A stretch of 64,000 bases of DNA. Source: Promicromonospora umidemergens. GTDB lineage: Bacteria > Actinomycetota > Actinomycetes > Actinomycetales > Cellulomonadaceae. The stretch is from the NCBI RefSeq assembly GCF_024171995.1, contig NZ_JAMTCT010000005.1, forward strand, positions 1 to 64,000, given 5' to 3'. Shown piece after piece: positions 1-64,000 of this stretch. The position numbers were made by a program, and so were the translations under genes. Below the pieces are notes generated by a model that was given only the letters and a program-made list of their open reading frames with translations, ran no database searches and was not told where the DNA came from. Positions within the stretch are counted from its first letter, which is position 1. The number at the start of each line of letters is the position of its first letter.

Positions 1-1119
<1,119 letters not shown>

Positions 1120-1141
1120 TTCCTGGTTGGGTCCGGCCGGA

Positions 1142-1229
1142 GGCGAGGGTAGTGTGCGCGCCGCCTCGCTCACGGGCCCCAGGGGGCCCTCCGCTACGGC
1201 TTTACGGCGGCGCGCACACTACCCTCGCC
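1142..1229. repeat. 24-bp perfect inverted repeat between convergent rfbB and rfbC (bidirectional terminator-like)
   Basis: Arms at 1142-1165 and 1206-1229 are perfect reverse complements of 24 bases, separated by a 40-base loop. The loop holds a second small hairpin of GGGCCC/GGGCCC (about 1175-1190). No U tract follows on either strand. Weaker complementarity extends outward: the 3' end of rfbB (about 1080-1100) and the stop region of rfbC (about 1268-1288) share GCTGACC/TGAGGCCAAG in inverted orientation. It could terminate transcription from both sides, and its size and reach into coding ends suggest it arose by an inverted duplication. Confidence 0.8.
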
Positions 1230-1278
1230 CCCGGCCTCGCGGTCAGGCTGCCTCGGGCGGGGACGTGCTTGGCCTCAG

Positions 1279-1893
1279 TCAGTGCCTGGTCGCTAGGTAG
1301 GCGTTGACCTGGTCCTGGGTGGGGAGGAGGCCCTGATCTCTTGCGTCGGCGAGGGTGGGGGCCGCCTCGTCCTTCTCCGACAGGAGCGGGGTCAGGGGGC
1401 TGCCGTCGCGGGCGGTGGTGGGCCAGGCGATGGCCAGGTCCGGGTCGAGGGGGTGGATGCCGTGCTCGCGGCCCGGCGCGTAGCCGGACGAGCACAGGTA
1501 CAGCACCGTCGAGCCGTCCTCGAGGGACATGAAGGCGTGGCCAAGGCCTTCCGACAGGTAGACGGCGCGCCGGTCGGTGTCGTCGAGCAGCACGGCGTCC
1601 CACGTGCCGTAGGTGGGTGAGCCGACCCGGATGTCGACGACGACGTCGAGCACGGCCCCCTTGGCGCACATGACGTACTTGGCCTGGCTGGGCGGGACGT
1701 CCGCGAAGTGGATGCCGCGGAGCACCCCGGCGGCCGACACGGAGCAGTTGGCCTGCTGCAGGTCGAACGAGTGCCCGACGGCGTCGGCGAACGGGCCGGC
1801 CTTGAACGCCTCGAAGAAGAGGCCGCGCGGGTCGCCGAACTGCTGAGGGGTGATCTCGAACGCGCCGGGCACGGTCAGCTCGCGGTACTTCAT
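1279..1893 (-). CDS. rfbC: dTDP-4-dehydrorhamnose 3,5-epimerase
   Basis: 204 aa cupin-fold epimerase converting dTDP-4-keto-6-deoxyglucose to dTDP-4-keto-L-rhamnose. Family signatures are visible: FEITPQQFGDPRGLFFEAF near the N-terminus, the substrate arginine and histidine in GVLRGIHFAD, QAKYVMC, and YLSEGLGHAFMSLED in the second half of the barrel. ATG 1893 is chosen over the upstream in-frame start because GGAGGAG (1897-1903) lies directly before it. It is divergent from rfbD with only 41 bases between starts. The stop codon falls in the outer part of the inverted repeat shared with rfbB. Confidence 0.93.
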   Translation of the reverse strand: MKYRELTVPGAFEITPQQFGDPRGLFFEAFKAGPFADAVGHSFDLQQANCSVSAAGVLRGIHFADVPPSQAKYVMCAKGAVLDVVVDIRVGSPTYGTWDAVLLDDTDRRAVYLSEGLGHAFMSLEDGSTVLYLCSSGYAPGREHGIHPLDPDLAIAWPTTARDGSPLTPLLSEKDEAAPTLADARDQGLLPTQDQVNAYLATRH

Positions 1894-1922
1894 GGGGCTC
1901 CTCCGGGGATCGGGCGTGGCCA

Positions 1923-1934
1923 TAGGATCCTAGG
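1923..1934 (+). promoter_or_regulatory. -10 box and leaderless start of rfbD; palindrome TAGGATCCTA
   Basis: TAGGAT at 1923-1928 is followed by six bases and then the GTG of rfbD at 1935, so transcription would begin at the start codon. The box lies inside the perfect palindrome TAGGATCCTA (1923-1932), so an equivalent hexamer is presented on the opposite strand toward rfbC, which has a normal Shine-Dalgarno leader. Confidence 0.55.
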
Positions 1935-2825
1935 GTGGCTGAGGATCTCGGAGCGACCAGGACGCAGGGTACGGCGGGGCGATGGCTCGTGGTGGGTGCC
2001 GCCGGAATGCTCGGGCAGGACGTGCTCACGGCGGCCGTGGACGCCGGGCACCAGGTGACCGGCATCGGGCGGAGCGACCTGGACATCACCGACGCCGGGG
2101 CGACGCGAGCCGCGGTGGCGGGCTACGACGTCGTCGTCAACTGTGCGGCCTGGACGGCGGTGGACGACGCGGAGACGCACGAGCCAGAGGCCTTCGCCGT
2201 CAACGCGACCGGTGCCGCGAACCTTGCCCGCGCCGCTGCGGCAGCGGGTGCGCGGCTGGTCCACGTGTCTACGGACTACGTGTTCGACGGCAGGGCGACC
2301 GAGCCCTACCCGGAGGACGCTCCGGTCGAGCCACGTTCGGCCTACGGCCGGACCAAGGCCGCCGGCGAGCGGGCTGTGCGTGCGGAGGCGCCGGACGCCG
2401 TCGTGGTGCGGACCGCGTGGCTGTACGGGGCCGGCGGGCGTTGCTTCCCCAGGACCATCGCGCGTGTCGCGGGCGAGCGGGACCGGCTGAGCGTCGTCGA
2501 TGACCAGACCGGGCAGCCCACCTGGACCGCCGATCTGGCGGACCTCATCGTGCGGCTCGTCGGGGCGGAGGCTCCCGGCGGCATCTACCACGGCACGTCA
2601 TCGGGTCAGGTGACCTGGTGCGGCTTCGCGCGCGAGGTGGTCGCGGCGTCCGGTCAGGTGACGCCCGTCGACCCGACGACGAGCGCCGCCTACCAGCTCC
2701 CCGCGCCGCGGCCCGTCTACTCGGTGCTCGGGCACGACCGGCTCCGCGAGGTCGGCGTCAGGCCGATCGGCGACTGGGCCGAGCGCTGGAAGGTGGCGGC
2801 GCCGACGGTGCTGGCGCTGTCGTAG
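1935..2825 (+). CDS. rfbD: dTDP-4-dehydrorhamnose reductase
   Basis: 296 aa NADPH-dependent reductase for the last step to dTDP-L-rhamnose. Motifs: the nucleotide-binding loop VVGAAGMLGQDV at about residues 19-30, VNCAAWTAVDDAE, the STDYVFDG segment typical of RmlD, and the catalytic tyrosine and lysine in PRSAYGRTKAAGE. No Shine-Dalgarno site precedes the GTG. A TAGGAT -10 box six bases upstream suggests a leaderless mRNA. It is divergent from rfbC and convergent with rfbA, so the four rhamnose genes form three transcripts. Confidence 0.93.
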   Translation: MAEDLGATRTQGTAGRWLVVGAAGMLGQDVLTAAVDAGHQVTGIGRSDLDITDAGATRAAVAGYDVVVNCAAWTAVDDAETHEPEAFAVNATGAANLARAAAAAGARLVHVSTDYVFDGRATEPYPEDAPVEPRSAYGRTKAAGERAVRAEAPDAVVVRTAWLYGAGGRCFPRTIARVAGERDRLSVVDDQTGQPTWTADLADLIVRLVGAEAPGGIYHGTSSGQVTWCGFAREVVAASGQVTPVDPTTSAAYQLPAPRPVYSVLGHDRLREVGVRPIGDWAERWKVAAPTVLALS

Positions 2826-2846
2826 AGCGTCGGTGACCCGAGCCCG

Positions 2847-3710
2847 TCAGTCGTCCAGCAGGCTCAGCAGGTAGCTGCCGTAGCCGGACTTGATGAGGGT
2901 CTCTGCGCGGGCGCGCAGGTCGTCGTCGGTCAGGAATCCACGTCGCCAGGAGACCTCCTCGGGGGAACCGATCTTCAGGCCCTGGCGGAGCTCGACCGTG
3001 CGCACGTAGTCCGAGGCCTCCAGCAGCGAGTCGAAGGTTCCGGTGTCGAGCCAGGCCGTACCTCGCGGCAGCACCTCGACCTGGAGCCGTCCCTGGCTCA
3101 GGTACTCGGCGTTCACGTCGGTGATCTCGTACTCGCCACGGGCCGATGGCTTGAGGTCCTTCGCGATGGTGACCACATCGTTGTCGTAGAAGTACAGGCC
3201 CGGCACGGCATAGTTCGACTTGGGCCGGGCGGGCTTCTCCTCCAGCGACAGGGCGCGGCCGTGCTCGTCGAACTCGACCACCCCGTACGCGGTGGGATTG
3301 GCGACGCGGTAGGCGAAGACGGCGCCGCCGTCGATGTCGGCGAAGCGGGTGAGCCTCGTGCCCAGGCCAGGACCGTAGAAGATGTTGTCGCCAAGGACGA
3401 GGGCCGCGGTCTCGTTGCCGAGGAACTCCTCGCCGAGCACGAAGGCCTGCGCGAGCCCGTTGGGCGTCGGCTGTGTCGTGTAGCTGATCGAGATGCCGAA
3501 CTGTGAACCGTCCCCGAGCAGCCGCTGGAACTGATCCGCGTCGTGTGGTGTGGTGATGACGAGGACATCGCTGATCCCGGCCAGGATCAGTGTCGACAGC
3601 GGGTAGTAGATCATCGGCTTGTCGTAGACCGGCACGAGCTGCTTGCTGATGCCCTGGGTGATCGGGTGCAGTCGCGTGCCCGAGCCTCCCGCGAGAATGA
3701 TTCCGCGCAT
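2847..3710 (-). CDS. rfbA: glucose-1-phosphate thymidylyltransferase
   Basis: 287 aa nucleotidyltransferase forming dTDP-glucose from glucose-1-phosphate and dTTP. It starts with the family signature [16 protein letters not shown] and carries [26 protein letters not shown], and the active-site stretch around [20 protein letters not shown]. The frame is open far upstream to 4292, but the conserved N-terminus fixes the start at ATG 3710. Length equals the classical RmlA size. It completes the rhamnose pathway with rfbB, rfbC and rfbD. Confidence 0.95.
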
Positions 3711-3818
3711 GGCCCGGATCTTTCCATGGTTCGGTAGCCGGCGGATCGGCAGCGGGTGAATGAGGGGGTGATCTCCGGTCAAGGGTGATGCGGCAGGGGT
3801 ATCGGGGACGGTAAATAC

Positions 3819-4106
3819 ATGGATATGCATCAGTCCCACGGGGGCACCGACCTCCTCCCAGCGCCGGAGCCTTCCGAGCCCGAGCCCGAGCCGCGCCCCG
3901 GACGCCGCGCGCGTCGTCCCAAAGGGTTCGTGGTGGTGCTCGTCGCCGCTGCTCTGGTGCTCCTGTGCGCCAACGGGGCCGTGTCCTACCTCGGCCACCG
4001 CATCTCGCTCGACGAGCAGACGGCGCGCGTCGAGCCCTTGCCCTGACATCGACCTGGAGACCGGCACGGCGGACCCGGACGACATCAGCGGGGTCGCCCA
4101 GCGCCT
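3819..4106 (+). pseudogene. truncated, frameshifted LCP-family protein (N-terminal remnant)
   Basis: The first frame (3819-4046) gives 75 residues: a charged tail rich in PEPEPRP, the basic stretch RRARRPKGF, one membrane segment (about 28-50), then [10 protein letters not shown]. This matches the start of the intact LCP protein at 29241 (RRRRSKGF, membrane segment, YFGYRMSLDD). After VEPLP the frame stops. The homologous continuation DIDLETGT resumes in the +1 frame at about 4045 and then stops at about 4106, with no catalytic LCP domain following. So both a frameshift and loss of the enzyme domain are visible. Actual initiation may be ATG 3825, seven bases after TAAATA. Confidence 0.6.
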
Positions 4107-4135
4107 TCCCTCATGAGCAGCCATGGTGTCACCCG

Positions 4136-4196
4136 GGTGAACTCGGCCGTTTTCACCCGCATCTGGCATTTGCTGGGTAAATGCCGCTTGTAGCAT
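4136..4196 (+). promoter_or_regulatory. promoter region of the first island glycosyltransferase with operator-like hairpin
   Basis: TAGCAT at 4191-4196 is a plausible -10 box. Upstream, GGCATTT (4165-4171) and AAATGCC (4179-4185) form an inverted repeat over the expected -35 position. Further up, GGGTGAA (4136) and TTCACCC face each other about ten bases apart. Much of this upstream block (GGGTGAA.T.GGCCGTT.TTC.CCCGC) recurs before the glycosyltransferase at 10214, suggesting a shared regulator. Confidence 0.4.
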
Positions 4197-4299
4197 GAGA
4201 CCATCAACGGCGCATCCCGATCGTCCGGCACCTCCATTGCGCGCCTGGCGGGGTGCCTTTCTCTTCCAGGGCTCTCGGGCAGACAGGGACATTCTTGCC

Positions 4300-6219
4300 G
4301 TGAAGGATCGTGCGCCAGGCGTGGTGCGTCAGTTTCGTCGCGCGGCGTGGCACCTCCGGCAGGGCGGGCCTGAGCAGCTGCGCACGTTCCTGCGCCGGCA
4401 GCGGGTGCCCATGGCGGTGCAGACCGGTGGAGCACGGCTGACGAAGAACGGCCTGACGTTCGATCCGTGGCCGGCTCGTCCCACGTCCGGCACCGCGACC
4501 GGGGGCACGGTCGCCTCCGGCCGGCGAGACCTGCGCGTCGGCGTCATCCTGGACGACTTCTCCCGCCTGGCCTTCGCCTCCGAGTGGGACCAGGTGGACC
4601 TGACCCCGAAGAGCTGGCGTGACGAGCTCACGGAGGGTCTGGACCTGCTGTTCGTGGAGTCGGCCTGGAACGGCAACGGCGGCGCCTGGCAGTACCACCT
4701 GACGGGGACGTCGGCCCCGCGTCCGGCGTTCGTCGAGCTCGTCGAGGCCTGCCGCGCCGCCGGCGTACCCACGGTGTTCTGGAACAAGGAAGACCCGGTC
4801 CACTTCGACGACTTCCTCGACGCGGCCCGGCTGTTCGACCGTGTCTACACCACGGACGTCGATCGGCTGCCTGCCTATACCGAGGCGCTCGGTCATGACC
4901 GGGTGGGCGTGCTGGAGTTCGCCGCGCAGCCCGCCGTCCACAATCCCGTCCGGCTGCATGGGCGCGGGCCGGAACGTGACGTCGCGTTCGCGGGCATGTA
5001 CTTCGCGCACAAGTACCCGGAGCGGCGCGAGCAGATGGACCTGCTGCTCGGTGCGGCGCTGGACGTGTCGCCAAGGATGGAGCACGGCCTGGACATCTTC
5101 AGCCGGTTCCGTGGCAAGGACCAGAAGTACCAGTTCCCCGCGCCGCTGGACGGCCGCGTCGTCGGCTCGCTGGACTACGACCGCATGCTGACCGCGTACC
5201 GGGAGTACAAGGTCTTCCTCAACGTGAACTCCGTGGTCGGCTCGCCGTCGATGTGCGCACGGCGGATCTTCGAGATCACCGCCAGCGGCACGCCCGTCGT
5301 CTCGACGCCGAGCGCCGCGGTGGGGGAGTACTTCCCGCCCGACGAGGTCTTCGTCGCGAGCACCCGCGAGACCGCCGCGCACACGATCCGTGCGCTCGTG
5401 CGCTCCCCGGAGCTGCGCGACCACGCCGTGCACAAGGGCCAGCGCCGCATCTGGCGAGAGCACACCTACGGCGCCCGGTCGCAGAAGGTGCTGCACGACG
5501 CCGGGCTGGTCGCGTCTCCCGTCGTCCCGCGGCCGAGCGTGACCGCGATGGTCTCCACGAATCGGCCGCACCAGCTCGAGCACGTGCTGGCGGTGCTCGG
5601 TGCTCAGGAGGGCGTCGAGCTGCAGGTCGCGCTGCTGACGCACGGCTTCGACGTGGACGGCGCCGACCTGCGGGCGCGGGCCAAGGCAGCCGGCGTCGAG
5701 CGCCTCGAGCTGCTGTCGGCACCGTCTGACGTGCCGCTGGGCTCCTGCCTGAACCTGCTGCTGGAGGCGGCCGACGGCGACGTCGTGGCCAAGATCGACG
5801 ACGACGACCTCTACGGCCCGCACTACCTGTCCGACCAGCTCTACGCCATGGCGTACTCCGGCGCGGACGTGGTGGGCAAGCAGGCGCACTACATGCACCT
5901 CGAGGGCCCGGACACGACGATCCTGCGGTTCGCGGACCGCGAGCACCGGTACACCGACCGCGTGATGGGTCCGACGATCGTCGCCGGGCGCGAGACCGCC
6001 GCCTCCGTGCGCTTCCGTGCGCTGGCGCGGGGCGAGGACACCGCGTTCCTCGAGGACCTTGTCGAGGCCGGCGGGACGCTCTACTCCGCCGACCGGTTCA
6101 ATTTTGTCCAGGTCCGGTCCGCCGCAGGCGGGCACTCCTGGGATGTAGCCGATGCCGAGCTGCTCGCGAGCGGCGAGGTCAAGTTCTACGGGCGTGCGGC
6201 GACGCACGTCCTCTTCTGA
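4300..6219 (+). CDS. two-domain glycosyltransferase (CgeB/DUF3880-like GT-B plus GT2-like GT-A domain)
   Basis: About 639 aa. The first two thirds resemble CgeB-type spore-coat/teichoic glycosyltransferases: [57 protein letters not shown] and the closing [21 protein letters not shown]. The last third is a GT-A module beginning [12 protein letters not shown] with the metal-binding acidic run [17 protein letters not shown]. Both would act in the cytosol on the growing glycan. The frame is open from ATG 4195, but that codon overlaps the TAGCAT -10 box, so GTG 4300 at VKDRAPG is preferred; 4195 is the alternative (674 aa). Acceptor and donor are unknown. wecC follows after 11 bases. Confidence 0.8.
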
Positions 6220-6230
6220 GGCGGGGAAAC

Positions 6231-7484
6231 ATGGGGATCAGCACTGTCGGCGTGATCGGGCTCGGGTACATCGGACTCCCGACCGCGGCGATCCTTGCGG
6301 CGAACGGCGTCGCGGTGACGGGTGTGGACGTGAGTCCGACGACCGTCACCGCGGTGAACCGTGGCGAAGTGCCTTTCGTCGAGCCAGACCTGGCGGGATA
6401 CGTCGCGGAAGGGGTGTCGTCCGGGAAGCTTCGTGCGGTGGCAGCGCCCGAGCCTGCCGACGCGTACATCGTGGCCGTTCCCACGCCCTTCATGGGCGAC
6501 CACAAGCCCGACCTCTCTTACATCAGGTCCGCTGCGGAGGCGATCGCGCCCACGCTGCGGGGTGGTGAGCTGGTGATCCTGGAGTCCACGTCGCCGCCCG
6601 GGACGACGCGGCACATGGCGGACTGGATCCTGGCCGAGCGTCCTGACCTCAGCCTTGACGGCTCGGGCGGGCGGCCGGTCATCTATGTCGCGCACTGCCC
6701 GGAACGGGTGCTGCCAGGACGGATCATGGTCGAGCTCGTGACGAACGACCGGATCGTGGGCGGCATCACTCCGGAGGCCGCACAGCGGGCACGGGACCTG
6801 TACCAGGTGTTCTGCCAGGGCGAGATCCTGCTGACGGACGCCGCGACGGCCGAGGCAGCCAAGCTGGTGGAGAACTCGTTCAGGGACGTGAACATCGCCT
6901 TCGCGAACGAGCTGTCGCTGGTCGCGGACAAGCTCGGCATCGACGTCTGGGAGCTCATCCGGCTCGCCAACCACCATCCGCGGGTCAACATCCTGCAGCC
7001 CGGTCCGGGCGTCGGCGGGCACTGCATCGCCGTGGACCCGTGGTTCCTCGTGGACGCGGCGCCCGAGGAGGCACGCCTGATCCGGACGGCGCGCGAGGTC
7101 AACGACGCGAAGCCGCGCTGGGTGCTGCACAAGGTGCTCGACGCCGTCGCCGGGATCGAGTCGCCGGTGGTCGCCGCCTACGGGCTGGCGTTCAAGCCGA
7201 ACATCGACGACCTGCGGGAGTCGCCAGCGGTCGAGATCGTCCGCGACATGGCCGCGACGTTCCCCCAGGCGAAGGTGCTGGTGGTCGAGCCGCACGTCGA
7301 TTCGTTGCCGGCCGAGCTCGAGGGGTTCGACAACGTCCGGCTGGTCGAGGCAGAGGAAGCCCTCGAGGCGGGCGACGTCCAGGTGCTGCTCGTCGACCAC
7401 GCGGCGTTCCGTGGCCTGTCCGGCAGGCTGGTGGAGCAGCGGCTGGTGGACACGCGTGGGATGACGGCGGCAGGGCGCGTCTGA
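6231..7484 (+). CDS. wecC: UDP-N-acetyl-D-mannosamine dehydrogenase
   Basis: 417 aa NAD-dependent dehydrogenase oxidising UDP-ManNAc to UDP-ManNAcA. It shows GVIGLGYIGLPTAAILA at the N-terminus, VAVPTPF, ESTSPPGTT, the WecC-typical HCPERVLPG, KLVENSFRDVNIAFANEL, the catalytic cysteine in GPGVGGHCIAVDPWF, and the C-terminal LAFKPNIDDLRESPA. HCPERVLPG and the spacing fit WecC better than UDP-glucose dehydrogenase. wecB at 22855 in the same island makes its substrate. Its C-terminal coding region (about 7324-7421) has a diverged copy at 10094-10196. ATG 6231 lies 11 bases after the preceding gene, with GGCGGGGAAAC as a weak ribosome site. Confidence 0.92.
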   Translation: MGISTVGVIGLGYIGLPTAAILAANGVAVTGVDVSPTTVTAVNRGEVPFVEPDLAGYVAEGVSSGKLRAVAAPEPADAYIVAVPTPFMGDHKPDLSYIRSAAEAIAPTLRGGELVILESTSPPGTTRHMADWILAERPDLSLDGSGGRPVIYVAHCPERVLPGRIMVELVTNDRIVGGITPEAAQRARDLYQVFCQGEILLTDAATAEAAKLVENSFRDVNIAFANELSLVADKLGIDVWELIRLANHHPRVNILQPGPGVGGHCIAVDPWFLVDAAPEEARLIRTAREVNDAKPRWVLHKVLDAVAGIESPVVAAYGLAFKPNIDDLRESPAVEIVRDMAATFPQAKVLVVEPHVDSLPAELEGFDNVRLVEAEEALEAGDVQVLLVDHAAFRGLSGRLVEQRLVDTRGMTAAGRV

Positions 7485-7505
7485 CCAGGAGCGATGGCTG
7501 GACGG

Positions 7506-9938
7506 TCAGGCGGGTTCGAGGACAGCGGAAACGGTCTGTCCACGCGCGTCCAACAGGTCGACGACCAGCGTCGAGGTGGCCTGGTCGGGCTGTACCTGGA
7601 TCCGGGGGTCCGCCGTGATCACCCGACGGATGCGGTGGTCGAGCCCGATCCGGATCGTGCCCTGCACGGTCTGACTGGGGTCGCTGATCGCCACGGAGAG
7701 CCTGCTCTCGTCGCGGACGACTATCACGGACACCCTGGTACGTGCCGTGATGCCACCGACCGACTGCTCGTCCGTCGACCCGAAGCTGGCCGCTACCGTG
7801 TTTCCCTTGCGGACAGCCTGGAGCCCGAGCGTGTTGGAGAGGATGGTCACCGGGGGGCTCGCCGCGTAGCCGCTGACCGTCTCGGGTGATGCGCCCGGCA
7901 GCAGGACGTAGGCGTACCGGTCGCCCTGCGGCCCGCGACCGTGGTCGATGCAGAGCGTCAGGTAGTCGCGCCGGATCTCGCCGGGAAAGTCGAATGCCGG
8001 GTCCTGGTTGATGTCGGACCAGCGCCCGATCCGTGACTCCCGCGACGCGCGTACGCGCGCATCCGTCAGGAAGACGTAGCCGATGTCGGATCCCTCGACG
8101 GGACCCGTGAGGTGCGCCCAGCCCGGGCGGTCGAACGACCTGTTCATCGGCCCGGTCCCGAGACTGGCAGCGTCGACGAGGAACGGCTGGGACACGTCGG
8201 TGGAGAGCTTGCGGTTCTCGACGACCGTCTCGACGGCGCGGCCGGCAGGAGCGGTGATACCGGAGCCGAGCGCCACGATCTCGTCCCCGAGCAGGAACCA
8301 GGTCTTCCGGCCCGTCACGGTGGCGGGTGAGTCGACGGGAGTGCGGAACGCCATGGTGGCGAGCCCGAGGTGGCCGAGCGAGACACCACCGACCAGGGCG
8401 ACCGCGGCGAGCGCCTCCGCGTTGCTCCCGTCCGGAGGGCTTCCTGTGGGCACCGTCGTACCCGGGATGCGCGTGGCGTCCACCGTCGGCCAGTAGCCGT
8501 CGTCGAACTGGGCGAGGTCGTCGTCGTACAGGTACGTCGCTCCGCTGCCGGTCCACCAGCCGTGCAAGTTCTCGCTGTTGATCGCCTCATAGGTCGCGAT
8601 CCGAGACGACGACATGGCGATCGCGAAGGTGAAGCCCGGGCGCCGGTGCACCACGCGATCCATCGCGGCGAAGACCCTGGTTCCTCCTTCGGGGGGCGCG
8701 GCAAGTGTTTCAGAACGCAGCAGACGACGGGCAGCTGTGACAGCGGGCACGTTGTTGATGCCGAGGAAGGGTGTGAGCGTGTCCTGCTCGATGAGGTGGC
8801 GCGTGATGCCCGCCAGGACGCCCCGTCGTTCCGGCGGTGCGAGCTCGCCGAGTGCGAGGAACGCGCTCATCGCCACATGGCAAGCATTGTGCTCGGTGGC
8901 CGACCGCCGCGAGATCTCCCGGCCGCGTACGGGACTGAGCAAGGCCCCCTTGTGCAGCCACGGCGCCACGCCGTCGACTGCGAAGTCCAGGAGAAAGTCG
9001 AACTTTCCGCTGTCGACCTGCCAGGGCGAACCGTGCAGCAGCTCGACGAGGCGCACAGAGCTCCTGAGGAACGAGGTTCCGTACCCACCGGTGTACGGAT
9101 GATTCTTGTGCTGGATGAACGAACCGTCGGGGTGGACGCCGTCGCCTGACGTCACGGTGTGGAGGGCACGCTGCAGACCTTCGCGAGCCATGTCGAGCTT
9201 GGCACCCTCATCGAGGAGGATCGCGCGCTCTGCCACCACCTGAGCGGTCCACACCAGGTTAGCCCCTGCCTTCGACGGCGCCGGCGTGAATGAGTCGACG
9301 GTGGCCAGGTACCGTTCGAGAAGGTCTCTTGCCAGGTCGTCGCGCAGCAGCAGGCAGATCGAAGTCAGCGCGAGCGGTACGCTGATCTCCCGGTCGTACC
9401 AGTTCTCGTCCTGGGCGGCTCCAAAGCTTTCATAGCGCTCGTGCAGCAGGTCGAGACTGCCGAGGAGGCTGGATCGCAGGCCGGGATCGCGGTACATCGT
9501 GGTGCCGGCCGTCCCGTAGGCAAGGACGACGGAGCTGAGGCGGTCCGCCGTGTGGCGCAGTGCGATGGCGCGGTCGCGGCCCGTGCCGTCGAGCGGAAGA
9601 TCCGGCCAGAGGCCCGTCCGGTCTCCGCGGGGGGACATGTCGGCTCGGGCGTTCCGGGCCGCGGCATCGACGCCGTCGACCGCCCGGGCGTTCTCGGGCA
9701 CGGACAGATCGATGTCACCGCCGGTGAGCTGGGTGTACCAGCGGCCGCGCAACCGTGCGTACGGGGTCGTCCCGTGGGCCTCGGCGGGTGGTGCCAGGCT
9801 CCTCGTGGGACCTGCCTCGCTCTGGCGCAGAGACGTCACACCGACACCAGCGACGACGACGAAACCACCCACCAGCAGCAGCTGCCGGCGACCAAGAATC
9901 ATGCGGCGGTGGGGCTTCTCGTCATCGGTGGGGTGCAT
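7506..9938 (-). CDS. exported polysaccharide lyase family 8 (hyaluronate/chondroitin/xanthan lyase-like)
   Basis: 810 aa. The N-terminus GRRQLLLVGGFVVVAGVGV looks like a Tat signal or membrane anchor. The middle carries the PL8 alpha/alpha-toroid signatures: NLVWTA (catalytic Asn), DGSFIQHKNHPYTGGYG (catalytic His and Tyr), then the beta domain with INSENLHGWWTGSGATYLYD, where the family has its N-x-E-N-x-x-G-W motif. PL8 enzymes cleave glycans next to uronic acids by beta-elimination outside the cell. It is antisense to its neighbours, alone inside the biosynthetic island, and separates wecC from a wecC remnant. Substrate could be the island's own uronic-acid polymer or an external glycan; sequence alone does not decide. 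ATG 9938 is used; a TATCCT box lies just upstream. Confidence 0.85.
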   Translation of the reverse strand: MHPTDDEKPHRRMILGRRQLLLVGGFVVVAGVGVTSLRQSEAGPTRSLAPPAEAHGTTPYARLRGRWYTQLTGGDIDLSVPENARAVDGVDAAARNARADMSPRGDRTGLWPDLPLDGTGRDRAIALRHTADRLSSVVLAYGTAGTTMYRDPGLRSSLLGSLDLLHERYESFGAAQDENWYDREISVPLALTSICLLLRDDLARDLLERYLATVDSFTPAPSKAGANLVWTAQVVAERAILLDEGAKLDMAREGLQRALHTVTSGDGVHPDGSFIQHKNHPYTGGYGTSFLRSSVRLVELLHGSPWQVDSGKFDFLLDFAVDGVAPWLHKGALLSPVRGREISRRSATEHNACHVAMSAFLALGELAPPERRGVLAGITRHLIEQDTLTPFLGINNVPAVTAARRLLRSETLAAPPEGGTRVFAAMDRVVHRRPGFTFAIAMSSSRIATYEAINSENLHGWWTGSGATYLYDDDLAQFDDGYWPTVDATRIPGTTVPTGSPPDGSNAEALAAVALVGGVSLGHLGLATMAFRTPVDSPATVTGRKTWFLLGDEIVALGSGITAPAGRAVETVVENRKLSTDVSQPFLVDAASLGTGPMNRSFDRPGWAHLTGPVEGSDIGYVFLTDARVRASRESRIGRWSDINQDPAFDFPGEIRRDYLTLCIDHGRGPQGDRYAYVLLPGASPETVSGYAASPPVTILSNTLGLQAVRKGNTVAASFGSTDEQSVGGITARTRVSVIVVRDESRLSVAISDPSQTVQGTIRIGLDHRIRRVITADPRIQVQPDQATSTLVVDLLDARGQTVSAVLEPA

Positions 9939-10008
9939 CAACGTGCGAGGATACCCGGGGCTCGGGGCGTTCAGGTCTCGGCGAGCACGCAGTCACCCGA
10001 CATCCGGG

Positions 10009-10067
10009 TGAATTGGCCGTTCTTCGCCCGCGAACCGTGCTTGCGAGCACCGCCCAGCCACTAACCT
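10009..10067 (+). promoter_or_regulatory. promoter upstream of the tandem GT2 gene, sharing a box with the 4136 promoter
   Basis: GGGTGAATTGGCCGTT begins near 10009 and is followed by TTCGCCCGC, closely matching the block at 4136-4160. TTGCGA (10041-10046) and TAACCT (10062-10067) could be the -35 and -10 with a 15-base spacer. The shared upstream block suggests common control of two glycosyltransferase transcripts. Confidence 0.35.
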
Positions 10068-10093
10068 CGTGCGGAGCCGGACCAGCCTGCAAA

Positions 10094-10196
10094 GTTCGAT
10101 AGCGTTCGGCTGGTCGAAACCGGGGAAGCGCTCGAGTGCGGCGATGTCCAGGTGTTGCCGGTGCCATACGGCCTTCCGCGGCCTGGACCCAGAACG
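10094..10196 (+). pseudogene. remnant of a wecC-like dehydrogenase C-terminus
   Basis: In the plus frame this reads FDSVRLVETGEALECGDVQVL, against FDNVRLVEAEEALEAGDVQVL in wecC (coding bases about 7324-7390). The nucleotide match runs about 100 bases at roughly three quarters identity by eye, with a 2-base length difference near its 3' end. No start or upstream domain is present. It lies immediately before the tandem GT2 gene. It is therefore a fossil of a second, diverged dehydrogenase or of a duplication of the wecC end. Confidence 0.7.
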
Positions 10197-10213
10197 GAAG
10201 CAGGAGAATCTTG

Positions 10214-13153
10214 ATGGGGACTCCCGGATCACGGGACGAGCAGACACCGCTCTTGTCGGTCGTAGTGCCGGTCTACGGGGTGGAGAAGTACCTGGACGAC
10301 TGCTTGAACAGTATCGTCCGTCAGGGGATCTCGCAGGAGATCATCGTGGTCGTCGACGCGTCGCCAGACCGTTCGGTCGTCGTCGCGCGGGAGTTCGAGG
10401 CTGCGTACGACGAGGTCAAGGTCGTGGAGCTGCCCGTGAACGTGGGGCTGGGCGCTGCTCGCAACGTCGGCCTCGGCCAGGCCAGGGGCAAGTACGTGAC
10501 CTTCCCGGACAGCGACGACATCGTCGCGCCGGGGGCGTACGCGGCGCTCGTCGCCTCGCTCGAGCGGTCCGGGTCGGACTTCGCGACCGCTTACGCGGAC
10601 GAGTTCGGCGCGTCGGCGGGCCGTCGCCGGTACTGGACCACGCGGCCGGCGGTGTACGACACGGGAGCGGAAGGTGCGACCCTTGCCGACCTCCCCGAGC
10701 TGGTGTACGACCACACCGCCTGGACCAAGGTGTTCCGGCGGGAGTTCCTGCTGCGTGAGGACATCCGGTGGCCGGAGGCCACCAAGTGCGAGGACGTCGT
10801 GCCGTCGATGCGCGCCTATGCGAGGGCGACGGCTTTCGACGTGCTGCCCCTGTGCATGTACCTGTACCGCCGTCGGCCGGGGTCGATCACGACCGGGTTG
10901 GCGTCGTCCCGGACCATCCTGGAGTGGGCGGTCCAGGTCCGAGAAGCTCTCCGCGTGGTCAAGGGCGTCGACGTGCCCGAAGCGGTCCAGCTCTTCGTCG
11001 AGAAGGTGCTGCGTTACGAGGTCGCCTCGCGGATCAAGGCATTCGCCACGGTCGACGGCGAGGCACGGTCGATCGCTGAGACGCTCGTGGTGGAGCTGCT
11101 CGAGGCGAGCGACACCGACACCTTGCGCAGGGTCCCGGCCTCGACCCTGACGGCGGCACTGGAGCTCCTGGCCGGCCCCGGGCCGGACGTGCGGCACGAC
11201 GGGCTGCCGGTGGCGCTGCTCGAGGTGCTGTGCCTGACGGCCGACGAGCCCGCCGTGGCCCAGCCCGCGTCCGAGCGCGTGACCCCCGGCTCCGCCCCGG
11301 CGCAGCAGGGGCCGATGGTCTCGGTGGTCATGCCGACGTTCGACGTCGACCCATGGGTCGACGCGTGCATCCGCTCCGTGCTGGAGCAGACGATGGGCGA
11401 CCTCGAGCTGATCGTCGTGGACGACCACTCGACGGACGGCACGTGGGAGAAGGTCCTCGAATGGGCTCGCCGGGACCCCCGGGTGGTGCCGGTGCGCAAC
11501 CCGGGCAGCGGAGGTGCGCAGGCCAGGAACGCGGGACTGGAGCTGGCCGCCGGCAGGTACGTCATCTTCTGCGACGGCGACGACCTCGTGCCGCGGCACG
11601 CCTACCGCTCGCTCCTGGACCTTGCGGAACGTAGCGGGGCCGAGGTGACCGTTGGCGGTTTCCAGCGGGTGTGGACCTCGTCGACCTGGAGCGACCCCAA
11701 GATGTACGGGTTGGACCGCCGGCTCGACCGGACGACGCTCGACCTCAACCCCCGTCTGATCCGAAACCGGACGTGCTGGAACAGGCTGATCCGCAGGGAG
11801 TTCTGGGTCGAGCACAAGCTGCACTTCCCGACCACGCCGCGCGGCAACGACATGCTCCCCATGACCGCGGCGATGCGACTCGCGCGGAGCATCGCCGTGA
11901 CGCCGGAAGTGGTCTACCACTACCGTGCGCGGCCCGGTGGAAGCTCGATGACGGCGCGGCTCGGCGATGTGCGGTCGCTGATCGGCTACTTCGTGCAGGA
12001 ACGGCTCTGTGCGGTGCTGGTGGCGGACGACGACAGGAGCGTGCTCGCACGCGAGTACTGGCATGCGGCGCTCGGCTCCGACGCCTGGGCGACGCTCGGG
12101 AAGCTGATGCAGGACGGGGTGGACCATCTTCCCAAGGACGACCGTGCGGCCGTGTCGGACGCCGTCGCCGGGCTCGTCTCCCTGGCACCCTTCGAGGCGC
12201 TGGAGCGGATCGGCGCGCGGCGCGCGCTGGTCTTTCACCTGGCCGCGCACGGTCACCTGGACCAGGCGCGCGTCGTCTGGGAACGCGAGGTCGGCAAGAG
12301 AGCCAGTGGCACGTCGGCCACGATCTCGGCACTGGCCGAGGCTCTCTCGACGGCCATGGCCGACGGGATCGACCGGCGCCTGGTCGGAAAGGTCTGGCGG
12401 GACGACGTGATGCGCCCGTTCATCGATGTGTCCCACGCCTGGGACGGCGAGCTCGCCGAACGCATGATGGTTCTCGCGGGCAGGATCGATCGAGAGGTCC
12501 CGGTACGTGCGACGGTCACCCCGGCGACGAGGGAGGTGCGCGTCGCGGAGGCCCTGCTGCAGGGGGAGCTGAACGACGTCTGGCGGGAGGCCCAGCGCAA
12601 CCCGTACAAGTATCGGCCGAAATTCGCCGCCACGGTCGCGGGGGTGCGGGGCCGCGTGGTGCACCTCGAGGGAAGTGGGCCCGTCCGCTCAGGTGTGCGG
12701 GTGCTCCGTCTCGAGGCGCTCGGCTCAGTGGGCAAGCAGAGGGACGTGCACAGGCGGCGGCTCTTCGGCAAGGTAGCGGTGAACGAGACGGGATGGTCCG
12801 TCGACGCCGATCTCGCGGCCCTCGAGCCGGGGTACGACTGGCGGCTTCGAGTGATGGTCGAGGACGCGTTCGGCGAGCTGGAGCTGCCGCTCCGCATCGA
12901 ATGGCCGGGTGGGGCCTCGGCGCTGAGCGTGGTCCGGCCCATGAGGCTCGCGGACGACCAGCAGATCGGGCTGCGCACGTTTGCCTCCGGAACCGCACGG
13001 GTCGCCACGGCTGCTCGCTGGCGCGGCGTCTGGGTCGGCCGTCGCGCCAGAAAGCTACGGGTCTACCGCGCCGTCGAGTGGCGCATCCTGCGCGCCCGCA
13101 AGATCCGCAAGAAGGCCGCACTGCAGAAGGCGTCTCGGAGGGACAGTGCCTGA
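10214..13153 (+). CDS. tandem family-2 glycosyltransferase (two GT-A domains)
   Basis: 979 aa. Domain 1 (about residues 13-230) starts LSVVVPVYGVEKYLDDCLNSI with GLGAARNVGL and the metal site FPDSDDI. Domain 2 (about 368-590) starts VSVVMPTFDVDPWVDACIRSVLEQ, then IVVDDHSTDGTWEKV, QARNAGLELAAGRY and FCDGDDLVP. Each has the nucleotide-binding and DXD-type residues of an active GT2. The last 250 residues are not recognised and end in a very basic tail (RKIRKKAALQKASRR), possibly a membrane-interface contact. ATG 10214 has AGGAG at 10202-10206. Two active domains are typical of enzymes that add alternating sugars, but donors are unknown. The pyruvyltransferase-like gene follows after one base. 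Confidence 0.85.
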   Translation: MGTPGSRDEQTPLLSVVVPVYGVEKYLDDCLNSIVRQGISQEIIVVVDASPDRSVVVAREFEAAYDEVKVVELPVNVGLGAARNVGLGQARGKYVTFPDSDDIVAPGAYAALVASLERSGSDFATAYADEFGASAGRRRYWTTRPAVYDTGAEGATLADLPELVYDHTAWTKVFRREFLLREDIRWPEATKCEDVVPSMRAYARATAFDVLPLCMYLYRRRPGSITTGLASSRTILEWAVQVREALRVVKGVDVPEAVQLFVEKVLRYEVASRIKAFATVDGEARSIAETLVVELLEASDTDTLRRVPASTLTAALELLAGPGPDVRHDGLPVALLEVLCLTADEPAVAQPASERVTPGSAPAQQGPMVSVVMPTFDVDPWVDACIRSVLEQTMGDLELIVVDDHSTDGTWEKVLEWARRDPRVVPVRNPGSGGAQARNAGLELAAGRYVIFCDGDDLVPRHAYRSLLDLAERSGAEVTVGGFQRVWTSSTWSDPKMYGLDRRLDRTTLDLNPRLIRNRTCWNRLIRREFWVEHKLHFPTTPRGNDMLPMTAAMRLARSIAVTPEVVYHYRARPGGSSMTARLGDVRSLIGYFVQERLCAVLVADDDRSVLAREYWHAALGSDAWATLGKLMQDGVDHLPKDDRAAVSDAVAGLVSLAPFEALERIGARRALVFHLAAHGHLDQARVVWEREVGKRASGTSATISALAEALSTAMADGIDRRLVGKVWRDDVMRPFIDVSHAWDGELAERMMVLAGRIDREVPVRATVTPATREVRVAEALLQGELNDVWREAQRNPYKYRPKFAATVAGVRGRVVHLEGSGPVRSGVRVLRLEALGSVGKQRDVHRRRLFGKVAVNETGWSVDADLAALEPGYDWRLRVMVEDAFGELELPLRIEWPGGASALSVVRPMRLADDQQIGLRTFASGTARVATAARWRGVWVGRRARKLRVYRAVEWRILRARKIRKKAALQKASRRDSA

Positions 13154-13154
13154 G

Positions 13155-14672
13155 ATGAACGACCAGATCACCCACCAGAACAATGTCGGTGCTGGAGAGG
13201 GAAGCCGGGCGATCACCCGCGTCGCGGGGGTACCGGTCGTGCACTGGAACCCCGTCCGCTCCGGTGCGCCGGTGGCGAACTTCGGCGACGTCCTCGGTCC
13301 GGCGATCGTGGCACGCCTGGTCGGGTCCGTCACGGGCGACGTGGCGTCCGACGCTCCGGCGCTCCTGTCGGTCGGATCGATCCTCCATCTCGCGCCGGAG
13401 CGGTCCGTCGTGTGGGGCTCCGGCTTGAACGGCAAGATGCTGGCGGCGACCAAGGACATCCCGGACGAGGTCGCCTTCCGCGCTGTTCGGGGCCCGCTGA
13501 CGCGACGCTTCCTGTCCGGGCACGGATTCGACGTGCCAGAGGTCTACGGCGACCCGGTGCTCCTGCTGGCCGACGTCATGCCCGAGCTGCTCCGGGTGGG
13601 TCGCGCACCGGTACGGGACGTGCTCTTCGTGCCCAACTTCAACGACAAGGGCGACGTCTCCTCGGCGGTCGGTGAGCACGAGCTGGAGACGCTCGACCCA
13701 CAGGGTCAGGTGGACTCGGTGCTCCTGCAGATCGCTTCGAGCCGGTTCGTGGTCAGCACGTCGCTGCACGCCGTCATCGTCGCGGAGGCGCTCGGGATCC
13801 CGGCACGTTTCGTGCGGTCCGCTCAGGAGCACCCGTTCAAGTACCGCGACTACCTCGCCGGCACGGGCCGGCCGTTCGAGCCGATCGCCGAGACGGTCGA
13901 GGAGGCGCTCGTGCTGGGAGGCCAGCCCGCCCCAGAGTTCGACGCGGACGCGCTGCTCGATACGTTCCCCTGGGAGCTGTGGTCGTCGGGCGACGGCGCG
14001 GCCTGGGAAGCGCCGCAGCGCGGGAGCATGAGCGCTGACGAGGGCGAGAAGGCCTGGCTCGCCGCCATGGAGGACCCTCGTGGCGAGGCGCTCGGCCGCG
14101 CGCGGACCGAGTACGAGAGCCGCCTGCGGGCCTTCACCGACGACGCCGCTCACGCCGGCGCCGCCGACCTGGCGGTCGACCGTCGGTGGTACTACGCCGA
14201 GGTCGCTGCCACGTCGCTGCCGACCGACCTCAGGAGCGTCGATGCGGCGGTGCGCACGTCCGACGTCGCGCGTATCGCGGAGGCCGCACGGCGCGTCAGC
14301 GACGGGCTGCGCGCCGTGGCCTACGCGGCGGTGCCCCGACCGCGGGGGACCGTGCTGAGCCTTGCGCTCCTGCTGGCCGACACACAGACACCGATCGCCG
14401 AGGTGCGGGTCACGAACGAGGAGCTCGGCGAGCAGGTCAGCGTGCCGCGCTACGTGCTGCCGTCCGGGACCACGCAGCTCGACCTCGACGTCGTGCTGCC
14501 GTCCACCTGGGGCGCTGTGGAGGCCACGCGGTGCGTCGTCTCGGTCGAGTACGACGACGGGACCGCCCGGACGACAGAGCTGGCCTGGTCCGACGGCCTG
14601 CCCCGGCTCGTGCCCGAACCAGCAGCGGCAAGGCCGTCGACCTTTGTCGGCGCCCTGGAACAGGAGCGATGA
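13155..14672 (+). CDS. polysaccharide pyruvyltransferase family protein
   Basis: 505 aa. The first ~290 residues match the pyruvyl-transferase family: VHWNPVRSGAPVANFGDVLGPAI at the start, LSVGSILHLAPERSVVWGSGLN, AVRGPLTRRFL, YGDPVLLL, and STSLHAVIVAEALGIPARFV. Such enzymes add ketal-linked pyruvate from phosphoenolpyruvate to glycans, giving an extra negative charge. The C-terminal ~200 residues are not recognised. GTG 13146 is an alternative start closer to GGAGG (13137-13141). Downstream, the glycosyltransferase at 14674 begins one base after the stop, so the genes are co-transcribed. Confidence 0.8.
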   Translation: MNDQITHQNNVGAGEGSRAITRVAGVPVVHWNPVRSGAPVANFGDVLGPAIVARLVGSVTGDVASDAPALLSVGSILHLAPERSVVWGSGLNGKMLAATKDIPDEVAFRAVRGPLTRRFLSGHGFDVPEVYGDPVLLLADVMPELLRVGRAPVRDVLFVPNFNDKGDVSSAVGEHELETLDPQGQVDSVLLQIASSRFVVSTSLHAVIVAEALGIPARFVRSAQEHPFKYRDYLAGTGRPFEPIAETVEEALVLGGQPAPEFDADALLDTFPWELWSSGDGAAWEAPQRGSMSADEGEKAWLAAMEDPRGEALGRARTEYESRLRAFTDDAAHAGAADLAVDRRWYYAEVAATSLPTDLRSVDAAVRTSDVARIAEAARRVSDGLRAVAYAAVPRPRGTVLSLALLLADTQTPIAEVRVTNEELGEQVSVPRYVLPSGTTQLDLDVVLPSTWGAVEATRCVVSVEYDDGTARTTELAWSDGLPRLVPEPAAARPSTFVGALEQER

Positions 14673-14673
14673 C

Positions 14674-15735
14674 GTGGCCAGGATCAGCGTGTTTCCCTAC
14701 TGGACCACGAACCCGTACCTGAACATGCTCTACATGGAGGCTCGTTCGCAGGGCTGGAGCGTCGGCGGCAAGTGGCGCTACCACGAGCTGCTGAGCGAGC
14801 TCGCGGCGCTCGAGGCCGGCGACATCATGCACATCCACTGGACCAGCCCGGTAGCCGAGAACGTGAGGAACGCAGCGGAGCTTCGATCGCGCATCGCGCG
14901 GCTCGACACCGCACTGGCCGACGCCCGTTCGCGTGATGTGAACGTCTTCTGGACCGTGCACAACACCATCTCCCACGACACGGGCTATCACGCCGAGGAG
15001 GTCGAGCTCGCGAAGGTGCTCGCCCGCCGGTCGTCGCGGATCGTCATCATCAACTCGGAGACCCCTCAGGCGGTGTCCGAGTACTACGAGCTCCCGGCCG
15101 AGAAGGTGCGCCGGGTCCGGCACGCGAGCTACTGGGGTGTCTACGAGCCGTCGCCAGGACGTCGAGCGGCGCGGAGGAGGATCGGCACCATACCGCCCGG
15201 CGACCTGGTCGTCGGGATCGTGGGTGGGATCCGTCCGTACAAGGGCGTCGGAGACCTGCTCAAGGCGGTGGGCCGGGTGGCCGAACGCAATCCACGGGTG
15301 TCGATGCTGCTGGCCGGTGGCACCACCGCCGAGGCCATGGCGGAGATCGAGGCGGCGATGCCGGGGAACGTCACGGTGCACCGCCGGCACGGACAGCTCA
15401 CCGACGACGAGGTCGTCACCTGGGCCTCCGCCTGTGACGTGTTCGCACTGCCGTACACGCGGATCCTGAACTCGGGAAGCATGCTCCTTGCCGCGACGCT
15501 CGGCGTTCCCTGCGTGGTGCCGGGCGAGTCCCACCTGCTCGCGGACTACGGCGACGAGCAGTGGGTGGAGTTCTTCGATGTCGATGCGCCGTCGCGTGTG
15601 GACGCGCTGGCCGAGGCCATCGAACGCGGTCTCGACCGGCAGGACGGCGCCAGGGCACGTGCCGCCGAGCGGTTCGCGGTGTCCTACACGATGCACGACA
15701 TGGCCGTGGACTTCGCGGAGCTGCTGCCGACATGA
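14674..15735 (+). CDS. family-4 glycosyltransferase
   Basis: 353 aa GT-B enzyme. N-terminal acceptor domain has ISVFPYWTTNPYLNMLY and DIMHIHWTSP. The C-terminal donor domain has GIVGGIRPYKGVGDLLKA, LLAGGTTAEA, the DDEVVTWASACDVFALPY segment, and LNSGSMLLAATLGVPCVVPG, where GT4 enzymes place their E/G-rich loop. The usual E-x7-E is reduced to a G/S-rich version, as in GumK/AceA-like branches. Start GTG 14674 has AGGAG at 14662-14666. Its stop overlaps the next start by ATGA, indicating translational coupling to the sulfotransferase-like gene. Confidence 0.82.
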   Translation: MARISVFPYWTTNPYLNMLYMEARSQGWSVGGKWRYHELLSELAALEAGDIMHIHWTSPVAENVRNAAELRSRIARLDTALADARSRDVNVFWTVHNTISHDTGYHAEEVELAKVLARRSSRIVIINSETPQAVSEYYELPAEKVRRVRHASYWGVYEPSPGRRAARRRIGTIPPGDLVVGIVGGIRPYKGVGDLLKAVGRVAERNPRVSMLLAGGTTAEAMAEIEAAMPGNVTVHRRHGQLTDDEVVTWASACDVFALPYTRILNSGSMLLAATLGVPCVVPGESHLLADYGDEQWVEFFDVDAPSRVDALAEAIERGLDRQDGARARAAERFAVSYTMHDMAVDFAELLPT

Positions 15736-17789
15736 CCGCACAAGAGCGCCGGCCGCATGGCGCGGTGAGCGAGATCGGGGCCCTGCCCCGGGGCACGACC
15801 GTGCTCCACATCGGCGCGCCCAAGACAGGCACGACATCTCTCCAGCAGTCGGCGGCCGGAGCGCGCACCCGGCTCCGCGAAGGCGGTGTCCTGTACCCGG
15901 GACAGCAGGAGAACCACCACCGGGTCGCGAGATCCTTGCTCGGCCACAGGCGGGAGCCCTGGCACGCGGATCTCGCGCCGGCCCACTGGGCGAAGCGCAT
16001 CCTCAGTCAACTCACCGACAACGGCCTCGACTACGGTCTTGTGAGCAGCGAGACCTTTTCAACGGCGCGCGCACGCGACGTCGCACGGGTCCGGGAGGCG
16101 TTCCCGATGCCGACCCATGTGGTGCTGACTCTTCGGTCGCTGCCGGGGATGCTCCTGTCCATGTGGCAGCAACGAGTCAAGAACGGAGAGCCCGAGCTCC
16201 TCGAAGCCTGGCTGAACGATGCCTTCCGTGACTTGCCTATGCTTCACATGCCCGGCGCGGACGTCTTCGACGAGAGTGACGGCACGAACCTCGTGGGGCG
16301 ATGGGCAGATGCCTTCGGCCCGGAGAACATGACCGTGGTTGTGCTCGATCCCACGGATCGTGACCACAATTTCCAGACGTTCGAAGACTTGCTCGCACAG
16401 CCGCGTGGAACGTTGGACCGAGTGAATGCCAACTCAGGCATGAACGCGATCGAGACTGAGTTCTTCAGGCGAGCCGCGGAGCGGATCACCCGCGAGACGG
16501 GGTCTTCCGTCCGACGAGAGCTTTTTCACGGCGGCGCGGTGAACGCCGTCATCTCGGAACGGTCTCGGCGGCCGGACGAGCCCGCGTTGCGTATGCCGGA
16601 ATGGGCACGTGCACATGCCACGACCGCTGCCGTTCGCATCGCCGAACAGATCGAGTCCGCCGGCGTCAGGGTCGTCGGTGACGTGGCTGATCTTGCAGCG
16701 CCGGGAAGATTCGGTAACTCAGTGTCCCTCCCTGAGGAGATAGGGAGCGACCTCGCCCTGATCGCGGCCGGCGGCATCGCGCGACGCACTGCCCGGCTCC
16801 GGGAGGCGAAGGCGAAGGTCCGCACGACGCACGACGCTGATCGATCTAAGAGTTCCGGTGGCCTCTCCGACGCCGCAACGCTCCTGATCTCGGGAGCACC
16901 TGGTTCATGTGTCGACGCCGTGCGACGTGTGCTGACGAGGGGGAGCGCAGAGTTGCGGGAGAAGGGCGTCCGGTACTTCGACGGACTCGTGGCTCCTTCT
17001 GGGAACGGGCCGCACGTCCTCGTGTCGGAAACAGCGTGGTCCTACACGGCGGACGAGATCCGGGGACTACCTGGAGCTCAGGACGGGCGCTTGACAACAG
17101 TCGTGGTGGTGGAGGCGCCGGCGCTGCTCGCTGTGCGGTCGTGGCAGGACGAAGCCACCCGTGGGGCGGTACAGGACTTCGATGGCTATCTCGCCGAGCT
17201 TCTGTCGGGCACAGGAGTGCCCGTCGGCGGTCGCCCTGTCCTCGGTCACGACCCCGTCGGTCCGTGGGTGGAGGCGATCGGCGCCGAGAAGGTCATCGTC
17301 GTGGTGCCACCCGCACAGGACCACATGCTGCTCGCATCAGTGGTGGACGCGATAGTTTGCCGATCTGCCGGCCTGGTGACGCGCCTCGCAGCGGGGGAAC
17401 GCACCGGAGATCGCAGGCTGAGTGCGACCGAGGCCGAGTTCCTCGCGGGCCTTAATGAGCACCTGACGAACGATGGAGGTCCCTACGACGTCGACGTGCG
17501 ACGGATGCGATCATCGGCAGTGCGGCGACTTCTCGATGCACGGGTTGCCGGCGTCGGCGAGGGCGTGATCGGGGTCCCTGAGTGGGCACTCGGCCAGGTC
17601 CAGGCAGTCGGGAAGGTACTTGCTGACCGGATCGCCGCCTACGGTGTGCGCACGGAGGGTGACCTCGCGGATCTGGCTGCCGTACCCCTTCCGGAAACAG
17701 TTCGGACCGGTCGGTCGGAGCAGATCCCGAGCGAGCTCGGGCTGCAAGCTGTCATGGGCGTGTACGAGGGCGCTAAGTTCGTCGTTTAG
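15732..17789 (+). CDS. tandem sulfotransferase-like protein with degenerate second half
   Basis: 685 aa with two homologous halves. The first half has a good 5'-phosphosulfate loop, VLHIGAPKTGTTSLQQ at about 24-39, and a 3'-phosphate site LTLRSLPGMLLSMWQQR, so it may transfer sulfate from PAPS. The second half begins LLISGAPGSCVDAVRRVL, where K-T-G-T-T is lost, and has VVVEAPALLAVRSWQDE, where the 3'-phosphate Arg is replaced. Both halves end alike: MPEWARAH...GDVADLAAPG against VPEWALGQ...GDLADLAAVP. So one lobe is likely catalytic and the other structural. ATG 15732 overlaps the previous stop. Confidence 0.72.
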   Translation: MTAQERRPHGAVSEIGALPRGTTVLHIGAPKTGTTSLQQSAAGARTRLREGGVLYPGQQENHHRVARSLLGHRREPWHADLAPAHWAKRILSQLTDNGLDYGLVSSETFSTARARDVARVREAFPMPTHVVLTLRSLPGMLLSMWQQRVKNGEPELLEAWLNDAFRDLPMLHMPGADVFDESDGTNLVGRWADAFGPENMTVVVLDPTDRDHNFQTFEDLLAQPRGTLDRVNANSGMNAIETEFFRRAAERITRETGSSVRRELFHGGAVNAVISERSRRPDEPALRMPEWARAHATTAAVRIAEQIESAGVRVVGDVADLAAPGRFGNSVSLPEEIGSDLALIAAGGIARRTARLREAKAKVRTTHDADRSKSSGGLSDAATLLISGAPGSCVDAVRRVLTRGSAELREKGVRYFDGLVAPSGNGPHVLVSETAWSYTADEIRGLPGAQDGRLTTVVVVEAPALLAVRSWQDEATRGAVQDFDGYLAELLSGTGVPVGGRPVLGHDPVGPWVEAIGAEKVIVVVPPAQDHMLLASVVDAIVCRSAGLVTRLAAGERTGDRRLSATEAEFLAGLNEHLTNDGGPYDVDVRRMRSSAVRRLLDARVAGVGEGVIGVPEWALGQVQAVGKVLADRIAAYGVRTEGDLADLAAVPLPETVRTGRSEQIPSELGLQAVMGVYEGAKFVV

Positions 17790-17837
17790 CCTCTGACGGC
17801 GTCGTTGCTGGGGTGCGGTCTCGGGATGCGGGGGCGG

Positions 17838-18617
17838 TCAGGCCCCGATGCGGGCTACGTGTTCGGCGATCCGGGCGACCATGAGATCTCCGTACAGCTC
17901 GTTCGCGTGGATGCGGTCGGCCGCGCCGGCCTCCCGTACATTCTCGAACTCGGGTCGCAGGAAGCCGTCGGCGTCAGCAGTTCCGATGGGCGGCTCGATC
18001 AGCGCGAGACCTCGGTTGACGAGCCAGTCGCGCCACACTTCCCGCGCGAGCGAGTCAAGATGCTGCAGGAGCTCGGCTCGGTATCCGTCCTCGGCGATGG
18101 CTGGGTGATCGCGTCGGAGCGGGGGCCCGGAGATCGCGAACGTGGGAACGCCGAGAAAGGCGAGCCGTTCGTAGAGTTTCCGTGCGCCTCGGTGATCCCG
18201 CTCGAGCATCGCCCTGATCGCGTCGTCCGTGACAGGGGTGAGTCCGGCCCGCGCCAGATGAGTCGGCGCAAAGGTGAGCCACGTCGCGTCACGATAGAGC
18301 CGCCGCGAGGTGTTCGCGACGTTGCAGATTCCCCATGGACTGGTCGCGGGGACGGTCGTCTCGCCGGTCCATCCGGCAAGGTCCTGCTGGAAGCGTTGGT
18401 CGGTGAACTTGAGTGATCCCCGATCGACAGCACCGAACATGTTCGGTGTGAGCGTGTCCTTCGTGATACCTGTGAAGAAGATCCCGGCGTCACCGACTGT
18501 GAAGTGGCGTGGTGAGATCCCCTTGGCGCTGAGGTGTCGTGCACCGCCGGCGACGGACCGCCGCGCAGCCTCGGCGAGGCAGATGACGTGGGAGTTGCCC
18601 GCAATGTATGCCGTCAT
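17838..18617 (-). CDS. SGNH-hydrolase-like protein (GNSH type)
   Basis: 259 aa, no signal peptide or membrane segment. The start YIAGNSHVICLAEAA resembles block I of GDSL/SGNH esterases with Ser inside GNSH. The C-terminal DRIHANELYGDLMV resembles block V (D-x-x-H). A paralogue at 19679 keeps both motifs (IAGNSHLISML, FTHGNAAYG). These proteins could add or remove O-acyl groups on the glycan. The central part has WGICNVANTSRRLYR, shared in form with the paralogue. Its ATG overlaps the stop of the GSCFA gene by ATGA. Family assignment is inference from motif order. Confidence 0.5.
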   Translation of the reverse strand: MTAYIAGNSHVICLAEAARRSVAGGARHLSAKGISPRHFTVGDAGIFFTGITKDTLTPNMFGAVDRGSLKFTDQRFQQDLAGWTGETTVPATSPWGICNVANTSRRLYRDATWLTFAPTHLARAGLTPVTDDAIRAMLERDHRGARKLYERLAFLGVPTFAISGPPLRRDHPAIAEDGYRAELLQHLDSLAREVWRDWLVNRGLALIEPPIGTADADGFLRPEFENVREAGAADRIHANELYGDLMVARIAEHVARIGA

Positions 18618-19675
18618 CGTCCGAAAGTCTCGAGGATCAGTTCGTCACAGACGACGTCGTCCGCAGTTTGCTCGGGCGTCGCCGGGGCCGCGGCTGCATC
18701 CGCCTCTCGAACAGGTTCTGGCTCACCGGCGTCGCCGTGCGCCGAGAAGAAGACGTCCATCACCTGTGCAACGCCTGCGGCGGAGACCGACCGCAGGTTG
18801 GGCTCGTAGGCCAGCGCGCGCATCGGGTGCGAGGACACGAGCTCATAAGAGGGGAAGTAGTCGACGTAGTCGTACGTGTCGTACAGCTCGCCGCACACAG
18901 CACGGAGGATCGACTTCGAGGCCACCGTGGCGGGAAGGACGTGGTGGCCAGAGGCCGTAGCGGTCAGCGGGACAGGTGACACCGTGACCAGGAACCGCAT
19001 GGCCGGGTTGATCGACCGCGCGTAGGCGATGAAGGACTCGAAGTCCTCGAGCACCTGTCGGAACGTGAAGTTGATGAACCGGTGCTTGGCCTCGTCGAAC
19101 TCGCCGTGGACCGTTCCTGGGCATGTCGGATAGATCGTGCCGTCCTCGATGTTCTCCCACGCCTCGGTCAGCCCGAACGTGAACACGAAGAGGTCGGTCT
19201 GGGCGAGGAGCGAGCTCACGGCCTTCAGATGCGCGTCACGGTGGATGCGGAGCTCCGCGAGGCTCGCGTACCCACGGGGCTCGATCGACGGGCGGTAAGG
19301 GTCGTAGAAGCGCTCGCCGTCGGTCCAGTACTCGTCGACGGGCGTGTGCTCGCCACGGGCCCGCGCGAAGGTCTGCACGAGCTGCCGCGCGCTGTAGATG
19401 TTCCCGTATCGGGCGGAGTAGATGCCGAAGCCGAACTTGCCGCGCGCCTCAGCGGGCAGGGCCGGTGGTGCCGGCTCGACGTCGATGAAACCGTACCCTC
19501 GCGTCTTGAACTGTTTGCCGATGTGCTGCGCGAAACAGCTTCCGGCAGCGGTGATCCGAGTCGACCGTGCGATCTCGAAGCGCGGCGTGTAGACGTCGGC
19601 GAGCTCCATCGCGTTGCGCTGCGCGACCGCCTGCTTCCAGAAGGCGCGGCTGGGGAGATCTTGGTAAGGATGCAT
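18614..19675 (-). CDS. GSCFA domain protein
   Basis: 353 aa. The GSCFA signature is explicit: TAAGSCFAQHIGKQF at about 42-56, followed by YGNIYSARQLVQTF, DLFVFTFGLTEAWEN and TVSPVPLTATASGHHVLPAT. GSCFA proteins are SGNH-related and occur in capsule and exopolysaccharide loci, where an acyl-modifying role is assumed. The last ~45 residues are an Ala/Glu/Pro-rich tail. It sits between the two GNSH paralogues and overlaps the downstream one by four bases. A cytosolic location is expected because no signal is seen. Confidence 0.8.
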   Translation of the reverse strand: MHPYQDLPSRAFWKQAVAQRNAMELADVYTPRFEIARSTRITAAGSCFAQHIGKQFKTRGYGFIDVEPAPPALPAEARGKFGFGIYSARYGNIYSARQLVQTFARARGEHTPVDEYWTDGERFYDPYRPSIEPRGYASLAELRIHRDAHLKAVSSLLAQTDLFVFTFGLTEAWENIEDGTIYPTCPGTVHGEFDEAKHRFINFTFRQVLEDFESFIAYARSINPAMRFLVTVSPVPLTATASGHHVLPATVASKSILRAVCGELYDTYDYVDYFPSYELVSSHPMRALAYEPNLRSVSAAGVAQVMDVFFSAHGDAGEPEPVREADAAAAPATPEQTADDVVCDELILETFGR

Positions 19676-19678
19676 TGG

Positions 19679-20503
19679 TCAGACTGCCTTTCGAGCGGCA
19701 TTCACGTGTTGCGTGATCTCAGCGATGACCATGCGGCCGTATGCCGCGTTGCCGTGGGTGAAGTCCGGGGGCTGCGTGGCGCGGACGTGGTGCAGGTCCT
19801 CCCGCAGGAAGCCGTCGTCGTCGATCGTCTGGGCGGGCGGCTCGATCACAGCGATACCGCGCTCGTCCAACCACTCGTGCCAGAGCTCCCTGGCGAGAGC
19901 GTCGATGTAGAGCGCGAGGTCACGACCGTACTCGGTGCGAGCGGCAGGATGGTCGCGCCGAGGGGCGGGCGCGGAGATGGCGAAGAACTCCACGCCGACC
20001 TGCTTGAGCTGCTCGAAGAAGACTCGGACGCCGTGGTGGTCGCGCTCCACGATGGCACGCACGACGTCGTAGGAGAGGGGACTCGCTCCGGGGTGCGCCA
20101 GGTGCGAAGGTGCGTACTCCTGCCACATCGGCTTGCGGAAGATCCGCGAGTTGTTGTTGATGTTGCAGAAGCCCCAGAGACGCTCCGGGGATACATGAGG
20201 TGCCCCGGACAATCGATGAAACTGGCTTCTATAGTTCTGATCGATAGGCGCTACCCTCCCGTCGGCGACCCTGCTGAAGACGTAGGGTTCGATCTTTCCG
20301 CTGCCGAGCCGGACGAAGGAAAGCGTCGTTCCGTCGACCGTCCAACGCTTCTCCTCGCCACCCTTCGCCGAACTCGTCCGTGATGCGACCTCAGAGTTCT
20401 CGAGCGCGAGGAGCATGGATATGAGGTGAGAATTTCCAGCGATCCACGCACCGGGCGTGACCGCTGTGTTCTCAGTAGGAGTGCCTGCGAGTGAGGACAT
20501 CAT
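19679..20503 (-). CDS. SGNH-hydrolase-like protein (GNSH type), paralogue of 17838
   Basis: 274 aa, paralogous along its length to the 17838 protein. Shared points are GAWIAGNSHLISML, LWGFCNINNNSRIFRKPMW, PRRDHPAARTEYG, IAVIEPPAQTIDDDGFL and the C-terminal PDFTHGNAAYGRMV. Ser of GNSH and His of FTHGN are candidates for catalysis by analogy with SGNH enzymes. Two ATG codons stand side by side at 20503 and 20500. The start lies 32 bases inside the preceding sulfotransferase, so the genes overlap and are probably coupled. Exact activity is unknown. Confidence 0.5.
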   Translation of the reverse strand: MMSSLAGTPTENTAVTPGAWIAGNSHLISMLLALENSEVASRTSSAKGGEEKRWTVDGTTLSFVRLGSGKIEPYVFSRVADGRVAPIDQNYRSQFHRLSGAPHVSPERLWGFCNINNNSRIFRKPMWQEYAPSHLAHPGASPLSYDVVRAIVERDHHGVRVFFEQLKQVGVEFFAISAPAPRRDHPAARTEYGRDLALYIDALARELWHEWLDERGIAVIEPPAQTIDDDGFLREDLHHVRATQPPDFTHGNAAYGRMVIAEITQHVNAARKAV

Positions 20504-21149
20504 TCACGCGATCCTTGTCGAACGGCTCGCCGAGCCAGTCGAACAGGCTCTTGAGCGAGGTGGAGTCAGCGGTGTAGTCGTTGTAGTGCACCCGGTGGGT
20601 CCGGTCCGGGTAGGCGGCTTCGAGCTCGGCGAACTGGACCTCTGCGCGGTCGAGTATGGCGGGGCCGTTCTCGCGGTCCTTCCACCACTTGCTCGCGAGC
20701 ACGTCGGCGTGGTCACGGGTATTGATGACGAACCGTGCTCGGGGGAAGAGGCGGATCAGGAAGTCGGCGTAGGCCCGCCAGTTGGAGTGAACCCACCGGA
20801 TCTCCTTGAAACCAGTCACGCGGGTTCCCGCGGGGGGTTGCAGCAGAGATGCCAGGACGAGCGACCGCAACAGCGCGAGAGTCGTCTCGTCCGAGAACTG
20901 ATGGATACCGAACCAGGGGTGCGACGGCGTGTCCGGCGACTTCTTCTTCGGATCGGTGTGCTCGCGATGCGCCTTGTCGAGCGTGTTGAAGTAGGCGAAC
21001 AGGCTGTACAAGGAATCGCCGTTCTCGCCGCGGACCACGTAGCCGGGGATCGAGTTGAGGATCCCCTGGAGCAGGGTCGAACCGGATCGCCCGTACGTGA
21101 CGATGAAGATACAACCGAGAGGGTCGCGCGCGGCGGCTGAGTCGTACAC
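20472..21149 (-). CDS. sulfotransferase
   Basis: 225 aa single-domain sulfotransferase. The PAPS 5'-phosphosulfate loop is CIFIVTYGRSGSTLLQGIL near the N-terminus and the 3'-phosphate region is RFVINTRDHADVLASKWW, with Arg and Ser in place. The C-terminal VHYNDYTADSTSLKSLFDWLG is the usual closing helix region. GTG 21149 is preferred: GGAAAG lies eight to ten bases upstream and the PAPS loop then falls close to the N-terminus, as in the family. A GTG at 21206 would overlap the upstream gene by 52 bases. A role in sulfating the island glycan is inferred from context. Confidence 0.82.
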   Translation of the reverse strand: MYDSAAARDPLGCIFIVTYGRSGSTLLQGILNSIPGYVVRGENGDSLYSLFAYFNTLDKAHREHTDPKKKSPDTPSHPWFGIHQFSDETTLALLRSLVLASLLQPPAGTRVTGFKEIRWVHSNWRAYADFLIRLFPRARFVINTRDHADVLASKWWKDRENGPAILDRAEVQFAELEAAYPDRTHRVHYNDYTADSTSLKSLFDWLGEPFDKDRVNDVLTRRHSY

Positions 21150-21154
21150 GGGCT

Positions 21155-22858
21155 CTACTTTCCTTCGGCGGTATATTGCTTGATGAGCCGACCGACGTTG
21201 TGCCACTTCGGCAGCTCGCGGCCGAGCACCTCTTCCATGAACCGGATGTCGTCCGCGTAGAGCGCGTAGAGTGCCGCGATCTCCTGAGCGGTGATGGGGC
21301 TCTGCTTCCTGAACTGCGGGAGCCAGCCCACGTTACCGACCTTGACCTTGGGCTTGAGCGCCCCCCAGAACTCCGGGCTGTCGCCGACCCGCAGGGCGTC
21401 GAGCGCCTCCTGCAGGTAGATGCGCGGACGATCGACGAGGTCGTCGAAGACGAGCACACGCAGGCGTTCTGGCCCGAGCGTACGGGCCCAGTGCTCGTAG
21501 TGCCGCCGGTAGAAGCCGCGGTCGATCACCCCGAACCGGACGGGGGTCTGGAAGATCCCGGCCGACAGTGCGATGTCGGCGTTCGAGAAGTAGTGCCAGT
21601 AGGCCGAGATCGCGCGTTCGACGGGGTTGCGCAGGCTGAGCAGGACGGGAGCGTTCGGGTCCAGCATGTCCCGGATCGCAGCAGCCGTGTCCTGCTTGCG
21701 CGGCGTCGAGAACCTGCTCTTGGGGTCGGGCACCCAGAAGTATCCCGGCGAACGGTGACCCTGCAGCGCCTTGTCGGCGCTGGCGAAAGGCTTGAGGAAC
21801 TTGAGGATCTCGTCGTCCTTCGTGAGCCGCCCGGGCAGGCTGAAGAACGGAGCGGCCTCCTTGGCCACGTGGACGTGCGGATGCTGGTTGAGCTGGCGCT
21901 CCAACCACTGCGTCCCACCCCGCTGGGTGCCCGCGATGAGGAAGTTCGGCCCACCCTCCAGCCGGCGTAGCTGCGCGGCAGGGCTCGGCGCACCCCGCGC
22001 GGCGCCGGTCGCCGGCTCGTGGCCGGCGGCACGCTCACGTACCGCCGCCCTGGATCCGGTCGTCGCCGTCTGCGCCGGCAGGTCGGCCGTCAACGTCCGG
22101 GTAGCACCTGCCCCCCAGATCACCCGGCCCTCTGCACCGGTCAACCGCTTCACGATGTCCAGGTACACGCTCTCGGCGTAGTGGAAGGGCGCGTCCCCCC
22201 ACGGATGATGCGGACCGGACAGGACCTCGGACGGATCGAGAGCGACCACGTGCGCACCCAGCGCCTGCGCCGCGACCTCCACGTAGGAGCGGAACGTCGG
22301 GTTCGCCTGGGCGGCGCTCACCCCGAACGAGCTGGGCGTCTGCTGCCCGCTCTCGGACCACTCCGCCCACGGGACGTCGAGGAGCGCGACGGCGACCTGC
22401 GGCATCGTGTTCCGGATGGCGTCGCCCAGCGCACGGACGGCTCCGGACCAGTACTCGTAGTGCTGTTGCGTACCGAACGCCAGATGGTGGGAGCCCTGCG
22501 GGAGCGAACGCTCCGTACCGGACTCGATGAGCTCGACGGAACGGGTCACCACGGTGCCGTCCGGCAACAGGTACGCACCGAGCCGCTCGTCGGTCAGGTC
22601 GATGAGCAGCACGTCGGTCCCGTTCGAGTGCTGCGCCAGCAACGGGCGCAGGCTCGACGCGAAGTCGCCGTCGACCATCCGCTGCTGGAAGCGGGACTCG
22701 AGCGTCGGCGGGGCCAGCAGCTCGACGGGACGGGTCGTGGCGCTGAGCGCCGACTGCCGCGCCACGTACTCCACGAGCTCGAACTGCTCGGGATCGAGAT
22801 GCTCGAACGTGTCTCGCGACACGCACGAGCCGTAGATAAAGACCCTGGTCTTGCTCAT
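21155..22858 (-). CDS. DUF6270 - sulfotransferase fusion protein
   Basis: 567 aa. Residues 1-250 look like DUF6270: RVFIYGSCVSRDTFEHL at the start, VLLIDLTDERLGAYLLPDG, and PFHYAESVYLDIVK at the end. This order (G-S-C ... H) resembles an SGNH fold. After an Ala-rich linker (about 265-300), a sulfotransferase domain runs to the end with NFLIAGTQRGGTQWLERQL as the 5'-phosphosulfate loop and VLLSLRNPVERAISAYWHY as the 3'-phosphate site. Joining a putative acyl-modifying module and a sulfotransferase suggests coordinated decoration of one residue. The start overlaps the wecB stop by ATGA. Confidence 0.8.
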   Translation of the reverse strand: MSKTRVFIYGSCVSRDTFEHLDPEQFELVEYVARQSALSATTRPVELLAPPTLESRFQQRMVDGDFASSLRPLLAQHSNGTDVLLIDLTDERLGAYLLPDGTVVTRSVELIESGTERSLPQGSHHLAFGTQQHYEYWSGAVRALGDAIRNTMPQVAVALLDVPWAEWSESGQQTPSSFGVSAAQANPTFRSYVEVAAQALGAHVVALDPSEVLSGPHHPWGDAPFHYAESVYLDIVKRLTGAEGRVIWGAGATRTLTADLPAQTATTGSRAAVRERAAGHEPATGAARGAPSPAAQLRRLEGGPNFLIAGTQRGGTQWLERQLNQHPHVHVAKEAAPFFSLPGRLTKDDEILKFLKPFASADKALQGHRSPGYFWVPDPKSRFSTPRKQDTAAAIRDMLDPNAPVLLSLRNPVERAISAYWHYFSNADIALSAGIFQTPVRFGVIDRGFYRRHYEHWARTLGPERLRVLVFDDLVDRPRIYLQEALDALRVGDSPEFWGALKPKVKVGNVGWLPQFRKQSPITAQEIAALYALYADDIRFMEEVLGRELPKWHNVGRLIKQYTAEGK

Positions 22859-24051
22859 GCCCCACCCTCTGCGGAAACTACCGTGAATTGTTCGTCCACC
22901 AGATCGAAGTCCGGGAGCACGTCGGGCAGCACGGGCGTGAGCATCCGTGCTGTCGCGTCCAGGACCCGTCCCGCGCTGTGCCCGTCACCGTACGGGTTGA
23001 CGGCCTGCGCCATGGCGGCATAAGCCTTGTCGTTCGTCAGCAGCCGGTTCACCTCGGCGACGATGCGGTCCTCGCCGGTGCCGATCAGCCGGGCGGTGCC
23101 GGCCTCGACCGCCTCAGGACGCTCGGTGTTGTCCCGCATCACCAGCACCGGCTTGCCGAGGCTCGGCGCCTCCTCCTGGAGGCCGCCTGAGTCGGTGAGC
23201 ACCACCGTGGACAGGGACAGCAGGTGCGTGAACTCGCCGTAGCCGAGCGGCTCGGTGACCGTCACGTTGGGCAGCCCCTCGAGGTGCGGCAGCACGGCGT
23301 CGCGCACCACCGGGTTGCGGTGCACCGGCAGGACGACCTCGGAGTCCGGGAACCGCCGGGCGATCCGCGCCAGCGCGCGGCCCACACCCTCCATGGCGTC
23401 GCCCCAGTTCTCCCGTCGGTGGGTCGTCACGAGCACGACCCGGCGGCCCGACGCCGCGACGCGGGCGAGCGCGGGGTCCGTGAACACCGTCCGGCGCTCC
23501 ACGGCCAGGTAGAGGGCGTCGATGACGGTGTTGCCGGTCACGACGATGTCGTCGAGCGGGACGCCCTCTGCCACGAGGTTGGCGAGGCTCCGCAGGGTGG
23601 GAGCGAGGTGCAGCGCCGCGATCTGTGACGTGATCTTCCGGTTCGCCTCCTCCGGGAACGGCGACATGATGTCCCCGCTGCGCAGGCCGGCTTCGAGGTG
23701 GATCACCGGGATCTGCTGGTAGAAGGCGGCGAGCGCGGCGGCCGTCGAGGTCGACGTGTCCCCCTGCACGATGACGGCGTCGGGCCGGCGTGCCTTCAGG
23801 ATCGGGTCGAGCCGCGTCATGACGCGAGCGAAGATCTGCCCAAGGGTCTGCCCGTGGCTCATGATGTCCAGGTCGTGGTCCGGCACGATCCCGAAGACGT
23901 CGTTGACCTGGTCGAGCATCTCCCGGTGCTGGCCGGTGACGACGGTCAGCGAGTCGAACCGGTCGTCGGCCTCGAGAGCCGCTACGACCGGGGCGACCTT
24001 GATGGCCTCCGGGCGGGTCCCGTAGACGGTCATGACAAGGGGGCGGTTCAC
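22855..24051 (-). CDS. wecB: UDP-N-acetylglucosamine 2-epimerase (non-hydrolysing)
   Basis: 398 aa GT-B fold epimerase interconverting UDP-GlcNAc and UDP-ManNAc, the substrate of wecC at 6231. Signatures: TVYGTRPEAIKVAPVV at the N-terminus, VTGQHREMLDQV, QGDTSTSTAAALAAFY, HLEAGLRSGDIMSPFPEE, VLVTTHRRENWG, and the C-terminal TDSGGLQEEAPSLGKPVLVMR. Active-site Asp, Glu and His residues are within these blocks. Length is normal. The gene overlaps its neighbours on both sides by four bases, placing it in one operon with the ABC exporter. Confidence 0.95.
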   Translation of the reverse strand: MNRPLVMTVYGTRPEAIKVAPVVAALEADDRFDSLTVVTGQHREMLDQVNDVFGIVPDHDLDIMSHGQTLGQIFARVMTRLDPILKARRPDAVIVQGDTSTSTAAALAAFYQQIPVIHLEAGLRSGDIMSPFPEEANRKITSQIAALHLAPTLRSLANLVAEGVPLDDIVVTGNTVIDALYLAVERRTVFTDPALARVAASGRRVVLVTTHRRENWGDAMEGVGRALARIARRFPDSEVVLPVHRNPVVRDAVLPHLEGLPNVTVTEPLGYGEFTHLLSLSTVVLTDSGGLQEEAPSLGKPVLVMRDNTERPEAVEAGTARLIGTGEDRIVAEVNRLLTNDKAYAAMAQAVNPYGDGHSAGRVLDATARMLTPVLPDVLPDFDLVDEQFTVVSAEGGA

Positions 24052-25175
24052 TGGTCGCCCACCTCAGCCCGCAGGGCGGCGGCACGTGCGGCCGTCGCCC
24101 TTGCCTGCTTGGCGTCGCGCCCCTTGGGCCGCGCATGCCGCTCCCGCACCGGCCCCTTGGGTGGTTCGGGCGTGTCGAACCGCACCTGTGTCTCCCGTCG
24201 TTCTGCGAAGGCGTCCTCGAGGACCTGCTTCGCTTCCTCTGGCTTGTCCTTCGCGTAGGCCCATGCCCACTTGCGATACCGCACAGCGACGTCCTGCGCC
24301 TCGCCGTCGAGCACCAGGCGACCGTGGTGCAGCCAGATGGCGCGCGTGCAGGACTCCTCGATCGTCTGGGCCGCGTGGCTGACCAGGAACACCGTTCCCG
24401 CTTCCTTCCGTAGCCGCTCCATACGGACCTCGCTGCGCTCCTTGAAGGCGGCGTCGCCGGTGGCCAGGGCCTCATCGATGAGCAGGATGTGCGGGCGCGC
24501 CGCCGTCGCGATGGCGAAGCGCAGGCGCGCCGCCATGCCCGAGGAGTAGGTCCGCATGGGCAGATAGATCGACTTGCCGAGGCCGGCGAGCTCGATGACG
24601 TCGGGGATCGCGGCCTGCGCCTCGGCGGGGGACAGACCCATCGCCAGGCAGCCGAGCCGCACGTTCTCCTCACCGGGCAGGTCGGGGACCAGCGCGGCGT
24701 TCACGCCGATGAGCACCGGCGTGCTCTCGGCAAGCACCTGGCCCTTGGTGGGCTTCTCGAGGCCGGCGATGATGCGCAGGAGCGTGCTCTTGCCGGAGCC
24801 GTTCTGGCCCACGATGCCGATCTGCTCGCCGGAGTTCGCGACGAACGAGATGTCCGTCAGGGCGCGCACCGTCACCTTGGCCTCCTGGCCGAGCACGTTG
24901 AGCACCGCCCGCTTGAGCTTGGCGCGGCGGCCACGGGTCGCGTCGGTGGACGGTGTCCGGTAGAACATCCGGAGGCCTTGCACCGCCACCGTCGGCCACA
25001 GCACAGGAGTGCTGCCCGACCGAGGTGCGACCGCGGCGACCTGCCCGGTGTGCGGCGGGGCCTGCACGGACATGGGTACCGCCCCGGAGAGCGGGCCCTG
25101 GACGGGTACCGGCATCGAGGCCGGACCGCCCTGACCGAGCTGTGCGGGCATCGGGTAGTCGAGGTCAGCGGCCAT
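24048..25175 (-). CDS. polysaccharide/teichoic acid ABC exporter, ATP-binding subunit (TagH/Wzt type)
   Basis: 375 aa. A Pro/Gln-rich N-terminal extension of about 60 residues precedes the ATPase: Walker A GIVGQNGSGKSTLLR, the signature TYSSGMAARLRFAIA, Walker B ILLIDEALATGD, and LVSHAAQTIEESC with the switch His. The TagH/Wzt group is recognised by YSSGM and by the DEALATGD form. The C-terminal ~80 residues are basic and Ala-rich and lack a clear Wzt carbohydrate-binding domain. It pairs with the permease at 25165, overlapping it by 11 bases. Together they export the lipid-linked glycan across the membrane. Confidence 0.9.
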   Translation of the reverse strand: MAADLDYPMPAQLGQGGPASMPVPVQGPLSGAVPMSVQAPPHTGQVAAVAPRSGSTPVLWPTVAVQGLRMFYRTPSTDATRGRRAKLKRAVLNVLGQEAKVTVRALTDISFVANSGEQIGIVGQNGSGKSTLLRIIAGLEKPTKGQVLAESTPVLIGVNAALVPDLPGEENVRLGCLAMGLSPAEAQAAIPDVIELAGLGKSIYLPMRTYSSGMAARLRFAIATAARPHILLIDEALATGDAAFKERSEVRMERLRKEAGTVFLVSHAAQTIEESCTRAIWLHHGRLVLDGEAQDVAVRYRKWAWAYAKDKPEEAKQVLEDAFAERRETQVRFDTPEPPKGPVRERHARPKGRDAKQARATAARAAALRAEVGDQ

Positions 25176-26064
25176 AGCTCTCCTCCGCTCGCCAGAAGGT
25201 GACGAACCCGATCACCAACATGCCCACCGCCCAGCCGCCGAGCCACACCCAGCGCATCGGGTCGGGCGTGGTGGCGTACAGCGCGCAGTCCCGCACGATG
25301 TCCAGCACGATGAACATCGGGTTGGCCTCGAGCACCATCTGCATCTCGGGCTCGTCCTTGAGGAGCGTGTCGAACGAGAAGAACACGGCCGACGCGTACA
25401 GCCAGATGCGCATCGACATCCTGATCAGGTTGGCGACGTCCGGCAGCGCCGCAGCCCACCGGGCCACCAGGAGCGACAGCCCCAGGGTGAACATGATCTG
25501 CAGCACCAGGGCGGCAGGCACCAGCGCGAGGCGCCAGGTGTACTCCTCGGCAGGGCCGATGAAGTAGATCAGCACGGCCAGCGTCACGAGCGTCGGGCCA
25601 AGGTTGAGCAGGTTGCGCAGCACCACCGAGATCGGCAGCGCCGCCCGCGGGAACGTGAACGCACGGATCAGGTTCTTGCCGGTCTGTACCGACCGCGCGC
25701 CGCCGTTGATCGACGACGTGGTGAACTGGAACAGGAACACCCCGATCAGCAGGTACCCGATGAAGTTCTCGATGCCGCGCGCGTTCTTCATCAGCAGGCC
25801 GAACACCAGGAAGTACACCCCGCCGTTGATCAGCGGGTCCAGGATCAGCCAGGCCTTGCCGAGCAGGCTCTGCCGGGTACCGCTGGCCACCTTCGCCCGG
25901 GCGTCCGCCCACAGGAAGTGCCGGCGCTCCCAGAGCAGCTCGATGTACTTCCCCAGCGGGGGCCGGGCACCGACGCGCGACAGGTTGCCGAGCGTCACCA
26001 GCTTGGTGGTCGTCGGCGACGCGTCGAACAGCGCCGAGTACGACCCGGTCTCGGGACCGCTCAT
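25165..26064 (-). CDS. polysaccharide/teichoic acid ABC exporter, permease subunit (TagG/Wzm type)
   Basis: 299 aa ABC-2 permease with about six membrane segments, including GGVYFLVFGLLM, YLLIGVFLFQFTT, LGPTLVTLAVLIYFI and LVPAALVLQIMFTLGLSLLVA. The family's amphipathic segment SGTRQSLLGKAWLILDPLI near residue 65 is typical of TagG/Wzm. ATG 26064 overlaps the preceding stop (ATGA) and has GGGGGTG upstream; a longer start at 26124 is open but less likely. It works with the ATPase at 24048. No Wzx or Wzy is seen in the window, so the polymer is probably finished in the cytosol before export. Confidence 0.9.
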   Translation of the reverse strand: MSGPETGSYSALFDASPTTTKLVTLGNLSRVGARPPLGKYIELLWERRHFLWADARAKVASGTRQSLLGKAWLILDPLINGGVYFLVFGLLMKNARGIENFIGYLLIGVFLFQFTTSSINGGARSVQTGKNLIRAFTFPRAALPISVVLRNLLNLGPTLVTLAVLIYFIGPAEEYTWRLALVPAALVLQIMFTLGLSLLVARWAAALPDVANLIRMSMRIWLYASAVFFSFDTLLKDEPEMQMVLEANPMFIVLDIVRDCALYATTPDPMRWVWLGGWAVGMLVIGFVTFWRAEESYGR

Positions 26065-27809
26065 GCCGGCACCCCCAGGCAGGTTCGGTAGATCCCCAGA
26101 TACGTCTCCGCGTTTCGCACCCATGTCCTCTCGGCTGCTACCACTCGGCCGCGCTCGACGAGCTCGGCGCGCCGACCCACATCTTCAAGGAGGGCGCCGA
26201 CCGACGTGGCCCAGCCCTCCGCGTCGTCGGCCCCGACGTGCAGTCCCGCACCACCCACCGCCTCGACCAGGGCCGGGAGGTCGCTCGCGACCACCGGACG
26301 ACCCACCGCCATGGCCTCGACGGGCTTGAGCGGCGTCACCAGGCGCGTGACCTCGTGGTCGCGGCGGGGCACCAGCACGACGTCCAGCGCGGCCAGCCAG
26401 GTCAGCGCGACATCGGACGGTACCCGCCCGGGAAGCACCACGTGGTCGGCCACGCCCAGCTCGCGCGCGAGGCGCGCGAGACCTGGCCGCGAGACGCCGT
26501 CGCCCACCAGCACACCCGTCACGTCGTGCCCGCGGGCGCGCAGCGTCGCCACCGTCCGGACCACCGTCTCCAGGCCCTCGTAGTCGACCAGGCTGCTCAC
26601 GGTGCCGATCGCGGGTCCAGCGGGCAGACCCAGCGCTGCCCGTGCGGCCTCCGGCGCCGGGTGCTCGGTGGTGAGCAGGGCGTCCGACACGGCGTTCGGC
26701 ACCACGGTGATGCGCTCCAGGGGCACACCTCGTGCGACGAGGGCGTCGCGCATGGTGCCGCTGAGCGTCACCACGGCGTCGGCGGCGAGCGCCAGCTCGG
26801 TCTCCTTGGCCTGCATCAGGGCGCGACGACGCGACGCCGCAGCGCGGGCACGGCCCTCCGTCGTGCCGTGCGAGGCCACCCAGGTCTCCTCGGGCAGGCC
26901 GCGTACCTCGTAGACCCAGGGGATCCCGAGCCGCCGCGCCGCCGTCCGGGCCAGCACCCCGTTGGCCGACGGCGTCGTGGTGTGCAGGACGGAGGCACCC
27001 GCCTCGCGGGCGGCCTCGGTCAGCAGCTCTGCCTCCTGCGCGGTGCGCCGCGCGACGTCGGGCAGCAAGCGGCTCGGGACGAGACGCTGATAGGCGGCGC
27101 CGTCCACGACGTCGGTCCCACGTGCCGTGAGCGACCCGATGGTCAGCGGGTAGCCGGGCCGTGTCGTCGCGGACGCGCGCAGCCCGCCGGCGCGCTGCGC
27201 CACCAGGATCGCGTGCGAGCGGAGCGTGTATCCGCTCTGCGTGTGCGGCAGGGAGTTGGTGAGGTGGTGCAGCACGGTGATGCCGCCAGGGCCGGTGGGC
27301 CCGGCCGGTGCCGGCTCGGCGCCGCGGGCCTGGTGGGCACGACCGCTGGCGTCGTCCTGCGGCCCGGGCTGCAGCACAGCCACCTGCGCGCGCAGCCCGG
27401 CGGGCGCGTCCGGCCCGATCGACTCGGTGTCGCCCAGCAGCCAGGCAGCGCGGTAGCGCGCGGGACCGGCGCCGTCGACGCCGTCGAGCAGGTCGGGCCG
27501 ACCCACCGCGACGGCGACCTCGGCCGCGACCCGCAGGCCACGACCGTCGCGGCGAGCGAGCAGCTGCTCTGCCTCGTCGGCGGCACGGGCGGTGTCACCC
27601 GCGAGCATGCGGCCCAGCGCGTGCGGGGCGGACGGCGTCGGCGTGAGCCCGAGGGCGCGCACGAGTGGCCGGCGCAGCGGCTCCGGAGCTCGCCGGGCGG
27701 TCTGGACAGCGAGCCAGACCGGGTCCTCGACGAGAGTCCTGGCGACAAAGGACGTGGTGAAGCGCAGGTTGCGCGCGAGCTCGCCCGCGCGCCGCAGCGA
27801 TGGCGCCAT
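26061..27809 (-). CDS. family-4 glycosyltransferase with N-terminal extension
   Basis: 582 aa. The first ~180 residues are Ala/Arg-rich, without a recognised domain and with repeat-like helices. The GT-B enzyme follows: ITVLHHLTNSLPHTQSGYT and VLHTTTPSANGVLARTAA in the acceptor half, then NAVSDALL, GTVSSLVDYEGLETVVRTV, LPGRVPSDVALTWLAALDVVLVPR and the donor motif TPLKPVEAMAVGRPVVASD, which holds the E-x7-E-like loop. It is cytosolic and acts before export. It overlaps the permease by four bases and its start abuts the stop of the 27809 gene. Sugar specificity is unknown. Confidence 0.85.
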   Translation of the reverse strand: MAPSLRRAGELARNLRFTTSFVARTLVEDPVWLAVQTARRAPEPLRRPLVRALGLTPTPSAPHALGRMLAGDTARAADEAEQLLARRDGRGLRVAAEVAVAVGRPDLLDGVDGAGPARYRAAWLLGDTESIGPDAPAGLRAQVAVLQPGPQDDASGRAHQARGAEPAPAGPTGPGGITVLHHLTNSLPHTQSGYTLRSHAILVAQRAGGLRASATTRPGYPLTIGSLTARGTDVVDGAAYQRLVPSRLLPDVARRTAQEAELLTEAAREAGASVLHTTTPSANGVLARTAARRLGIPWVYEVRGLPEETWVASHGTTEGRARAAASRRRALMQAKETELALAADAVVTLSGTMRDALVARGVPLERITVVPNAVSDALLTTEHPAPEAARAALGLPAGPAIGTVSSLVDYEGLETVVRTVATLRARGHDVTGVLVGDGVSRPGLARLARELGVADHVVLPGRVPSDVALTWLAALDVVLVPRRDHEVTRLVTPLKPVEAMAVGRPVVASDLPALVEAVGGAGLHVGADDAEGWATSVGALLEDVGRRAELVERGRVVAAERTWVRNAETYLGIYRTCLGVPA

Positions 27810-29119
27810 CAGTACCGTGCCCCTCGGCCGGGGCCCTCAGCAGTCAGGGGGTGGGGGAGCAGCTCGTCCAGCAGCTCGGAGTAGCGGTGGCCCAGCACCG
27901 CGTCGCTCGCGTGCCCCGCGACCCAGGTGGCGGCGTCGGGCGAGGCGGCGGGCACGACCCCGTCGGACAGCCAGCCGCACCACAGGTCGGCGAGGCCCTC
28001 GACGTCGCCGGGGCGCACGACGGCGCCCGCGCCGTTCGCCGCGACCAGGCTGGCGGCCTCACCGGCGAGGCACGCCGATGCGACGACGCCGGACGCCATG
28101 ACCTCGTACAGCTTGGACGGGACGGTCCATTCGAATGGCTCCCAGTCCCGCAGGGAGACGATCACGCTGTCGGCCCAGGCGTACAGGTCGCGCACCTCGG
28201 TGGACGGCACGGAGGGCTCGACGCGGACCGGCGCGTCCAGCTCGGCCGCCAGGAGCCGCAGCGGCTCCAGCTCGTTGCCGTGTCCGACGATGCGCACGTC
28301 GAGCGCGTAGCCGCGCGCCTGGACCAGTGCCGCGGCGCGTACCGCGACGTCCAGGCCCTGCGACCGGCCGACGGTGCCCGCGTAGACGACACGCAGGGGG
28401 CGACCCGCCAGGGCGACGGGAGCGTTCTCACGGACGGGTGCGAACGCGGTCCCGTTGCGCACCACTGCCACGTTGCGGACGCCACGCGACCGCAGCACCT
28501 CCGCGAACGCGGCGGTGGTGGTGACCACGAGGTCCGCTCGGGCCTGGAGGCGGGTGACGGTGCGGTGCACCGCGCGCGCCGCGAGGTCACGCAGGCCGCG
28601 ACGCAGGTCGCCGCTCCGTCCCCGGCGCAGCAGGATGCCGCTGGGCTGGATCAGGTCCGGCCAGGCGTCGCGCATCTCGACGACGAAGCTGGCCCGGTGC
28701 CAGCGGGCGAGAGCCCAGCCGGCGACGACGCTCGGGATTCCGGGGACCGTCGCGATGACGACGGCCGGCCGGCCCGTAGGGGACCGGACCCCGCGCAGCA
28801 CCGAGCTCACGGCGGCAACCATCTGGTCCACGGCTCGCGAGCCCAGGCCATGGGAGTGCTCGCGGTAGTTCACCCGGATGATTTTTTCCCCGTGGTCCCC
28901 GGAACTGACTGATCCAGGCAGGTGGTCAGGTGAAAGGTGGGTGATCTTTCCCGAAGGGTAGTGCGGCGGAGGTGTGAGAACGGTGAGGGGATATCCGGCT
29001 GGGACCAGGTGGCCGGCCAGTGCTCCCCAGCGCCGCTGGGGTGCCCCCGACTCGGGCGCATAATGGTGTGTAACCAGGAGAATCGTGCGGTTCTGCGAGT
29101 TCTTTGCGCGAGCGATCAC
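27809..29119 (-). CDS. family-4 glycosyltransferase (WbuB-like)
   Basis: 436 aa. N-terminal HHYAPESGAPQRRWGALAGHL is the typical start of WbuB/WcaI-type GT4 enzymes; EMRDAWPDLI and NGTAFAPV follow, then VYAGTVGRSQGLDVAVRA and the donor loop WTVPSKLYEVMASGVVASA. GTG 29119 is chosen because GAGGAGG sits six bases upstream in the mRNA and the conserved LLVTHHYAPE then begins at residue ~15; the frame is open to 29332 without supporting signals. It appears to be the first gene of the minus-strand operon running to 17838 and is divergent from the LCP gene at 29241, so the 29120-29240 gap carries both promoters. Confidence 0.87.
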   Translation of the reverse strand: MIARAKNSQNRTILLVTHHYAPESGAPQRRWGALAGHLVPAGYPLTVLTPPPHYPSGKITHLSPDHLPGSVSSGDHGEKIIRVNYREHSHGLGSRAVDQMVAAVSSVLRGVRSPTGRPAVVIATVPGIPSVVAGWALARWHRASFVVEMRDAWPDLIQPSGILLRRGRSGDLRRGLRDLAARAVHRTVTRLQARADLVVTTTAAFAEVLRSRGVRNVAVVRNGTAFAPVRENAPVALAGRPLRVVYAGTVGRSQGLDVAVRAAALVQARGYALDVRIVGHGNELEPLRLLAAELDAPVRVEPSVPSTEVRDLYAWADSVIVSLRDWEPFEWTVPSKLYEVMASGVVASACLAGEAASLVAANGAGAVVRPGDVEGLADLWCGWLSDGVVPAASPDAATWVAGHASDAVLGHRYSELLDELLPHPLTAEGPGRGARY

Positions 29120-29240
29120 GGCGACCCTCCTCTCTGTCCGACTTCCCGCCAGGGCGCACGGATTTCGCCCCTGAGGGCGCGTTCCGGTTGCGGTGCAGGC
29201 ACAAGGGTAGTAGCCCAAAACAACACTAGGATCACGAGCT

Positions 29241-30311
29241 ATGGCCGCACCTGATCGAAAGAACGATCTTCTCGCCGTACCCAACCCTGTCGACGGAGAC
29301 GTGCGCCACGCGCGCCGCCGGCGCCGGAGCAAGGGATTCGTCGCCGGACTCGTCGCCGGGGCGCTCCTGCTCGTCGGCGGTGGAGGGGCCGCGGCCTACT
29401 TCGGCTACCGCATGTCGCTCGACGACAACATGGAGCGGATCGACCCGTTCGCAGAGATCGACCCCTCGACCCGCCCCAGCGCGGAACCGGTGGAGGGACC
29501 GACCGCACCGGTGAACATCCTGGTGCTCGGCTCGGACAGCCGGATCTCGGCCGGCGACCCGAACGCCTGGGAGGCCGGCGCGCAGCGCACCGACGCGATC
29601 ATGCTGGTGCACCTGTCCGCCGACCGGGAGTCGGCGGCGGCGATCTCGATCCCTCGTGACTCCTGGGTACCGATCCCGGGCCATGGCGAGGCGAAGATCA
29701 ACGCGGCGTTCTCCTACGGCGGCCCGCCCCTGATGATCCAGACGGTCGAGGATCTGACGGGCGTGCGCATCGACCACTTCGCGGTGACCGACTTCGAGTC
29801 GTTCAAGGCCCTGACGGACTCCCTGGACGGGGTCGAGATCACGGTGCCCGACGGCGACGGTGGTTCGGAGCGGCTGGCGATGACCGGTGAGGAGGCGCTG
29901 GCCTTCACGCGGGAGCGCTACGCCCTGTCCAACGGTGACTTCGGCCGGGTGCAGCGGCAGCAGGCCTGGATGCGGGCCATCGTGGCGAAGGCCAAGAACA
30001 GCATGAGCGAACCCCTGAAGATGGCCAGCTTCCTCGAGGCCATCACCAGTTCGGTAGCTGTCGACCAGGACCTCACGCTCGACCGGATCCAGGAGCTCTT
30101 CACGGGCGCCGAGAAGATCTCGACGAACGACATCTCGTTCATGACGGCGCCGTACTCGGGTACGGGACGCAGCGCCGACGGCCAGTCGATCGTCGTGCTC
30201 GACCGCGCGACGTTCGACCCGCTCATGAAGGCGGTGGCGAAGGACGAGGTGCCGGACTTCCTGGCCGCCAACTCGGACGCCATGGACGTGCTGCCGGCGG
30301 TCGTGCAGTAG
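29241..30311 (+). CDS. LCP family glycan ligase (LytR-CpsA-Psr)
   Basis: 356 aa. Basic cytoplasmic tail RRRRRSKGF, one membrane helix (about 31-55), then an extracellular LCP domain: VNILVLGSDSR, RTDAIMLVHLSADR, SIPRDSWV and GHGEAKINAAFSYGG, ending with the arginine-rich active-site strand FTRERYALSNGDFGRVQRQQ. LCP proteins move lipid-linked polymers onto peptidoglycan or galactan. It stands next to the exporter operon and is the likely attachment enzyme for the island glycan. TAGGAT at 29227-29232 is eight bases before the ATG. The N-terminal half matches the remnant at 3819. Confidence 0.92.
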   Translation: MAAPDRKNDLLAVPNPVDGDVRHARRRRRSKGFVAGLVAGALLLVGGGGAAAYFGYRMSLDDNMERIDPFAEIDPSTRPSAEPVEGPTAPVNILVLGSDSRISAGDPNAWEAGAQRTDAIMLVHLSADRESAAAISIPRDSWVPIPGHGEAKINAAFSYGGPPLMIQTVEDLTGVRIDHFAVTDFESFKALTDSLDGVEITVPDGDGGSERLAMTGEEALAFTRERYALSNGDFGRVQRQQAWMRAIVAKAKNSMSEPLKMASFLEAITSSVAVDQDLTLDRIQELFTGAEKISTNDISFMTAPYSGTGRSADGQSIVVLDRATFDPLMKAVAKDEVPDFLAANSDAMDVLPAVVQ

Positions 30312-30365
30312 GTCGCTCAGGCGCCGGCCGGTCCCGCAGCCCTCTGGGCCGCGGGACCGGTGTCG

Positions 30366-32153
30366 TCAGAGTCCCAGCGCCGCGCGGAGGTCGGACCGGA
30401 CCTTGGCCAGGCGGCCCCGCGCGGCGACCCGAGCCGCGGACAGGGAGCCGGCGGAGGCTCCCGGGTCGACCGGCGAGACCACCTCGATGTAGCACTTGAT
30501 CTTCGGCTCGGTGCCGCTGGGCCGCACGATCACGCGGGTGTCGTCGGCGGTCAGCAGCACCACGCCGTCGGTCGGGGGCAGGCCGTCCAGGCCCTCGGCG
30601 AGGTCACGCACCGAGCTGACGGGCGAGCCGGCCAGGATCGTCGGCGGCGACCTGCGCAGCGACGCCATGGTCGATTCGATCTCGGCGAGATCCTCGAACC
30701 GTGCCGACACCTGGCCGGTGACGTGCAGACCGCAGGCGCGGGCGACGTCGTCGAGCCGGTCCAGGAGGGTGCGGCCGTCGGCGGCCAGCCGGTTGGCCAG
30801 CTGCGCGACGGCGACCGCTGCCGACAGCCCGTCCTTGTCCCGTACGTGCTCGGGGTCCACGCAGTAGCCGAGGGCCTCCTCGTACCCGAACACGAGGTCA
30901 GGGGTGCGCGAGATCCACTTGAACCCGGTCAGCGTGGTGGCGTGCTCCAGCCCGTGCCGTGCCGCGATCGCGGCCAGCGCGCGCGACGACACGATCGAGC
31001 AGGCCAGCGTGCCACCCGTGCCGGCGCGCGCGGCCCGTTCGGCCGCGTCCCAGCCGAGCAGCATGCCGACCTCGTCGCCGTGCAGCATGCGCCAACCCTG
31101 CGAGGCCGCGGTCTCCGCGCCCTGGTACGTGCCGTACTGCGGGTCCAGGACGGCGACGGCGCACCGGTCGGCGTCGGGGTCGTTCGCGATGACGAGGTCC
31201 GCATGGGCGTCCTGAGCCAGCGCAAGGGCCATGTCGATCGCCCCCGGCTCCTCGGGGTTGGGGAACGCGACGGTGGGGAAGTCCGGGTCGGGCTCGGCCT
31301 GCTCCTTCACGGGTACGACGTCGGTGAAGCCGGCCTCTGCCAGCACGCGCGCGACGGCGGCGCCGCCCACGCCGTGCAGCGACGTCGTCACGATGCGGAG
31401 CTTGGTGCGCGGCTCGCCGTCGTGCAGGGTGGCCACGGCGGCGTGGTAGGCGTCGGTGACCTCCGGGCCGAGCACGGTCCAGCCGGACTCGGCGCGCGGC
31501 ACGCCCTTGGCGGCGCGTACGAGGGCGATCTCGCCGGCGATCAGGGCGTCGGACGGCGGGACGATCTGTGCGCCCTGCCCCGCGTCGGTGACGACCCGCC
31601 CGCCCAGGTACACCTTGTAGCCGTTGTCGGCTGCGGGGTTGTGGCTCGCGGTGACCATGACGCCGGCGTCGGCCGACAGGTGGCGCACCGCGAAGGCGAG
31701 CACAGGAGTGGGACCCGGCGCGGGCATGAGCTGGACCTCGGCCCCTGCGGCGACGAGCACGGCGGCCGTGTCGCGGGCGAATGCGGCCGAGCGGTGCCGT
31801 GCGTCGAACCCGACCACGACACGCGGAGCCTTGCCTGCGGTCTCCGCCTTCAGGAAGGCGGCCAGCCCGGCGGCGGCCGCGATCACCACGGCGCGGTTCA
31901 TCCGGTTCGGCCCGGCGGCCATGGCGCCGCGCAGCCCCGCCGTGCCGAACTGCAACGTGCCGGAGAACCGGTCGACGAGCTCGGCGACGGCGGGCGCCCG
32001 GATGCCGCTGCCGGTCGTCCTGGCGATCAGCGAGCGCAGCTCTTCGACGTCGGCCGCGTCGACGTCGGCGGCCATCCAGGCCTCGGCGCGCGCGATGATG
32101 TCGGGTGCGGCGAGCGCCTCGGCGGTGGTCGGCTGGTTGGGGGACATGGCCAT
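30366..32153 (-). CDS. pmmB: phosphomannomutase/phosphoglucomutase (phosphohexomutase, PmmB type)
   Basis: 595 aa alpha-D-phosphohexomutase interconverting hexose 1- and 6-phosphates, feeding glucose-1-phosphate or mannose-1-phosphate to nucleotide-sugar synthesis. Domain landmarks: LQFGTAGLRGAMAAGPNRMN at the N-terminus, the phosphoserine loop VMVTASHNPAADNGYKVY, the Mg site ANDPDADRCAVAV, FKWISRTPDLVFGYEEALGY, and RPSGTEPKIKCYIE at the C-terminus. This is the long bacterial type (PGM2-like). ATG 32153 overlaps the stop of punA (TGATG); ATG 32147 is an alternative. Same order as Rv3308-Rv3307. Confidence 0.92.
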   Translation of the reverse strand: MAMSPNQPTTAEALAAPDIIARAEAWMAADVDAADVEELRSLIARTTGSGIRAPAVAELVDRFSGTLQFGTAGLRGAMAAGPNRMNRAVVIAAAAGLAAFLKAETAGKAPRVVVGFDARHRSAAFARDTAAVLVAAGAEVQLMPAPGPTPVLAFAVRHLSADAGVMVTASHNPAADNGYKVYLGGRVVTDAGQGAQIVPPSDALIAGEIALVRAAKGVPRAESGWTVLGPEVTDAYHAAVATLHDGEPRTKLRIVTTSLHGVGGAAVARVLAEAGFTDVVPVKEQAEPDPDFPTVAFPNPEEPGAIDMALALAQDAHADLVIANDPDADRCAVAVLDPQYGTYQGAETAASQGWRMLHGDEVGMLLGWDAAERAARAGTGGTLACSIVSSRALAAIAARHGLEHATTLTGFKWISRTPDLVFGYEEALGYCVDPEHVRDKDGLSAAVAVAQLANRLAADGRTLLDRLDDVARACGLHVTGQVSARFEDLAEIESTMASLRRSPPTILAGSPVSSVRDLAEGLDGLPPTDGVVLLTADDTRVIVRPSGTEPKIKCYIEVVSPVDPGASAGSLSAARVAARGRLAKVRSDLRAALGL

Positions 32154-32992
32154 CAGATCTGCTTGATCACTCGGGCGAGCAGGTCGCTGATCCGGGGCCC
32201 GGCCTCCCGGCCCGCCTCCAGCACCTCGTCATGGGACAGCGGGTGGGGGCTGATCCCGGCGGCCAGGTTGGTGGCGAGCGAGATGCCGAGGACGTCCATG
32301 CGGCAGTGGCGGGCGGCGATGGCCTCCAGCGCCGTCGACATGCCGACCAGGTCGGCGCCCATCAGGGAGGCCATCTTGACCTCGGCCGGCGTCTCGTACT
32401 GGGGTCCGTGGAACTGCGCGTACACGCCCTCGGGCAGGTCCGGGTCCACGCTGCGCGCGACGTCGCGCAGGCGCGGCGTGTACACGTCGGTCATGTCGGC
32501 GAACTTGGCGCCCTCGAGCGGCGTCTGCCCCGTGAGGTTCAGGTGGTCCTTGATGAGGACGGGCTGGCCGGGCCGCCAGCCGATGTGCACGCTGCCGCAG
32601 CCGTTCGTGAGGATCACGGTCTCGCAGCCCGCGGCCGCGGCGGTGCGGATGCCGTGCACGACCCGTCGGGGCCCGAGGCCCTCGTAGAGGTGCGTGCGCG
32701 AGCCGAGGACCAGCGCGTGCCGTACCGCGCCGTCGGGCCGCTCGAAGCGGATCGAACGCGTGGTGGCCAGGTGGCCCTTGACCGCAGGCCCCCGGAAGCC
32801 GGGGATCTCGGCGGTGGGGATCTCCGCGACGACGTCGCCGATCAGCTCGGCCGCACCGCCCCAGCCGGAGCCGAGGACGAGTGCGACGTCGTGCCCCGGC
32901 ACCCCCGTCTTGGCCGCGATGTACTCCGCGGCCGCGGCAGCGACGTCGAACGGGTCGGTCGTCGGGTCGTCAAGATCTGGCTCCGTGCTCAT
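32153..32992 (-). CDS. punA: purine nucleoside phosphorylase
   Basis: 279 aa trimeric-type phosphorylase releasing purine bases and ribose-1-phosphate. Motifs: VALVLGSGWGG (phosphate site), VLGSRTHLYEGLG, the ILTNGCGSVHIGWRPGQPVLIKDHLN segment read in two blocks, YAQFHGPQYETPAEVKM, and GMSTALEAIAARHC. TAACCT sits six bases before the ATG, so the message is probably leaderless. It is divergent from lpdA and overlaps pmmB, the arrangement seen in M. tuberculosis (deoD-pmmB). Confidence 0.93.
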   Translation of the reverse strand: MSTEPDLDDPTTDPFDVAAAAAEYIAAKTGVPGHDVALVLGSGWGGAAELIGDVVAEIPTAEIPGFRGPAVKGHLATTRSIRFERPDGAVRHALVLGSRTHLYEGLGPRRVVHGIRTAAAAGCETVILTNGCGSVHIGWRPGQPVLIKDHLNLTGQTPLEGAKFADMTDVYTPRLRDVARSVDPDLPEGVYAQFHGPQYETPAEVKMASLMGADLVGMSTALEAIAARHCRMDVLGISLATNLAAGISPHPLSHDEVLEAGREAGPRISDLLARVIKQI

Positions 32993-33080
32993 GGTCCGAG
33001 GTTAACGCCACTTTCCCCCTGGCACGCGTCCACGAGCTGACGGCATCCTCGATACTCGCGGACGATGCGAGAATGGGGCC

Positions 33081-34631
33081 GTGACTTCCCTCGATCCCAT
33101 AGCTGTCCCGCCCCACGTCGTCGTCGTGGGAGGTGGGCCCGGTGGCTACGAGGCGGCGCTCGTCGCGCGCAGCCACGGCGCGCAGGTCACCGTGGTGGAA
33201 CAGCAGGGCATGGGTGGTGCGGCGGTCCTGACCGACGTCGTCCCCTCCAAGACCCTCATCGCCACCGCCGAGTGGATGACCATCGCCGACCGCGCCCCGG
33301 AGCTCGGCATCCGCATGCCGAGCGACGTCGTGGACCCGCTGTCCGACGTCGACGTCTCGCTGGCGACCGGCGGCATCCCCGTGGTGTCCGCCTACGCGGC
33401 CCCGGCGCTGGGCGGCGCGGGCGTGCAGGCGGCGGCGTCGGCTGCCGGTACGGCGGAGGAGAAGCGCAAGCACTTCGTCGACCTGCAGGCCGTCAACAAG
33501 CGGGTGCTCGCCCTCGCGCGGGCGCAGAGCGCCGACATCCGCGGCCGCCTGGAGCGCGAGGGCATCCGGATCATCGCGGGCAAGGGGCGGCTGGACGGGC
33601 CGGCACACGTGGTGGCCGAGCTGGCCGACGGCACGAGCGAGGTGCTGGAGGCGGAGTCGATCCTCCTCGCGCTCGGCGCCACCCCGCGCACCCTGCCCAC
33701 CGCGGTGCCCGACGGCGAGCGGATCCTCACCTGGACGCAGATGTACAACCTGCGTGAGCTGCCCGAGCGGCTGATCGTGGTCGGCTCCGGTGTCACCGGT
33801 GCCGAGTTCGCGGGCGCGTACAACGCGCTCGGGTCGGACGTGGTGCTCGTCTCCAGCCGGGACCGCGTGCTGCCCGGTGAGGACGAGGACGCCGCCGAGC
33901 TGCTCGAGGGCGTGTTCCGCTCCCGTGGCATGACCGTGCTGTCCCGCTCGCGTGCGGCGTCGGCGGTGCGTACCGACGACGGCGTCGAGGTGACGCTGTC
34001 CGACGGGCGCGTGGTGCACGGCTCGCACGTCCTGGTCGCGGTCGGCGGGGTGCCCGCGACGTCCGGGCTGGGGCTCGAGGAGGCGGGGGTGCGGCTGTCG
34101 GAGACGGGGCACATCGTCGTCGACCGGGTCTCGCGCACCTCGGTTCGCGGCATCTACGCGTCCGGCGACTGCACCGGTGTGCTCCCGCTCGCGTCCGTGG
34201 CTGCCATGCAGGGCCGCATCGCCGTGGCGCACGCCCTCGGTGACACCGTGCAGCCGCTCGCGCTCCGCACCGTCGCCTCCAACATCTTCACCGCGCCCGA
34301 GATCGCTACCGTCGGCTACAGCGAGGAGAAGCTGCGCGCGCAGAGCTCTCGCTACATCACGACGACGCTGCCGCTCGCCCGGAACCCGCGCGCCAAGATG
34401 CTGGGCGTCAAGGACGGGTTCGTGAAGCTCTTCGCGCACCCGGAGGCCGGGGTGGTGCTCGGCGGCGTGGTCGTGGCACCGCGTGCGTCCGAGCTGATCT
34501 TCCCGATCACGCTCGCTGTGCAGCACCGGCTCACGGTGGAGGACGTCGCCTCCGCGTTCACGATCTACCCGTCACTGTCGGGCTCGATCGCCGAGGGCGC
34601 GCGAGTGCTGGACGCGCGCGTGGGGAAGTAG
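33081..34631 (+). CDS. lpdA: NAD(P)H quinone reductase of the LpdA type (flavoprotein disulfide reductase lacking the cysteine pair)
   Basis: 516 aa. FAD loop VVVVGGGPGGYEAAL at residues 13-27, NAD loop IVVGSGVTGAEFAGAY, and GIYASGDCTGVLPLAS near the C-terminal FAD site. In dihydrolipoamide dehydrogenases the first loop is followed by G-G-T-C-x4-C; here it reads GMGGAAVLTDVVPSK, so both cysteines are absent. That is the known state of mycobacterial LpdA (Rv3303c), which reduces quinones rather than disulfides. GAGAAT lies six bases before GTG 33081, suggesting a leaderless start. It is convergent with the 34815 gene across a tandem repeat. Confidence 0.9.
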   Translation: MTSLDPIAVPPHVVVVGGGPGGYEAALVARSHGAQVTVVEQQGMGGAAVLTDVVPSKTLIATAEWMTIADRAPELGIRMPSDVVDPLSDVDVSLATGGIPVVSAYAAPALGGAGVQAAASAAGTAEEKRKHFVDLQAVNKRVLALARAQSADIRGRLEREGIRIIAGKGRLDGPAHVVAELADGTSEVLEAESILLALGATPRTLPTAVPDGERILTWTQMYNLRELPERLIVVGSGVTGAEFAGAYNALGSDVVLVSSRDRVLPGEDEDAAELLEGVFRSRGMTVLSRSRAASAVRTDDGVEVTLSDGRVVHGSHVLVAVGGVPATSGLGLEEAGVRLSETGHIVVDRVSRTSVRGIYASGDCTGVLPLASVAAMQGRIAVAHALGDTVQPLALRTVASNIFTAPEIATVGYSEEKLRAQSSRYITTTLPLARNPRAKMLGVKDGFVKLFAHPEAGVVLGGVVVAPRASELIFPITLAVQHRLTVEDVASAFTIYPSLSGSIAEGARVLDARVGK

Positions 34632-34819
34632 GGCTCAGGCTCTGCTTGTTCGTCGCCTGAGCCTGCGGTTCCGCTCCGGGCGAGTGCCTCGTTCCTCGGC
34701 CCTCGTTCTGGGCTGTACCTCGGGCTCAGGCTCTGCCTGTTTCGCCTGAGCCTGCGGTTCCGCTCCGGGCGAGTGCCTCGTTCCTCGGCCCTCGCCCTGC
34801 GCTGCGCCTCCGGCTCAGG
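34631..34819. repeat. two ~91-bp tandem repeats with internal hairpins (duplicated terminator-like element)
   Basis: Copy 1 starts at 34631 and copy 2 at 34722; they share nearly all of about 75 positions. Each begins with a hairpin of GGCTCAGGC and GCCTGAGCC (34632/34655 and 34723/34744). A third partial GGCTCAGGC at about 34811 runs into the end of the 34815 gene. The array fills the gap between convergent genes and probably ends transcription from both sides. Confidence 0.8.
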
Positions 34820-35279
34820 CGACGCTTGCGTCCAGGACGATCTGGCCGCCCTCGACCTTCGCGCTCGAGACCGTGATGCCCGGGACCTTCGCCTCCAGCA
34901 GCCGCTCGACGTCGACGGCGATCCGCGCGTCCGGCTGCACGTCGACGACGCCCGGCGGCAGTCCCTGCTTGGCGACCTCCTGCTCGATGGGCGCGGCGGC
35001 GAGGCTGAGCAGCCGGTGGGCCGGCAGGCCCGCGGCGTTCACCTCGACCGTGAGCGTCGCGACGCCCCGCTCGAAGGCGGCCAGCTTCACGTCGGCCCGC
35101 ACGATCGGCGCGATCTTCACGGCCAGCTTGAGCGGGCCGGGCAGGGTCTCGAGGCGGCGCAGGTCCGCGACCACGCGGATCACGTCCCCGTCGCCGACGA
35201 CGGACGTGATGACGGGCGGGGCCTGCTTGGCGATCCGCGCCAGGCCGAGCACCTCTTCGGGAGCGATCCGGATATGCAC
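34815..35279 (-). CDS. conserved hypothetical protein, paralogue of 35899
   Basis: 154 aa, no signal peptide or membrane segment. It shares the plan of the 35899 protein: RIAPEEVLGLAR at the start, VADLRRLETLPGPLKLAVKIAPIV, NAAGLPAHRLLSLAAAPI, and a C-terminal IAVDVERLLEAKVPG...VEGGQIVLD. The alternation of short strands suggests a beta-rich fold. I do not recognise the family. TAGGGT six bases before GTG 35279 points to a leaderless message. Confidence 0.6.
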   Translation of the reverse strand: MHIRIAPEEVLGLARIAKQAPPVITSVVGDGDVIRVVADLRRLETLPGPLKLAVKIAPIVRADVKLAAFERGVATLTVEVNAAGLPAHRLLSLAAAPIEQEVAKQGLPPGVVDVQPDARIAVDVERLLEAKVPGITVSSAKVEGGQIVLDASVA

Positions 35280-35288
35280 GAATCGACC

Positions 35289-35789
35289 CTAACCCAGCAA
35301 GGTGAGCAAGCGGGGTAGTGCCTCGCCGAACGCCGGCAGCAGAGTCAGCGAGCCCAGGTCGCCGAGCCCTGCCCAGCGCACCTCCAGGCTCTCCGGGTCG
35401 GCGGCGCGCGGCTCGACGCGGTATCCCGGCGCGACGTCGGCCACCACTGTCGTGTAGGTCCATGCAGGGTGCTCCAGCACGTGCGTGCCCACGACGTGCA
35501 CGGCGGCCGGGTCGATCGCGGCCTCTTCTGCGGCTTCGCGCAGCGCACCGGCGGCCGGCTTCTCGTCCGGTGCGAGTGCGCCGCCAGGGATGCCCCAGGT
35601 GCCGCCCATGTGCGACCACAGGGCGCGGTGCTGGAGCACCAGGTGCGAGGGTGTCCCGTCGAGGTCCCGGCGGACGAGGAGCAGCCCGGCAGCTCCGAAC
35701 AGCCCCCAGTGCCGGTGGTCCCCGCACGTCACCCAGCCGTCGCCGCCGTGCCGGTGCAGGTCGGTCGGGGGCACTGTCGCGTTCGGCAC
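35289..35789 (-). CDS. Nudix hydrolase
   Basis: 166 aa. The Nudix box occupies about residues 70-92 as GGALAPDEKPAAGALREAAEEA, with the Glu of R-E-x2-E-E in place and the final Gly replaced by Ala. It is preceded by TWGIPGG as in MutT-like enzymes. These hydrolyse nucleoside diphosphates linked to another moiety; the substrate cannot be predicted. The N-terminal WGLFGAAGLLLV is the first strand of the fold. CAGACT lies six bases before GTG 35789, consistent with leaderless initiation. It lies between the two paralogous unknowns on the same strand. Confidence 0.85.
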   Translation of the reverse strand: MPNATVPPTDLHRHGGDGWVTCGDHRHWGLFGAAGLLLVRRDLDGTPSHLVLQHRALWSHMGGTWGIPGGALAPDEKPAAGALREAAEEAAIDPAAVHVVGTHVLEHPAWTYTTVVADVAPGYRVEPRAADPESLEVRWAGLGDLGSLTLLPAFGEALPRLLTLLG

Positions 35790-35842
35790 GGCGTCAGTCT
35801 GTCAGGTCTTGGCCTGCGATGTGGAGGGCGACCATGCGACTG

Positions 35843-35884
35843 TGTCCCGCCTCCGACCCGTCGTGGCGGGTCGGAGGCGGGACA
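35843..35884 (-). terminator. perfect 18-bp stem-loop between the 35899 gene and the Nudix gene
   Basis: Bases 35843-35860 and 35867-35884 are exact reverse complements with a six-base loop. It lies 14 bases past the stop of the minus-strand 35899 gene and upstream of the Nudix promoter. No U tract follows in that direction, so it may terminate with Rho or act as a 3' stabiliser. Confidence 0.6.
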
Positions 35885-35898
35885 GCACGGTGGCCCGC

Positions 35899-36369
35899 TC
35901 AGGCGTCCTTGGCGACACCTTCGACGATGACCTTGCCGCCCTCGAACCGGAAACCCGTCACCTCGGTGAACGTATCGCGCATCAGGGCCAGCACGTCGAG
36001 CGAGACCGTGCCGTCCTTGCGGAGCTGCACGGCGTGCTCGGGCAGCCCGTTCTTGCGCACCATCTTCGCGATGGTCCCGGAAGCGAGCGGGAGCAGCTTC
36101 GTGGCGGGCAGGCCGGCGGCGTCGGCTTCGACCTGGAGCACCGCGATGTTCTGCCAGAAGGAGGTGATCCGCGCAGTCGCGTGCATGACCGGGACGGCCT
36201 TGGCCGCGATCTTGACGGGAAGCGGGGCATAGGTCAGGCGGCGCAGGTCCGCTGTCACGGAGATAGCGCCGTCGTCGCAGGTCAGATCACTGACGAACGA
36301 CGGAAGGGACTTACGGGGACGGACGAGGGCGATGGCCTCTTCGGGGCTCAGTACTACGACGTGTGTCAC
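35899..36369 (-). CDS. conserved hypothetical protein, paralogue of 34815
   Basis: 156 aa, cytosolic by appearance. Shared blocks with the 34815 protein include LSPEEAIALVR, VTADLRRLTYAPLPVKIAAKAVPVM, DAAGLPATKLLPLASGTI and a C-terminal FEGGKVIVEG. The family is not recognised. TAAGTT lies seven bases before GTG 36369, suggesting a leaderless start. Upstream, TTTCACC and ATTCACC (36442 and 36463) form a 21-base-spaced direct repeat similar to the PHO-box-like sites elsewhere in the window. Confidence 0.6.
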   Translation of the reverse strand: MTHVVVLSPEEAIALVRPRKSLPSFVSDLTCDDGAISVTADLRRLTYAPLPVKIAAKAVPVMHATARITSFWQNIAVLQVEADAAGLPATKLLPLASGTIAKMVRKNGLPEHAVQLRKDGTVSLDVLALMRDTFTEVTGFRFEGGKVIVEGVAKDA

Positions 36370-36493
36370 GTTGCAGAACTTAGCGGATCAAAGACAACCT
36401 TCGATGACCGTTCCATCCGCTATCCGCACCTATTGGGCGCTTTTCACCCGTGTCGCTCTGGAATTCACCCGCTGGAAGCGGTCCGGTTCCGGA

Positions 36494-38302
36494 TCAGTCG
36501 ACGATCTCACAGATCGGAGCGCCTGCCGTCACCCCGCCGCCGGGCGCGGCCGTCAGGGATCGCACGGTGCCCGCACGGTGCGCCAGGATCGGCTGTTCCA
36601 TCTTCATGGCCTCCAGCACGACGACGAGGTCGCCCTCGGCCACCTGCGTGCCGTCCTCGACCGCGACCTTGACGATGGTGCCCTGCATGGGGGAGGCCAG
36701 CGTGTTCCCGGTGGAACCGCTCGACGCCTTGGCGCCGGCGGTGCGCCGCGCGGGGCGGCGGGCGGCGTTCGCCGAACGTGCGCGACCCGCGGCGACGCCC
36801 AGGCCTGCGGGCAGCACGACCTCGAGCCGGCGCCCGCCCACCTCGACGACCACCCGTTCGGCGGCTACCTCTTCCTCGTCGGCCTCGGGGGCCGGTGCGG
36901 GCGCCGCCGGGGCCAGCGTCTTGAGAGTGTCGGCGAACTCCGTCTCGATCCAGCGGGTGTGCACGCGGAAAGCGGAGCCGTCGGCGGGGACGAACGCGTC
37001 GGCCTCGAGGACCGCCTTGTGGAACGGGACCACCGTGGGGATGCCCTCGACCACGAGCTCACGCAGCGCGCGCCGGGCCCGCTCGACCGCCTGCGTACGC
37101 GTGGCGCCCGTGACGATGAGCTTGGCGATCATCGAGTCGAACGCTCCGGAGACGGAGTCGCCCGCGACGACACCCGTGTCGACGCGCACGCCCGGGCCCG
37201 ACGGCCACGCGATCGTGTTGAGGCGGCCCGGCGCCGGGAGGAAGCCCATCGCAGGGTCCTCGCCGTTGATGCGGAACTCGATGGAGTGCCCCCGCACGGC
37301 AGGGTTGTGGTAGCCCAGCTTCTCGCCCGCCGCGATGCGCAGCTGCTCGCGCACCAGGTCGATGCCCGTGACCTCCTCGGTCACCGGGTGCTCCACCTGG
37401 AGCCGCGTGTTCACCTCGAGGAAGGAGATGGTGCCGTCCATCCCGACGAGGAACTCGCAGGTACCCGCGCCGACGTAGCCGGCCTCACGGAGGATCGCCT
37501 CCGACGCCGCGTACAGGGACTTCTCCTGCTCCGGCGTGAGGAACGGCGCCGGCGCCTCCTCCACCAGCTTCTGGTGGCGGCGCTGCAGCGAGCAGTCCCG
37601 GGTCGAGACGACCACGACGTTGCCGTGGGTGTCCGCGAGGCACTGCGTCTCCACGTGGCGCGGCTTGTCCAGATAGCGCTCCACGAAGCACTCGCCCCGG
37701 CCGAACGCGGCCACCGCCTCGCGGACCGCCGAGTCGAACATCTCGTCGATCTCGTCGAACGTGCGCGCGACCTTCAGGCCGCGGCCGCCGCCGCCGAACG
37801 CCGCCTTGATGGCGATGGGCAGCCCGTACTGCTCGGCGAAGGCCCTGACCTCGCTGCTGTCCTTGACCGGGTCCGGCGTGCCGGGAACCAGGGGAGCGCC
37901 CGCGCGCTGCGCGATGTGGCGCGCGCTGACCTTGTCGCCGAGCGACTCGATGGCCGACGGCGGGGGGCCGATCCAGGTGAGCCCGGCGTCGATCACCGAC
38001 TGGGCGAACTCCGCGTTCTCGGACAGGAAGCCGTAGCCGGGGTGCACGGCGTCTGCCCCGGACCGGCGGGCGACGTCGAGCAGCTTGGCCGGGTCGAGGT
38101 ACGTGTCCGCGGCGCGGGCGCCGCCGAGCGCGAAGGCCTCGTCGGCGAGGTGGACGTGCAGCGCCTCGCGGTCCTGGTCGGCGTAGACGGCGACGGACGT
38201 CAGCCCCGCGTCGGCGCATCCACGGGCCACGCGGACGGCGATCTCACCACGGTTGGCGATGAGCACCTTCGAGATGGTTCGGGGCAGGCTGGAACTGGGC
38301 AC
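36494..38302 (-). CDS. accA3: acyl-CoA carboxylase alpha subunit (biotin carboxylase plus BCCP)
   Basis: 602 aa. Biotin carboxylase domain: [18 protein letters not shown] at the start, [14 protein letters not shown], the ATP-grasp loop [30 protein letters not shown], and [23 protein letters not shown] domain closes the protein with the biotin site [10 protein letters not shown] about 35 residues from the end. It makes carboxybiotin for the AccD beta subunit at 43233. TACGGT sits five bases before GTG 38302. Gene position relative to maf, accE, accD and birA matches M. tuberculosis. Confidence 0.95.
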
Positions 38303-38485
38303 GGCTCACCGTAACCCGGTGGTACCGGGCCGACGTACCGCCTCCGGGCACCCGGCGAAAAGTCTGGAGACCAGACCAACCGCGGCGCGGGCCGTTTGGA
38401 GGGTTCCGACATGGCGTCGGCCCCGGAACATCGGATGGACACGATCTGGTTGTGGACATCCGTCAGACGACCGGCCCGGCCCGGC

Positions 38486-38573
38486 CGAAGGTAGCAGTAG
38501 TCGCTCTTTGAGCGGCTATAAAGCGACCGGCCCTACGTTCGGCAGGTTAGCGCGACTGGTCCTACGTTCGGCC
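38486..38573. repeat. left copy of palindromic element flanking the AbiEi/DUF559-type gene
   Basis: A 56-bp imperfect palindrome is centred between 38513 and 38514: CGAAGGTAGC, GTAGTCGC, TGAGCGGCTA, GCGACCGG, CCTACGTTCG. A further CCTACGTTCG follows at 38561-38570. About 70% of positions match the right copy at 39739-39825 in the same order and orientation. The gap 38303-38724 otherwise holds the accA3 promoter; I see nothing else in 38574-38724. Confidence 0.8.
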
Positions 38574-38724
38574 GGGGCCCTTCAAGAAGTCCTCTCGGCA
38601 TCATGCGGAGGTCGACGACGGCAGCTGCACGCGAGCCCGACCACAGCCGCCGCAACGGATCAGCTGTCCACAGCGTCGCTGATCCGGGCCCTGGCGAGCC
38701 TGTCATCGGGGTGGGATCAGCGTC

Positions 38725-39747
38725 ATGAGACCCATGAGGACCCTGCCGCAGGCGTTGCGTGCGGCCGCCGCCGCGCAGGAAGGCCTGGTGAGCAAGGCGC
38801 AGTGCGATGCGGCCGGAATCAACAAGGACGCCGTGGCACTGCTGATCAGGCAGGGCCGGTGGAGTCGCGTCACCCGGGGCGTCTACGACACCGACCCGGA
38901 ACCGGCGCAGCGGCGGTTGCGAGACGGCTACCACGACCACCTCCGACGTCGGGCCGCCTGGCTGGGCATGCTCGCGGTACCGGACGGGATCGCCACTGGT
39001 GCGTGCGCGCTGGCGCTGCTCGGGATCGGTGGACTGCCCGCGGACCTGGTGCCGGAGGCCGCGCGGCCGGGGGGAATGTATGCGGCCGTCGGTGTGGGGA
39101 TCGTGCTGCGTCGGTACAGGTTCTTCGCGGACCAGCCCTACCGGGGGCGTCGTGTGGCGGCTCTGGTTCCCGCACTGGCGCAGGCGCTCCCGACGCTGTC
39201 CCGCCATGAGGCGGTGGCAGTGCTCAGCGACGCCCTGCGGGAGGGGCACCTCGACGGAGCCGGGCTTCAGCGCGTCCGCGAACAGGTGCGCGGACGGCGC
39301 GGCGCCGCGCAGGTGCTCTGCCTGCTCGACCTGGGTGAAGTCCGCGACGGGTCCACCGCCGAGACCCACGCTCGGTTGTCCTTCGTCGACCACGGAGTGC
39401 CGCCCGACGGGCAGCAGGTCACGTTCGTCGCGGGCGGTGTCGTCCTGGCCAGGGTCGACTTCGTCTGGGCTCTGCCCGACGGTCGCTACGTGGTGGTCGA
39501 GATAGACGGGCGAGCATTCCATTCCGGGGAAGCGATGCTTGCCGACGACGCGGCGCGCCAGAACGGGCTCGTCGCCACCGACAGGCTGATCGTCCTCAGG
39601 TTCCCGGCGGCCAGGGCCCTGGCCGGGAGCGTCCCCAGCGTCGGTGCGGAGATGGCTGAGCGACTGACCCGGCTGGGCTGGGTCCCGGGCACCCACCTTG
39701 GCCCCACGGTGGCCCTGGACAACACAGGCCCTCGGCGTCGAACGTAG
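38725..39747 (+). CDS. AbiEi antitoxin-domain / DUF559 endonuclease-like protein
   Basis: 340 aa. The N-terminal ~60 residues form a winged helix of the AbiEi antitoxin type: GLVSKAQCDAAGINKDAVALLI, GRWSRVTRGVY. The C-terminal third looks like a DUF559/Vsr-like PD-(D/E)XK domain: RVDFVWALPDGRYVVVEIDGRAFH with the acidic pair and E-I-D-G core, then DDAARQNGLVATDRLIVLRF. No partner toxin (AbiEii) is adjacent, so it is a solo gene. It is bracketed by two related 56-bp palindromic elements, the right one including its stop codon, which suggests a mobile or self-maintaining unit. DNA target and activity are unknown. Confidence 0.72.
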   Translation: MRPMRTLPQALRAAAAAQEGLVSKAQCDAAGINKDAVALLIRQGRWSRVTRGVYDTDPEPAQRRLRDGYHDHLRRRAAWLGMLAVPDGIATGACALALLGIGGLPADLVPEAARPGGMYAAVGVGIVLRRYRFFADQPYRGRRVAALVPALAQALPTLSRHEAVAVLSDALREGHLDGAGLQRVREQVRGRRGAAQVLCLLDLGEVRDGSTAETHARLSFVDHGVPPDGQQVTFVAGGVVLARVDFVWALPDGRYVVVEIDGRAFHSGEAMLADDAARQNGLVATDRLIVLRFPAARALAGSVPSVGAEMAERLTRLGWVPGTHLGPTVALDNTGPRRRT

Positions 39748-39825
39748 GAGTGGTCGCCTTGTGAGCGCTCATGAAGCGACCACGCCTACGTTCGACGGGT
39801 TAGAGCGAGCAGGCCTACGTTCGGC
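39739..39825. repeat. right copy of palindromic element flanking the AbiEi/DUF559-type gene
   Basis: A 56-bp palindrome (39739-39794) is centred between 39766 and 39767: CGAACGTAGG, GTGGTCGC, TGAGCGCTCA, GCGACCAC, CCTACGTTCG; only the base next to each outer arm and a few loop bases fail to pair. A second CCTACGTTCG follows at 39814-39823. The stop codon of the 38725 gene (39745-39747) lies inside the left arm. The element ends nine bases before the end of maf. Confidence 0.85.
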
Positions 39826-39833
39826 TCGTCCGG

Positions 39834-40520
39834 TCAGGACGTGCGGAGGGTGCGCCAGGGGACGTTCAGCTCGGCCAGCAGCTCGCGGAGCAGCGGCAGG
39901 CTGATGCCGACGACGCCGTGGTGGTCCCCCTCGATGCGCTCGATGTACGGGCCGCCGAGGCCGTCGATGGTGAAGGCTCCCGCCACCTGCAGCGGTTCGC
40001 CGGTGGCGACGTAGGCGTCGATCTCGTCGTCGTCGATGTCGGCGAACCAGACGGTCGTCGAGCTGGTCGATCCGATGGTGCCGCCCGTGCCGCCGTCGGT
40101 GTCGTCGTCGCGCAGGTCCACCACCCAGTGGCCGGTGTGCAGCACACCCTTGCCACCGCGCATCGAGCGACAGCGCTCGCGTGCCGTCTCGGGGTCGGCG
40201 GGCTTGCCCACGATCGTGCCGTCGATCTCGAGCATGGAGTCGCAGCCGATGACGATGACGTCGGTCGCGGTGTCCTGCCCGTCGGCGTCGGCGTCGGCGT
40301 CGTCCCGGGTCGCTTCCAGCCGGGACGCCACCTCCTCGGCCTTGGCCTGGGCGAGGACGAGCACGGCGTCGGCGGGATCGAGCTCGCCGAACCGCTCTGC
40401 GGCATCGGCGAGCACCTTGTCCTCGTCGACGCCCGAGACCACGACGGTCGGGGTGACACCGGCGGACTTCAGCGTCGCGAGTCGGGCGGGGGACTGTGAG
40501 GCGAGAACCAGGCGTGGCAC
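39834..40520 (-). CDS. maf: Maf-type nucleoside triphosphate pyrophosphatase
   Basis: 228 aa. LVLASQSPARLATLKSAG is the standard Maf N-terminus; VIGCDSMLEIDGTIVGKP holds the catalytic Asp region, and GAFTIDGLGGPYIERIEGDHHGVVGISLPLL closes the fold (read as two blocks). The protein clears non-canonical NTPs. An Asp-Ala repeat (DADADADG) encoded by a GTCGGC microsatellite near 40284-40305 enlarges a surface loop. GTG 40520 is preferred to GTG 40529 because TAGCGT lies seven bases upstream, giving a leaderless start. Confidence 0.9.
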   Translation of the reverse strand: MPRLVLASQSPARLATLKSAGVTPTVVVSGVDEDKVLADAAERFGELDPADAVLVLAQAKAEEVASRLEATRDDADADADGQDTATDVIVIGCDSMLEIDGTIVGKPADPETARERCRSMRGGKGVLHTGHWVVDLRDDDTDGGTGGTIGSTSSTTVWFADIDDDEIDAYVATGEPLQVAGAFTIDGLGGPYIERIEGDHHGVVGISLPLLRELLAELNVPWRTLRTS

Positions 40521-40638
40521 GCGCGCCACGCTACCGAGTATGCGGCGCTGTGAAACAGAGAAACCGCGATTCGCCCGACGTGACCCACGTCACTTCGGGT
40601 GCCCGGCTCCCGGATACCCGACGCCCCCCCGCCGAAGC

Positions 40639-42330
40639 TCAGGTCAGCGCCTCGCGGAGGGTGTCCAGGCCTACGGAACCCAGGTTGAGGGCCCGGGCGT
40701 GGAACGCCTTGGCGTCGAGCTCCTGGCCGCGTGTGGTGGCGGCACTCCGCGCGGTGTCCCGGGTCTGCTCCCACAGGCGCTGGCCCACCTTGTACGACGG
40801 CGCCTGGCCGGGCCAGCCGAGGTACCGGTTGAACTCGAAGCGGACGAACTGCTCCGGCATGTTCACGTTGGCCAGGAGGAACGGCCAGCCCTTCTCCGCC
40901 GTCCAGGTCCCGCCGCCCCACTGCTCGGGAGCCTTGAGGCCGAGGTGCACGCCGATGTCGAACACCACGCGAGCCGCGCGGAGGCGCTGCGCGTCGAGCA
41001 TGCCGAGGCGGTCGCCCGGGTCCTCCATGTAGCCGAGCTCGGCCATGAGCCGCTCCGCGTACAGGGCCCAGCCCTCGCCATGGCCGGAAACCCAGCAGGC
41101 CAGCCTGCGCCAGCTGTTCAGCGTCTCGCGCGCGAACACGGCCTGGCCGCACTGCAGGTGGTGGCCCGGAACGCCCTCGTGGTAGACCGTCGTCTTCTCG
41201 CGCCAGGTGTTGAACTCCGTGACGCCCTCCGGCACGGCCCACCACATGCGGCCCGGCCGGGACCAGTCGTCGCTCGGCGGGGTGTAGTAGATGCCGCCCG
41301 ACTGGGTGGGCGCGATCATGCACTCCAGGTCGAGCACGGGCTCCGGCACGTCGAAGTGGGTGCCGTTCAGCGCGGTGATCGCGGCGTCGGACGTCTCCTG
41401 CATCCAGGCCTTCAGGGCCGCCGTGCCGAGGAGCTTGCGCGCCGGGTCGGCGTCGAGCACCGCGACGGCCTGCTCGACGGTGGCGCCCGGGCCGGCGATC
41501 GTCGCGGCCACGGACTCCTGCTCCGCGACGATGCGGGCCAGCTCCTCCACGCCCCACTGGTAGGTCTCGTCGAGGTCGACCTTCGCACCCAGGAAGTAGC
41601 GCGACCAGAGGGTGTAGCGCTCGCGCCCGACGGCGTCGGCCTCCGGCGCCTGCGGTGCGAGGTCGCGCTCCAGGAAGTCGGCGAGCTTGCCGTACGCGGC
41701 CTGCGCACCCTGCGCCGCCCGCTCGAGGTCGCCGCTCAGCGCGTGCCCCTCACCGAGCGTCGTCAGCGCGGCCTCGCCCGTGACGAACGACGTGAAGAAC
41801 GAGTCGGCTCCGGCCAGCTCGCGCGCCTGGGTGACGCACTCACGCACCTGGCGCACGGCGGCGACGTCGCCCTTGGCGGCGGCAACGGTGAGCGACTCGA
41901 TGTACCCGTCGACGGCGCCAGGTAGCCCGTTCAGCCGGGACGAGATGTTCTCCCAGGCCTCGACGGAGCCGGTCGCCATGATGTCGAAGACGTCGCGCAG
42001 CTGCTGCACCGGCGACTCGATGTTGTTCAGGGTGCGCAGGTCCTCGCCGGCCTCGTGCAGCTCGAGGTCGAGTCCCACGCGCTCGCGCATCGCGGAGAGC
42101 GTGACCCGGTCGACGTCGTCTGCTGGTTGGAGTCCGTCGAGCTTGGCCAGGACGTCCCGGCCGGCCTGCGCGACGGCGTCGTGGCCGGCCGGCGACAGGT
42201 CGTTCATCTCGTGGTCGTGGCCGGGCAGGCCCATTGCGGTGGCCGAGAGCGGGACGAGCTCGGTGAGGCGCGTGACGTAGTCGTCGGCGACGGCGTCGAT
42301 CGGCGTAGGTGTGCGTGCGGGGCTGGTCAT
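40639..42330 (-). CDS. DUF885 family protein (putative zinc metallopeptidase-like)
   Basis: 563 aa. DUF885 signatures are clear: TVYHEGVPGHHLQ with the HExxH-like zinc site HEGVPGHH, and HGEGWALYAERLMAELG downstream; WWAVPEGVTEFNTWRE precedes them. Members of this family are treated as M3-like peptidases but few are characterised. No signal peptide, so cytosolic. TAGGCT lies seven bases before ATG 42330, so initiation is probably leaderless. It occupies the slot between maf and accE. Confidence 0.85.
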   Translation of the reverse strand: MTSPARTPTPIDAVADDYVTRLTELVPLSATAMGLPGHDHEMNDLSPAGHDAVAQAGRDVLAKLDGLQPADDVDRVTLSAMRERVGLDLELHEAGEDLRTLNNIESPVQQLRDVFDIMATGSVEAWENISSRLNGLPGAVDGYIESLTVAAAKGDVAAVRQVRECVTQARELAGADSFFTSFVTGEAALTTLGEGHALSGDLERAAQGAQAAYGKLADFLERDLAPQAPEADAVGRERYTLWSRYFLGAKVDLDETYQWGVEELARIVAEQESVAATIAGPGATVEQAVAVLDADPARKLLGTAALKAWMQETSDAAITALNGTHFDVPEPVLDLECMIAPTQSGGIYYTPPSDDWSRPGRMWWAVPEGVTEFNTWREKTTVYHEGVPGHHLQCGQAVFARETLNSWRRLACWVSGHGEGWALYAERLMAELGYMEDPGDRLGMLDAQRLRAARVVFDIGVHLGLKAPEQWGGGTWTAEKGWPFLLANVNMPEQFVRFEFNRYLGWPGQAPSYKVGQRLWEQTRDTARSAATTRGQELDAKAFHARALNLGSVGLDTLREALT

Positions 42331-42423
42331 GGCGGCGAGCCTACGGCGGACACGTCCGTTCCCGGCAGCACATTTACGGTGCCGCGCTCGGCCGCGCCGG
42401 CCTCGCACGCCGTGCCTCCTGCC

Positions 42424-42663
42424 TCAGGACCGCAAGCTCCACCGCCACGCGTCGGCGTTGTGCCGGCCGGAGCGGCCGCCGAAGTTCTTGGCGGTCGAGG
42501 CGCCGTTCCCGCGCAGCACACGGGCGTGATTGATCCACTCGTCGAGCGGCGCGGCGTCGTCGGGCTCCGGACCCGCCGCCGCGACCGCGGCGAGGCCGGC
42601 GACCAGGGCGGCCACCTCGACGTCGTCCGGCTCGCCGCGCACCACGCGGACCTGGGAGCTCAC
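42424..42663 (-). CDS. accE: acyl-CoA carboxylase epsilon subunit
   Basis: 79 aa. VRVVRGEPDDVEVAALVAGLAAVAA is the hallmark helix of AccE proteins, which bridge the alpha and beta subunits and raise activity; the C-terminal WRWSLRS is also typical. GTG 42663 is chosen because GAGGAGG lies seven bases upstream and the start overlaps the previous stop (GTGA). It is encoded just after accD and one small gene, matching the actinobacterial accD-accE-maf order. Confidence 0.85.
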   Translation of the reverse strand: MSSQVRVVRGEPDDVEVAALVAGLAAVAAAGPEPDDAAPLDEWINHARVLRGNGASTAKNFGGRSGRHNADAWRWSLRS

Positions 42664-43184
42664 TCGTCGTCCTCCTCGTAGAAGCCGAAGCCGGGCGCGT
42701 CGCCGCGCGAGGCCGCCCACTCAGCGATGTCGTAGCCGCCCTCGGTGAGGTGCGTCGCCACGGACTCGCCGGCGGCGTCGAGCAGGTCGATCACGCCGTC
42801 CAGGGTGGCGTCGCCGCCGCGCGCGGCGACGACGAAGCCCAGGTAGAACGACTCGCCGCCCTCTGGCAGCTCGGACTCGATGATCTCGTCGACCTCGGAC
42901 TCGTCAGCCGGCTCCCACACGGACGACGTGAGGTCGGGGTGCATGCCGAGCGAGCCGTGGAGCGTGTCGAACAGGGCGGCGTTCAGGTGCCCCACCGTCG
43001 CCTCGAGGGCCAGCACGCGCGGGTCCTCGTCCGCCTCGGCGGCGCCGAACTCGGCGCGGACACCGACGGCCGTCCCCACGTAGTCGTGCAGCGCAGCCGC
43101 CAGCGCGTCGACCGCACGGTGCATCGGCTCCGTGTCGACGCGGCCCATCGGCGCCGGGCCGTGGGTGGCGTCCTCGTGGCTCAT
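42660..43184 (-). CDS. hypothetical acidic protein in the accD-accE operon
   Basis: 174 aa, strongly acidic, no membrane segment. Recognisable features are a helical stretch DALAAALHDYVGTAVGVRAE, a Glu/Asp-rich middle (ESEVDEIIESELPEGGE) and a C-terminal GYDIAEWAASRGDAPGFGFYEEDDE. I do not recognise a family. ATG 43184 has GAGGAG four bases before CTACATG; an upstream ATG at 43196 lacks a site. It overlaps accE by four bases, so it belongs to the carboxylase transcript. Confidence 0.7.
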   Translation of the reverse strand: MSHEDATHGPAPMGRVDTEPMHRAVDALAAALHDYVGTAVGVRAEFGAAEADEDPRVLALEATVGHLNAALFDTLHGSLGMHPDLTSSVWEPADESEVDEIIESELPEGGESFYLGFVVAARGGDATLDGVIDLLDAAGESVATHLTEGGYDIAEWAASRGDAPGFGFYEEDDE

Positions 43185-43232
43185 GTAGCTCCTCATCCGG
43201 CTCAGGTCTGACTGTTCGGGTCCACCCGCCGG

Positions 43233-44831
43233 TCAGAGCGGGATGTTGCCGTGCTTCTTCGGAGGAAGCGTAGATCGCTTGGTGCGCAGCGCGCGCAGCG
43301 CACGCACCACCTGCACGCGTGTCTCGGACGGGCGGATGACCGCGTCGACGTATCCGCGCTCCGCGGCGTCCCACGGGTTGACGATCGCGTCCTCGTACTC
43401 GGCGGTCAGCCGGGCACGTTCGGCCTCGACGTCGCCGCCCGCCTCCTGGACGGCGCGCAGGGCTCCGCGCTGCAGGATGTTCACTGCGCCGCTCGCGCCC
43501 ATGACCGCGATCTGCGCCGTCGGCCAGGCGAGGTTGACGTCCGCGCCGAGCTGCTTGGAGCCCATGACGATGTAGGCGCCGCCGTACGCCTTGCGCGTGA
43601 TGACGGTGATCAGCGGCACCGTCGCCTCGGCGTACGCGTAGATCAGCTTCGCGCCGCGGCGGATGATGCCCTGGTGCTCCTGTCCGACGCCGGGGAGGAA
43701 GCCCGGCACGTCGACGAACGTCAGCACGGGGATGTTGAAGGCGTCGCAGGTGCGCACGAACCGCGCGGCCTTCTCGGCGGCGTCGATGTCGAGCGTGCCG
43801 GCCATGGACTGCGGCTGGTTGGCGACGATGCCGACCGACTGGCCCTCCACGTGCCCGAACCCGACCAGCACGTTGGTCGCGAACATCGGCTGCACCTCGA
43901 GGAACGACTCGGGGTCGAGGACGGCCTCGATGGCCTCGCGCATGTCGTAGGGCTGGTTGTCGCTGTCCGGGATCAGCTCGTCGAGGGCCTCGTCCTCGGC
44001 GGTGACCTCCAGCGCGGTCTCGTCGTCGGGCGGGAAGGCCGGCGCGTCGGAGAGGTTGTTCTGCGGCAGGTAGCCGATCAGGTGCCGCACGTAGTCGATC
44101 GCGTCGTCCTCGTCCTGGCCCATGTAGTGCGCCACGCCCGACTTCGAGTTGTGGGTGCGGGCGCCGCCCAGGGTCTCGAAGTCGACGTCCTCGCCCGTCA
44201 CCGTGCGGATCACGTCGGGACCCGTGATGAACATGTTGGACGTCTGGTCGGCCATGACGATGAAGTCCGTCAGGGCGGGCGAGTACACCGCACCGCCCGC
44301 GCTCGGGCCGAGGATCAGGGAGATCTGCGGGATCACGCCCGACGCCGCGACGTTGCGCCGGAACATCTCCGCGAACTGCGTCAGGGCCGCCACGCCCTCC
44401 TGGATGCGGGCGCCACCGCCGTCGCTGATGCCGATGAGCGGCACCCCGGTCCGCAGCGCGAGGTCCTGCACCTTGGTGATCTTCTGGCCGTGCACCTCGC
44501 CGAGGCTCCCGCCGAACGCCGTGAAGTCCTGCGAGTAGACGCAGACCTGGCGACCGTCGATGGTGCCGTAGCCGGTCACCACGCCGTCGCCGGCGATGCG
44601 CTTCTTCTCCAGCCCGAAGTTGCGGCTGCGGTGCATCGCGAGCGCGTCCAGCTCGGTGAAGCTGCCCTCGTCCAGGAGCGCGTCGACACGCTCCCGCGCG
44701 GTCTTCTTGCCCCGCTTGTGCTGCTTCTCCTGGGCCGTCTCCTCCGGGATGTCGATGGCGGCTGCCCGGCGCGCGTCGAGGTCGTCGAGCTTGGCGCGCG
44801 TGCCGGTGAGGGTCGAGATGGCGTCGTTCAC
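43233..44831 (-). CDS. accD: acyl-CoA (propionyl/acetyl) carboxylase beta subunit
   Basis: 532 aa carboxyltransferase. Domains: [17 protein letters not shown] at the start, [20 protein letters not shown], the oxyanion loop [27 protein letters not shown], then in the second half [43 protein letters not shown] and [14 protein letters not shown]. It transfers CO2 from carboxybiotin on AccA3 to the acyl-CoA; the AccD5/PccB form is closest by motif. TACGCT lies six bases before GTG 44831. It is divergent from birA, which supplies biotinylation. Confidence 0.95.
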
Positions 44832-44949
44832 GGTTCGAGCGTAGTTGTCGGATGCCTCCGGTTCGATGCGTGACCGTCCAGCGGGTCACGCCGCTGCCTT
44901 GTGGGTTTCCTCCAAGGGCATGCGCGGCGGCGAGGGGAGAGGATGGGGT

Positions 44950-45786
44950 GTGCACCAGTCCCTGTACCTCGACAAGCTCATCGTCCCCGGGTTCGGACAC
45001 GTCGAGGTGGTCGAGACCTCTTCCTCCACCAACGCGGAGCTCGTCGCCGCCGTCCGCTCCGACCCGGCCGCCTGGCCGGCGCCGTCGGCCCTGATCGCCG
45101 AGCACCAGACCGCAGGAAAGGGACGAGCCGGACGGTCCTGGGAGACGCCGGCGCGCGCGGGCCTCACCGTGTCCGTGCTGCTGCGCCCCCGCGTCCCGGT
45201 GGGAGCCCTGGGCTGGCTCCCGCTGCTGGCCGGGCTCGCGGTGGTCCGCACGGTGTCCGACGGCGGTGTCACCGCCGCCGTGAAGTGGCCCAACGACGTC
45301 CTGCTGCCCGCCGTCGACACCGTCGCCGGGCTGGGGCTCTACCGCAAGGTGGCGGGCATCCTGGCCGAGGTGGTGCCGGAGCCGCCCGGCGCGGATCGCA
45401 CGGCGCCCGGAGTGGTGCTCGGGATCGGGCTCAACGTGTCGCAGTCAGCGGCCGAGCTCCCCGTGCCGACGGCGACGTCGCTGGCGCTCGCCGGTTACCC
45501 CCGCCCGGACCGGACCGACGTGCTGGTCCGGCTGCTGGGTGAGGTGCACGCCGTCGTCCGGCGGTGGGAGCAGGCCGGCGGCGACGCCGCGGCGGCCGGG
45601 CTGCTGGACGAGTACACGGCGGTGTCCTCCACGCTCGGCACCCGCGTGCGCGCCGAGCTCGCCGGCGGAGCGGGTGTGCTGGAGGGCGTGGCGTCCGGCC
45701 TGGACGAGTCGGGCGCGCTGGTGGTGCGCCTGGACTCGGGCGAGGAACGCACGGTGACCGCAGGCGACGTCTGGCACCTGCGGTGA
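44950..45786 (+). CDS. birA: biotin-[acetyl-CoA carboxylase] ligase
   Basis: 278 aa monofunctional ligase, without an N-terminal DNA-binding domain. Motifs: VVETSSSTNAELVAA, AEHQTAGKGRAGRSWETP (biotinyl-AMP loop), VKWPNDVLL and KVAGILAEV, and a small C-terminal SH3-like domain ending GDVWHLR. It biotinylates AccA3 at VLEAMKM. GTG 44950 is used because GGAGAGG lies about seven bases upstream; ATG 44920 and a start at 44845 are open in frame. Divergent from accD. Confidence 0.92.
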   Translation: MHQSLYLDKLIVPGFGHVEVVETSSSTNAELVAAVRSDPAAWPAPSALIAEHQTAGKGRAGRSWETPARAGLTVSVLLRPRVPVGALGWLPLLAGLAVVRTVSDGGVTAAVKWPNDVLLPAVDTVAGLGLYRKVAGILAEVVPEPPGADRTAPGVVLGIGLNVSQSAAELPVPTATSLALAGYPRPDRTDVLVRLLGEVHAVVRRWEQAGGDAAAAGLLDEYTAVSSTLGTRVRAELAGGAGVLEGVASGLDESGALVVRLDSGEERTVTAGDVWHLR

Positions 45787-45848
45787 CGCGCACGGGGTGA
45801 GCGGCCCGACGGGGCCGCCCGCGCGGCTTTTCCCCGCGTCCCGGTGCG

Positions 45849-45877
45849 GGTGAACTGCGCCGGCCGGGCGGGTGAAC
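45849..45877 (-). promoter_or_regulatory. PHO-box-like direct repeat (GTTCACC, 22-base period)
   Basis: On the minus strand GTTCACC occurs at 45871-45877 and again at 45849-45855, exactly 22 bases apart, i.e. two of three consecutive 11-mers with a degenerate middle unit. This is the form of the Streptomyces PhoP direct-repeat units. It lies between birA and the small membrane protein at 45974. Confidence 0.4.
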
Positions 45878-45973
45878 TCGGCGGCAGACTCTGCCGCGCG
45901 ACGGGCGATCTGCGTTAATCTCCGACGCAAGCGAGGGCAGCTACAGGGCGGGCGCGCGACGGCGGGAGATGCC

Positions 45974-46270
45974 ATGGAGGCAGGTCGAACCACGGTCGGG
46001 GTGGCCAAGGCGGTCGTGTGTGCGGCGGCGATCGTCACGGTCTATCTGATCAGCACCGTCCGGCTGGACCGGGGTGTCGTGCAGGCGGACGGGACCCCGA
46101 CGGCGGGCCTGGTCGCAGCCGGTGTCGCGTGGCTCCTGGTCGTCTGGGCCCTGCTCTACCGCGACGACGGCGTACGCGGTGTCCGGCTCGGGCTGTGGAA
46201 CGTCGTCACAGTGGTCGGGATGCTGCTCGTGCTCATGGGCATACCGCTCGCCCTGACCTTCTGGGGCTGA
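45974..46270 (+). CDS. small membrane protein, unknown function
   Basis: 98 aa with three likely membrane helices: VGVAKAVVCAAAIVTVYLI, AGLVAAGVAWLLVVWALLY and LWNVVTVVGMLLVLMGIPLAL. Basic residues between the second and third helix suggest a short cytosolic loop. ATG 45974 follows GGGAG at 45964. No family recognised. It stands between birA and the nucleotide cyclase, with a PHO-box-like repeat upstream. Confidence 0.65.
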   Translation: MEAGRTTVGVAKAVVCAAAIVTVYLISTVRLDRGVVQADGTPTAGLVAAGVAWLLVVWALLYRDDGVRGVRLGLWNVVTVVGMLLVLMGIPLALTFWG

Positions 46271-46333
46271 TCCCGTCGGTCCGTGGGGCAGGTGTATGCG
46301 GGTGCATGGGGTGTGCGCGCCTACAGTGGTGAC

Positions 46334-47401
46334 GTGCTCCACAATTCCGAAACCTCCCACAGCCACCACGACACACCGGGTGCTGACACCGCGGCTCGGC
46401 TCGACGAGACGCTGCTGGGTGGCGCCCGTCGCTACGCGCTGTCGCAGGTGGTGGAGCTGACGGGACTCGACGAGCAGTTCGTGACCAGGTATTGGCGCTG
46501 GATCGGTCTCCCGGTCACGCACCCGACGGAGACCTGGTTCACCGACGCCGACGTCGAGGCGCTCAAGGACGCGGCCGGCCTGTTCTCCGCCGAGCAGATG
46601 GACGAGCGCGCCCAGATGACCTTCATCAGGTCCGTCGGCCACACCACGGAACGGCTGGCGCTGTGGCAGGTCGAGGCGCTCGTGGAGCACCTCGCGCGGC
46701 GCTACGAGCTCGACGAGACCTCGGCCCGCCTGCTCGCCCTCGACCGGCTCCCCGAGATGTCCGAGATGCTCAGCCGCCAGCTGGAGCACGCCTGGCGGCG
46801 TCAGCTCGCTGCCCTGACGGGGCGCACCGCCATCGAGTTCGCCGGCTCCCGCGGTGACGACCGCAACGACACGCAGCAGCTGCCCCTGGTGCGGGCGGTC
46901 GGGTTCGCGGACATCGTGTCGTTCACGAAGCGCACGGCGGGGCTCGGCTCGGAGGAGCTGGCGGAGTTCGTGCAGCGGTTCGAGGCCGGCGCCCGAGACA
47001 TCATCACCAACGCTGGCGGCCGCGTCGTGAAGACCATCGGCGACGCGGTCCTCTTCGTGACCGACGACCTCTCGACCGGCGCCGAGGTGGCCCTCGGTCT
47101 GGCCGAGACCTCCGGCGCGGCGCTGGGGACCGCCGCCCCGGGCGACCCGGAGATCCCGGTCCGGGTCGGGCTCGTGTGGGGGCGGGTCCTGTCCCGGTTC
47201 GGCGACATCTTCGGCCCCACCGTCAACCTGGCCTCGCGCCTCACCGAGCAGTCCGACCCCTCGACCGTCCTGGTCGACAAGGAGACCGCCGCCAAGCTCG
47301 CGACGAGCTCGCGCTACGCGCTCACCGCGCAGCCGGTCCGGGACATCCCGGGCATCGGACGGATGGCGCCGGTCCGTCTCCAGCGCGCCTACCAGGCCTG
47401 A
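46334..47401 (+). CDS. class III adenylate/guanylate cyclase
   Basis: 355 aa. The N-terminal ~185 residues contain a MerR-like helix (YALSQVVELTGLD) and the regulatory all-helical region seen in Rv2212-type cyclases. The catalytic domain has both metal aspartates, in GFADIVSFTKRT and KTIGDAVLFV, and the transition-state Asn/Arg in NLASRLTEQ. Substrate choice follows the Lys in VVKTIGD and suggests ATP. It is soluble; the cytosolic pool of cAMP is its product. TACAGT (46322-46327) lies six bases before GTG 46334, so the mRNA is probably leaderless. A longer GTG at 46283 is open. Confidence 0.87.
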   Translation: MLHNSETSHSHHDTPGADTAARLDETLLGGARRYALSQVVELTGLDEQFVTRYWRWIGLPVTHPTETWFTDADVEALKDAAGLFSAEQMDERAQMTFIRSVGHTTERLALWQVEALVEHLARRYELDETSARLLALDRLPEMSEMLSRQLEHAWRRQLAALTGRTAIEFAGSRGDDRNDTQQLPLVRAVGFADIVSFTKRTAGLGSEELAEFVQRFEAGARDIITNAGGRVVKTIGDAVLFVTDDLSTGAEVALGLAETSGAALGTAAPGDPEIPVRVGLVWGRVLSRFGDIFGPTVNLASRLTEQSDPSTVLVDKETAAKLATSSRYALTAQPVRDIPGIGRMAPVRLQRAYQA

Positions 47402-47405
47402 CGCC

Positions 47406-48191
47406 TCATCGGGGCTTCTGCAGCGCCCGCAGCGCGCCAGGGAGCAGCTTCAGCTGTTCCCTGCGCTCGGCGGCGAACGTGCGCCGGTCACCCGTCGACC
47501 ACTGCCGGTCGAACAGGCGCTTCGCGGCCGCCACCGCCTCCGGGCGCCGTTCGGCGATCCGGCCGGCCAGCGTGAACGCCTCGTCCAGCGGGGTGTCGGT
47601 GACGGTCCCTGCCAGGCCGAGCCGGACGGCGTCGGCCCCCGTGAACTCCTCGGCCGTGAAGGTGAGACGCTTCGCCGTCTCGATGCCGACCAGCTGGGTC
47701 AGCGCGCGGATCCCTGACATGTCGGGGACCAGGCCGCGCTCGACCTCCTTGACGGACCACCGGGCGTCGGGGGCGGTGAGGCGCAGGTCGGCGGCGAGGG
47801 CGATCTGCACGCCCGCACCGAGCACGTGGCCGTGCACCGCCGCGATCACCGGGACGGGCACCCGCCGCCACGCCCAGCACGCCTCCTGGAACAGGTTGGT
47901 GCCGCGCGGCGTCGGCACGAACGCCCGCGCCACCGCTGCCGGGTCGCGGGCCGCCGCGCCGAGGTCGAGCCCGGCGCAGAACGACCTGCCGTTGCCCGAG
48001 ACGACGACCGCACGCAGGCCGGGCTCACGTCGCAGGCGGCGCGCGGTCGCCCTGAGCCCGCCGAGCATCGCCAGCGACAGCGCGTTGAGCTTGTCGGGCC
48101 GGTCGAGCCGGACGTCGGCGATCCCGTCCGAGATGCTGCAGGTGATGCGGCTCTCGGACGGGACCACCGACGGCGAGGTGCTGGCGCTCAT
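47406..48191 (-). CDS. enoyl-CoA hydratase/isomerase family protein
   Basis: 261 aa crotonase fold. VRLDRPDKLNALSLAML, the oxyanion segment GNGRSFCAGLDLGA, VHGHVLGAGVQIALAADLRL and the C-terminal GLAGTVTDTPLDEAFTLA are visible. The family's two catalytic glutamates are not both evident: the first position lies in GAGVQIAL, and the second may be Asp in VPDMSG. It may therefore be an isomerase or dehydratase variant. TAGGCT is seven bases before ATG 48191. It is convergent with the cyclase gene, ending four bases away. Confidence 0.85.
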   Translation of the reverse strand: MSASTSPSVVPSESRITCSISDGIADVRLDRPDKLNALSLAMLGGLRATARRLRREPGLRAVVVSGNGRSFCAGLDLGAAARDPAAVARAFVPTPRGTNLFQEACWAWRRVPVPVIAAVHGHVLGAGVQIALAADLRLTAPDARWSVKEVERGLVPDMSGIRALTQLVGIETAKRLTFTAEEFTGADAVRLGLAGTVTDTPLDEAFTLAGRIAERRPEAVAAAKRLFDRQWSTGDRRTFAAERREQLKLLPGALRALQKPR

Positions 48192-48251
48192 GAGGCGCAG
48201 CCTACGCAGCGCCGGCCCAGGACGGACGCGGCGGTGCGAATGGGGCGGTCG

Positions 48252-49949
48252 TCAGCGCAGGTCGAGCGGGGTCTCCGTGTCGACTCCCTCGTACGCCGGA
48301 ACCTTCACCGTGCGCGCGCCGGGCTTTCCGCCGAGCACGACGGTCCGGTAGCTGATGTTGTTGGACTTCGTCCGCTCGTGCAGCGCACCGTTCGGGTTCA
48401 CGGTGATCTTGATCTGGTAGGTGCCGTTGCGGACGTCCGTCAGGTCGAACGCCTGGGTCTGGTACTGCGAGTAGGTGTCGCCCCAGCCGGCGGGCAGGAC
48501 CTCACGCAGCCACAGCGCGGACCGGTCGCCGCAGCTGCTGTCGAGGCCGGTCGCCTCAGGGCGCCAGGCGGCACCTGGCACCGAGAGGTCCACCGGGTCG
48601 GTCGGCACCAGGCACCAGGACTGCTTGCCGCTCGTCGTGACCAGGTCGCCGTTGGTCTTGACGAGCTCGTAGCTCGCGAAGTCCAGGAAGTGCCAGTGGT
48701 CGTGCTCAGGGGCGTCGTGGTACTCCATGGTCCCGGTCTTGGCGTTGCCGACCTCCTTGCCGTCCCGGTAGAAGAACTGGTGGGCGTCCATGACCTCCGC
48801 CGAGCCCTTCCGGTAGCCCTCGACCACGAGGGGAGCCGGCCCCGCGTTCCACTCGTGGGCGCTGAAGCTCAGCCGGTCGGTGCCGTCCTCGTTCTCGGTC
48901 CCGATCTCCCACGCCGGCATCGACACGAGGTCGGGCAGGGTGTCCTTGGCAGGCTTCTTCGTCGACGGCTCGGTGCCCTGCTGACCGAGCGAGGGGTGGT
49001 CGCCGCCGTGGTCGCCGTCCCTGAGCGCGAAGAGGTTCACGCGGTGCTCGGGTCCCGTGCTGCCGGCTTCCGCGCCGTGGGTGCCGTGGGTGCCGGCGCT
49101 CTGCGCCCGCAGGTCCTGCGCGCGGGCGGTCAGAGGGGCCTCCTCCGCCAGGGTGCTGAAGCCCTCGTCGGGCTCACCAAGGAGCTGCTCGCCGACGTTC
49201 GCGCAGTCGAAGGTGTCGCACTCGTCGACGATCTTCACCTTCTGGGTCAGCGAGCGGCCGTTGGCGGGCAGGCCGAGGACCTTCGCGACGGGCGCGCTGA
49301 TGCTCGTGGTCACCACGAGGTTCTTCCGCTTGGTCTTCAGCTCGAAGTACGCGTCGACCTGGGCCGCCCAGCCCTGCTCCACCCCGAACACCGTCGACTT
49401 CGTGAACCAGGCACCGCCGCAGAACGAGGGGTACACCGGCTCGGTCCGGCCCGTCGGATCGACGCGCTGGCGGTCCATGCCGCCAAGGCACAGGGAACGG
49501 GTGTCCTTGGACAGCACCTTCCCGTCAGTCGTCGCGACCTGGACGGTGAGTCCGTCCTTGAGGCCGTTGAACCCGTCGACGAGCGAGGCGGGCACCTTGG
49601 TCGTGGTGCGCTTCGTACCGCGGATGACGGTCTTGGTGAGCGTGGTCGGCTCGGAGAGCTTGGTGCGCTTGGCCCAGAACTCGTAGCTCCCGTTGTGCGC
49701 GGCCAGCCAGAACGACGAGTCGAGATAGACGTAGCCGTCGTAGTTGTAGGCCGTGACGGTCTCTGCCGCCGGTGCGATGCTGAGGCCGTGTTGTGCGGAG
49801 GCCGTGGGAGCCGCCGGTGCGGTCGTGGCGGTCGATGCGGAGGCGACGTGGGTCGCACCCCCCTCTCCGAGCAGCCCGAACGCCAGCACTGCGGCGATGC
49901 CCATCGTGAGTAGTCGAGATGATGGTCGGGACGAGCGACGTGCGGTCAT
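48252..49949 (-). CDS. secreted lysyl oxidase-like protein
   Basis: 565 aa. A signal peptide with RRSSRPSSRLLTMGIAAVLAFGLLG precedes a Thr/Ala-rich region. The first half (to ~300) has paired cysteines (LCLGGMD, SFCGGAW, DECDTFDCANV) and no recognised domain. The C-terminal half carries the copper site of lysyl oxidases, PEHDHWHFLDFASYEL (HxHxH), with DAHQFFYRDG and WCLVPTDPVDLSVPGA. Such enzymes oxidise peptidyl lysines outside the cell; the bacterial substrates are unknown. ATG 49949 has GGGGGAT upstream. Confidence 0.78.
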   Translation of the reverse strand: MTARRSSRPSSRLLTMGIAAVLAFGLLGEGGATHVASASTATTAPAAPTASAQHGLSIAPAAETVTAYNYDGYVYLDSSFWLAAHNGSYEFWAKRTKLSEPTTLTKTVIRGTKRTTTKVPASLVDGFNGLKDGLTVQVATTDGKVLSKDTRSLCLGGMDRQRVDPTGRTEPVYPSFCGGAWFTKSTVFGVEQGWAAQVDAYFELKTKRKNLVVTTSISAPVAKVLGLPANGRSLTQKVKIVDECDTFDCANVGEQLLGEPDEGFSTLAEEAPLTARAQDLRAQSAGTHGTHGAEAGSTGPEHRVNLFALRDGDHGGDHPSLGQQGTEPSTKKPAKDTLPDLVSMPAWEIGTENEDGTDRLSFSAHEWNAGPAPLVVEGYRKGSAEVMDAHQFFYRDGKEVGNAKTGTMEYHDAPEHDHWHFLDFASYELVKTNGDLVTTSGKQSWCLVPTDPVDLSVPGAAWRPEATGLDSSCGDRSALWLREVLPAGWGDTYSQYQTQAFDLTDVRNGTYQIKITVNPNGALHERTKSNNISYRTVVLGGKPGARTVKVPAYEGVDTETPLDLR

Positions 49950-50121
49950 GAATCCCCCACTGGGTAAGGACAGCAGATCTGTCACCGCCAGGGACGCCGT
50001 CGACTGCGAGAACGTTGCCCCGATTCGTCCACTTCACCCAAGAAAGTCCCCTATGTGATTTTCGCGAGCCGGTGGAGCAGGGGCTGACGGGCGGGATGCA
50101 GGTGTATGACACGATGCGAAC

Positions 50122-50793
50122 GTGCTGAAAGTCGTTCTCTTCGATCTTGACGACACACTCGTGGACCAGGAGGGTGCCTCCCGCACGGCGCTCCTGGGCT
50201 GGTTGCCCGAGCTGGGTCTTGACCTCGACGACCTGGATGAGCTGGTCACCGCGTGGGGCACCATCGCGGAGGAGGCCTACCGGCGCTACCAGCGGCGCGA
50301 GATCACGTTCGCCGAGCAGCGCCGGGTCCGGGTGCGGGAGTTCCTGGGCGCCGACGCCACCGCCGACGAGGCCGACGAGATCTTCACCGGCTACCTGACC
50401 CGCTACGAGCGCGCCTGGACCGCTTTCGACGACGCCGTGCCGGCTCTGCGCCGGGTGCGCGACGCAGGTCTCGTCGGCGCGCTGCTGACCAACGGCGACA
50501 CCGCCCACCAGCGGCTCAAGCTCGACCGCACGGGACTGGCCGAGCACCTCGACGTCGTCGTCGCGTCGGACGACCTGCCGGCGGGCAAGCCCGACCCGCG
50601 TGCGTACGCCGCCGCGTGCGAGATCCTCGGCGTCGCGCCGGGCGACGTGCTGATGGTGGGCAACGACGTGGAGAAGGACTATCAGGGCCCGCTCGACGCA
50701 GGGCTCGGCGCGGTGCTGCTGGACCGGCACGACCGGCACCCGGAGGTCGCGGACCGGATCCGGACGCTGGACGAGGTGCTGCCTGCGACATAG
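50122..50793 (+). CDS. HAD-superfamily phosphatase
   Basis: 223 aa. Motif I VVLFDLDDTLVDQ with nucleophile Asp, motif II LLTNGDTAH, motif III around GKPDPRAYAAACEILG, and motif IV VGNDVEKDYQGPLDAG are in order, with a helical cap of ~90 residues between I and II. Substrate is unknown; small phosphorylated metabolites are common. It has a GTG start at 50122 with TATGAC eleven bases upstream. The EPSP synthase-like gene follows on the same strand. Confidence 0.88.
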   Translation: MLKVVLFDLDDTLVDQEGASRTALLGWLPELGLDLDDLDELVTAWGTIAEEAYRRYQRREITFAEQRRVRVREFLGADATADEADEIFTGYLTRYERAWTAFDDAVPALRRVRDAGLVGALLTNGDTAHQRLKLDRTGLAEHLDVVVASDDLPAGKPDPRAYAAACEILGVAPGDVLMVGNDVEKDYQGPLDAGLGAVLLDRHDRHPEVADRIRTLDEVLPAT

Positions 50794-50849
50794 GTCGTTC
50801 GCTGGGTGACCGTGCCGCACACTGCTCGGCGGGTCGCTACGGTCAGGAC

Positions 50850-51971
50850 GTGACTGTCGTAGAGATCCCAGAGCAGGACGGCTCGGGGTGGAGCGTGGAC
50901 GGCGCGCCCGCCGGCCCGCCCCGCGGGTCGGCCGACGTGTTCACCAGGGACGGCGCCACGACGTCGCGCTTCCTGCCCGTCCTGGCAGCGACCGGTAGCG
51001 GCAGCTACGCGTTCGACTCCTCGGCGCAGATGCGGCGCCGTCCGATGGCTCCTCTCACCCGGGCGCTGCGCGAGCTGGGGGCCACCCTGGAGTTCGGCGG
51101 TGAGGCCGACCACCACCCCGTGACGGTGCGCGCTGCGGGTCTCGCCGGCGGGGTGGTCCGCCTGGATGCGGGGACGTCCTCGCAGTTCCTCACGGCGTTG
51201 CTCCTCGCCGGGCCGCTGATGCGTGACGGGCTGACGGTCGAGGTCACCGACCTGGTATCGGAACCGTACGTCGCGATCACGACGGCGATGATGCATGCGT
51301 TCGGGGTCGACGTGACCCAGGACGGGCGAACGTACCGGGTCGAGCCGGGAACCTATGTGGCCGGCCGGTACGAGATCGAGCCGGACGCGTCGTCCGCGAG
51401 CTACTTCTTCGCGGCGGCGGCGCTGCTCGGGGAGTCGATCACCGTGCCGGGTCTCGGGTCGGCCGCGCTGCAGGGCGACCTCGCGTTCGTCGACGTCCTC
51501 GCCCGGATGGGCGCCGACGTCGACAAGCGTGCGGAATCGACCACGGTGACCGGGACGGGCGAGCTGCGCGGGATCACGGTGAACATGCGCGACGTCTCGG
51601 ACACCATGCCGACGCTCGCGGCGATCGCGCCCTTCGCCGACGGCCCCACACGGATCGTCGACGTCGCCAACACCCGGGTCAAGGAGTGCGACCGTCTTGA
51701 CGCGTGCGCGACGAACCTCCGTGCCATGGGCGTGCGGGTCGACACAGGGCCCGACTGGATCGAGATCCAGCCGGGCATCCCGCGCCCTGCAGAGGTGCGA
51801 TGCTTCGCCGACCACCGGATCGCGATGGCGTTCGCTGTCGCAGGGCTGCGGACCCCGGGTGTGACGCTGGACGACCCGCAGTGCGTGAAGAAGACCTTCC
51901 CGACCTTCCACGCCGTGCTCGCCGACGTGCAGCGCTCGATCGGCGGCGGCGGCGGAGTCTCGGCGGTCTGA
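50850..51971 (+). CDS. EPSP synthase (AroA)-like protein lacking the N-terminal PGSKS motif
   Basis: 373 aa. It aligns by motif with 3-phosphoshikimate 1-carboxyvinyltransferase from about residue 75 on: TSSQFLTALLLAGPL, EPYVAITTAMMHAFGV, DASSASYFFAAAALLG, RVKECDRLDACATNLR and KKTFPTFHAVL. The N-terminal block PGSKSxxNR, which supplies Lys and Arg ligands for PEP and shikimate-3-phosphate, is absent: the protein starts just before SRFLPVLAAT. TACGGT lies six bases before GTG 50850 and no frame upstream restores the motif. Likely a paralogue with altered activity. Confidence 0.72.
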   Translation: MTVVEIPEQDGSGWSVDGAPAGPPRGSADVFTRDGATTSRFLPVLAATGSGSYAFDSSAQMRRRPMAPLTRALRELGATLEFGGEADHHPVTVRAAGLAGGVVRLDAGTSSQFLTALLLAGPLMRDGLTVEVTDLVSEPYVAITTAMMHAFGVDVTQDGRTYRVEPGTYVAGRYEIEPDASSASYFFAAAALLGESITVPGLGSAALQGDLAFVDVLARMGADVDKRAESTTVTGTGELRGITVNMRDVSDTMPTLAAIAPFADGPTRIVDVANTRVKECDRLDACATNLRAMGVRVDTGPDWIEIQPGIPRPAEVRCFADHRIAMAFAVAGLRTPGVTLDDPQCVKKTFPTFHAVLADVQRSIGGGGGVSAV

Positions 51972-52047
51972 CGGCGGTCCGGTAGCCGTGGGATCGAGCT
52001 GGGGCGGGGTAATCCGGGGCAGACCACCGCAGGCAGCCATATACCAG

Positions 52048-52132
52048 GCACGCCATCGTCCGCGGGGGACGCCATGGTCCACCTATCCGGGCTGATTCCG
52101 CGGACTATGGCGTGCTACGCAGAAGATGGCGT
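52048..52132. repeat. palindromic cluster of ACGCCATNGTCC decamers
   Basis: GCACGCCATCGTCCGCGG at 52048-52065 pairs with bases 52098-52115 with one mismatch. Between them lies a direct repeat ACGCCATGGTCC (52069-52080), and ATGGCGT appears again at 52126-52132. The cluster fills the gap between the AroA-like gene and the SRAP gene (convergent). Architecture recalls the elements around the DUF559-type gene, but the sequence differs. The rest of 51972-52248 holds nothing I can support. Confidence 0.75.
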
Positions 52133-52248
52133 GGCTGACTGCGCTCAGCCGCCTTCGACCGCTTTGACGTCCGATGCGGACCAGGCTTCCGCGAACCGTC
52201 GCATGTTCTTGACATTGGAGCGGGACCGGACGCGCTGCTTCAGATCCG

Positions 52249-53004
52249 TCAGACCTCCACCGGCTCCGGGTCCCTCGGATCCCGGTCCGCCTCGATGAGC
52301 TCCGGCCCGTCGTTCCGGACCGAGCCCACCGCGTCGCCCACTGGACGCGTCGTCAGCGGCGCGTTGTCGACCTGGAGCAGGTCCGACGCGTCGCGGACGG
52401 CCGGGTCCAGCCACGCGTCCCAGGTCTCCGGGGGTAGCACGAGCGGCATGCGGTCGTGGATGGGTGCCATACGGTCCGACGCCGGGCGGGTCACCACCGT
52501 GGCCGACACCAGCCAGCGGTCTGGATCGGTCTCGCTCGCCGTCGGGTTGCGCCAGAACTCGTAGAGGCCGGCGAGGGCTGCCACGCCGGAGCCCGAGGGG
52601 TGGATCCAGTACGGCTGCTTCGCGACCTTCTTCGAGCCGGTGGCAGGCAGCGCCAGCTTGCGCCACTCGTAGTAGCCGTCGGCGAGCACCAGGCAGCGCC
52701 GCGCCGCGAACGGCTTGGCGAAAGCCGGCTTGTCGAGCAGCGTCTCGGAGCGTGCGTTGATCATGCGGGCGCCCACGCCGGGGTCCTTGGCCCAGGACGG
52801 CACGAGCCCCCAGCGGGCGAGCCGCATCGACCGGGTGACGTCTGTGGAGTCGCGGGCCGCCCGCTCGACGACGATCCGCACCGGGTCGGTCGGCGCCACG
52901 TTCCATGACGGCGGAAGCAGCCGCGCGTCCTCGGCGAGCTCGGCGATGGCGAGCTGGTCGGCGAGGTCCTGGGTCTGGGTGAAGGAGGCGAAGCGTCCGC
53001 ACAT
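52249..53004 (-). CDS. SRAP/HMCES-family protein (YedK-like)
   Basis: 251 aa. MCGRFAS places the catalytic Cys2 at the N-terminus, which forms a thiazolidine with abasic sites in single-stranded DNA. Other landmarks: LLPPSWNVAPTDPVRIV, RLARWGLVPSWAKDP, INARSETLLDKPAF, CLVLADGYYEWRK and IHDRMPLVLP, giving the Asn, Glu and His residues of the active site. The start is fixed by Cys2 at ATG 53004, with CATGCT six bases upstream. Confidence 0.92.
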   Translation of the reverse strand: MCGRFASFTQTQDLADQLAIAELAEDARLLPPSWNVAPTDPVRIVVERAARDSTDVTRSMRLARWGLVPSWAKDPGVGARMINARSETLLDKPAFAKPFAARRCLVLADGYYEWRKLALPATGSKKVAKQPYWIHPSGSGVAALAGLYEFWRNPTASETDPDRWLVSATVVTRPASDRMAPIHDRMPLVLPPETWDAWLDPAVRDASDLLQVDNAPLTTRPVGDAVGSVRNDGPELIEADRDPRDPEPVEV

Positions 53005-53140
53005 AGGACCAGCATGCCCCGAGCCACTGACACTCGCGGCGGGTCCCGAACAGCGGGCAACGGTGAACGGGGGCAAAATTCTTCGTGCGAGACCCAAATC
53101 ACCCTGTCCACCGTCGTATCGATTCGATAGGATGATGCGC

Positions 53141-54400
53141 ATGCCATCCGAAGCGCCGTCGGGCGTGCCTTCTGCCACGCCCGGACGCCGCGCTCCGTCG
53201 CCTCGGTCGGCCCTCAAGTGGGTGATCATGCTCGGTGCGCTGGCGTGCCTGCCCGCCCTCACCGTCGATATGTATCTACCCGCCCTCCCACAGGTCGCCT
53301 CTGATCTCGGCGGGTCCGACGCGCTCGCCCAGCTCACCGTCTCCTGCATGCTCGTCGGTGGTGCGCTCGGCCAGCTCGTCATCGGTCCGCTGACCGACCG
53401 CTTCGGCCGCCGTCTGCCGCTGATGATCGGCATCGGGATGCACGTCCTGGTCTCCTTGGCCTGCGCCGTCGTGGACGACATGTACATGCTGATCGGGCTC
53501 CGCCTCGTGCAGGGCTTCTTCAACTCGGCGGCGAGCGTCGCCGCGATGGCCACCGTGCGCGACCGCTTCGTGGGCGCAGAGGCCGCCCGCATGCTGTCGC
53601 GCCTCATGCTCGTGATCGGCGTGGCACCGATGCTCGCGCCGTCGCTCGGCTCGATCGTGCTGGAAGCGTTCGCCTGGCGCTGGATCTTCGTGGTGCTCGC
53701 CCTGATCGGTGCGGCGCTCGCGGTCATCGTGTTCTTCGTGATGCCGGAGACCAACCCGGTGGCGCGCCGCACGACCGGCGGCGCGTCGTCGGTGCTGCGT
53801 GGCTACCGCACGCTGCTCCGCGACAAGCACTTCATGGCGCTCGCCCTCATCCCAGGGCTCGGCATGGGCGTGGTCATGAGCTACGTGGTGGGTTCCCCGT
53901 TCGTGTTCCAGCAGGGCTACGGCCTCACCCACGGGCAGTTCTCGCTGCTGTTCGCCATCAACGGGCTCGGCCTGGTGCTCTCCGCACAGGTGAACGCGTC
54001 GCTGGTCCGGCGGGTCGCGCCCATCCGGCTGCTGCGCACGGCCATCGTGGCGCAGGTAGTGATGTCAGTGCTGCTGGTCGTGATCGCGGTGACGCAGCTG
54101 GGTGGCCTGATCGGCCTCCTGGTCGCCCTGTGGCTCGTGCTCGCGTTCCAGGGTCTCATCCCCGCAAACGCCTCGGCCCTGGCGCTGTCCCGGCACGGCG
54201 AGATCGCCGGTACGTCGGCCGCGATGATCGGTGCGGTGCAGTCGCTGCTGGCCGGCCTGGTGTCACCGATCGTCGGCCTGCTCGGCAGCGACACCGTCGC
54301 CATGTCGGCCGTGATGCTCGGCTCGGGTCTGACCGCGTTCGTCGTGCTGGCCTCGGCCACCCCGGCGTACCGCAAGGGTGGCTGGCACACGCCGATCTGA
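53141..54400 (+). CDS. Bcr/CflA-type multidrug exporter (MFS)
   Basis: 419 aa with 12 predicted helices, DHA1 family. LTVDMYLPALPQVASDLG in helix 1 is the Bcr/CflA hallmark, and GPLTDRFGRRLPLM is the loop 2-3 MFS motif. It exports small compounds with protons; substrates not predictable. TAGGAT (53128-53133) lies seven bases before ATG 53141, so the start is probably leaderless; ATGs at 53133 and 53136 overlap the box. It is divergent from the SRAP gene. Confidence 0.88.
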   Translation: MPSEAPSGVPSATPGRRAPSPRSALKWVIMLGALACLPALTVDMYLPALPQVASDLGGSDALAQLTVSCMLVGGALGQLVIGPLTDRFGRRLPLMIGIGMHVLVSLACAVVDDMYMLIGLRLVQGFFNSAASVAAMATVRDRFVGAEAARMLSRLMLVIGVAPMLAPSLGSIVLEAFAWRWIFVVLALIGAALAVIVFFVMPETNPVARRTTGGASSVLRGYRTLLRDKHFMALALIPGLGMGVVMSYVVGSPFVFQQGYGLTHGQFSLLFAINGLGLVLSAQVNASLVRRVAPIRLLRTAIVAQVVMSVLLVVIAVTQLGGLIGLLVALWLVLAFQGLIPANASALALSRHGEIAGTSAAMIGAVQSLLAGLVSPIVGLLGSDTVAMSAVMLGSGLTAFVVLASATPAYRKGGWHTPI

Positions 54401-54402
54401 GT

Positions 54403-54435
54403 GTTCACCCGTGCTTCGGGCTGGATTCACCGGAA
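54403..54435 (+). promoter_or_regulatory. PHO-box-like site before the phytase-like/GDPD gene
   Basis: GTTCACCCGTG (54403), CTTCGGGCTGG (54414) and ATTCACCGGAA (54425) are three consecutive 11-mers with strong first and third units, matching the Streptomyces PhoP direct-repeat pattern. The downstream gene degrades organic phosphates, a typical Pho-regulon function. Confidence 0.5.
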
Positions 54436-54464
54436 TGACGGCTCCGCCGTCTTGGCTCGCTCGC

Positions 54465-56717
54465 ATGAGCACACCCATGCGTACCCGCGCCGCGCGCGCG
54501 GTGGGCGCCGCGGCAGCAGCATCGCTGCTGCTGCCAGCGGCCGTCGCCGTCGCCGTCGCCGGACCTCAGCACGGTCCCGGTTCGGGGCCTGAGCACCACC
54601 GCGGCTCCCACCTCGCCGCCACCCTGGCTGGTCGTGCCACGCTGTCGGCCGACCACCTGGCCGAAGGCCCGCCGTCGGGCGCCGCGGCGAGCCCTGGCAA
54701 CGGGCGGCAGGGGCCCTGGGACGGCCAGGTGATCCCCGGCTTCTCCGCCATGATCGACAACCACGACGGGACGTTCTGGGCCCAGCCGGACAACGGCTTC
54801 GGGGCCAAGGGCAACTCCGCCGACTTCCTGCTCCGCAACTACCTGGTGCGCCCGCAGTGGGACACCGGCCGCAAGGGCTCCGGCGACATCAAGGTGCTCG
54901 ACCACATCGAGTACAACGACCGCGACGACGTCCTGGACTTCGACATCGTCAACGACGACACCGACGAGCGGCTGCTCACCGGCGCCGACTTCGACATCGA
55001 GTCGGTGGTCCGGGCCAAGGACGGCACGCTGTGGGTGGGCGAGGAGTTCGGCCCGTTTCTGCTGCACTTCGACGCCGACGGCACGCTGCTGGAGGCCCCG
55101 TACGAGTTCCCCGACGGCAAGTCGCCTGCCAACCCCTACCTGGAGCCGGGCGAGACGCCCAACGTCGGCAGCAGCCGTGGCTTCGAGGCCATGGCGGGCA
55201 GCGGCCGGTACCTCTACCCGGTGGTCGAGGGCGCGCTGGCCGACGACGACGACGCCCGCCGCCGCTGGATCTACCAGTTCGACACCCGCAAGGGCGAGTA
55301 CACGGGCGAGCGCTGGGCGTACCAGACGGACCGCGAGGCCAACGTGATCGGCGATGCCTTCGCGACCGGCCGCGACTCGATGCTGCTCATCGAGCGCGAC
55401 GACTTCGAGGGCGACCAGTCGGTGACCAAGCGCGTGTACGAGATCGACCTGAGCCGCACGGACCGGGACGGCTACGTCCGCAAGGAGCTCGTCGTGGACG
55501 CGCTGCGGATCGAGAACCCGCGCGGCATCGACGCAGGGGAGGGCTACGGCCTCGGCGACACGTTCGCCCTGCCCGTGCAGTCCTTCGAGACCGTCCTGTT
55601 CGTCGACCGCGACACGCTGCTGATCGGCAACGACAACAACTACCCCGGCAACGACGCGCGCGTCACCGGCACGCCGGACGACACCGAGATGGCCCTCGTG
55701 GACCTCAAGAAGAAGCGCGTGACCGAGGACGGCGTGACCGTCGTCGGGCACCGTGGGGCGTCCGGCTACCGGCCGGAGCACACGCTCGCCGCGTACGAGA
55801 CCGCCATCAACCAGTGCGTGGACTACATCGAGCCCGACGTCGTCTCCACCAAGGACGGCGTGCTGGTCGCCCGCCACGAGAACGAGATCGGCGGCACGAC
55901 CGACGTCGCCGCCCACGCCGGGTTCGCGGACCGTCGCACCACCAAGACCATCGACGGCACCTCGATCACCGGCTGGTTCACCGAGGACTTCACGCTCGCC
56001 GAGCTGCGCACCCTGCGGGCCAAGGAGCGCCTGCCGCAGGTCCGGCCGCAGAACACGCCGTTCGACGGGCTCTACCAGATCCCGACCCTCGATGAGGTCC
56101 TCGACCTGGCCCGCAACAGCCGCACCTGCGACGGGGCGCCCGTCGGCGTCTACCCGGAGACGAAGCACCCGACGTACTTCGACTCGATCGACCTGTCCCT
56201 GGAGGAGCCGCTCGTGCGCGAGCTGCGCCGGAACGGCTTCGACCGCGCCGACGCCCCGGTGATCGTGCAGTCCTTCGAGGTGGGCAACCTCCAGGACCTC
56301 GACACGATGACCGACGTCCGCCTCGGCCAGCTCGTCAGCAGCAGCGGCGCGCCCTACGACCTCGTGGCCGACGGCGACCCGCGCACCTACGCGGACATGG
56401 TCACCCGCAGCGGGCTGCGTGAGGTCGCGTCCTACGCCGACGGCATCGGCGCCGAGAAGAACGTGCTGATCCCGCGCGAGGCCGACGGCACGCTCGCCGC
56501 GCCCAGCCCCGTGATCCGGGACGCGCACCGTGTCGGTCTCGAGGTGCACACCTGGACGTTCCGGCGGGAGAACCAGTTCCTCGCCGCGGACTTCCGCTCG
56601 TCGAACGATCCGAACGGGATCGGCGACATGGTGGGCGAGGTGCAGGTGTTCATGGAGGCGGGCCTGGACGGCTTCTTCACGGACAACCCGGACCTCGGCG
56701 TCGCCGCGGTGAGCTGA
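54465..56717 (+). CDS. secreted phytase-like esterase / glycerophosphodiester phosphodiesterase fusion
   Basis: 750 aa. An Ala-rich signal (AAAAASLLLPAAVAVAVAGP) starts the protein. Residues ~60-430 are the phytase-like esterase domain: WDGQVIPGFSAMIDNHDGTFW, PDNGFGAKGNSADF, LWVGEEFGPFLLHFD, GFEAMAGSGRYLYPVVEG. Residues ~430-750 are a GDPD domain: VVGHRGASGYRPEHTLAAYE with catalytic His/Arg, YIEPDVVSTKDGVLVARHE, VGVYPETKHP and GLEVHTWTFRREN. It should release phosphate and glycerol-phosphate from extracellular phosphodiesters such as teichoic acid or lipids. ATG 54465 is chosen; 54477 is an option. Confidence 0.9.
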   Translation: MSTPMRTRAARAVGAAAAASLLLPAAVAVAVAGPQHGPGSGPEHHRGSHLAATLAGRATLSADHLAEGPPSGAAASPGNGRQGPWDGQVIPGFSAMIDNHDGTFWAQPDNGFGAKGNSADFLLRNYLVRPQWDTGRKGSGDIKVLDHIEYNDRDDVLDFDIVNDDTDERLLTGADFDIESVVRAKDGTLWVGEEFGPFLLHFDADGTLLEAPYEFPDGKSPANPYLEPGETPNVGSSRGFEAMAGSGRYLYPVVEGALADDDDARRRWIYQFDTRKGEYTGERWAYQTDREANVIGDAFATGRDSMLLIERDDFEGDQSVTKRVYEIDLSRTDRDGYVRKELVVDALRIENPRGIDAGEGYGLGDTFALPVQSFETVLFVDRDTLLIGNDNNYPGNDARVTGTPDDTEMALVDLKKKRVTEDGVTVVGHRGASGYRPEHTLAAYETAINQCVDYIEPDVVSTKDGVLVARHENEIGGTTDVAAHAGFADRRTTKTIDGTSITGWFTEDFTLAELRTLRAKERLPQVRPQNTPFDGLYQIPTLDEVLDLARNSRTCDGAPVGVYPETKHPTYFDSIDLSLEEPLVRELRRNGFDRADAPVIVQSFEVGNLQDLDTMTDVRLGQLVSSSGAPYDLVADGDPRTYADMVTRSGLREVASYADGIGAEKNVLIPREADGTLAAPSPVIRDAHRVGLEVHTWTFRRENQFLAADFRSSNDPNGIGDMVGEVQVFMEAGLDGFFTDNPDLGVAAVS

Positions 56718-56771
56718 CCGCCGCAGCCACCTGAGAGGCAACGTGCCGGGGTACCTGCTTATGCTCCACAG

Positions 56772-58031
56772 GTGCCCCGGCACCTCCGTACCCAGCGCAG
56801 TCATCGCGTCGCGCGAGCCGCGGCGCTCGTCGTCGTCGGTGCGCTCGCCTTCGTCGCGGCCGGCGGCGCCGCTGCCTACCTCGACCTGAGACAGCAGATC
56901 GGCGTGAGCGACGTCTCGGGTCTGGTCCAGGGTCCGACGCCGCCAGATCCCGACGACCCGTTCACCGGTCGCAGCCTCAACATCCTCGTGATGGGCACCG
57001 ACCTGCGCGGCGGCGAGAACACCGAGATCGCAGGCGAGGGCGAGGGCGGGATGCGCTCGGATACCACCATGCTGGTGCACGTCTCGGCGGACCGGTCGCG
57101 CATCGAGGTGGTCTCCGTCCCGCGCGACTCGCTCGTCGAGATCCCGTCCTGCAAGCTGCCCGACGGCACCGACTCCGGCGCCACGTCCGGCATGTTCAAC
57201 AGCGCGTTCACGATCGGTGGTGGTACGCAGGAGGACCTCACGCACGCCGCTGCCTGCACCATCTCCACGGTGCAGAGCCTCACGGGCGTCCCCGTCACCA
57301 ACCACATGGTGGTGCAGATGGACGGCGTGGTCGACGTGGTCGACGCGCTCGGCGGGGTGCGGATGTGCCTGCCCGAACCGCTGGTGCAGGACCCGGAGTA
57401 CGGGCGGTTCGAGCTGCCGGCCGGCGAGCAGACGCTCGACGGCCGCGAGGCCATCGGCTTTCTGCGCGCACGGCACGGCACCGGTCTGGGTCTCGAGCAG
57501 GGCAGCGACCTGGCGCGGATCGCACGCCAGCAGGCGTTCGTGGACGCGCTGGTGCGCCAGGTGCTGGACCAGAACCTCCTGACCAGCTCACCGCGGCTGT
57601 ACCGCACCATCCAGGCGGTCCTGCGCGCGATCTCCGCGGATCCCGGCCTCGCCGACCCGGCGGCGCTCGCCGGTCTCGCCTACAGCATCCGGAACATCGA
57701 CCCGGCAGAGATCGTGTTCACCGAGCTGCCCGTCGTGGCCTCCGCGACGGACGCCAACCGGGTGGTCTGGGCCGAGGACGCCGCGGCGATCTGGGAGCGG
57801 ATCGCGGCCGACGAGGCGCCGCGCCGGGCCGAGCCGTCGGCATCGCCGTCGGGCAGCGAGAGCGGCCAGGGACCGGGTGAATCCTCGGGGGGCTCGTCGG
57901 GCGAGGCGTCGGGGCCGGCCGACGGCGCGGAGCCGGACGCAAAGACGGACACGGAGGGCGGGACGGCGCGGCCGGACACGCCTGACGCGTCTGCGTCGCC
58001 CTCGCGTCTGCCCGGCGTCTGTGCGGACTGA
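56772..58031 (+). CDS. LCP family protein with acidic C-terminal tail and terminal GVCAD
   Basis: 419 aa. Basic start, one membrane helix (about 15-36), then the LCP domain: LNILVMGTDLRGGENTE, RSDTTMLVHVSADR, SVPRDSLVEIP, FNSAFTIGGG, and AIGFLRARHGTGLGLEQGSDLARI with the catalytic arginines. Internal cysteines occur in IPSCKLPDG, AAACTIST and RMCLPEP. A Ser/Gly/Asp/Glu-rich tail of ~75 residues ends SRLPGVCAD. TATGCT lies six bases before GTG 56772. It probably attaches glycopolymers to the wall; its paralogue follows at 58115. Confidence 0.92.
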   Translation: MPRHLRTQRSHRVARAAALVVVGALAFVAAGGAAAYLDLRQQIGVSDVSGLVQGPTPPDPDDPFTGRSLNILVMGTDLRGGENTEIAGEGEGGMRSDTTMLVHVSADRSRIEVVSVPRDSLVEIPSCKLPDGTDSGATSGMFNSAFTIGGGTQEDLTHAAACTISTVQSLTGVPVTNHMVVQMDGVVDVVDALGGVRMCLPEPLVQDPEYGRFELPAGEQTLDGREAIGFLRARHGTGLGLEQGSDLARIARQQAFVDALVRQVLDQNLLTSSPRLYRTIQAVLRAISADPGLADPAALAGLAYSIRNIDPAEIVFTELPVVASATDANRVVWAEDAAAIWERIAADEAPRRAEPSASPSGSESGQGPGESSGGSSGEASGPADGAEPDAKTDTEGGTARPDTPDASASPSRLPGVCAD

Positions 58032-58075
58032 ACCCGAAACATGGCCTGAAGAGTGCCTGGGAACGGCAGGACTTA

Positions 58076-58105
58076 TTTACACGTTTGCCGCACTGAGGCC
58101 ATAGT
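58076..58105 (+). promoter_or_regulatory. sigma-70-type promoter for the second LCP gene
   Basis: TTTACA (58076-58081) and CATAGT (58100-58105) are separated by 18 bases, and GTG 58115 lies nine bases after the -10 box, so the leader is very short. Confidence 0.45.
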
Positions 58106-58114
58106 CTCCGGTGC

Positions 58115-59545
58115 GTGGTGAATGACTTCTGGACGGCGGTCCGACCTGTTGGCGAGGTACTGCGAGGCGTTCCCCGGCACGCGCGAGCGGGCGAACGGCA
58201 ACCTCGTCACGTCCGCAGCTGGCGCAAGATGTTCTTGTTCCGCGGGGTCACGATGGGGGTCGTCGGCGCCATGGCGTTCGGCTCGGCCGCGGCCGCGACG
58301 GCCTATCACAACGCCGTCGGGCAGATCGATGTCCAGGACCTGGACGGTCTGGTGGCCGAGCAGGTCAAGCCGAAGGACCCGTCCGACCCGTTCAAGGACG
58401 AACCGGTCAACCTGCTCCTCATGGGTACGGACATCCGCGACGGCAGCAACGCCGACATCGGCGGATCCGTCGAAGGCATGCGGTCGGACACGACGATGCT
58501 CATGCACATCTCGGCGGACCGGGAGTGGATCGAGATCGTGTCGTTGCCCCGAGACACGTTCGTGGACATCCCGTCCTGCACGCTCCCGGACGGCAGCCAG
58601 TCTCAACCGCACCGGGACAAGTTCAACGCCTCCTTCACGGTCGGGAGCGGCGGTACGGATCTCAAGCATGCCGCCGCGTGCACGATCAACACGGTCAACG
58701 CCATGACCGGAATCACGGTGACGAACCACGCGGTGGTCAAGATGAACGGTGTCGTCGACGTCGTCGACGCCGTCGGCGGCGTGCGGATGTGCCTGCCTGA
58801 AGCGATCCACGGCGACCCGGCGTCGGCCCGCATCGACCTGCCGGCCGGCGAGAACCGGCTCGACGGCAAGACCGCCATCCAGTTCCTCCGGGTGCGCAAG
58901 GGCACCGGCATGGGGCTCGACATGGGTAGCGACATCACGCGCATCGTGCGGCAGCAGGCGTTCATCAACGCGACGCTGCGGCAGATCCTGTCCGCTGAGA
59001 CGCTCGCCGACCCGACCAAGACGTTCCGCCTGATCAATGCGGCGCTCGGCTCCCTGAGCGCCGACCCGGACATCGCCAACCCCGGCAAGGTCGCGGGTCT
59101 CGCGTGGTCCCTGCGGGAGATCAACAAGCGGAACATCATCATGACGGAGGTTCCGGTGTACGACATCACCGAGGGCACCGCGAGCGGTCTGGCCTGGCAG
59201 CCGGAGGCGCAGGAGATCTTCACGCGCATCGCGGCAGACACGCCCCCGGACAGCGTGGTGCTGCCCGACGCGGAGCCGTCGGACGCACCGAGCACGAGCG
59301 GCGAGCCCAAGGAGGGCTCGGCCGACGACGGCGCAGGAGCTGGCGACGAGGGCGCTGGCACGGAGGGTGAGAGCGACGCGGAGGCAGGTGACACCGACAC
59401 CGAAGCGCCGGCCGACGAGACCGGGGACGCCGGCGACGAGACCGGTACGGCCGACGAGACCGGTACGGCCGACGGTGGTACCGCGGACGAGCCGGCGAAG
59501 CCGAGCCCGAGCCCCGAGGTACTGCTCGAGGGCGTCTGCGCCTGA
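58115..59545 (+). CDS. LCP family protein with acidic C-terminal tail and terminal GVCA
   Basis: 476 aa. Membrane helix at about 44-62 (GVTMGVVGAMAFGSAAAATA), LCP domain with VNLLLMGTDIRDGSNADIG, RSDTTMLMHISADR, SLPRDTFVDIP, FNASFTVGSGG and AIQFLRVRKGTGMGLDMGSDITRI. Cysteines match the first LCP (IPSCTLPDG, AAACTINT, RMCLPEA). A tail of about 100 residues, mostly Glu/Asp/Gly/Thr with the period DETGTA, ends VLLEGVCA. Starts at GTG 58115; later ATG 58229 would still keep the helix. It is paralogous and adjacent to 56772. Confidence 0.92.
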   Translation: MVNDFWTAVRPVGEVLRGVPRHARAGERQPRHVRSWRKMFLFRGVTMGVVGAMAFGSAAAATAYHNAVGQIDVQDLDGLVAEQVKPKDPSDPFKDEPVNLLLMGTDIRDGSNADIGGSVEGMRSDTTMLMHISADREWIEIVSLPRDTFVDIPSCTLPDGSQSQPHRDKFNASFTVGSGGTDLKHAAACTINTVNAMTGITVTNHAVVKMNGVVDVVDAVGGVRMCLPEAIHGDPASARIDLPAGENRLDGKTAIQFLRVRKGTGMGLDMGSDITRIVRQQAFINATLRQILSAETLADPTKTFRLINAALGSLSADPDIANPGKVAGLAWSLREINKRNIIMTEVPVYDITEGTASGLAWQPEAQEIFTRIAADTPPDSVVLPDAEPSDAPSTSGEPKEGSADDGAGAGDEGAGTEGESDAEAGDTDTEAPADETGDAGDETGTADETGTADGGTADEPAKPSPSPEVLLEGVCA

Positions 59546-59604
59546 CCCGTGTCAGGCGTACAGGTCGGTCGGGTGACCTGCACGCCTGATGTCTGCGGTC
59601 AGCT

Positions 59605-60213
59605 TCAGGCGCCACCGAGGATGAGGGACGCCGCCACGGCCAGCATGGTCAGCGCGATGACGGAGTCGAGGACCCGCCACGCACCGGGCTTCTCGAGCAG
59701 CGGCGCGAGGTAGCGCGCGCCGTAGCCGAGCGCGACGAACCACGTGGTGCTGGCGACGCACGCGCCGAGCCCGAACCACCAGCGGTCGTCGCCGTGCGTC
59801 GCCGCGAGCCCGCCCACGAGCACCACGGTGTCGAGATAGACGTGGGGGTTCAGCCAGGTCAGGGTGAGGGTGGTCGCGACCGCCGCGCCCACCGTGCGGT
59901 TGGTCATGCTGTGCCGCCCCATCACCACGCGCTGGCCCTTCACGGCGCGGTATCCCGCCATGCCGCCGTAGACCAGCACGACGACGGCGCCCGCCCACCG
60001 CGCGATCTCGACGACGAGGGGCGCGCTCTGGATCAGGGCGCCCAGTCCGCCGACCCCGGCCGAGATGAGCACCAGGTCGCTGACAGCGCAGATGCCCGCC
60101 ACCAGCCCCACGTGCTCCCGCCGCAGTCCCTGGCGAAGGACGAAGATGTTCTGCGCCCCGACGGCGACGATGAGCGAGAGGCCGAAGGCCATGCCGGCAA
60201 GGGCGGAAAGCAT
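59605..60213 (-). CDS. LysE/ArgO-family amino acid exporter 1
   Basis: 202 aa with six helices. FGLSLIVAVGAQNIFVLRQGLRREHVGLVA at the start (read as blocks) and LTLTWLNPHVYLDTVVL are the LysE/ArgO signatures. It exports lysine or arginine. TACGGT six bases before ATG 60213 suggests a leaderless start. It is paralogous to 61312; the regulator gene lies between. Confidence 0.88.
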   Translation of the reverse strand: MLSALAGMAFGLSLIVAVGAQNIFVLRQGLRREHVGLVAGICAVSDLVLISAGVGGLGALIQSAPLVVEIARWAGAVVVLVYGGMAGYRAVKGQRVVMGRHSMTNRTVGAAVATTLTLTWLNPHVYLDTVVLVGGLAATHGDDRWWFGLGACVASTTWFVALGYGARYLAPLLEKPGAWRVLDSVIALTMLAVAASLILGGA

Positions 60214-60309
60214 GACTGAACCGTAGGAAGTCGGACAGCGAATGTCCGGTTCATGATTGGGAAGTGCGGCAGGGCTGGACCTGGGCTAATGATGGGGTAT
60301 GTCCGGATT

Positions 60310-61221
60310 TCACGCAGGGAGCAGCCTGCGTGTTGCTTCTTTTCGCAGTGCGGCCGTGACCCGGTCGAGGACGCTGGACCGGAGCTTCCACTGCTGCAGG
60401 TAGAGCGGTACGTCGACCACCGTGTCGGCCTCGAGCGGCGTGATGTCGCCCCCGGCGGGACGGTCGCCGAGGGAGGGGCGGTCCAGCAGCATGCCCCAGC
60501 CCAGGCTGAGGTAGATGGCCTCCTCGTACTCGACGGTGCTCGGCACGTGGTGCCGCGGCGGCCTGGCCCTCGAGGCTCGCTCGCGCAGGAACATGTCCTG
60601 CAGGTCATCGGTCCGGTCGAAGACGATGACCGGCGCGGCGGCGAGCGCTTCCGGCGTCGGGCCGTGGGGGAACCAGCGCTCCGCGAAGGTGCGCGTGCAT
60701 GCCGGGCGGTAGCGCATGACCCCGAGGGGGGTGCTGCGGCAGCCCTGCACCTGGGCGGTCTGCGAGGTGACCGCGGCCATGACCACACCCTCGCGGAGCA
60801 GGTCGGCGGTGCGGCTGTCGTCGGCTCGGTGCAGGTCGAAGGCGACGCCGTCGACCTGTGCCAGGGCTGGCAGTACCCAGGTGGCCAGCGAGTCGGCGCT
60901 GACCGCGAGGGGCACGGTCACGAAGCTGTCCGGCCCGCCGGACTCGTCCCGCTCGCCGGCGTCGTCCGCCCCGAGCTCCGCCGCAACCTCCGCGCCGAGC
61001 AGCTCCGTCTGCCGGGCGAGCCGCAGCAGGGCCTGCCCGGGCGCGGTGGCGACCACCGGTCGGGTGCGCCGCACCAGCACGCTGCCCGCCGTGTTCTCCA
61101 GCGCACGGATGCGCTGGCTGACCGCCGACGGCGTCACGTGCAGTGTTCGGGCCGCTGCGTCGAACGAGCCCTCGGCCACCACCGCGGCCAGCGCTTCGAG
61201 CTGGCGGGAGTCCCATCGCAT
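60310..61221 (-). CDS. LysR-type regulator of the ArgP/LysG group
   Basis: 303 aa. The winged helix is at the start: QLEALAAVVAEGSFDAAARTLHVTPSAVSQRIRALE (read as QLEALAAV, FDAAARTL, TPSAVSQRIRALE). The effector domain follows with VPLAVSADSLATWVLPAL and GWGMLLD. ArgP/LysG regulators sense basic amino acids and switch on argO/lysE. ATG 61221 is preferred over 61239: CAGACT lies six bases upstream and the helix then starts at residue 5. It is divergent from the exporter at 61312, the classical lysG-lysE layout. Confidence 0.9.
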   Translation of the reverse strand: MRWDSRQLEALAAVVAEGSFDAAARTLHVTPSAVSQRIRALENTAGSVLVRRTRPVVATAPGQALLRLARQTELLGAEVAAELGADDAGERDESGGPDSFVTVPLAVSADSLATWVLPALAQVDGVAFDLHRADDSRTADLLREGVVMAAVTSQTAQVQGCRSTPLGVMRYRPACTRTFAERWFPHGPTPEALAAAPVIVFDRTDDLQDMFLRERASRARPPRHHVPSTVEYEEAIYLSLGWGMLLDRPSLGDRPAGGDITPLEADTVVDVPLYLQQWKLRSSVLDRVTAALRKEATRRLLPA

Positions 61222-61311
61222 GCCATCAGTCTGCCGCATCTTCAGTTCTGCTTACGCAGCCATAGAAACATGAACTGGTCTTCAGCCGCCGCGCTGCCTA
61301 GCGTGGAAGAC

Positions 61312-61929
61312 ATGCTCAACCTGCTCGCCGGACTCGGATTCGGTCTCTCGCTCATCGTCGCCATCGGCGCTCAGAACGCGTTCGTGCTGCGCCAGGGGCT
61401 GCGCCGTGAGCACGTGGCCGTCGTCGCGGCGATCTGCGCAATCTCCGACGCATTGCTCTACGCGGCGGGCGGGGCAGGGTTCGGGCCGCTGGTAGAGCGG
61501 TGGCCCGACGCGGTGGAGGTGATGCGCTGGCTGGGCGCCGCCGTCGTGCTCGGCTATGGGGCGATGGCTGCCTGGCGCGCCCTGCGCGGCGACACGAAGC
61601 TCGCGGCGGCCGAGGACGGCGCGCTGGGCGACAGCCCGGGCCGGCGCCTGCGGCCGGTGGTCCTCACGACGCTCGCGCTCACCTGGCTGAACCCGCACGT
61701 CTACCTCGACACCGTGCTGCTGCAGGGTTCGGTCGCGGCCACCTACGGCGACGACCGCTGGCTCTTCACGGCCGGGGCGATGGTGTCGAGCATCCTCTGG
61801 TTCTGCGGCCTCGGGTATGGCGCGCGGCTGCTCGCACCGGTGCTGAATCGGCCGGGAGCCTGGCGCGTGGTCGACGGCGTCATCGCGCTGATCATGCTGG
61901 CCGTGGCGGTCTCGCTGCTCGCGGGCTGA
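61312..61929 (+). CDS. LysE/ArgO-family amino acid exporter 2
   Basis: 205 aa, six helices. FGLSLIVAIGAQNAFVLRQG, REHVAVVAAICAISDALLY and LTWLNPHVYLDTVLLQG match ArgO/LysE. It is closely related to the 59605 protein. TAGCGT (61299-61304) lies seven bases before ATG 61312; ATG 61270 is an in-frame alternative. The LysR gene is divergent, so the 61222-61311 gap should hold its operator. It is convergent with the aminotransferase. Confidence 0.9.
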   Translation: MLNLLAGLGFGLSLIVAIGAQNAFVLRQGLRREHVAVVAAICAISDALLYAAGGAGFGPLVERWPDAVEVMRWLGAAVVLGYGAMAAWRALRGDTKLAAAEDGALGDSPGRRLRPVVLTTLALTWLNPHVYLDTVLLQGSVAATYGDDRWLFTAGAMVSSILWFCGLGYGARLLAPVLNRPGAWRVVDGVIALIMLAVAVSLLAG

Positions 61930-61947
61930 CCGTCCGGGCTTCACCGG

Positions 61948-63195
61948 CTAGCTCAGCGGGACCCCCAGTCCGGCCAGGCGGGTCGCCGCCTCGCGCAGCA
62001 CCTCATCGCGCTTGATGAAGGTGAACCGCACGTGGGAGGCGAGCGCCTTCGCCGTCGGAGAGCCGGCGCGGCAGAACGCCGCCGCCGGGATCGCCACCAC
62101 GCCGGCGAGCTCGGGCAGCCGGCGGCACAGCTCGACGCCGTCGCGCAGGCCGAGGCGACCGAGCAGGTTCGACGCATCGGCCATCACGAAGTACGTGCCG
62201 GCCGGGCGGTTCACCGTGAAACCTGCCGCCTCCAGTCCCGCGCAGAGGAGGTCCCGACGCTCGGTGAGGGTTGCGGCCAGCGCGCGGGGGGTGTCGTCGT
62301 CGGCAAGGGCCTGGGCGATGGCAGGCTGGAATGGCGCGCCGGACGTGTACGTGAGGAACTGCTTGACCGTCCGGACGGCCGTGACGAGGTCGGCGGGCCC
62401 GTGCAGCCAGCCGATCTTCCAGCCGGTGAACGAGAACGTCTTGCCCGACGACGAGACGGTCAGCGTGCGCTCGGCCATGCCCGGCAGCGTGGCGATCGGG
62501 ATGTGCTCGGCGCCGAACGTGAGGTGCTCGTAGACCTCGTCGGTCACGACTATCGCGTCACGCTCCTGTGCCACCGCTGCGACGGCCGCGAGCTCGTCCC
62601 GGGTGAGCACCGCCCCGGTCGGGTTGTGCGGGGAGTTGAGCACGATCATCCGCAGGCGAGGGGAGGCGGCCGCCCGGAGCGCCGCGACGTCGAGCCGGAA
62701 GCCGTCCGGCCCGGGGACCAGGGGAGCGGTCACATGCGTGGCGCCGGACATGCCGATCGCTGCAGCGTGCGAGTCGTAGAACGGTTCCAGGGTGAGCACC
62801 TCGTCGCCCGGACGGGTCAGCGCGAGGACCGAGGCGGTCAGCGCTTCGGTGGCGCCGGTGGTCACCAGCACCTCGGTGTCGGGGTCGACGTCCAGCCCGT
62901 AGTGCCGCTTCTGATGGTCCGCGACGGCCCGGCGCAGCTCCGGCACGCCGTCGCCCGGCGCGTACTGGTTGCGCCCCTCCTCGATGGCCCGGATCGCGGC
63001 CTGCTTGACGTACTCGGGGCCGTCGACGTCGGGAAAACCCTGGCCGAGGTTGATCGCACCGGTGCGGGCGGCGAACGCCGACATCTCGGCGAAGATCGTG
63101 ACGGCGACACCGCCGTCGTCGGCGAGGAGACCCGCCGCGCTCGCGGTGTCCTGCCAGCGGTCCCGGCCGCGGCCGGGTGAATGGAGTGAGCTCAT
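61948..63195 (-). CDS. class I pyridoxal-phosphate aminotransferase
   Basis: 415 aa fold-type I. INLGQGFPDVDGPE at the N-terminus, GATEALTASVLAL, NSPHNPTGAVLTRDELA, VTDEVYEHLTFG, and the PLP lysine in SSSGKTFSFTGWKIGW. This series is shared by methionine/kynurenine aminotransferases and N-succinyl-diaminopimelate aminotransferase (DapC-like); motif order cannot separate them. The neighbouring lysine exporters make DapC attractive. TATCGT lies seven bases before ATG 63195. Confidence 0.88.
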   Translation of the reverse strand: MSSLHSPGRGRDRWQDTASAAGLLADDGGVAVTIFAEMSAFAARTGAINLGQGFPDVDGPEYVKQAAIRAIEEGRNQYAPGDGVPELRRAVADHQKRHYGLDVDPDTEVLVTTGATEALTASVLALTRPGDEVLTLEPFYDSHAAAIGMSGATHVTAPLVPGPDGFRLDVAALRAAASPRLRMIVLNSPHNPTGAVLTRDELAAVAAVAQERDAIVVTDEVYEHLTFGAEHIPIATLPGMAERTLTVSSSGKTFSFTGWKIGWLHGPADLVTAVRTVKQFLTYTSGAPFQPAIAQALADDDTPRALAATLTERRDLLCAGLEAAGFTVNRPAGTYFVMADASNLLGRLGLRDGVELCRRLPELAGVVAIPAAAFCRAGSPTAKALASHVRFTFIKRDEVLREAATRLAGLGVPLS

Positions 63196-63246
63196 GGGGT
63201 CGACGATAGCCATCGCGCGTCTACCGGGAGTTCATCTCTGGCATCC

Positions 63247-63330
63247 CGGACAACCCTCTTTACCTGCGCGTTTGTGGACAACCCTGTGGATGTGGTGGAT
63301 AACCCCGGTCCTTGGGGAAAGTTATCCACA
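63247..63330. promoter_or_regulatory. cluster of DnaA-box-like sites
   Basis: TGTGGACAA at 63273-63281 is an exact TTGTCCACA box on the minus strand and TTATCCACA at 63322-63330 is an exact plus-strand box. TGTGGATGT (63285) and GGTGGATAA (63294) are one- or two-base variants, and CGGACAACC (63247) is weaker. The 63196-63349 gap has no gene. dnaA or dnaN are not nearby, so this is not the classical oriC arrangement. Confidence 0.55.
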
Positions 63331-63349
63331 GGGCGCCCTGCGGAGATGA

Positions 63350-63563
63350 ACACTTGGCCTCATCGTCGAGCGCTTCGGCCTGGAGCGCGACGTCGTCCTC
63401 GCCTGCAAGGGCGTCTACGCCCTCATGACGAGCAACGTCTATAGCACCGACGGCACCGACGGTCGCTTCGCCTGGGTGCTCCGCCATGCTTGCCCGTCCG
63501 GACGTGCAGGCCGCCGCTGCGGCTCTCGCTGCGCACGCAGCGACCCGAGTCGAAGCGGTCTGA
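63350..63563 (+). pseudogene. frameshifted gene remnant, family not recognised
   Basis: One frame reads LIVERFGLERDVVLACKGVY and YSTDGTDGRFAWVL; another then reads MLARPDVQAAAAALAAHAAT and ends RVEAV with a stop near 63561. Joined by one frameshift near 63485 they would form a plausible C-terminus. No start or upstream domain is found. I do not recognise the family. The stretch 63564-63641 appears empty. Confidence 0.4.
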
Positions 63564-63641
63564 CATGCAGGTGCAGGCGAGTCGGTATCCGCGACGCCGA
63601 CTCGCGGCCGGACGCGGCCAGTGGCCGCGTGGCCGGCTGGT

Positions 63642-64000
63642 TCAGGGGCCGAGTAGTTCCGCAGGTATGACGGCGATCCCGTCGTCACGTCGGTATGCGG
63701 CGGGTCCGGTCGTGACGAGAACGGCGTCGAGCAGGTCGTCGCCCAACTTGTCCTGGAGCCACTTCAGGTGTTTGACGTCATCCCCGCCGGGGATTGCCGT
63801 GAGCTTCACCTCGATGGCCACGATCTTGCCGTCGCCGCGTTCGACGATGAGGTCGACCTCATGTTCGCCGCGTTTTGTCCGTAGGTGGCTGACATGTGCT
63901 CCGTGCGCTTCCGCGTATACCTGGACGGACAGCGTGACCAGGCTCTCGAAGAACGCCCCGATCAGCGAGCCGTTGCGGGGGAGCGGAACGGTACCGGGAT
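63642..64000 (-). CDS. DUF4143-type ATP-binding protein, C-terminal part (cut by window edge)
   Basis: About 119 residues in the minus frame ending at TGA 63642-63644. TVPLPRNGSLIGAFFESLVT, then RTKRGEHEVDLIVERGDGKIVAIEVKLT (seen as the E-V-D-L ... I-E-V-K pair), LKWLQDKLGDDLLDAVLVTTG and YRRDDGIAVIP. This is the PD-(D/E)XK-like C-terminus of DUF4143 AAA ATPases, often mobile or toxin-linked. The ATPase part lies beyond the window. Confidence 0.8.
   Translation of the reverse strand, partial: PGTVPLPRNGSLIGAFFESLVTLSVQVYAEAHGAHVSHLRTKRGEHEVDLIVERGDGKIVAIEVKLTAIPGGDDVKHLKWLQDKLGDDLLDAVLVTTGPAAYRRDDGIAVIPAELLGP

Follow-up and report, generated by a model that had tools for sequence, protein, structure and literature searches.

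A candidate modular wall-glycopolymer locus with a sulfotransferase-type cassette in Promicromonospora umidemergens

The window, a stretch of 64,000 nucleotides from Promicromonospora umidemergens, contains what on balance is probably a modular wall-glycopolymer locus, in which a constant export-and-anchor frame surrounds an exchangeable middle cassette, here of the sulfotransferase type. The gene island lies where an earlier note had placed it, although the inventory given there was incomplete, since a polysaccharide lyase at 7506..9941 had been overlooked. Family scans were confined to the open frames between 2847 and 30311 (Pfam, 20 frames, including a reverse frame that was then discarded; NCBIfam, 19 frames), and yielded, together with motif and neighborhood evidence, the following features.

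100..4292, strand unassigned: rmlB, rmlC, rmlD, and rmlA (dTDP-rhamnose genes), left flank; rmlA equivalog TIGR01207, 470.7 bits
4300..6219, plus: glycosyltransferase, frame gene; Glyco_trans_1_2 domain and a weak C-terminal GT2 match
6231..7484, plus: WecC, UDP-ManNAc dehydrogenase, frame gene; equivalog NF008286, 587.3 bits (cut-off, 459)
7506..9941, minus: polysaccharide lyase of family PL8; PF02278, E 2e-74; PF08124, E 4e-56
10136..13153, plus: protein with two GT2 domains, cassette gene; family and PDB matches
about 13149..14672, plus: polysaccharide pyruvyltransferase-like protein, cassette gene; PF04230 (PS_pyruv_trans), 45.5 bits versus 25.3
14665..15735, plus: GT4 glycosyltransferase, cassette gene; family match
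15732..17789, plus: sulfotransferase-like protein, cassette gene; motif and homology, second (C-terminal) domain copy degenerate
17838..18617, minus: SGNH-like protein A; IAGNSH motif
18614..19675, minus: GSCFA protein; PF08885, 162 bits
19679..20503, minus: SGNH-like protein B; 41% identical to protein A
20472..21206, minus: sulfotransferase (Sulfotransfer_3); PF13469, 55 bits versus 27
21155..22858, minus: DUF6270 domain fused to a sulfotransferase domain (C-terminal half); Pfam
22855..24051, minus: WecB, UDP-GlcNAc 2-epimerase, frame gene; TIGR00236, 459.9 bits (cut-off, 210)
24048..25175 and 25165..26124, minus: Wzt and Wzm, ABC-2 glycan exporter, frame genes; PF00005 and PF01061 over cut-off
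26061..27809 and 27809..29332, minus: two GT4 glycosyltransferases, frame genes; family matches
29241..30311, plus: LCP-family glycopolymer transferase; PF03816, 135.8 bits; TIGR00350 over cut-off

Among the rml genes only rmlA was family-tested, the names of rmlB, rmlC, and rmlD being taken from neighborhood and sequence; this flank adjoins the locus in those relatives whose flank was fetched. Start 4300 of the first glycosyltransferase was chosen within a frame open from 4195. The earlier inventory is otherwise largely borne out: wecB and wecC each score above an equivalog cut-off (TIGR00236 and NF008286), five glycosyltransferase proteins are present (4300 to 6219, 10136 to 13153, 14665 to 15735, 26061 to 27809, and 27809 to 29332), the permease and the ATPase of a Wzm/Wzt-type exporter exceed their Pfam cut-offs, and the neighboring LCP gene was found by both PF03816 and TIGR00350. 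Its product would likely act as a peptidoglycan ligase. In NCBIfam, Wzt and Wzm are matched best by TagH and galactan exporters, under the equivalog cut-offs, and the best PDB match of WecC is Cap5O.

The division into frame and cassette emerges from comparison across the genus. WecB, WecC, the exporter, the two GT4 proteins, and the LCP protein are kept in all nine other Promicromonospora loci, while the middle varies (identities to the window of 85 to 93% for wecB, 74 to 85% for wecC, 89 to 96% for wzt, 83 to 86% for wzm, and 81 to 87% for the LCP gene). The glycosyltransferase at 4300..6219 is 78 to 90% identical in eight of these loci, with a partial match of 36% in the ninth (G006), and DUF6270 likewise belongs to the frame, its fused sulfotransferase part being matched in six of the nine. 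The cassette genes dGT2, pyr, gt4a, STx2, and ST3, on the other hand, occur in two of the nine. Across the genus, the cassette in this slot is of the glycerol-phosphate, galactofuranose, methyltransferase, plain glycosyltransferase, or sulfotransferase type. P. sukumoe (G010), for example, has CDP-glycerol glycerophosphotransferase proteins with a cytidylyltransferase, P. iranensis UTMC 00792 (G003) has a UDP-galactopyranose mutase with a double GT2, and P. kroppenstedtii (G009) has an FkbM methyltransferase protein. In Promicromonospora sp. AC04, a cassette of the galactofuranose type stands next to one of the window type. The cassette family scan is partial for the G012 frames and for parts of G005, G008, G009, and G015, and overlapping weaker tblastn matches were removed before listing. 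G002 and G008 each have a second locus that does not enter the nine, and the genus counts leave out Myceligenerans (L069), G015, and G034, though each carries parts of the frame. A wecB of the window type (at least 84% identity) is found in 10 of 13 genus genomes; wecB-like genes of 47 to 51% identity elsewhere in five genomes were left out of this count.

This conservation bears on where ManNAcA resides. In the assembly of wall teichoic acid, as in that of teichuronic acid of the Micrococcus type, a UDP-ManNAc(A)-dependent linkage part and LCP attachment are combined with an exchangeable main chain; the present system differs in having no GT26 TagA/WecG and in a locus that includes sulfotransferases as well as a lyase. 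Since WecB and WecC are kept in all nine other loci despite the exchange of cassettes, the glycerol-phosphate type included, it is more likely that ManNAcA belongs to a shared linkage or adaptor part than to the repeat. The earlier description of the product as a ManNAcA polysaccharide is upheld as far as the presence of the two enzymes goes, whereas placement of the sugar in the repeat unit has become less likely. The same pattern could alternatively reflect ManNAcA in the repeat of every cassette. A sulfated, pyruvylated teichuronic acid with ManNAcA in its repeat, the version put forward in the earlier note, would agree with the position of WecB and WecC inside the locus and with the adjoining PL8 lyase, whose presence implies that the chain contains a uronic acid. 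We nevertheless consider it rather unlikely, given that both enzymes remain where the cassette is of the glycerol-phosphate or galactofuranose type and that further UDP-sugar dehydrogenase genes on contigs C10 and C26 of the same genome may put another uronate, e.g., GlcA, at hand. Transferases of the GT26 TagA/WecG family (PF03808) were found in none of the 13 genus genomes (control positive in 7 of 14), so that the ManNAcA step must be assumed to use another glycosyltransferase. Two initiator-type proteins (PF00953) are encoded in the window genome, and one of them is presumably MraY.

Within the cassette, the double-GT2 protein is a probable repeat-building glycosyltransferase; among the genus loci, G001 and G002 are the only ones to match it at 80% identity or above. 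Its first domain is best matched by GalT1, and chondroitin synthase 2z86 matches only residues 386 to 495 (E 4e-17). A glycosaminoglycan synthase, as double GT2 plus PL8 might suggest, was therefore not adopted: just part of the second GT2 fits chondroitin synthase, and WecC is of the UDP-ManNAc type. The pyruvyltransferase-like protein that had been claimed exceeds the PF04230 cut-off with a partial match (profile positions 95 to 276 of 280) and is the sole match to this family at E <= 0.001 in the window genome; the G001 homologue is spread over two frames.

Three sulfotransferase-type proteins had been proposed, and two of them (20472 to 21206 and 21155 to 22858) are above Pfam cut-offs, while the third (15732 to 17789) is recognized by motif and weak homology. 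The sulfotransferase domain fused to DUF6270 has as its best PDB relatives the bacterial sulfotransferase 3rnl and heparan sulfate 3-O-sulfotransferases; the protein at 20472..21206 has no meaningful PDB relative by sequence. The third protein carries the loop HIGAPKTGTTSL, which we take to be the PAPS-binding loop. It has no Pfam or PDB profile match up to E 10; a blastp match at E 2e-7 leads to a protein whose own Sulfotransfer_1 score is just E 0.08, and alignment to the fused sulfotransferase domain with hhalign is weak (E 0.0006, probability 29%). It is conceivable that the sulfotransferase-like proteins are inactive or act on lipids or other molecules, leaving the window polymer unsulfated: sequence does not predict their substrate, the 15732-to-17789 protein is degenerate in its C-terminal half, and six of the eight Sulfotransfer_3 matches in the window genome lie outside the locus, sulfotransferase genes being common in the genus (13 of 13 genomes). 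We regard this as unlikely, because three such genes stand amid glycosyltransferase genes in a glycan locus, P. panici has a second locus with four further motif-bearing genes (only one with a Sulfotransfer_3 match, below cut-off), PAPS genes are present, and, according to a review, the genus has a sulfated wall glycan (PMC6801904). Of the earlier proposal, an ABC-exported glycan locus with sulfotransferases is backed by the exporter, the LCP gene, and the sulfotransferases found there; anchoring by the LCP protein is probable, and sulfate on the product is predicted.

Three to four SGNH/GSCFA-like proteins had also been claimed. We count four, of which Pfam backs the GSCFA protein and DUF6270; SGNH-like proteins A and B had no Pfam match in the scan and, judging from their identity of 41%, are paralogues. 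Protein A was not found in the nine other genus loci, and DUF6270 would be SGNH-like from its motifs. The GSCFA family belongs to the SGNH clan; according to a review, the function of none of its members was known as of 2022.

The PL8 lyase has a twin-arginine-like N terminus (GRRQLLLVGG), suggesting that it is probably secreted. Its best solved relative is xanthan lyase 2e22 (E 5e-142), with which it shares full-length homology and conserved Asn, His, and Tyr, which we take to be the catalytic residues. Arg313, Tyr315, and Arg612 of xanthan lyase are, on our assumption and numbering, the residues that bind pyruvated mannose; in the alignment to 2e22, the window enzyme retains the first but has Ser and Asp in place of the other two. 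With two of three residues altered, the substrate of xanthan lyase is not implied, and we doubt a xanthan-type substrate. PL8 genes lie inside the locus in exactly 3 of 10 genomes, namely, those with the window-type cassette, and in two different arrangements (Fisher p 0.008, ignoring relatedness; three related genomes are a small sample). The lyase might instead be an unrelated catabolic gene located here by chance, as PL8 genes of G005 and G009 adjoin, by eye, apparent sugar-uptake genes. These two lyases, however, form a distinct group (32 to 37% identity), whereas the in-locus lyases are 77 to 82% identical to one another and accompany all three cassettes, and we hold a chance location to be a minority possibility. 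The G008 lyase, 42% identical to the window enzyme by tblastn, was left out of the PL8 identity table.

As the earlier note had recognized, PAPS synthesis genes are absent from the window and PAPS would have to be supplied from elsewhere; CysD, CysN, and CysC, with a CysQ-like gene, were found on contig C12, where their neighbors are a synthase of the NeuB type and a second exporter. The sole APS kinase and the sole CysD found in the window genome are these. APS kinase is present in 13 of 13 genus genomes and CysD is matched in all 13 (12 over cut-off), and CysC lies within 10 kb of NeuB in every one. As no genome has a second CysD over the cut-off, sulfate activation may also serve assimilation. 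The C12 NeuB exceeds the Pfam cut-off but stays under the equivalog cut-offs that NCBIfam sets for Neu5Ac and pseudaminate; the fused phosphatase scores below the Kdn-9-phosphatase cut-off, and the second Wzm falls just short in Pfam (24.9 versus 26.9). A further C12 protein had no sulfotransferase match in Pfam up to E 10 or in NCBIfam, so its name as sulfotransferase-like comes solely from neighborhood and from a motif that we assume to be a sulfotransferase motif.

These genes fit a polymer already reported for the genus: P. citrea 665T has a sulfated, pyruvylated Kdn teichulosonic acid (Dmitrenok et al. 2017, as cited in the review PMC6801904). The earlier remark that sulfated wall polymers are rarely reported in Gram-positives holds in general, but one such glycan is published for Promicromonospora. 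Our literature search found no genes assigned to this polymer, for which C12 is the likely source and supplies candidates that an APS kinase gene accompanies genus-wide. The window itself might be thought to make a polymer of this kind, as sulfate and pyruvate are shared decorations (PMC6801904) and the sole pyruvyltransferase match of the genome lies in it. We rejected this reading as highly improbable, since the sole NeuB match is on C12, beside a CMP-sugar synthetase-like gene and the second exporter, and since NeuB occurs in 13 of 13 genomes, three of them devoid of a window-type wecB. The window is thus probably a second, accessory wall-glycan locus, C12 being the other.

For the modular locus favored here, the following route can be proposed. 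A polyprenyl-phosphate sugar-phosphate transferase encoded outside the locus would begin the chain, and the conserved glycosyltransferases would use UDP-ManNAcA from WecB/WecC to build the common linkage or adaptor part. The genes of the cassette slot, between wecC and DUF6270, would then supply the repeat, through the double-GT2 protein and the GT4, and its acidic groups, through the pyruvyltransferase and the sulfotransferases, with PAPS coming from the CysDNC genes of C12; acyl groups would probably be added or removed by the SGNH/GSCFA proteins. Wzm/Wzt would export the finished chain, the LCP protein would join it to peptidoglycan, and the secreted PL8 lyase may trim or release this uronate-containing chain. 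It is tempting to speculate, though only tentatively, that Promicromonospora has two sulfated wall polymers: an ancestral nonulosonate (Kdn) polymer with PAPS genes in its locus and, as an accessory that can be exchanged, a uronate polymer resembling glycosaminoglycans, the cassette of which supplies a PL8 lyase of new specificity, with one PAPS module feeding both and a ManNAcA adaptor that takes glycerol-phosphate, galactofuranan, or sulfated chains.

Several described systems share parts of this arrangement. The P. citrea polymer resembles the predicted product in genus, wall location, sulfate, and pyruvate, and differs in its Kdn-glucose backbone, with genes likely on C12; Promicromonospora sp. 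VKM Ac-1028 has a pyruvylated glucuronic-acid wall polymer, for which the review text available mentions no sulfate and names no genes (PMC6801904). The unsulfated teichulosonic acid cluster SCO4873-SCO4882 of Streptomyces coelicolor (PMC13011467, citing Ostash et al. 2014), likewise an actinomycete wall-glycopolymer cluster, is expected to resemble C12; sulfotransferase or PAPS genes are not mentioned in the accessible part of that source. The wps-1 cluster of Actinoplanes missouriensis, needed for sporangia, also combines sulfotransferases (two, of different families) with a glycan-degrading enzyme, but uses a Wzx/Wzy pathway and GH26 where the window has an ABC exporter, LCP, and PL8; sulfate in its product was not shown chemically, as far as the available text goes (PMC13390465). 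Pontiella sulfatireligans has a gene cluster for a sulfated glycosaminoglycan-like exopolymer, similarly with PF13469 sulfotransferases among GT2/GT4 genes, yet it belongs to the Kiritimatiellae and its exopolymer is not wall linked as in a Gram-positive (PMC7356697).

Sulfated polysaccharides are generally regarded as rare in bacteria. The 2026 Actinoplanes paper, in the part available, calls sulfated bacterial polysaccharides exclusive to cyanobacteria, its own unproved case aside (PMC13390465), a view that contrasts with the chemically described Promicromonospora polymer (PMC6801904) and the Pontiella exopolymers (PMC7356697). The present locus suggests a second sulfotransferase cassette, one that can be exchanged and whose lyase would give a handle on polymer structure, and makes the question of sulfate in place of phosphate in Gram-positive walls testable in culturable strains.

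Base composition gives little reason to regard the cassette as a foreign island. GC3 of the cassette genes at 15.7 to 21.2 kb is 0.76 to 0.85, versus 0.84 to 0.93 for the frame, a mild lowering compatible with exchange, and the remaining cassette genes (PL8, dGT2, pyr, and gt4a), at 0.85 to 0.89, hardly differ from the frame.

Pfam scans of 20 open reading frames and NCBIfam scans of 19 bore out the outline of the polysaccharide island that an earlier note had read from the sequence: WecB, WecC, five glycosyltransferase proteins, a PS_pyruv_trans protein, an ABC-2 exporter pair and an LCP protein all lie where it had placed them. Two of its three sulfotransferase-type proteins pass the Pfam cut-offs, while the third (15732-17789) has no Pfam match even at E 10; motif reading finds the loop HIGAPKTGTTSL in it, and it is distantly homologous to other sulfotransferase-like proteins. 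The protein also carries a degenerate repeat of its own sequence (31% identity, E 3e-13): its second half is a decayed version of the sulfotransferase domain that lacks the nucleotide-binding loop. The homologues in genomes G001 and G002 are shorter. Among the SGNH/GSCFA-like proteins that the note had counted, one SGNH-type pair is recognizable by motif and mutual similarity only. About 190 residues precede the RmlA domain in the rmlA frame (2847-4292), whose true start may be internal, since matches in G005, G009 and G010 begin only at residue 187-189.

The locus was compared across 13 genomes, its own (G000) included and the 12 others (G001 to G012) labelled "same genus." A wecB of the window type occurs in 10 of them, being absent from G004, G007 and G011. 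All nine other loci keep wecB, wecC, wzt, wzm, both GT4 genes and the LCP gene at 74-96% identity (with the first GT4 matched in fragments in Promicromonospora kroppenstedtii, G009), and eight keep the first glycosyltransferase at 78-90%. The DUF6270 domain is found in all nine (42% in G006), and the sulfotransferase domain fused to it is matched in six. With this fusion as query, we retrieved eight loci from named genomes, seven from Promicromonospora (six genomes) and one from Myceligenerans pegani.

The genes between wecC and DUF6270 change from genome to genome. Those for the double GT2, pyruvyltransferase, GT4, third sulfotransferase and Sulfotransfer_3 proteins recur in two of the nine other loci (G001 and P. 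sp. AC04, G002), GSCFA and SGNH-B in one, and SGNH-A in none. The same slot holds two CDP-glycerol glycerophosphotransferase proteins and a cytidylyltransferase in P. sukumoe (G010), a UDP-galactopyranose mutase and a double GT2 in P. iranensis UTMC 00792 (G003), an FkbM methyltransferase protein in G009, GT4 and GT2 in P. panici (G008) and G006, and GT2 with a second DUF6270 in G005. This is how a locus looks in which the linkage, export and anchoring functions form a constant frame and the chain genes can be exchanged. Because the ManNAcA genes (wecB and wecC) stay while the cassettes change, conservation argues that ManNAcA would belong to the shared part of the polymer. GT26, the usual enzyme for a ManNAcA-type transfer step, is absent from all 13 genomes, and the step would therefore fall to one of the conserved glycosyltransferases.

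Two genomes carry more than one such arrangement. Most of the frame is duplicated on another contig of P. panici:
L022 (G008:C14:190001-210000), second frame copy with four sulfotransferase-like genes, GT61 and an RgpF-type protein
Of these four genes, Sulfotransfer_3 matches one below its cut-off and Sulfotransfer_1 another marginally; the remaining two are without a match. In P. sp. AC04, a sulfotransferase cassette and a UDP-galactopyranose mutase cassette with GT2 matches occupy adjoining loci (L014-L015, G002:C1:1000001-1040000), possibly an intermediate of cassette exchange. DUF6270 of the second locus (L070 10001-11863) runs into a region whose GT2-like matches are weak instead of a sulfotransferase, and its fusion partner may thus be exchangeable. 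The G001 pyruvyltransferase homologue (L016 12517-14044) spans two frames, because of either a genuine frameshift or an error in sequencing.

The genome search for cysD, cysN and cysC that the earlier note had proposed found all three on another contig, C12:
L077 190-19000, NeuB/ABC-exporter locus with CysC, TauE, CysQ-like, CysD and CysN genes
13240-14502, CysC
16641-17543, CysD
beside these, a TauE-type permease, a CysQ-like phosphatase and CysN
CysD, CysN and the kinase domain of CysC score above curated cut-offs, and the CysQ-like protein falls below its own (88.9 against 228.8). These genes adjoin a cytidylyltransferase-phosphatase, a NeuB-type synthase, glycosyltransferases, a second Wzm/Wzt pair (Wzm just below cut-off) and a sulfotransferase-like gene named from its motif only. 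In all 13 genomes, no more than 10 kb separate CysC from NeuB, and a similar sulfotransferase-like gene adjoins cysC in four of seven genomes examined (G000, G004, G011 and G012; none in G001, G002 and G010). A review describes the wall polymer repeat of P. citrea as sulfated glucose plus pyruvylated Kdn (PMC6801904). NCBIfam and Pfam models do not fix which nonulosonic acid C12 makes; the published P. citrea chemistry suggests Kdn. The gene set fits that repeat, making C12 a candidate locus for this polymer type, and the window therefore a second locus. A PS_pyruv_trans gene lies less than 4 kb from NeuB in nine of the 13 genomes; none lies within 4 kb in the own genome, where acyltransferase and CMP-sugar gene (L077 190-2526) are about 50 bases apart with no pyruvyltransferase match between them. 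In G004 and P. iranensis UTMC 3169 (G012), such a match sits between the two.

Pfam also revealed a gene overlooked in the earlier note:
7506-9941, opposite strand, PL8 polysaccharide lyase with a twin-arginine-like leader
PL8 genes occur in eight of the 13 genomes and lie within the locus in three, exactly those with the window-type cassette (Fisher p 0.008, uncorrected for kinship). Two arrangements occur: the window gene sits between wecC and the double GT2, and those of G001 and G002 sit upstream of the first glycosyltransferase. Among themselves, the in-locus proteins share 77-82% identity; identity falls to 43-44% against the G003 and G007 proteins and to 32-37% against the G005 and G009 proteins, and the window protein is 42% identical to that of G008 (tblastn). 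By eye, PL8 adjoins apparent sugar-uptake genes in G005 and G009, and in G003 and G008 some 3 kb separate it from sulfotransferase genes of apparently another polysaccharide locus; in G007 a pyruvyltransferase match lies no more than 1 kb away. The further polysaccharide-type locus with sulfotransferase genes (L083, G003:C30; L084, G008:C14; L088, G000:C6) showed no PL8 in the 12 kb of its own-genome copy. PL8 enzymes cut beside uronic acid, and the chain should therefore contain uronate; nucleotide-sugar dehydrogenases beyond WecC are present in the genome. The lyase keeps the catalytic Asn, His and Tyr but not two residues that we take to be pyruvate-mannose contacts.

Gene families, conservation pattern, PAPS genes and lyase residues are results read from sequence. 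From them we infer an assembly order for the chain; the window-locus polymer would be sulfated and pyruvylated, acyl-modified by GSCFA/SGNH proteins, trimmed by the lyase and linked to the wall. According to a 2022 review, no GSCFA member had a known function.

In itself, a sulfated wall polymer is nothing new for the genus. We found no report of an exchangeable sulfotransferase cassette plus lyase on a ManNAcA frame in the literature searched, whose scope excluded most subscription papers. The nearest published gene clusters found are wps-1 of Actinoplanes missouriensis, which comes without sulfate chemistry, and that of Pontiella, which belongs to another phylum. Sulfotransfer_3 and pyruvyltransferase matches neighbour each other, less than 7 kb apart, at yet another place in five of the 13 genomes (G002:C4, G006:C29, G007:C286, G011:C5 and G012:C3), and the sulfate-pyruvate pairing thus recurs.
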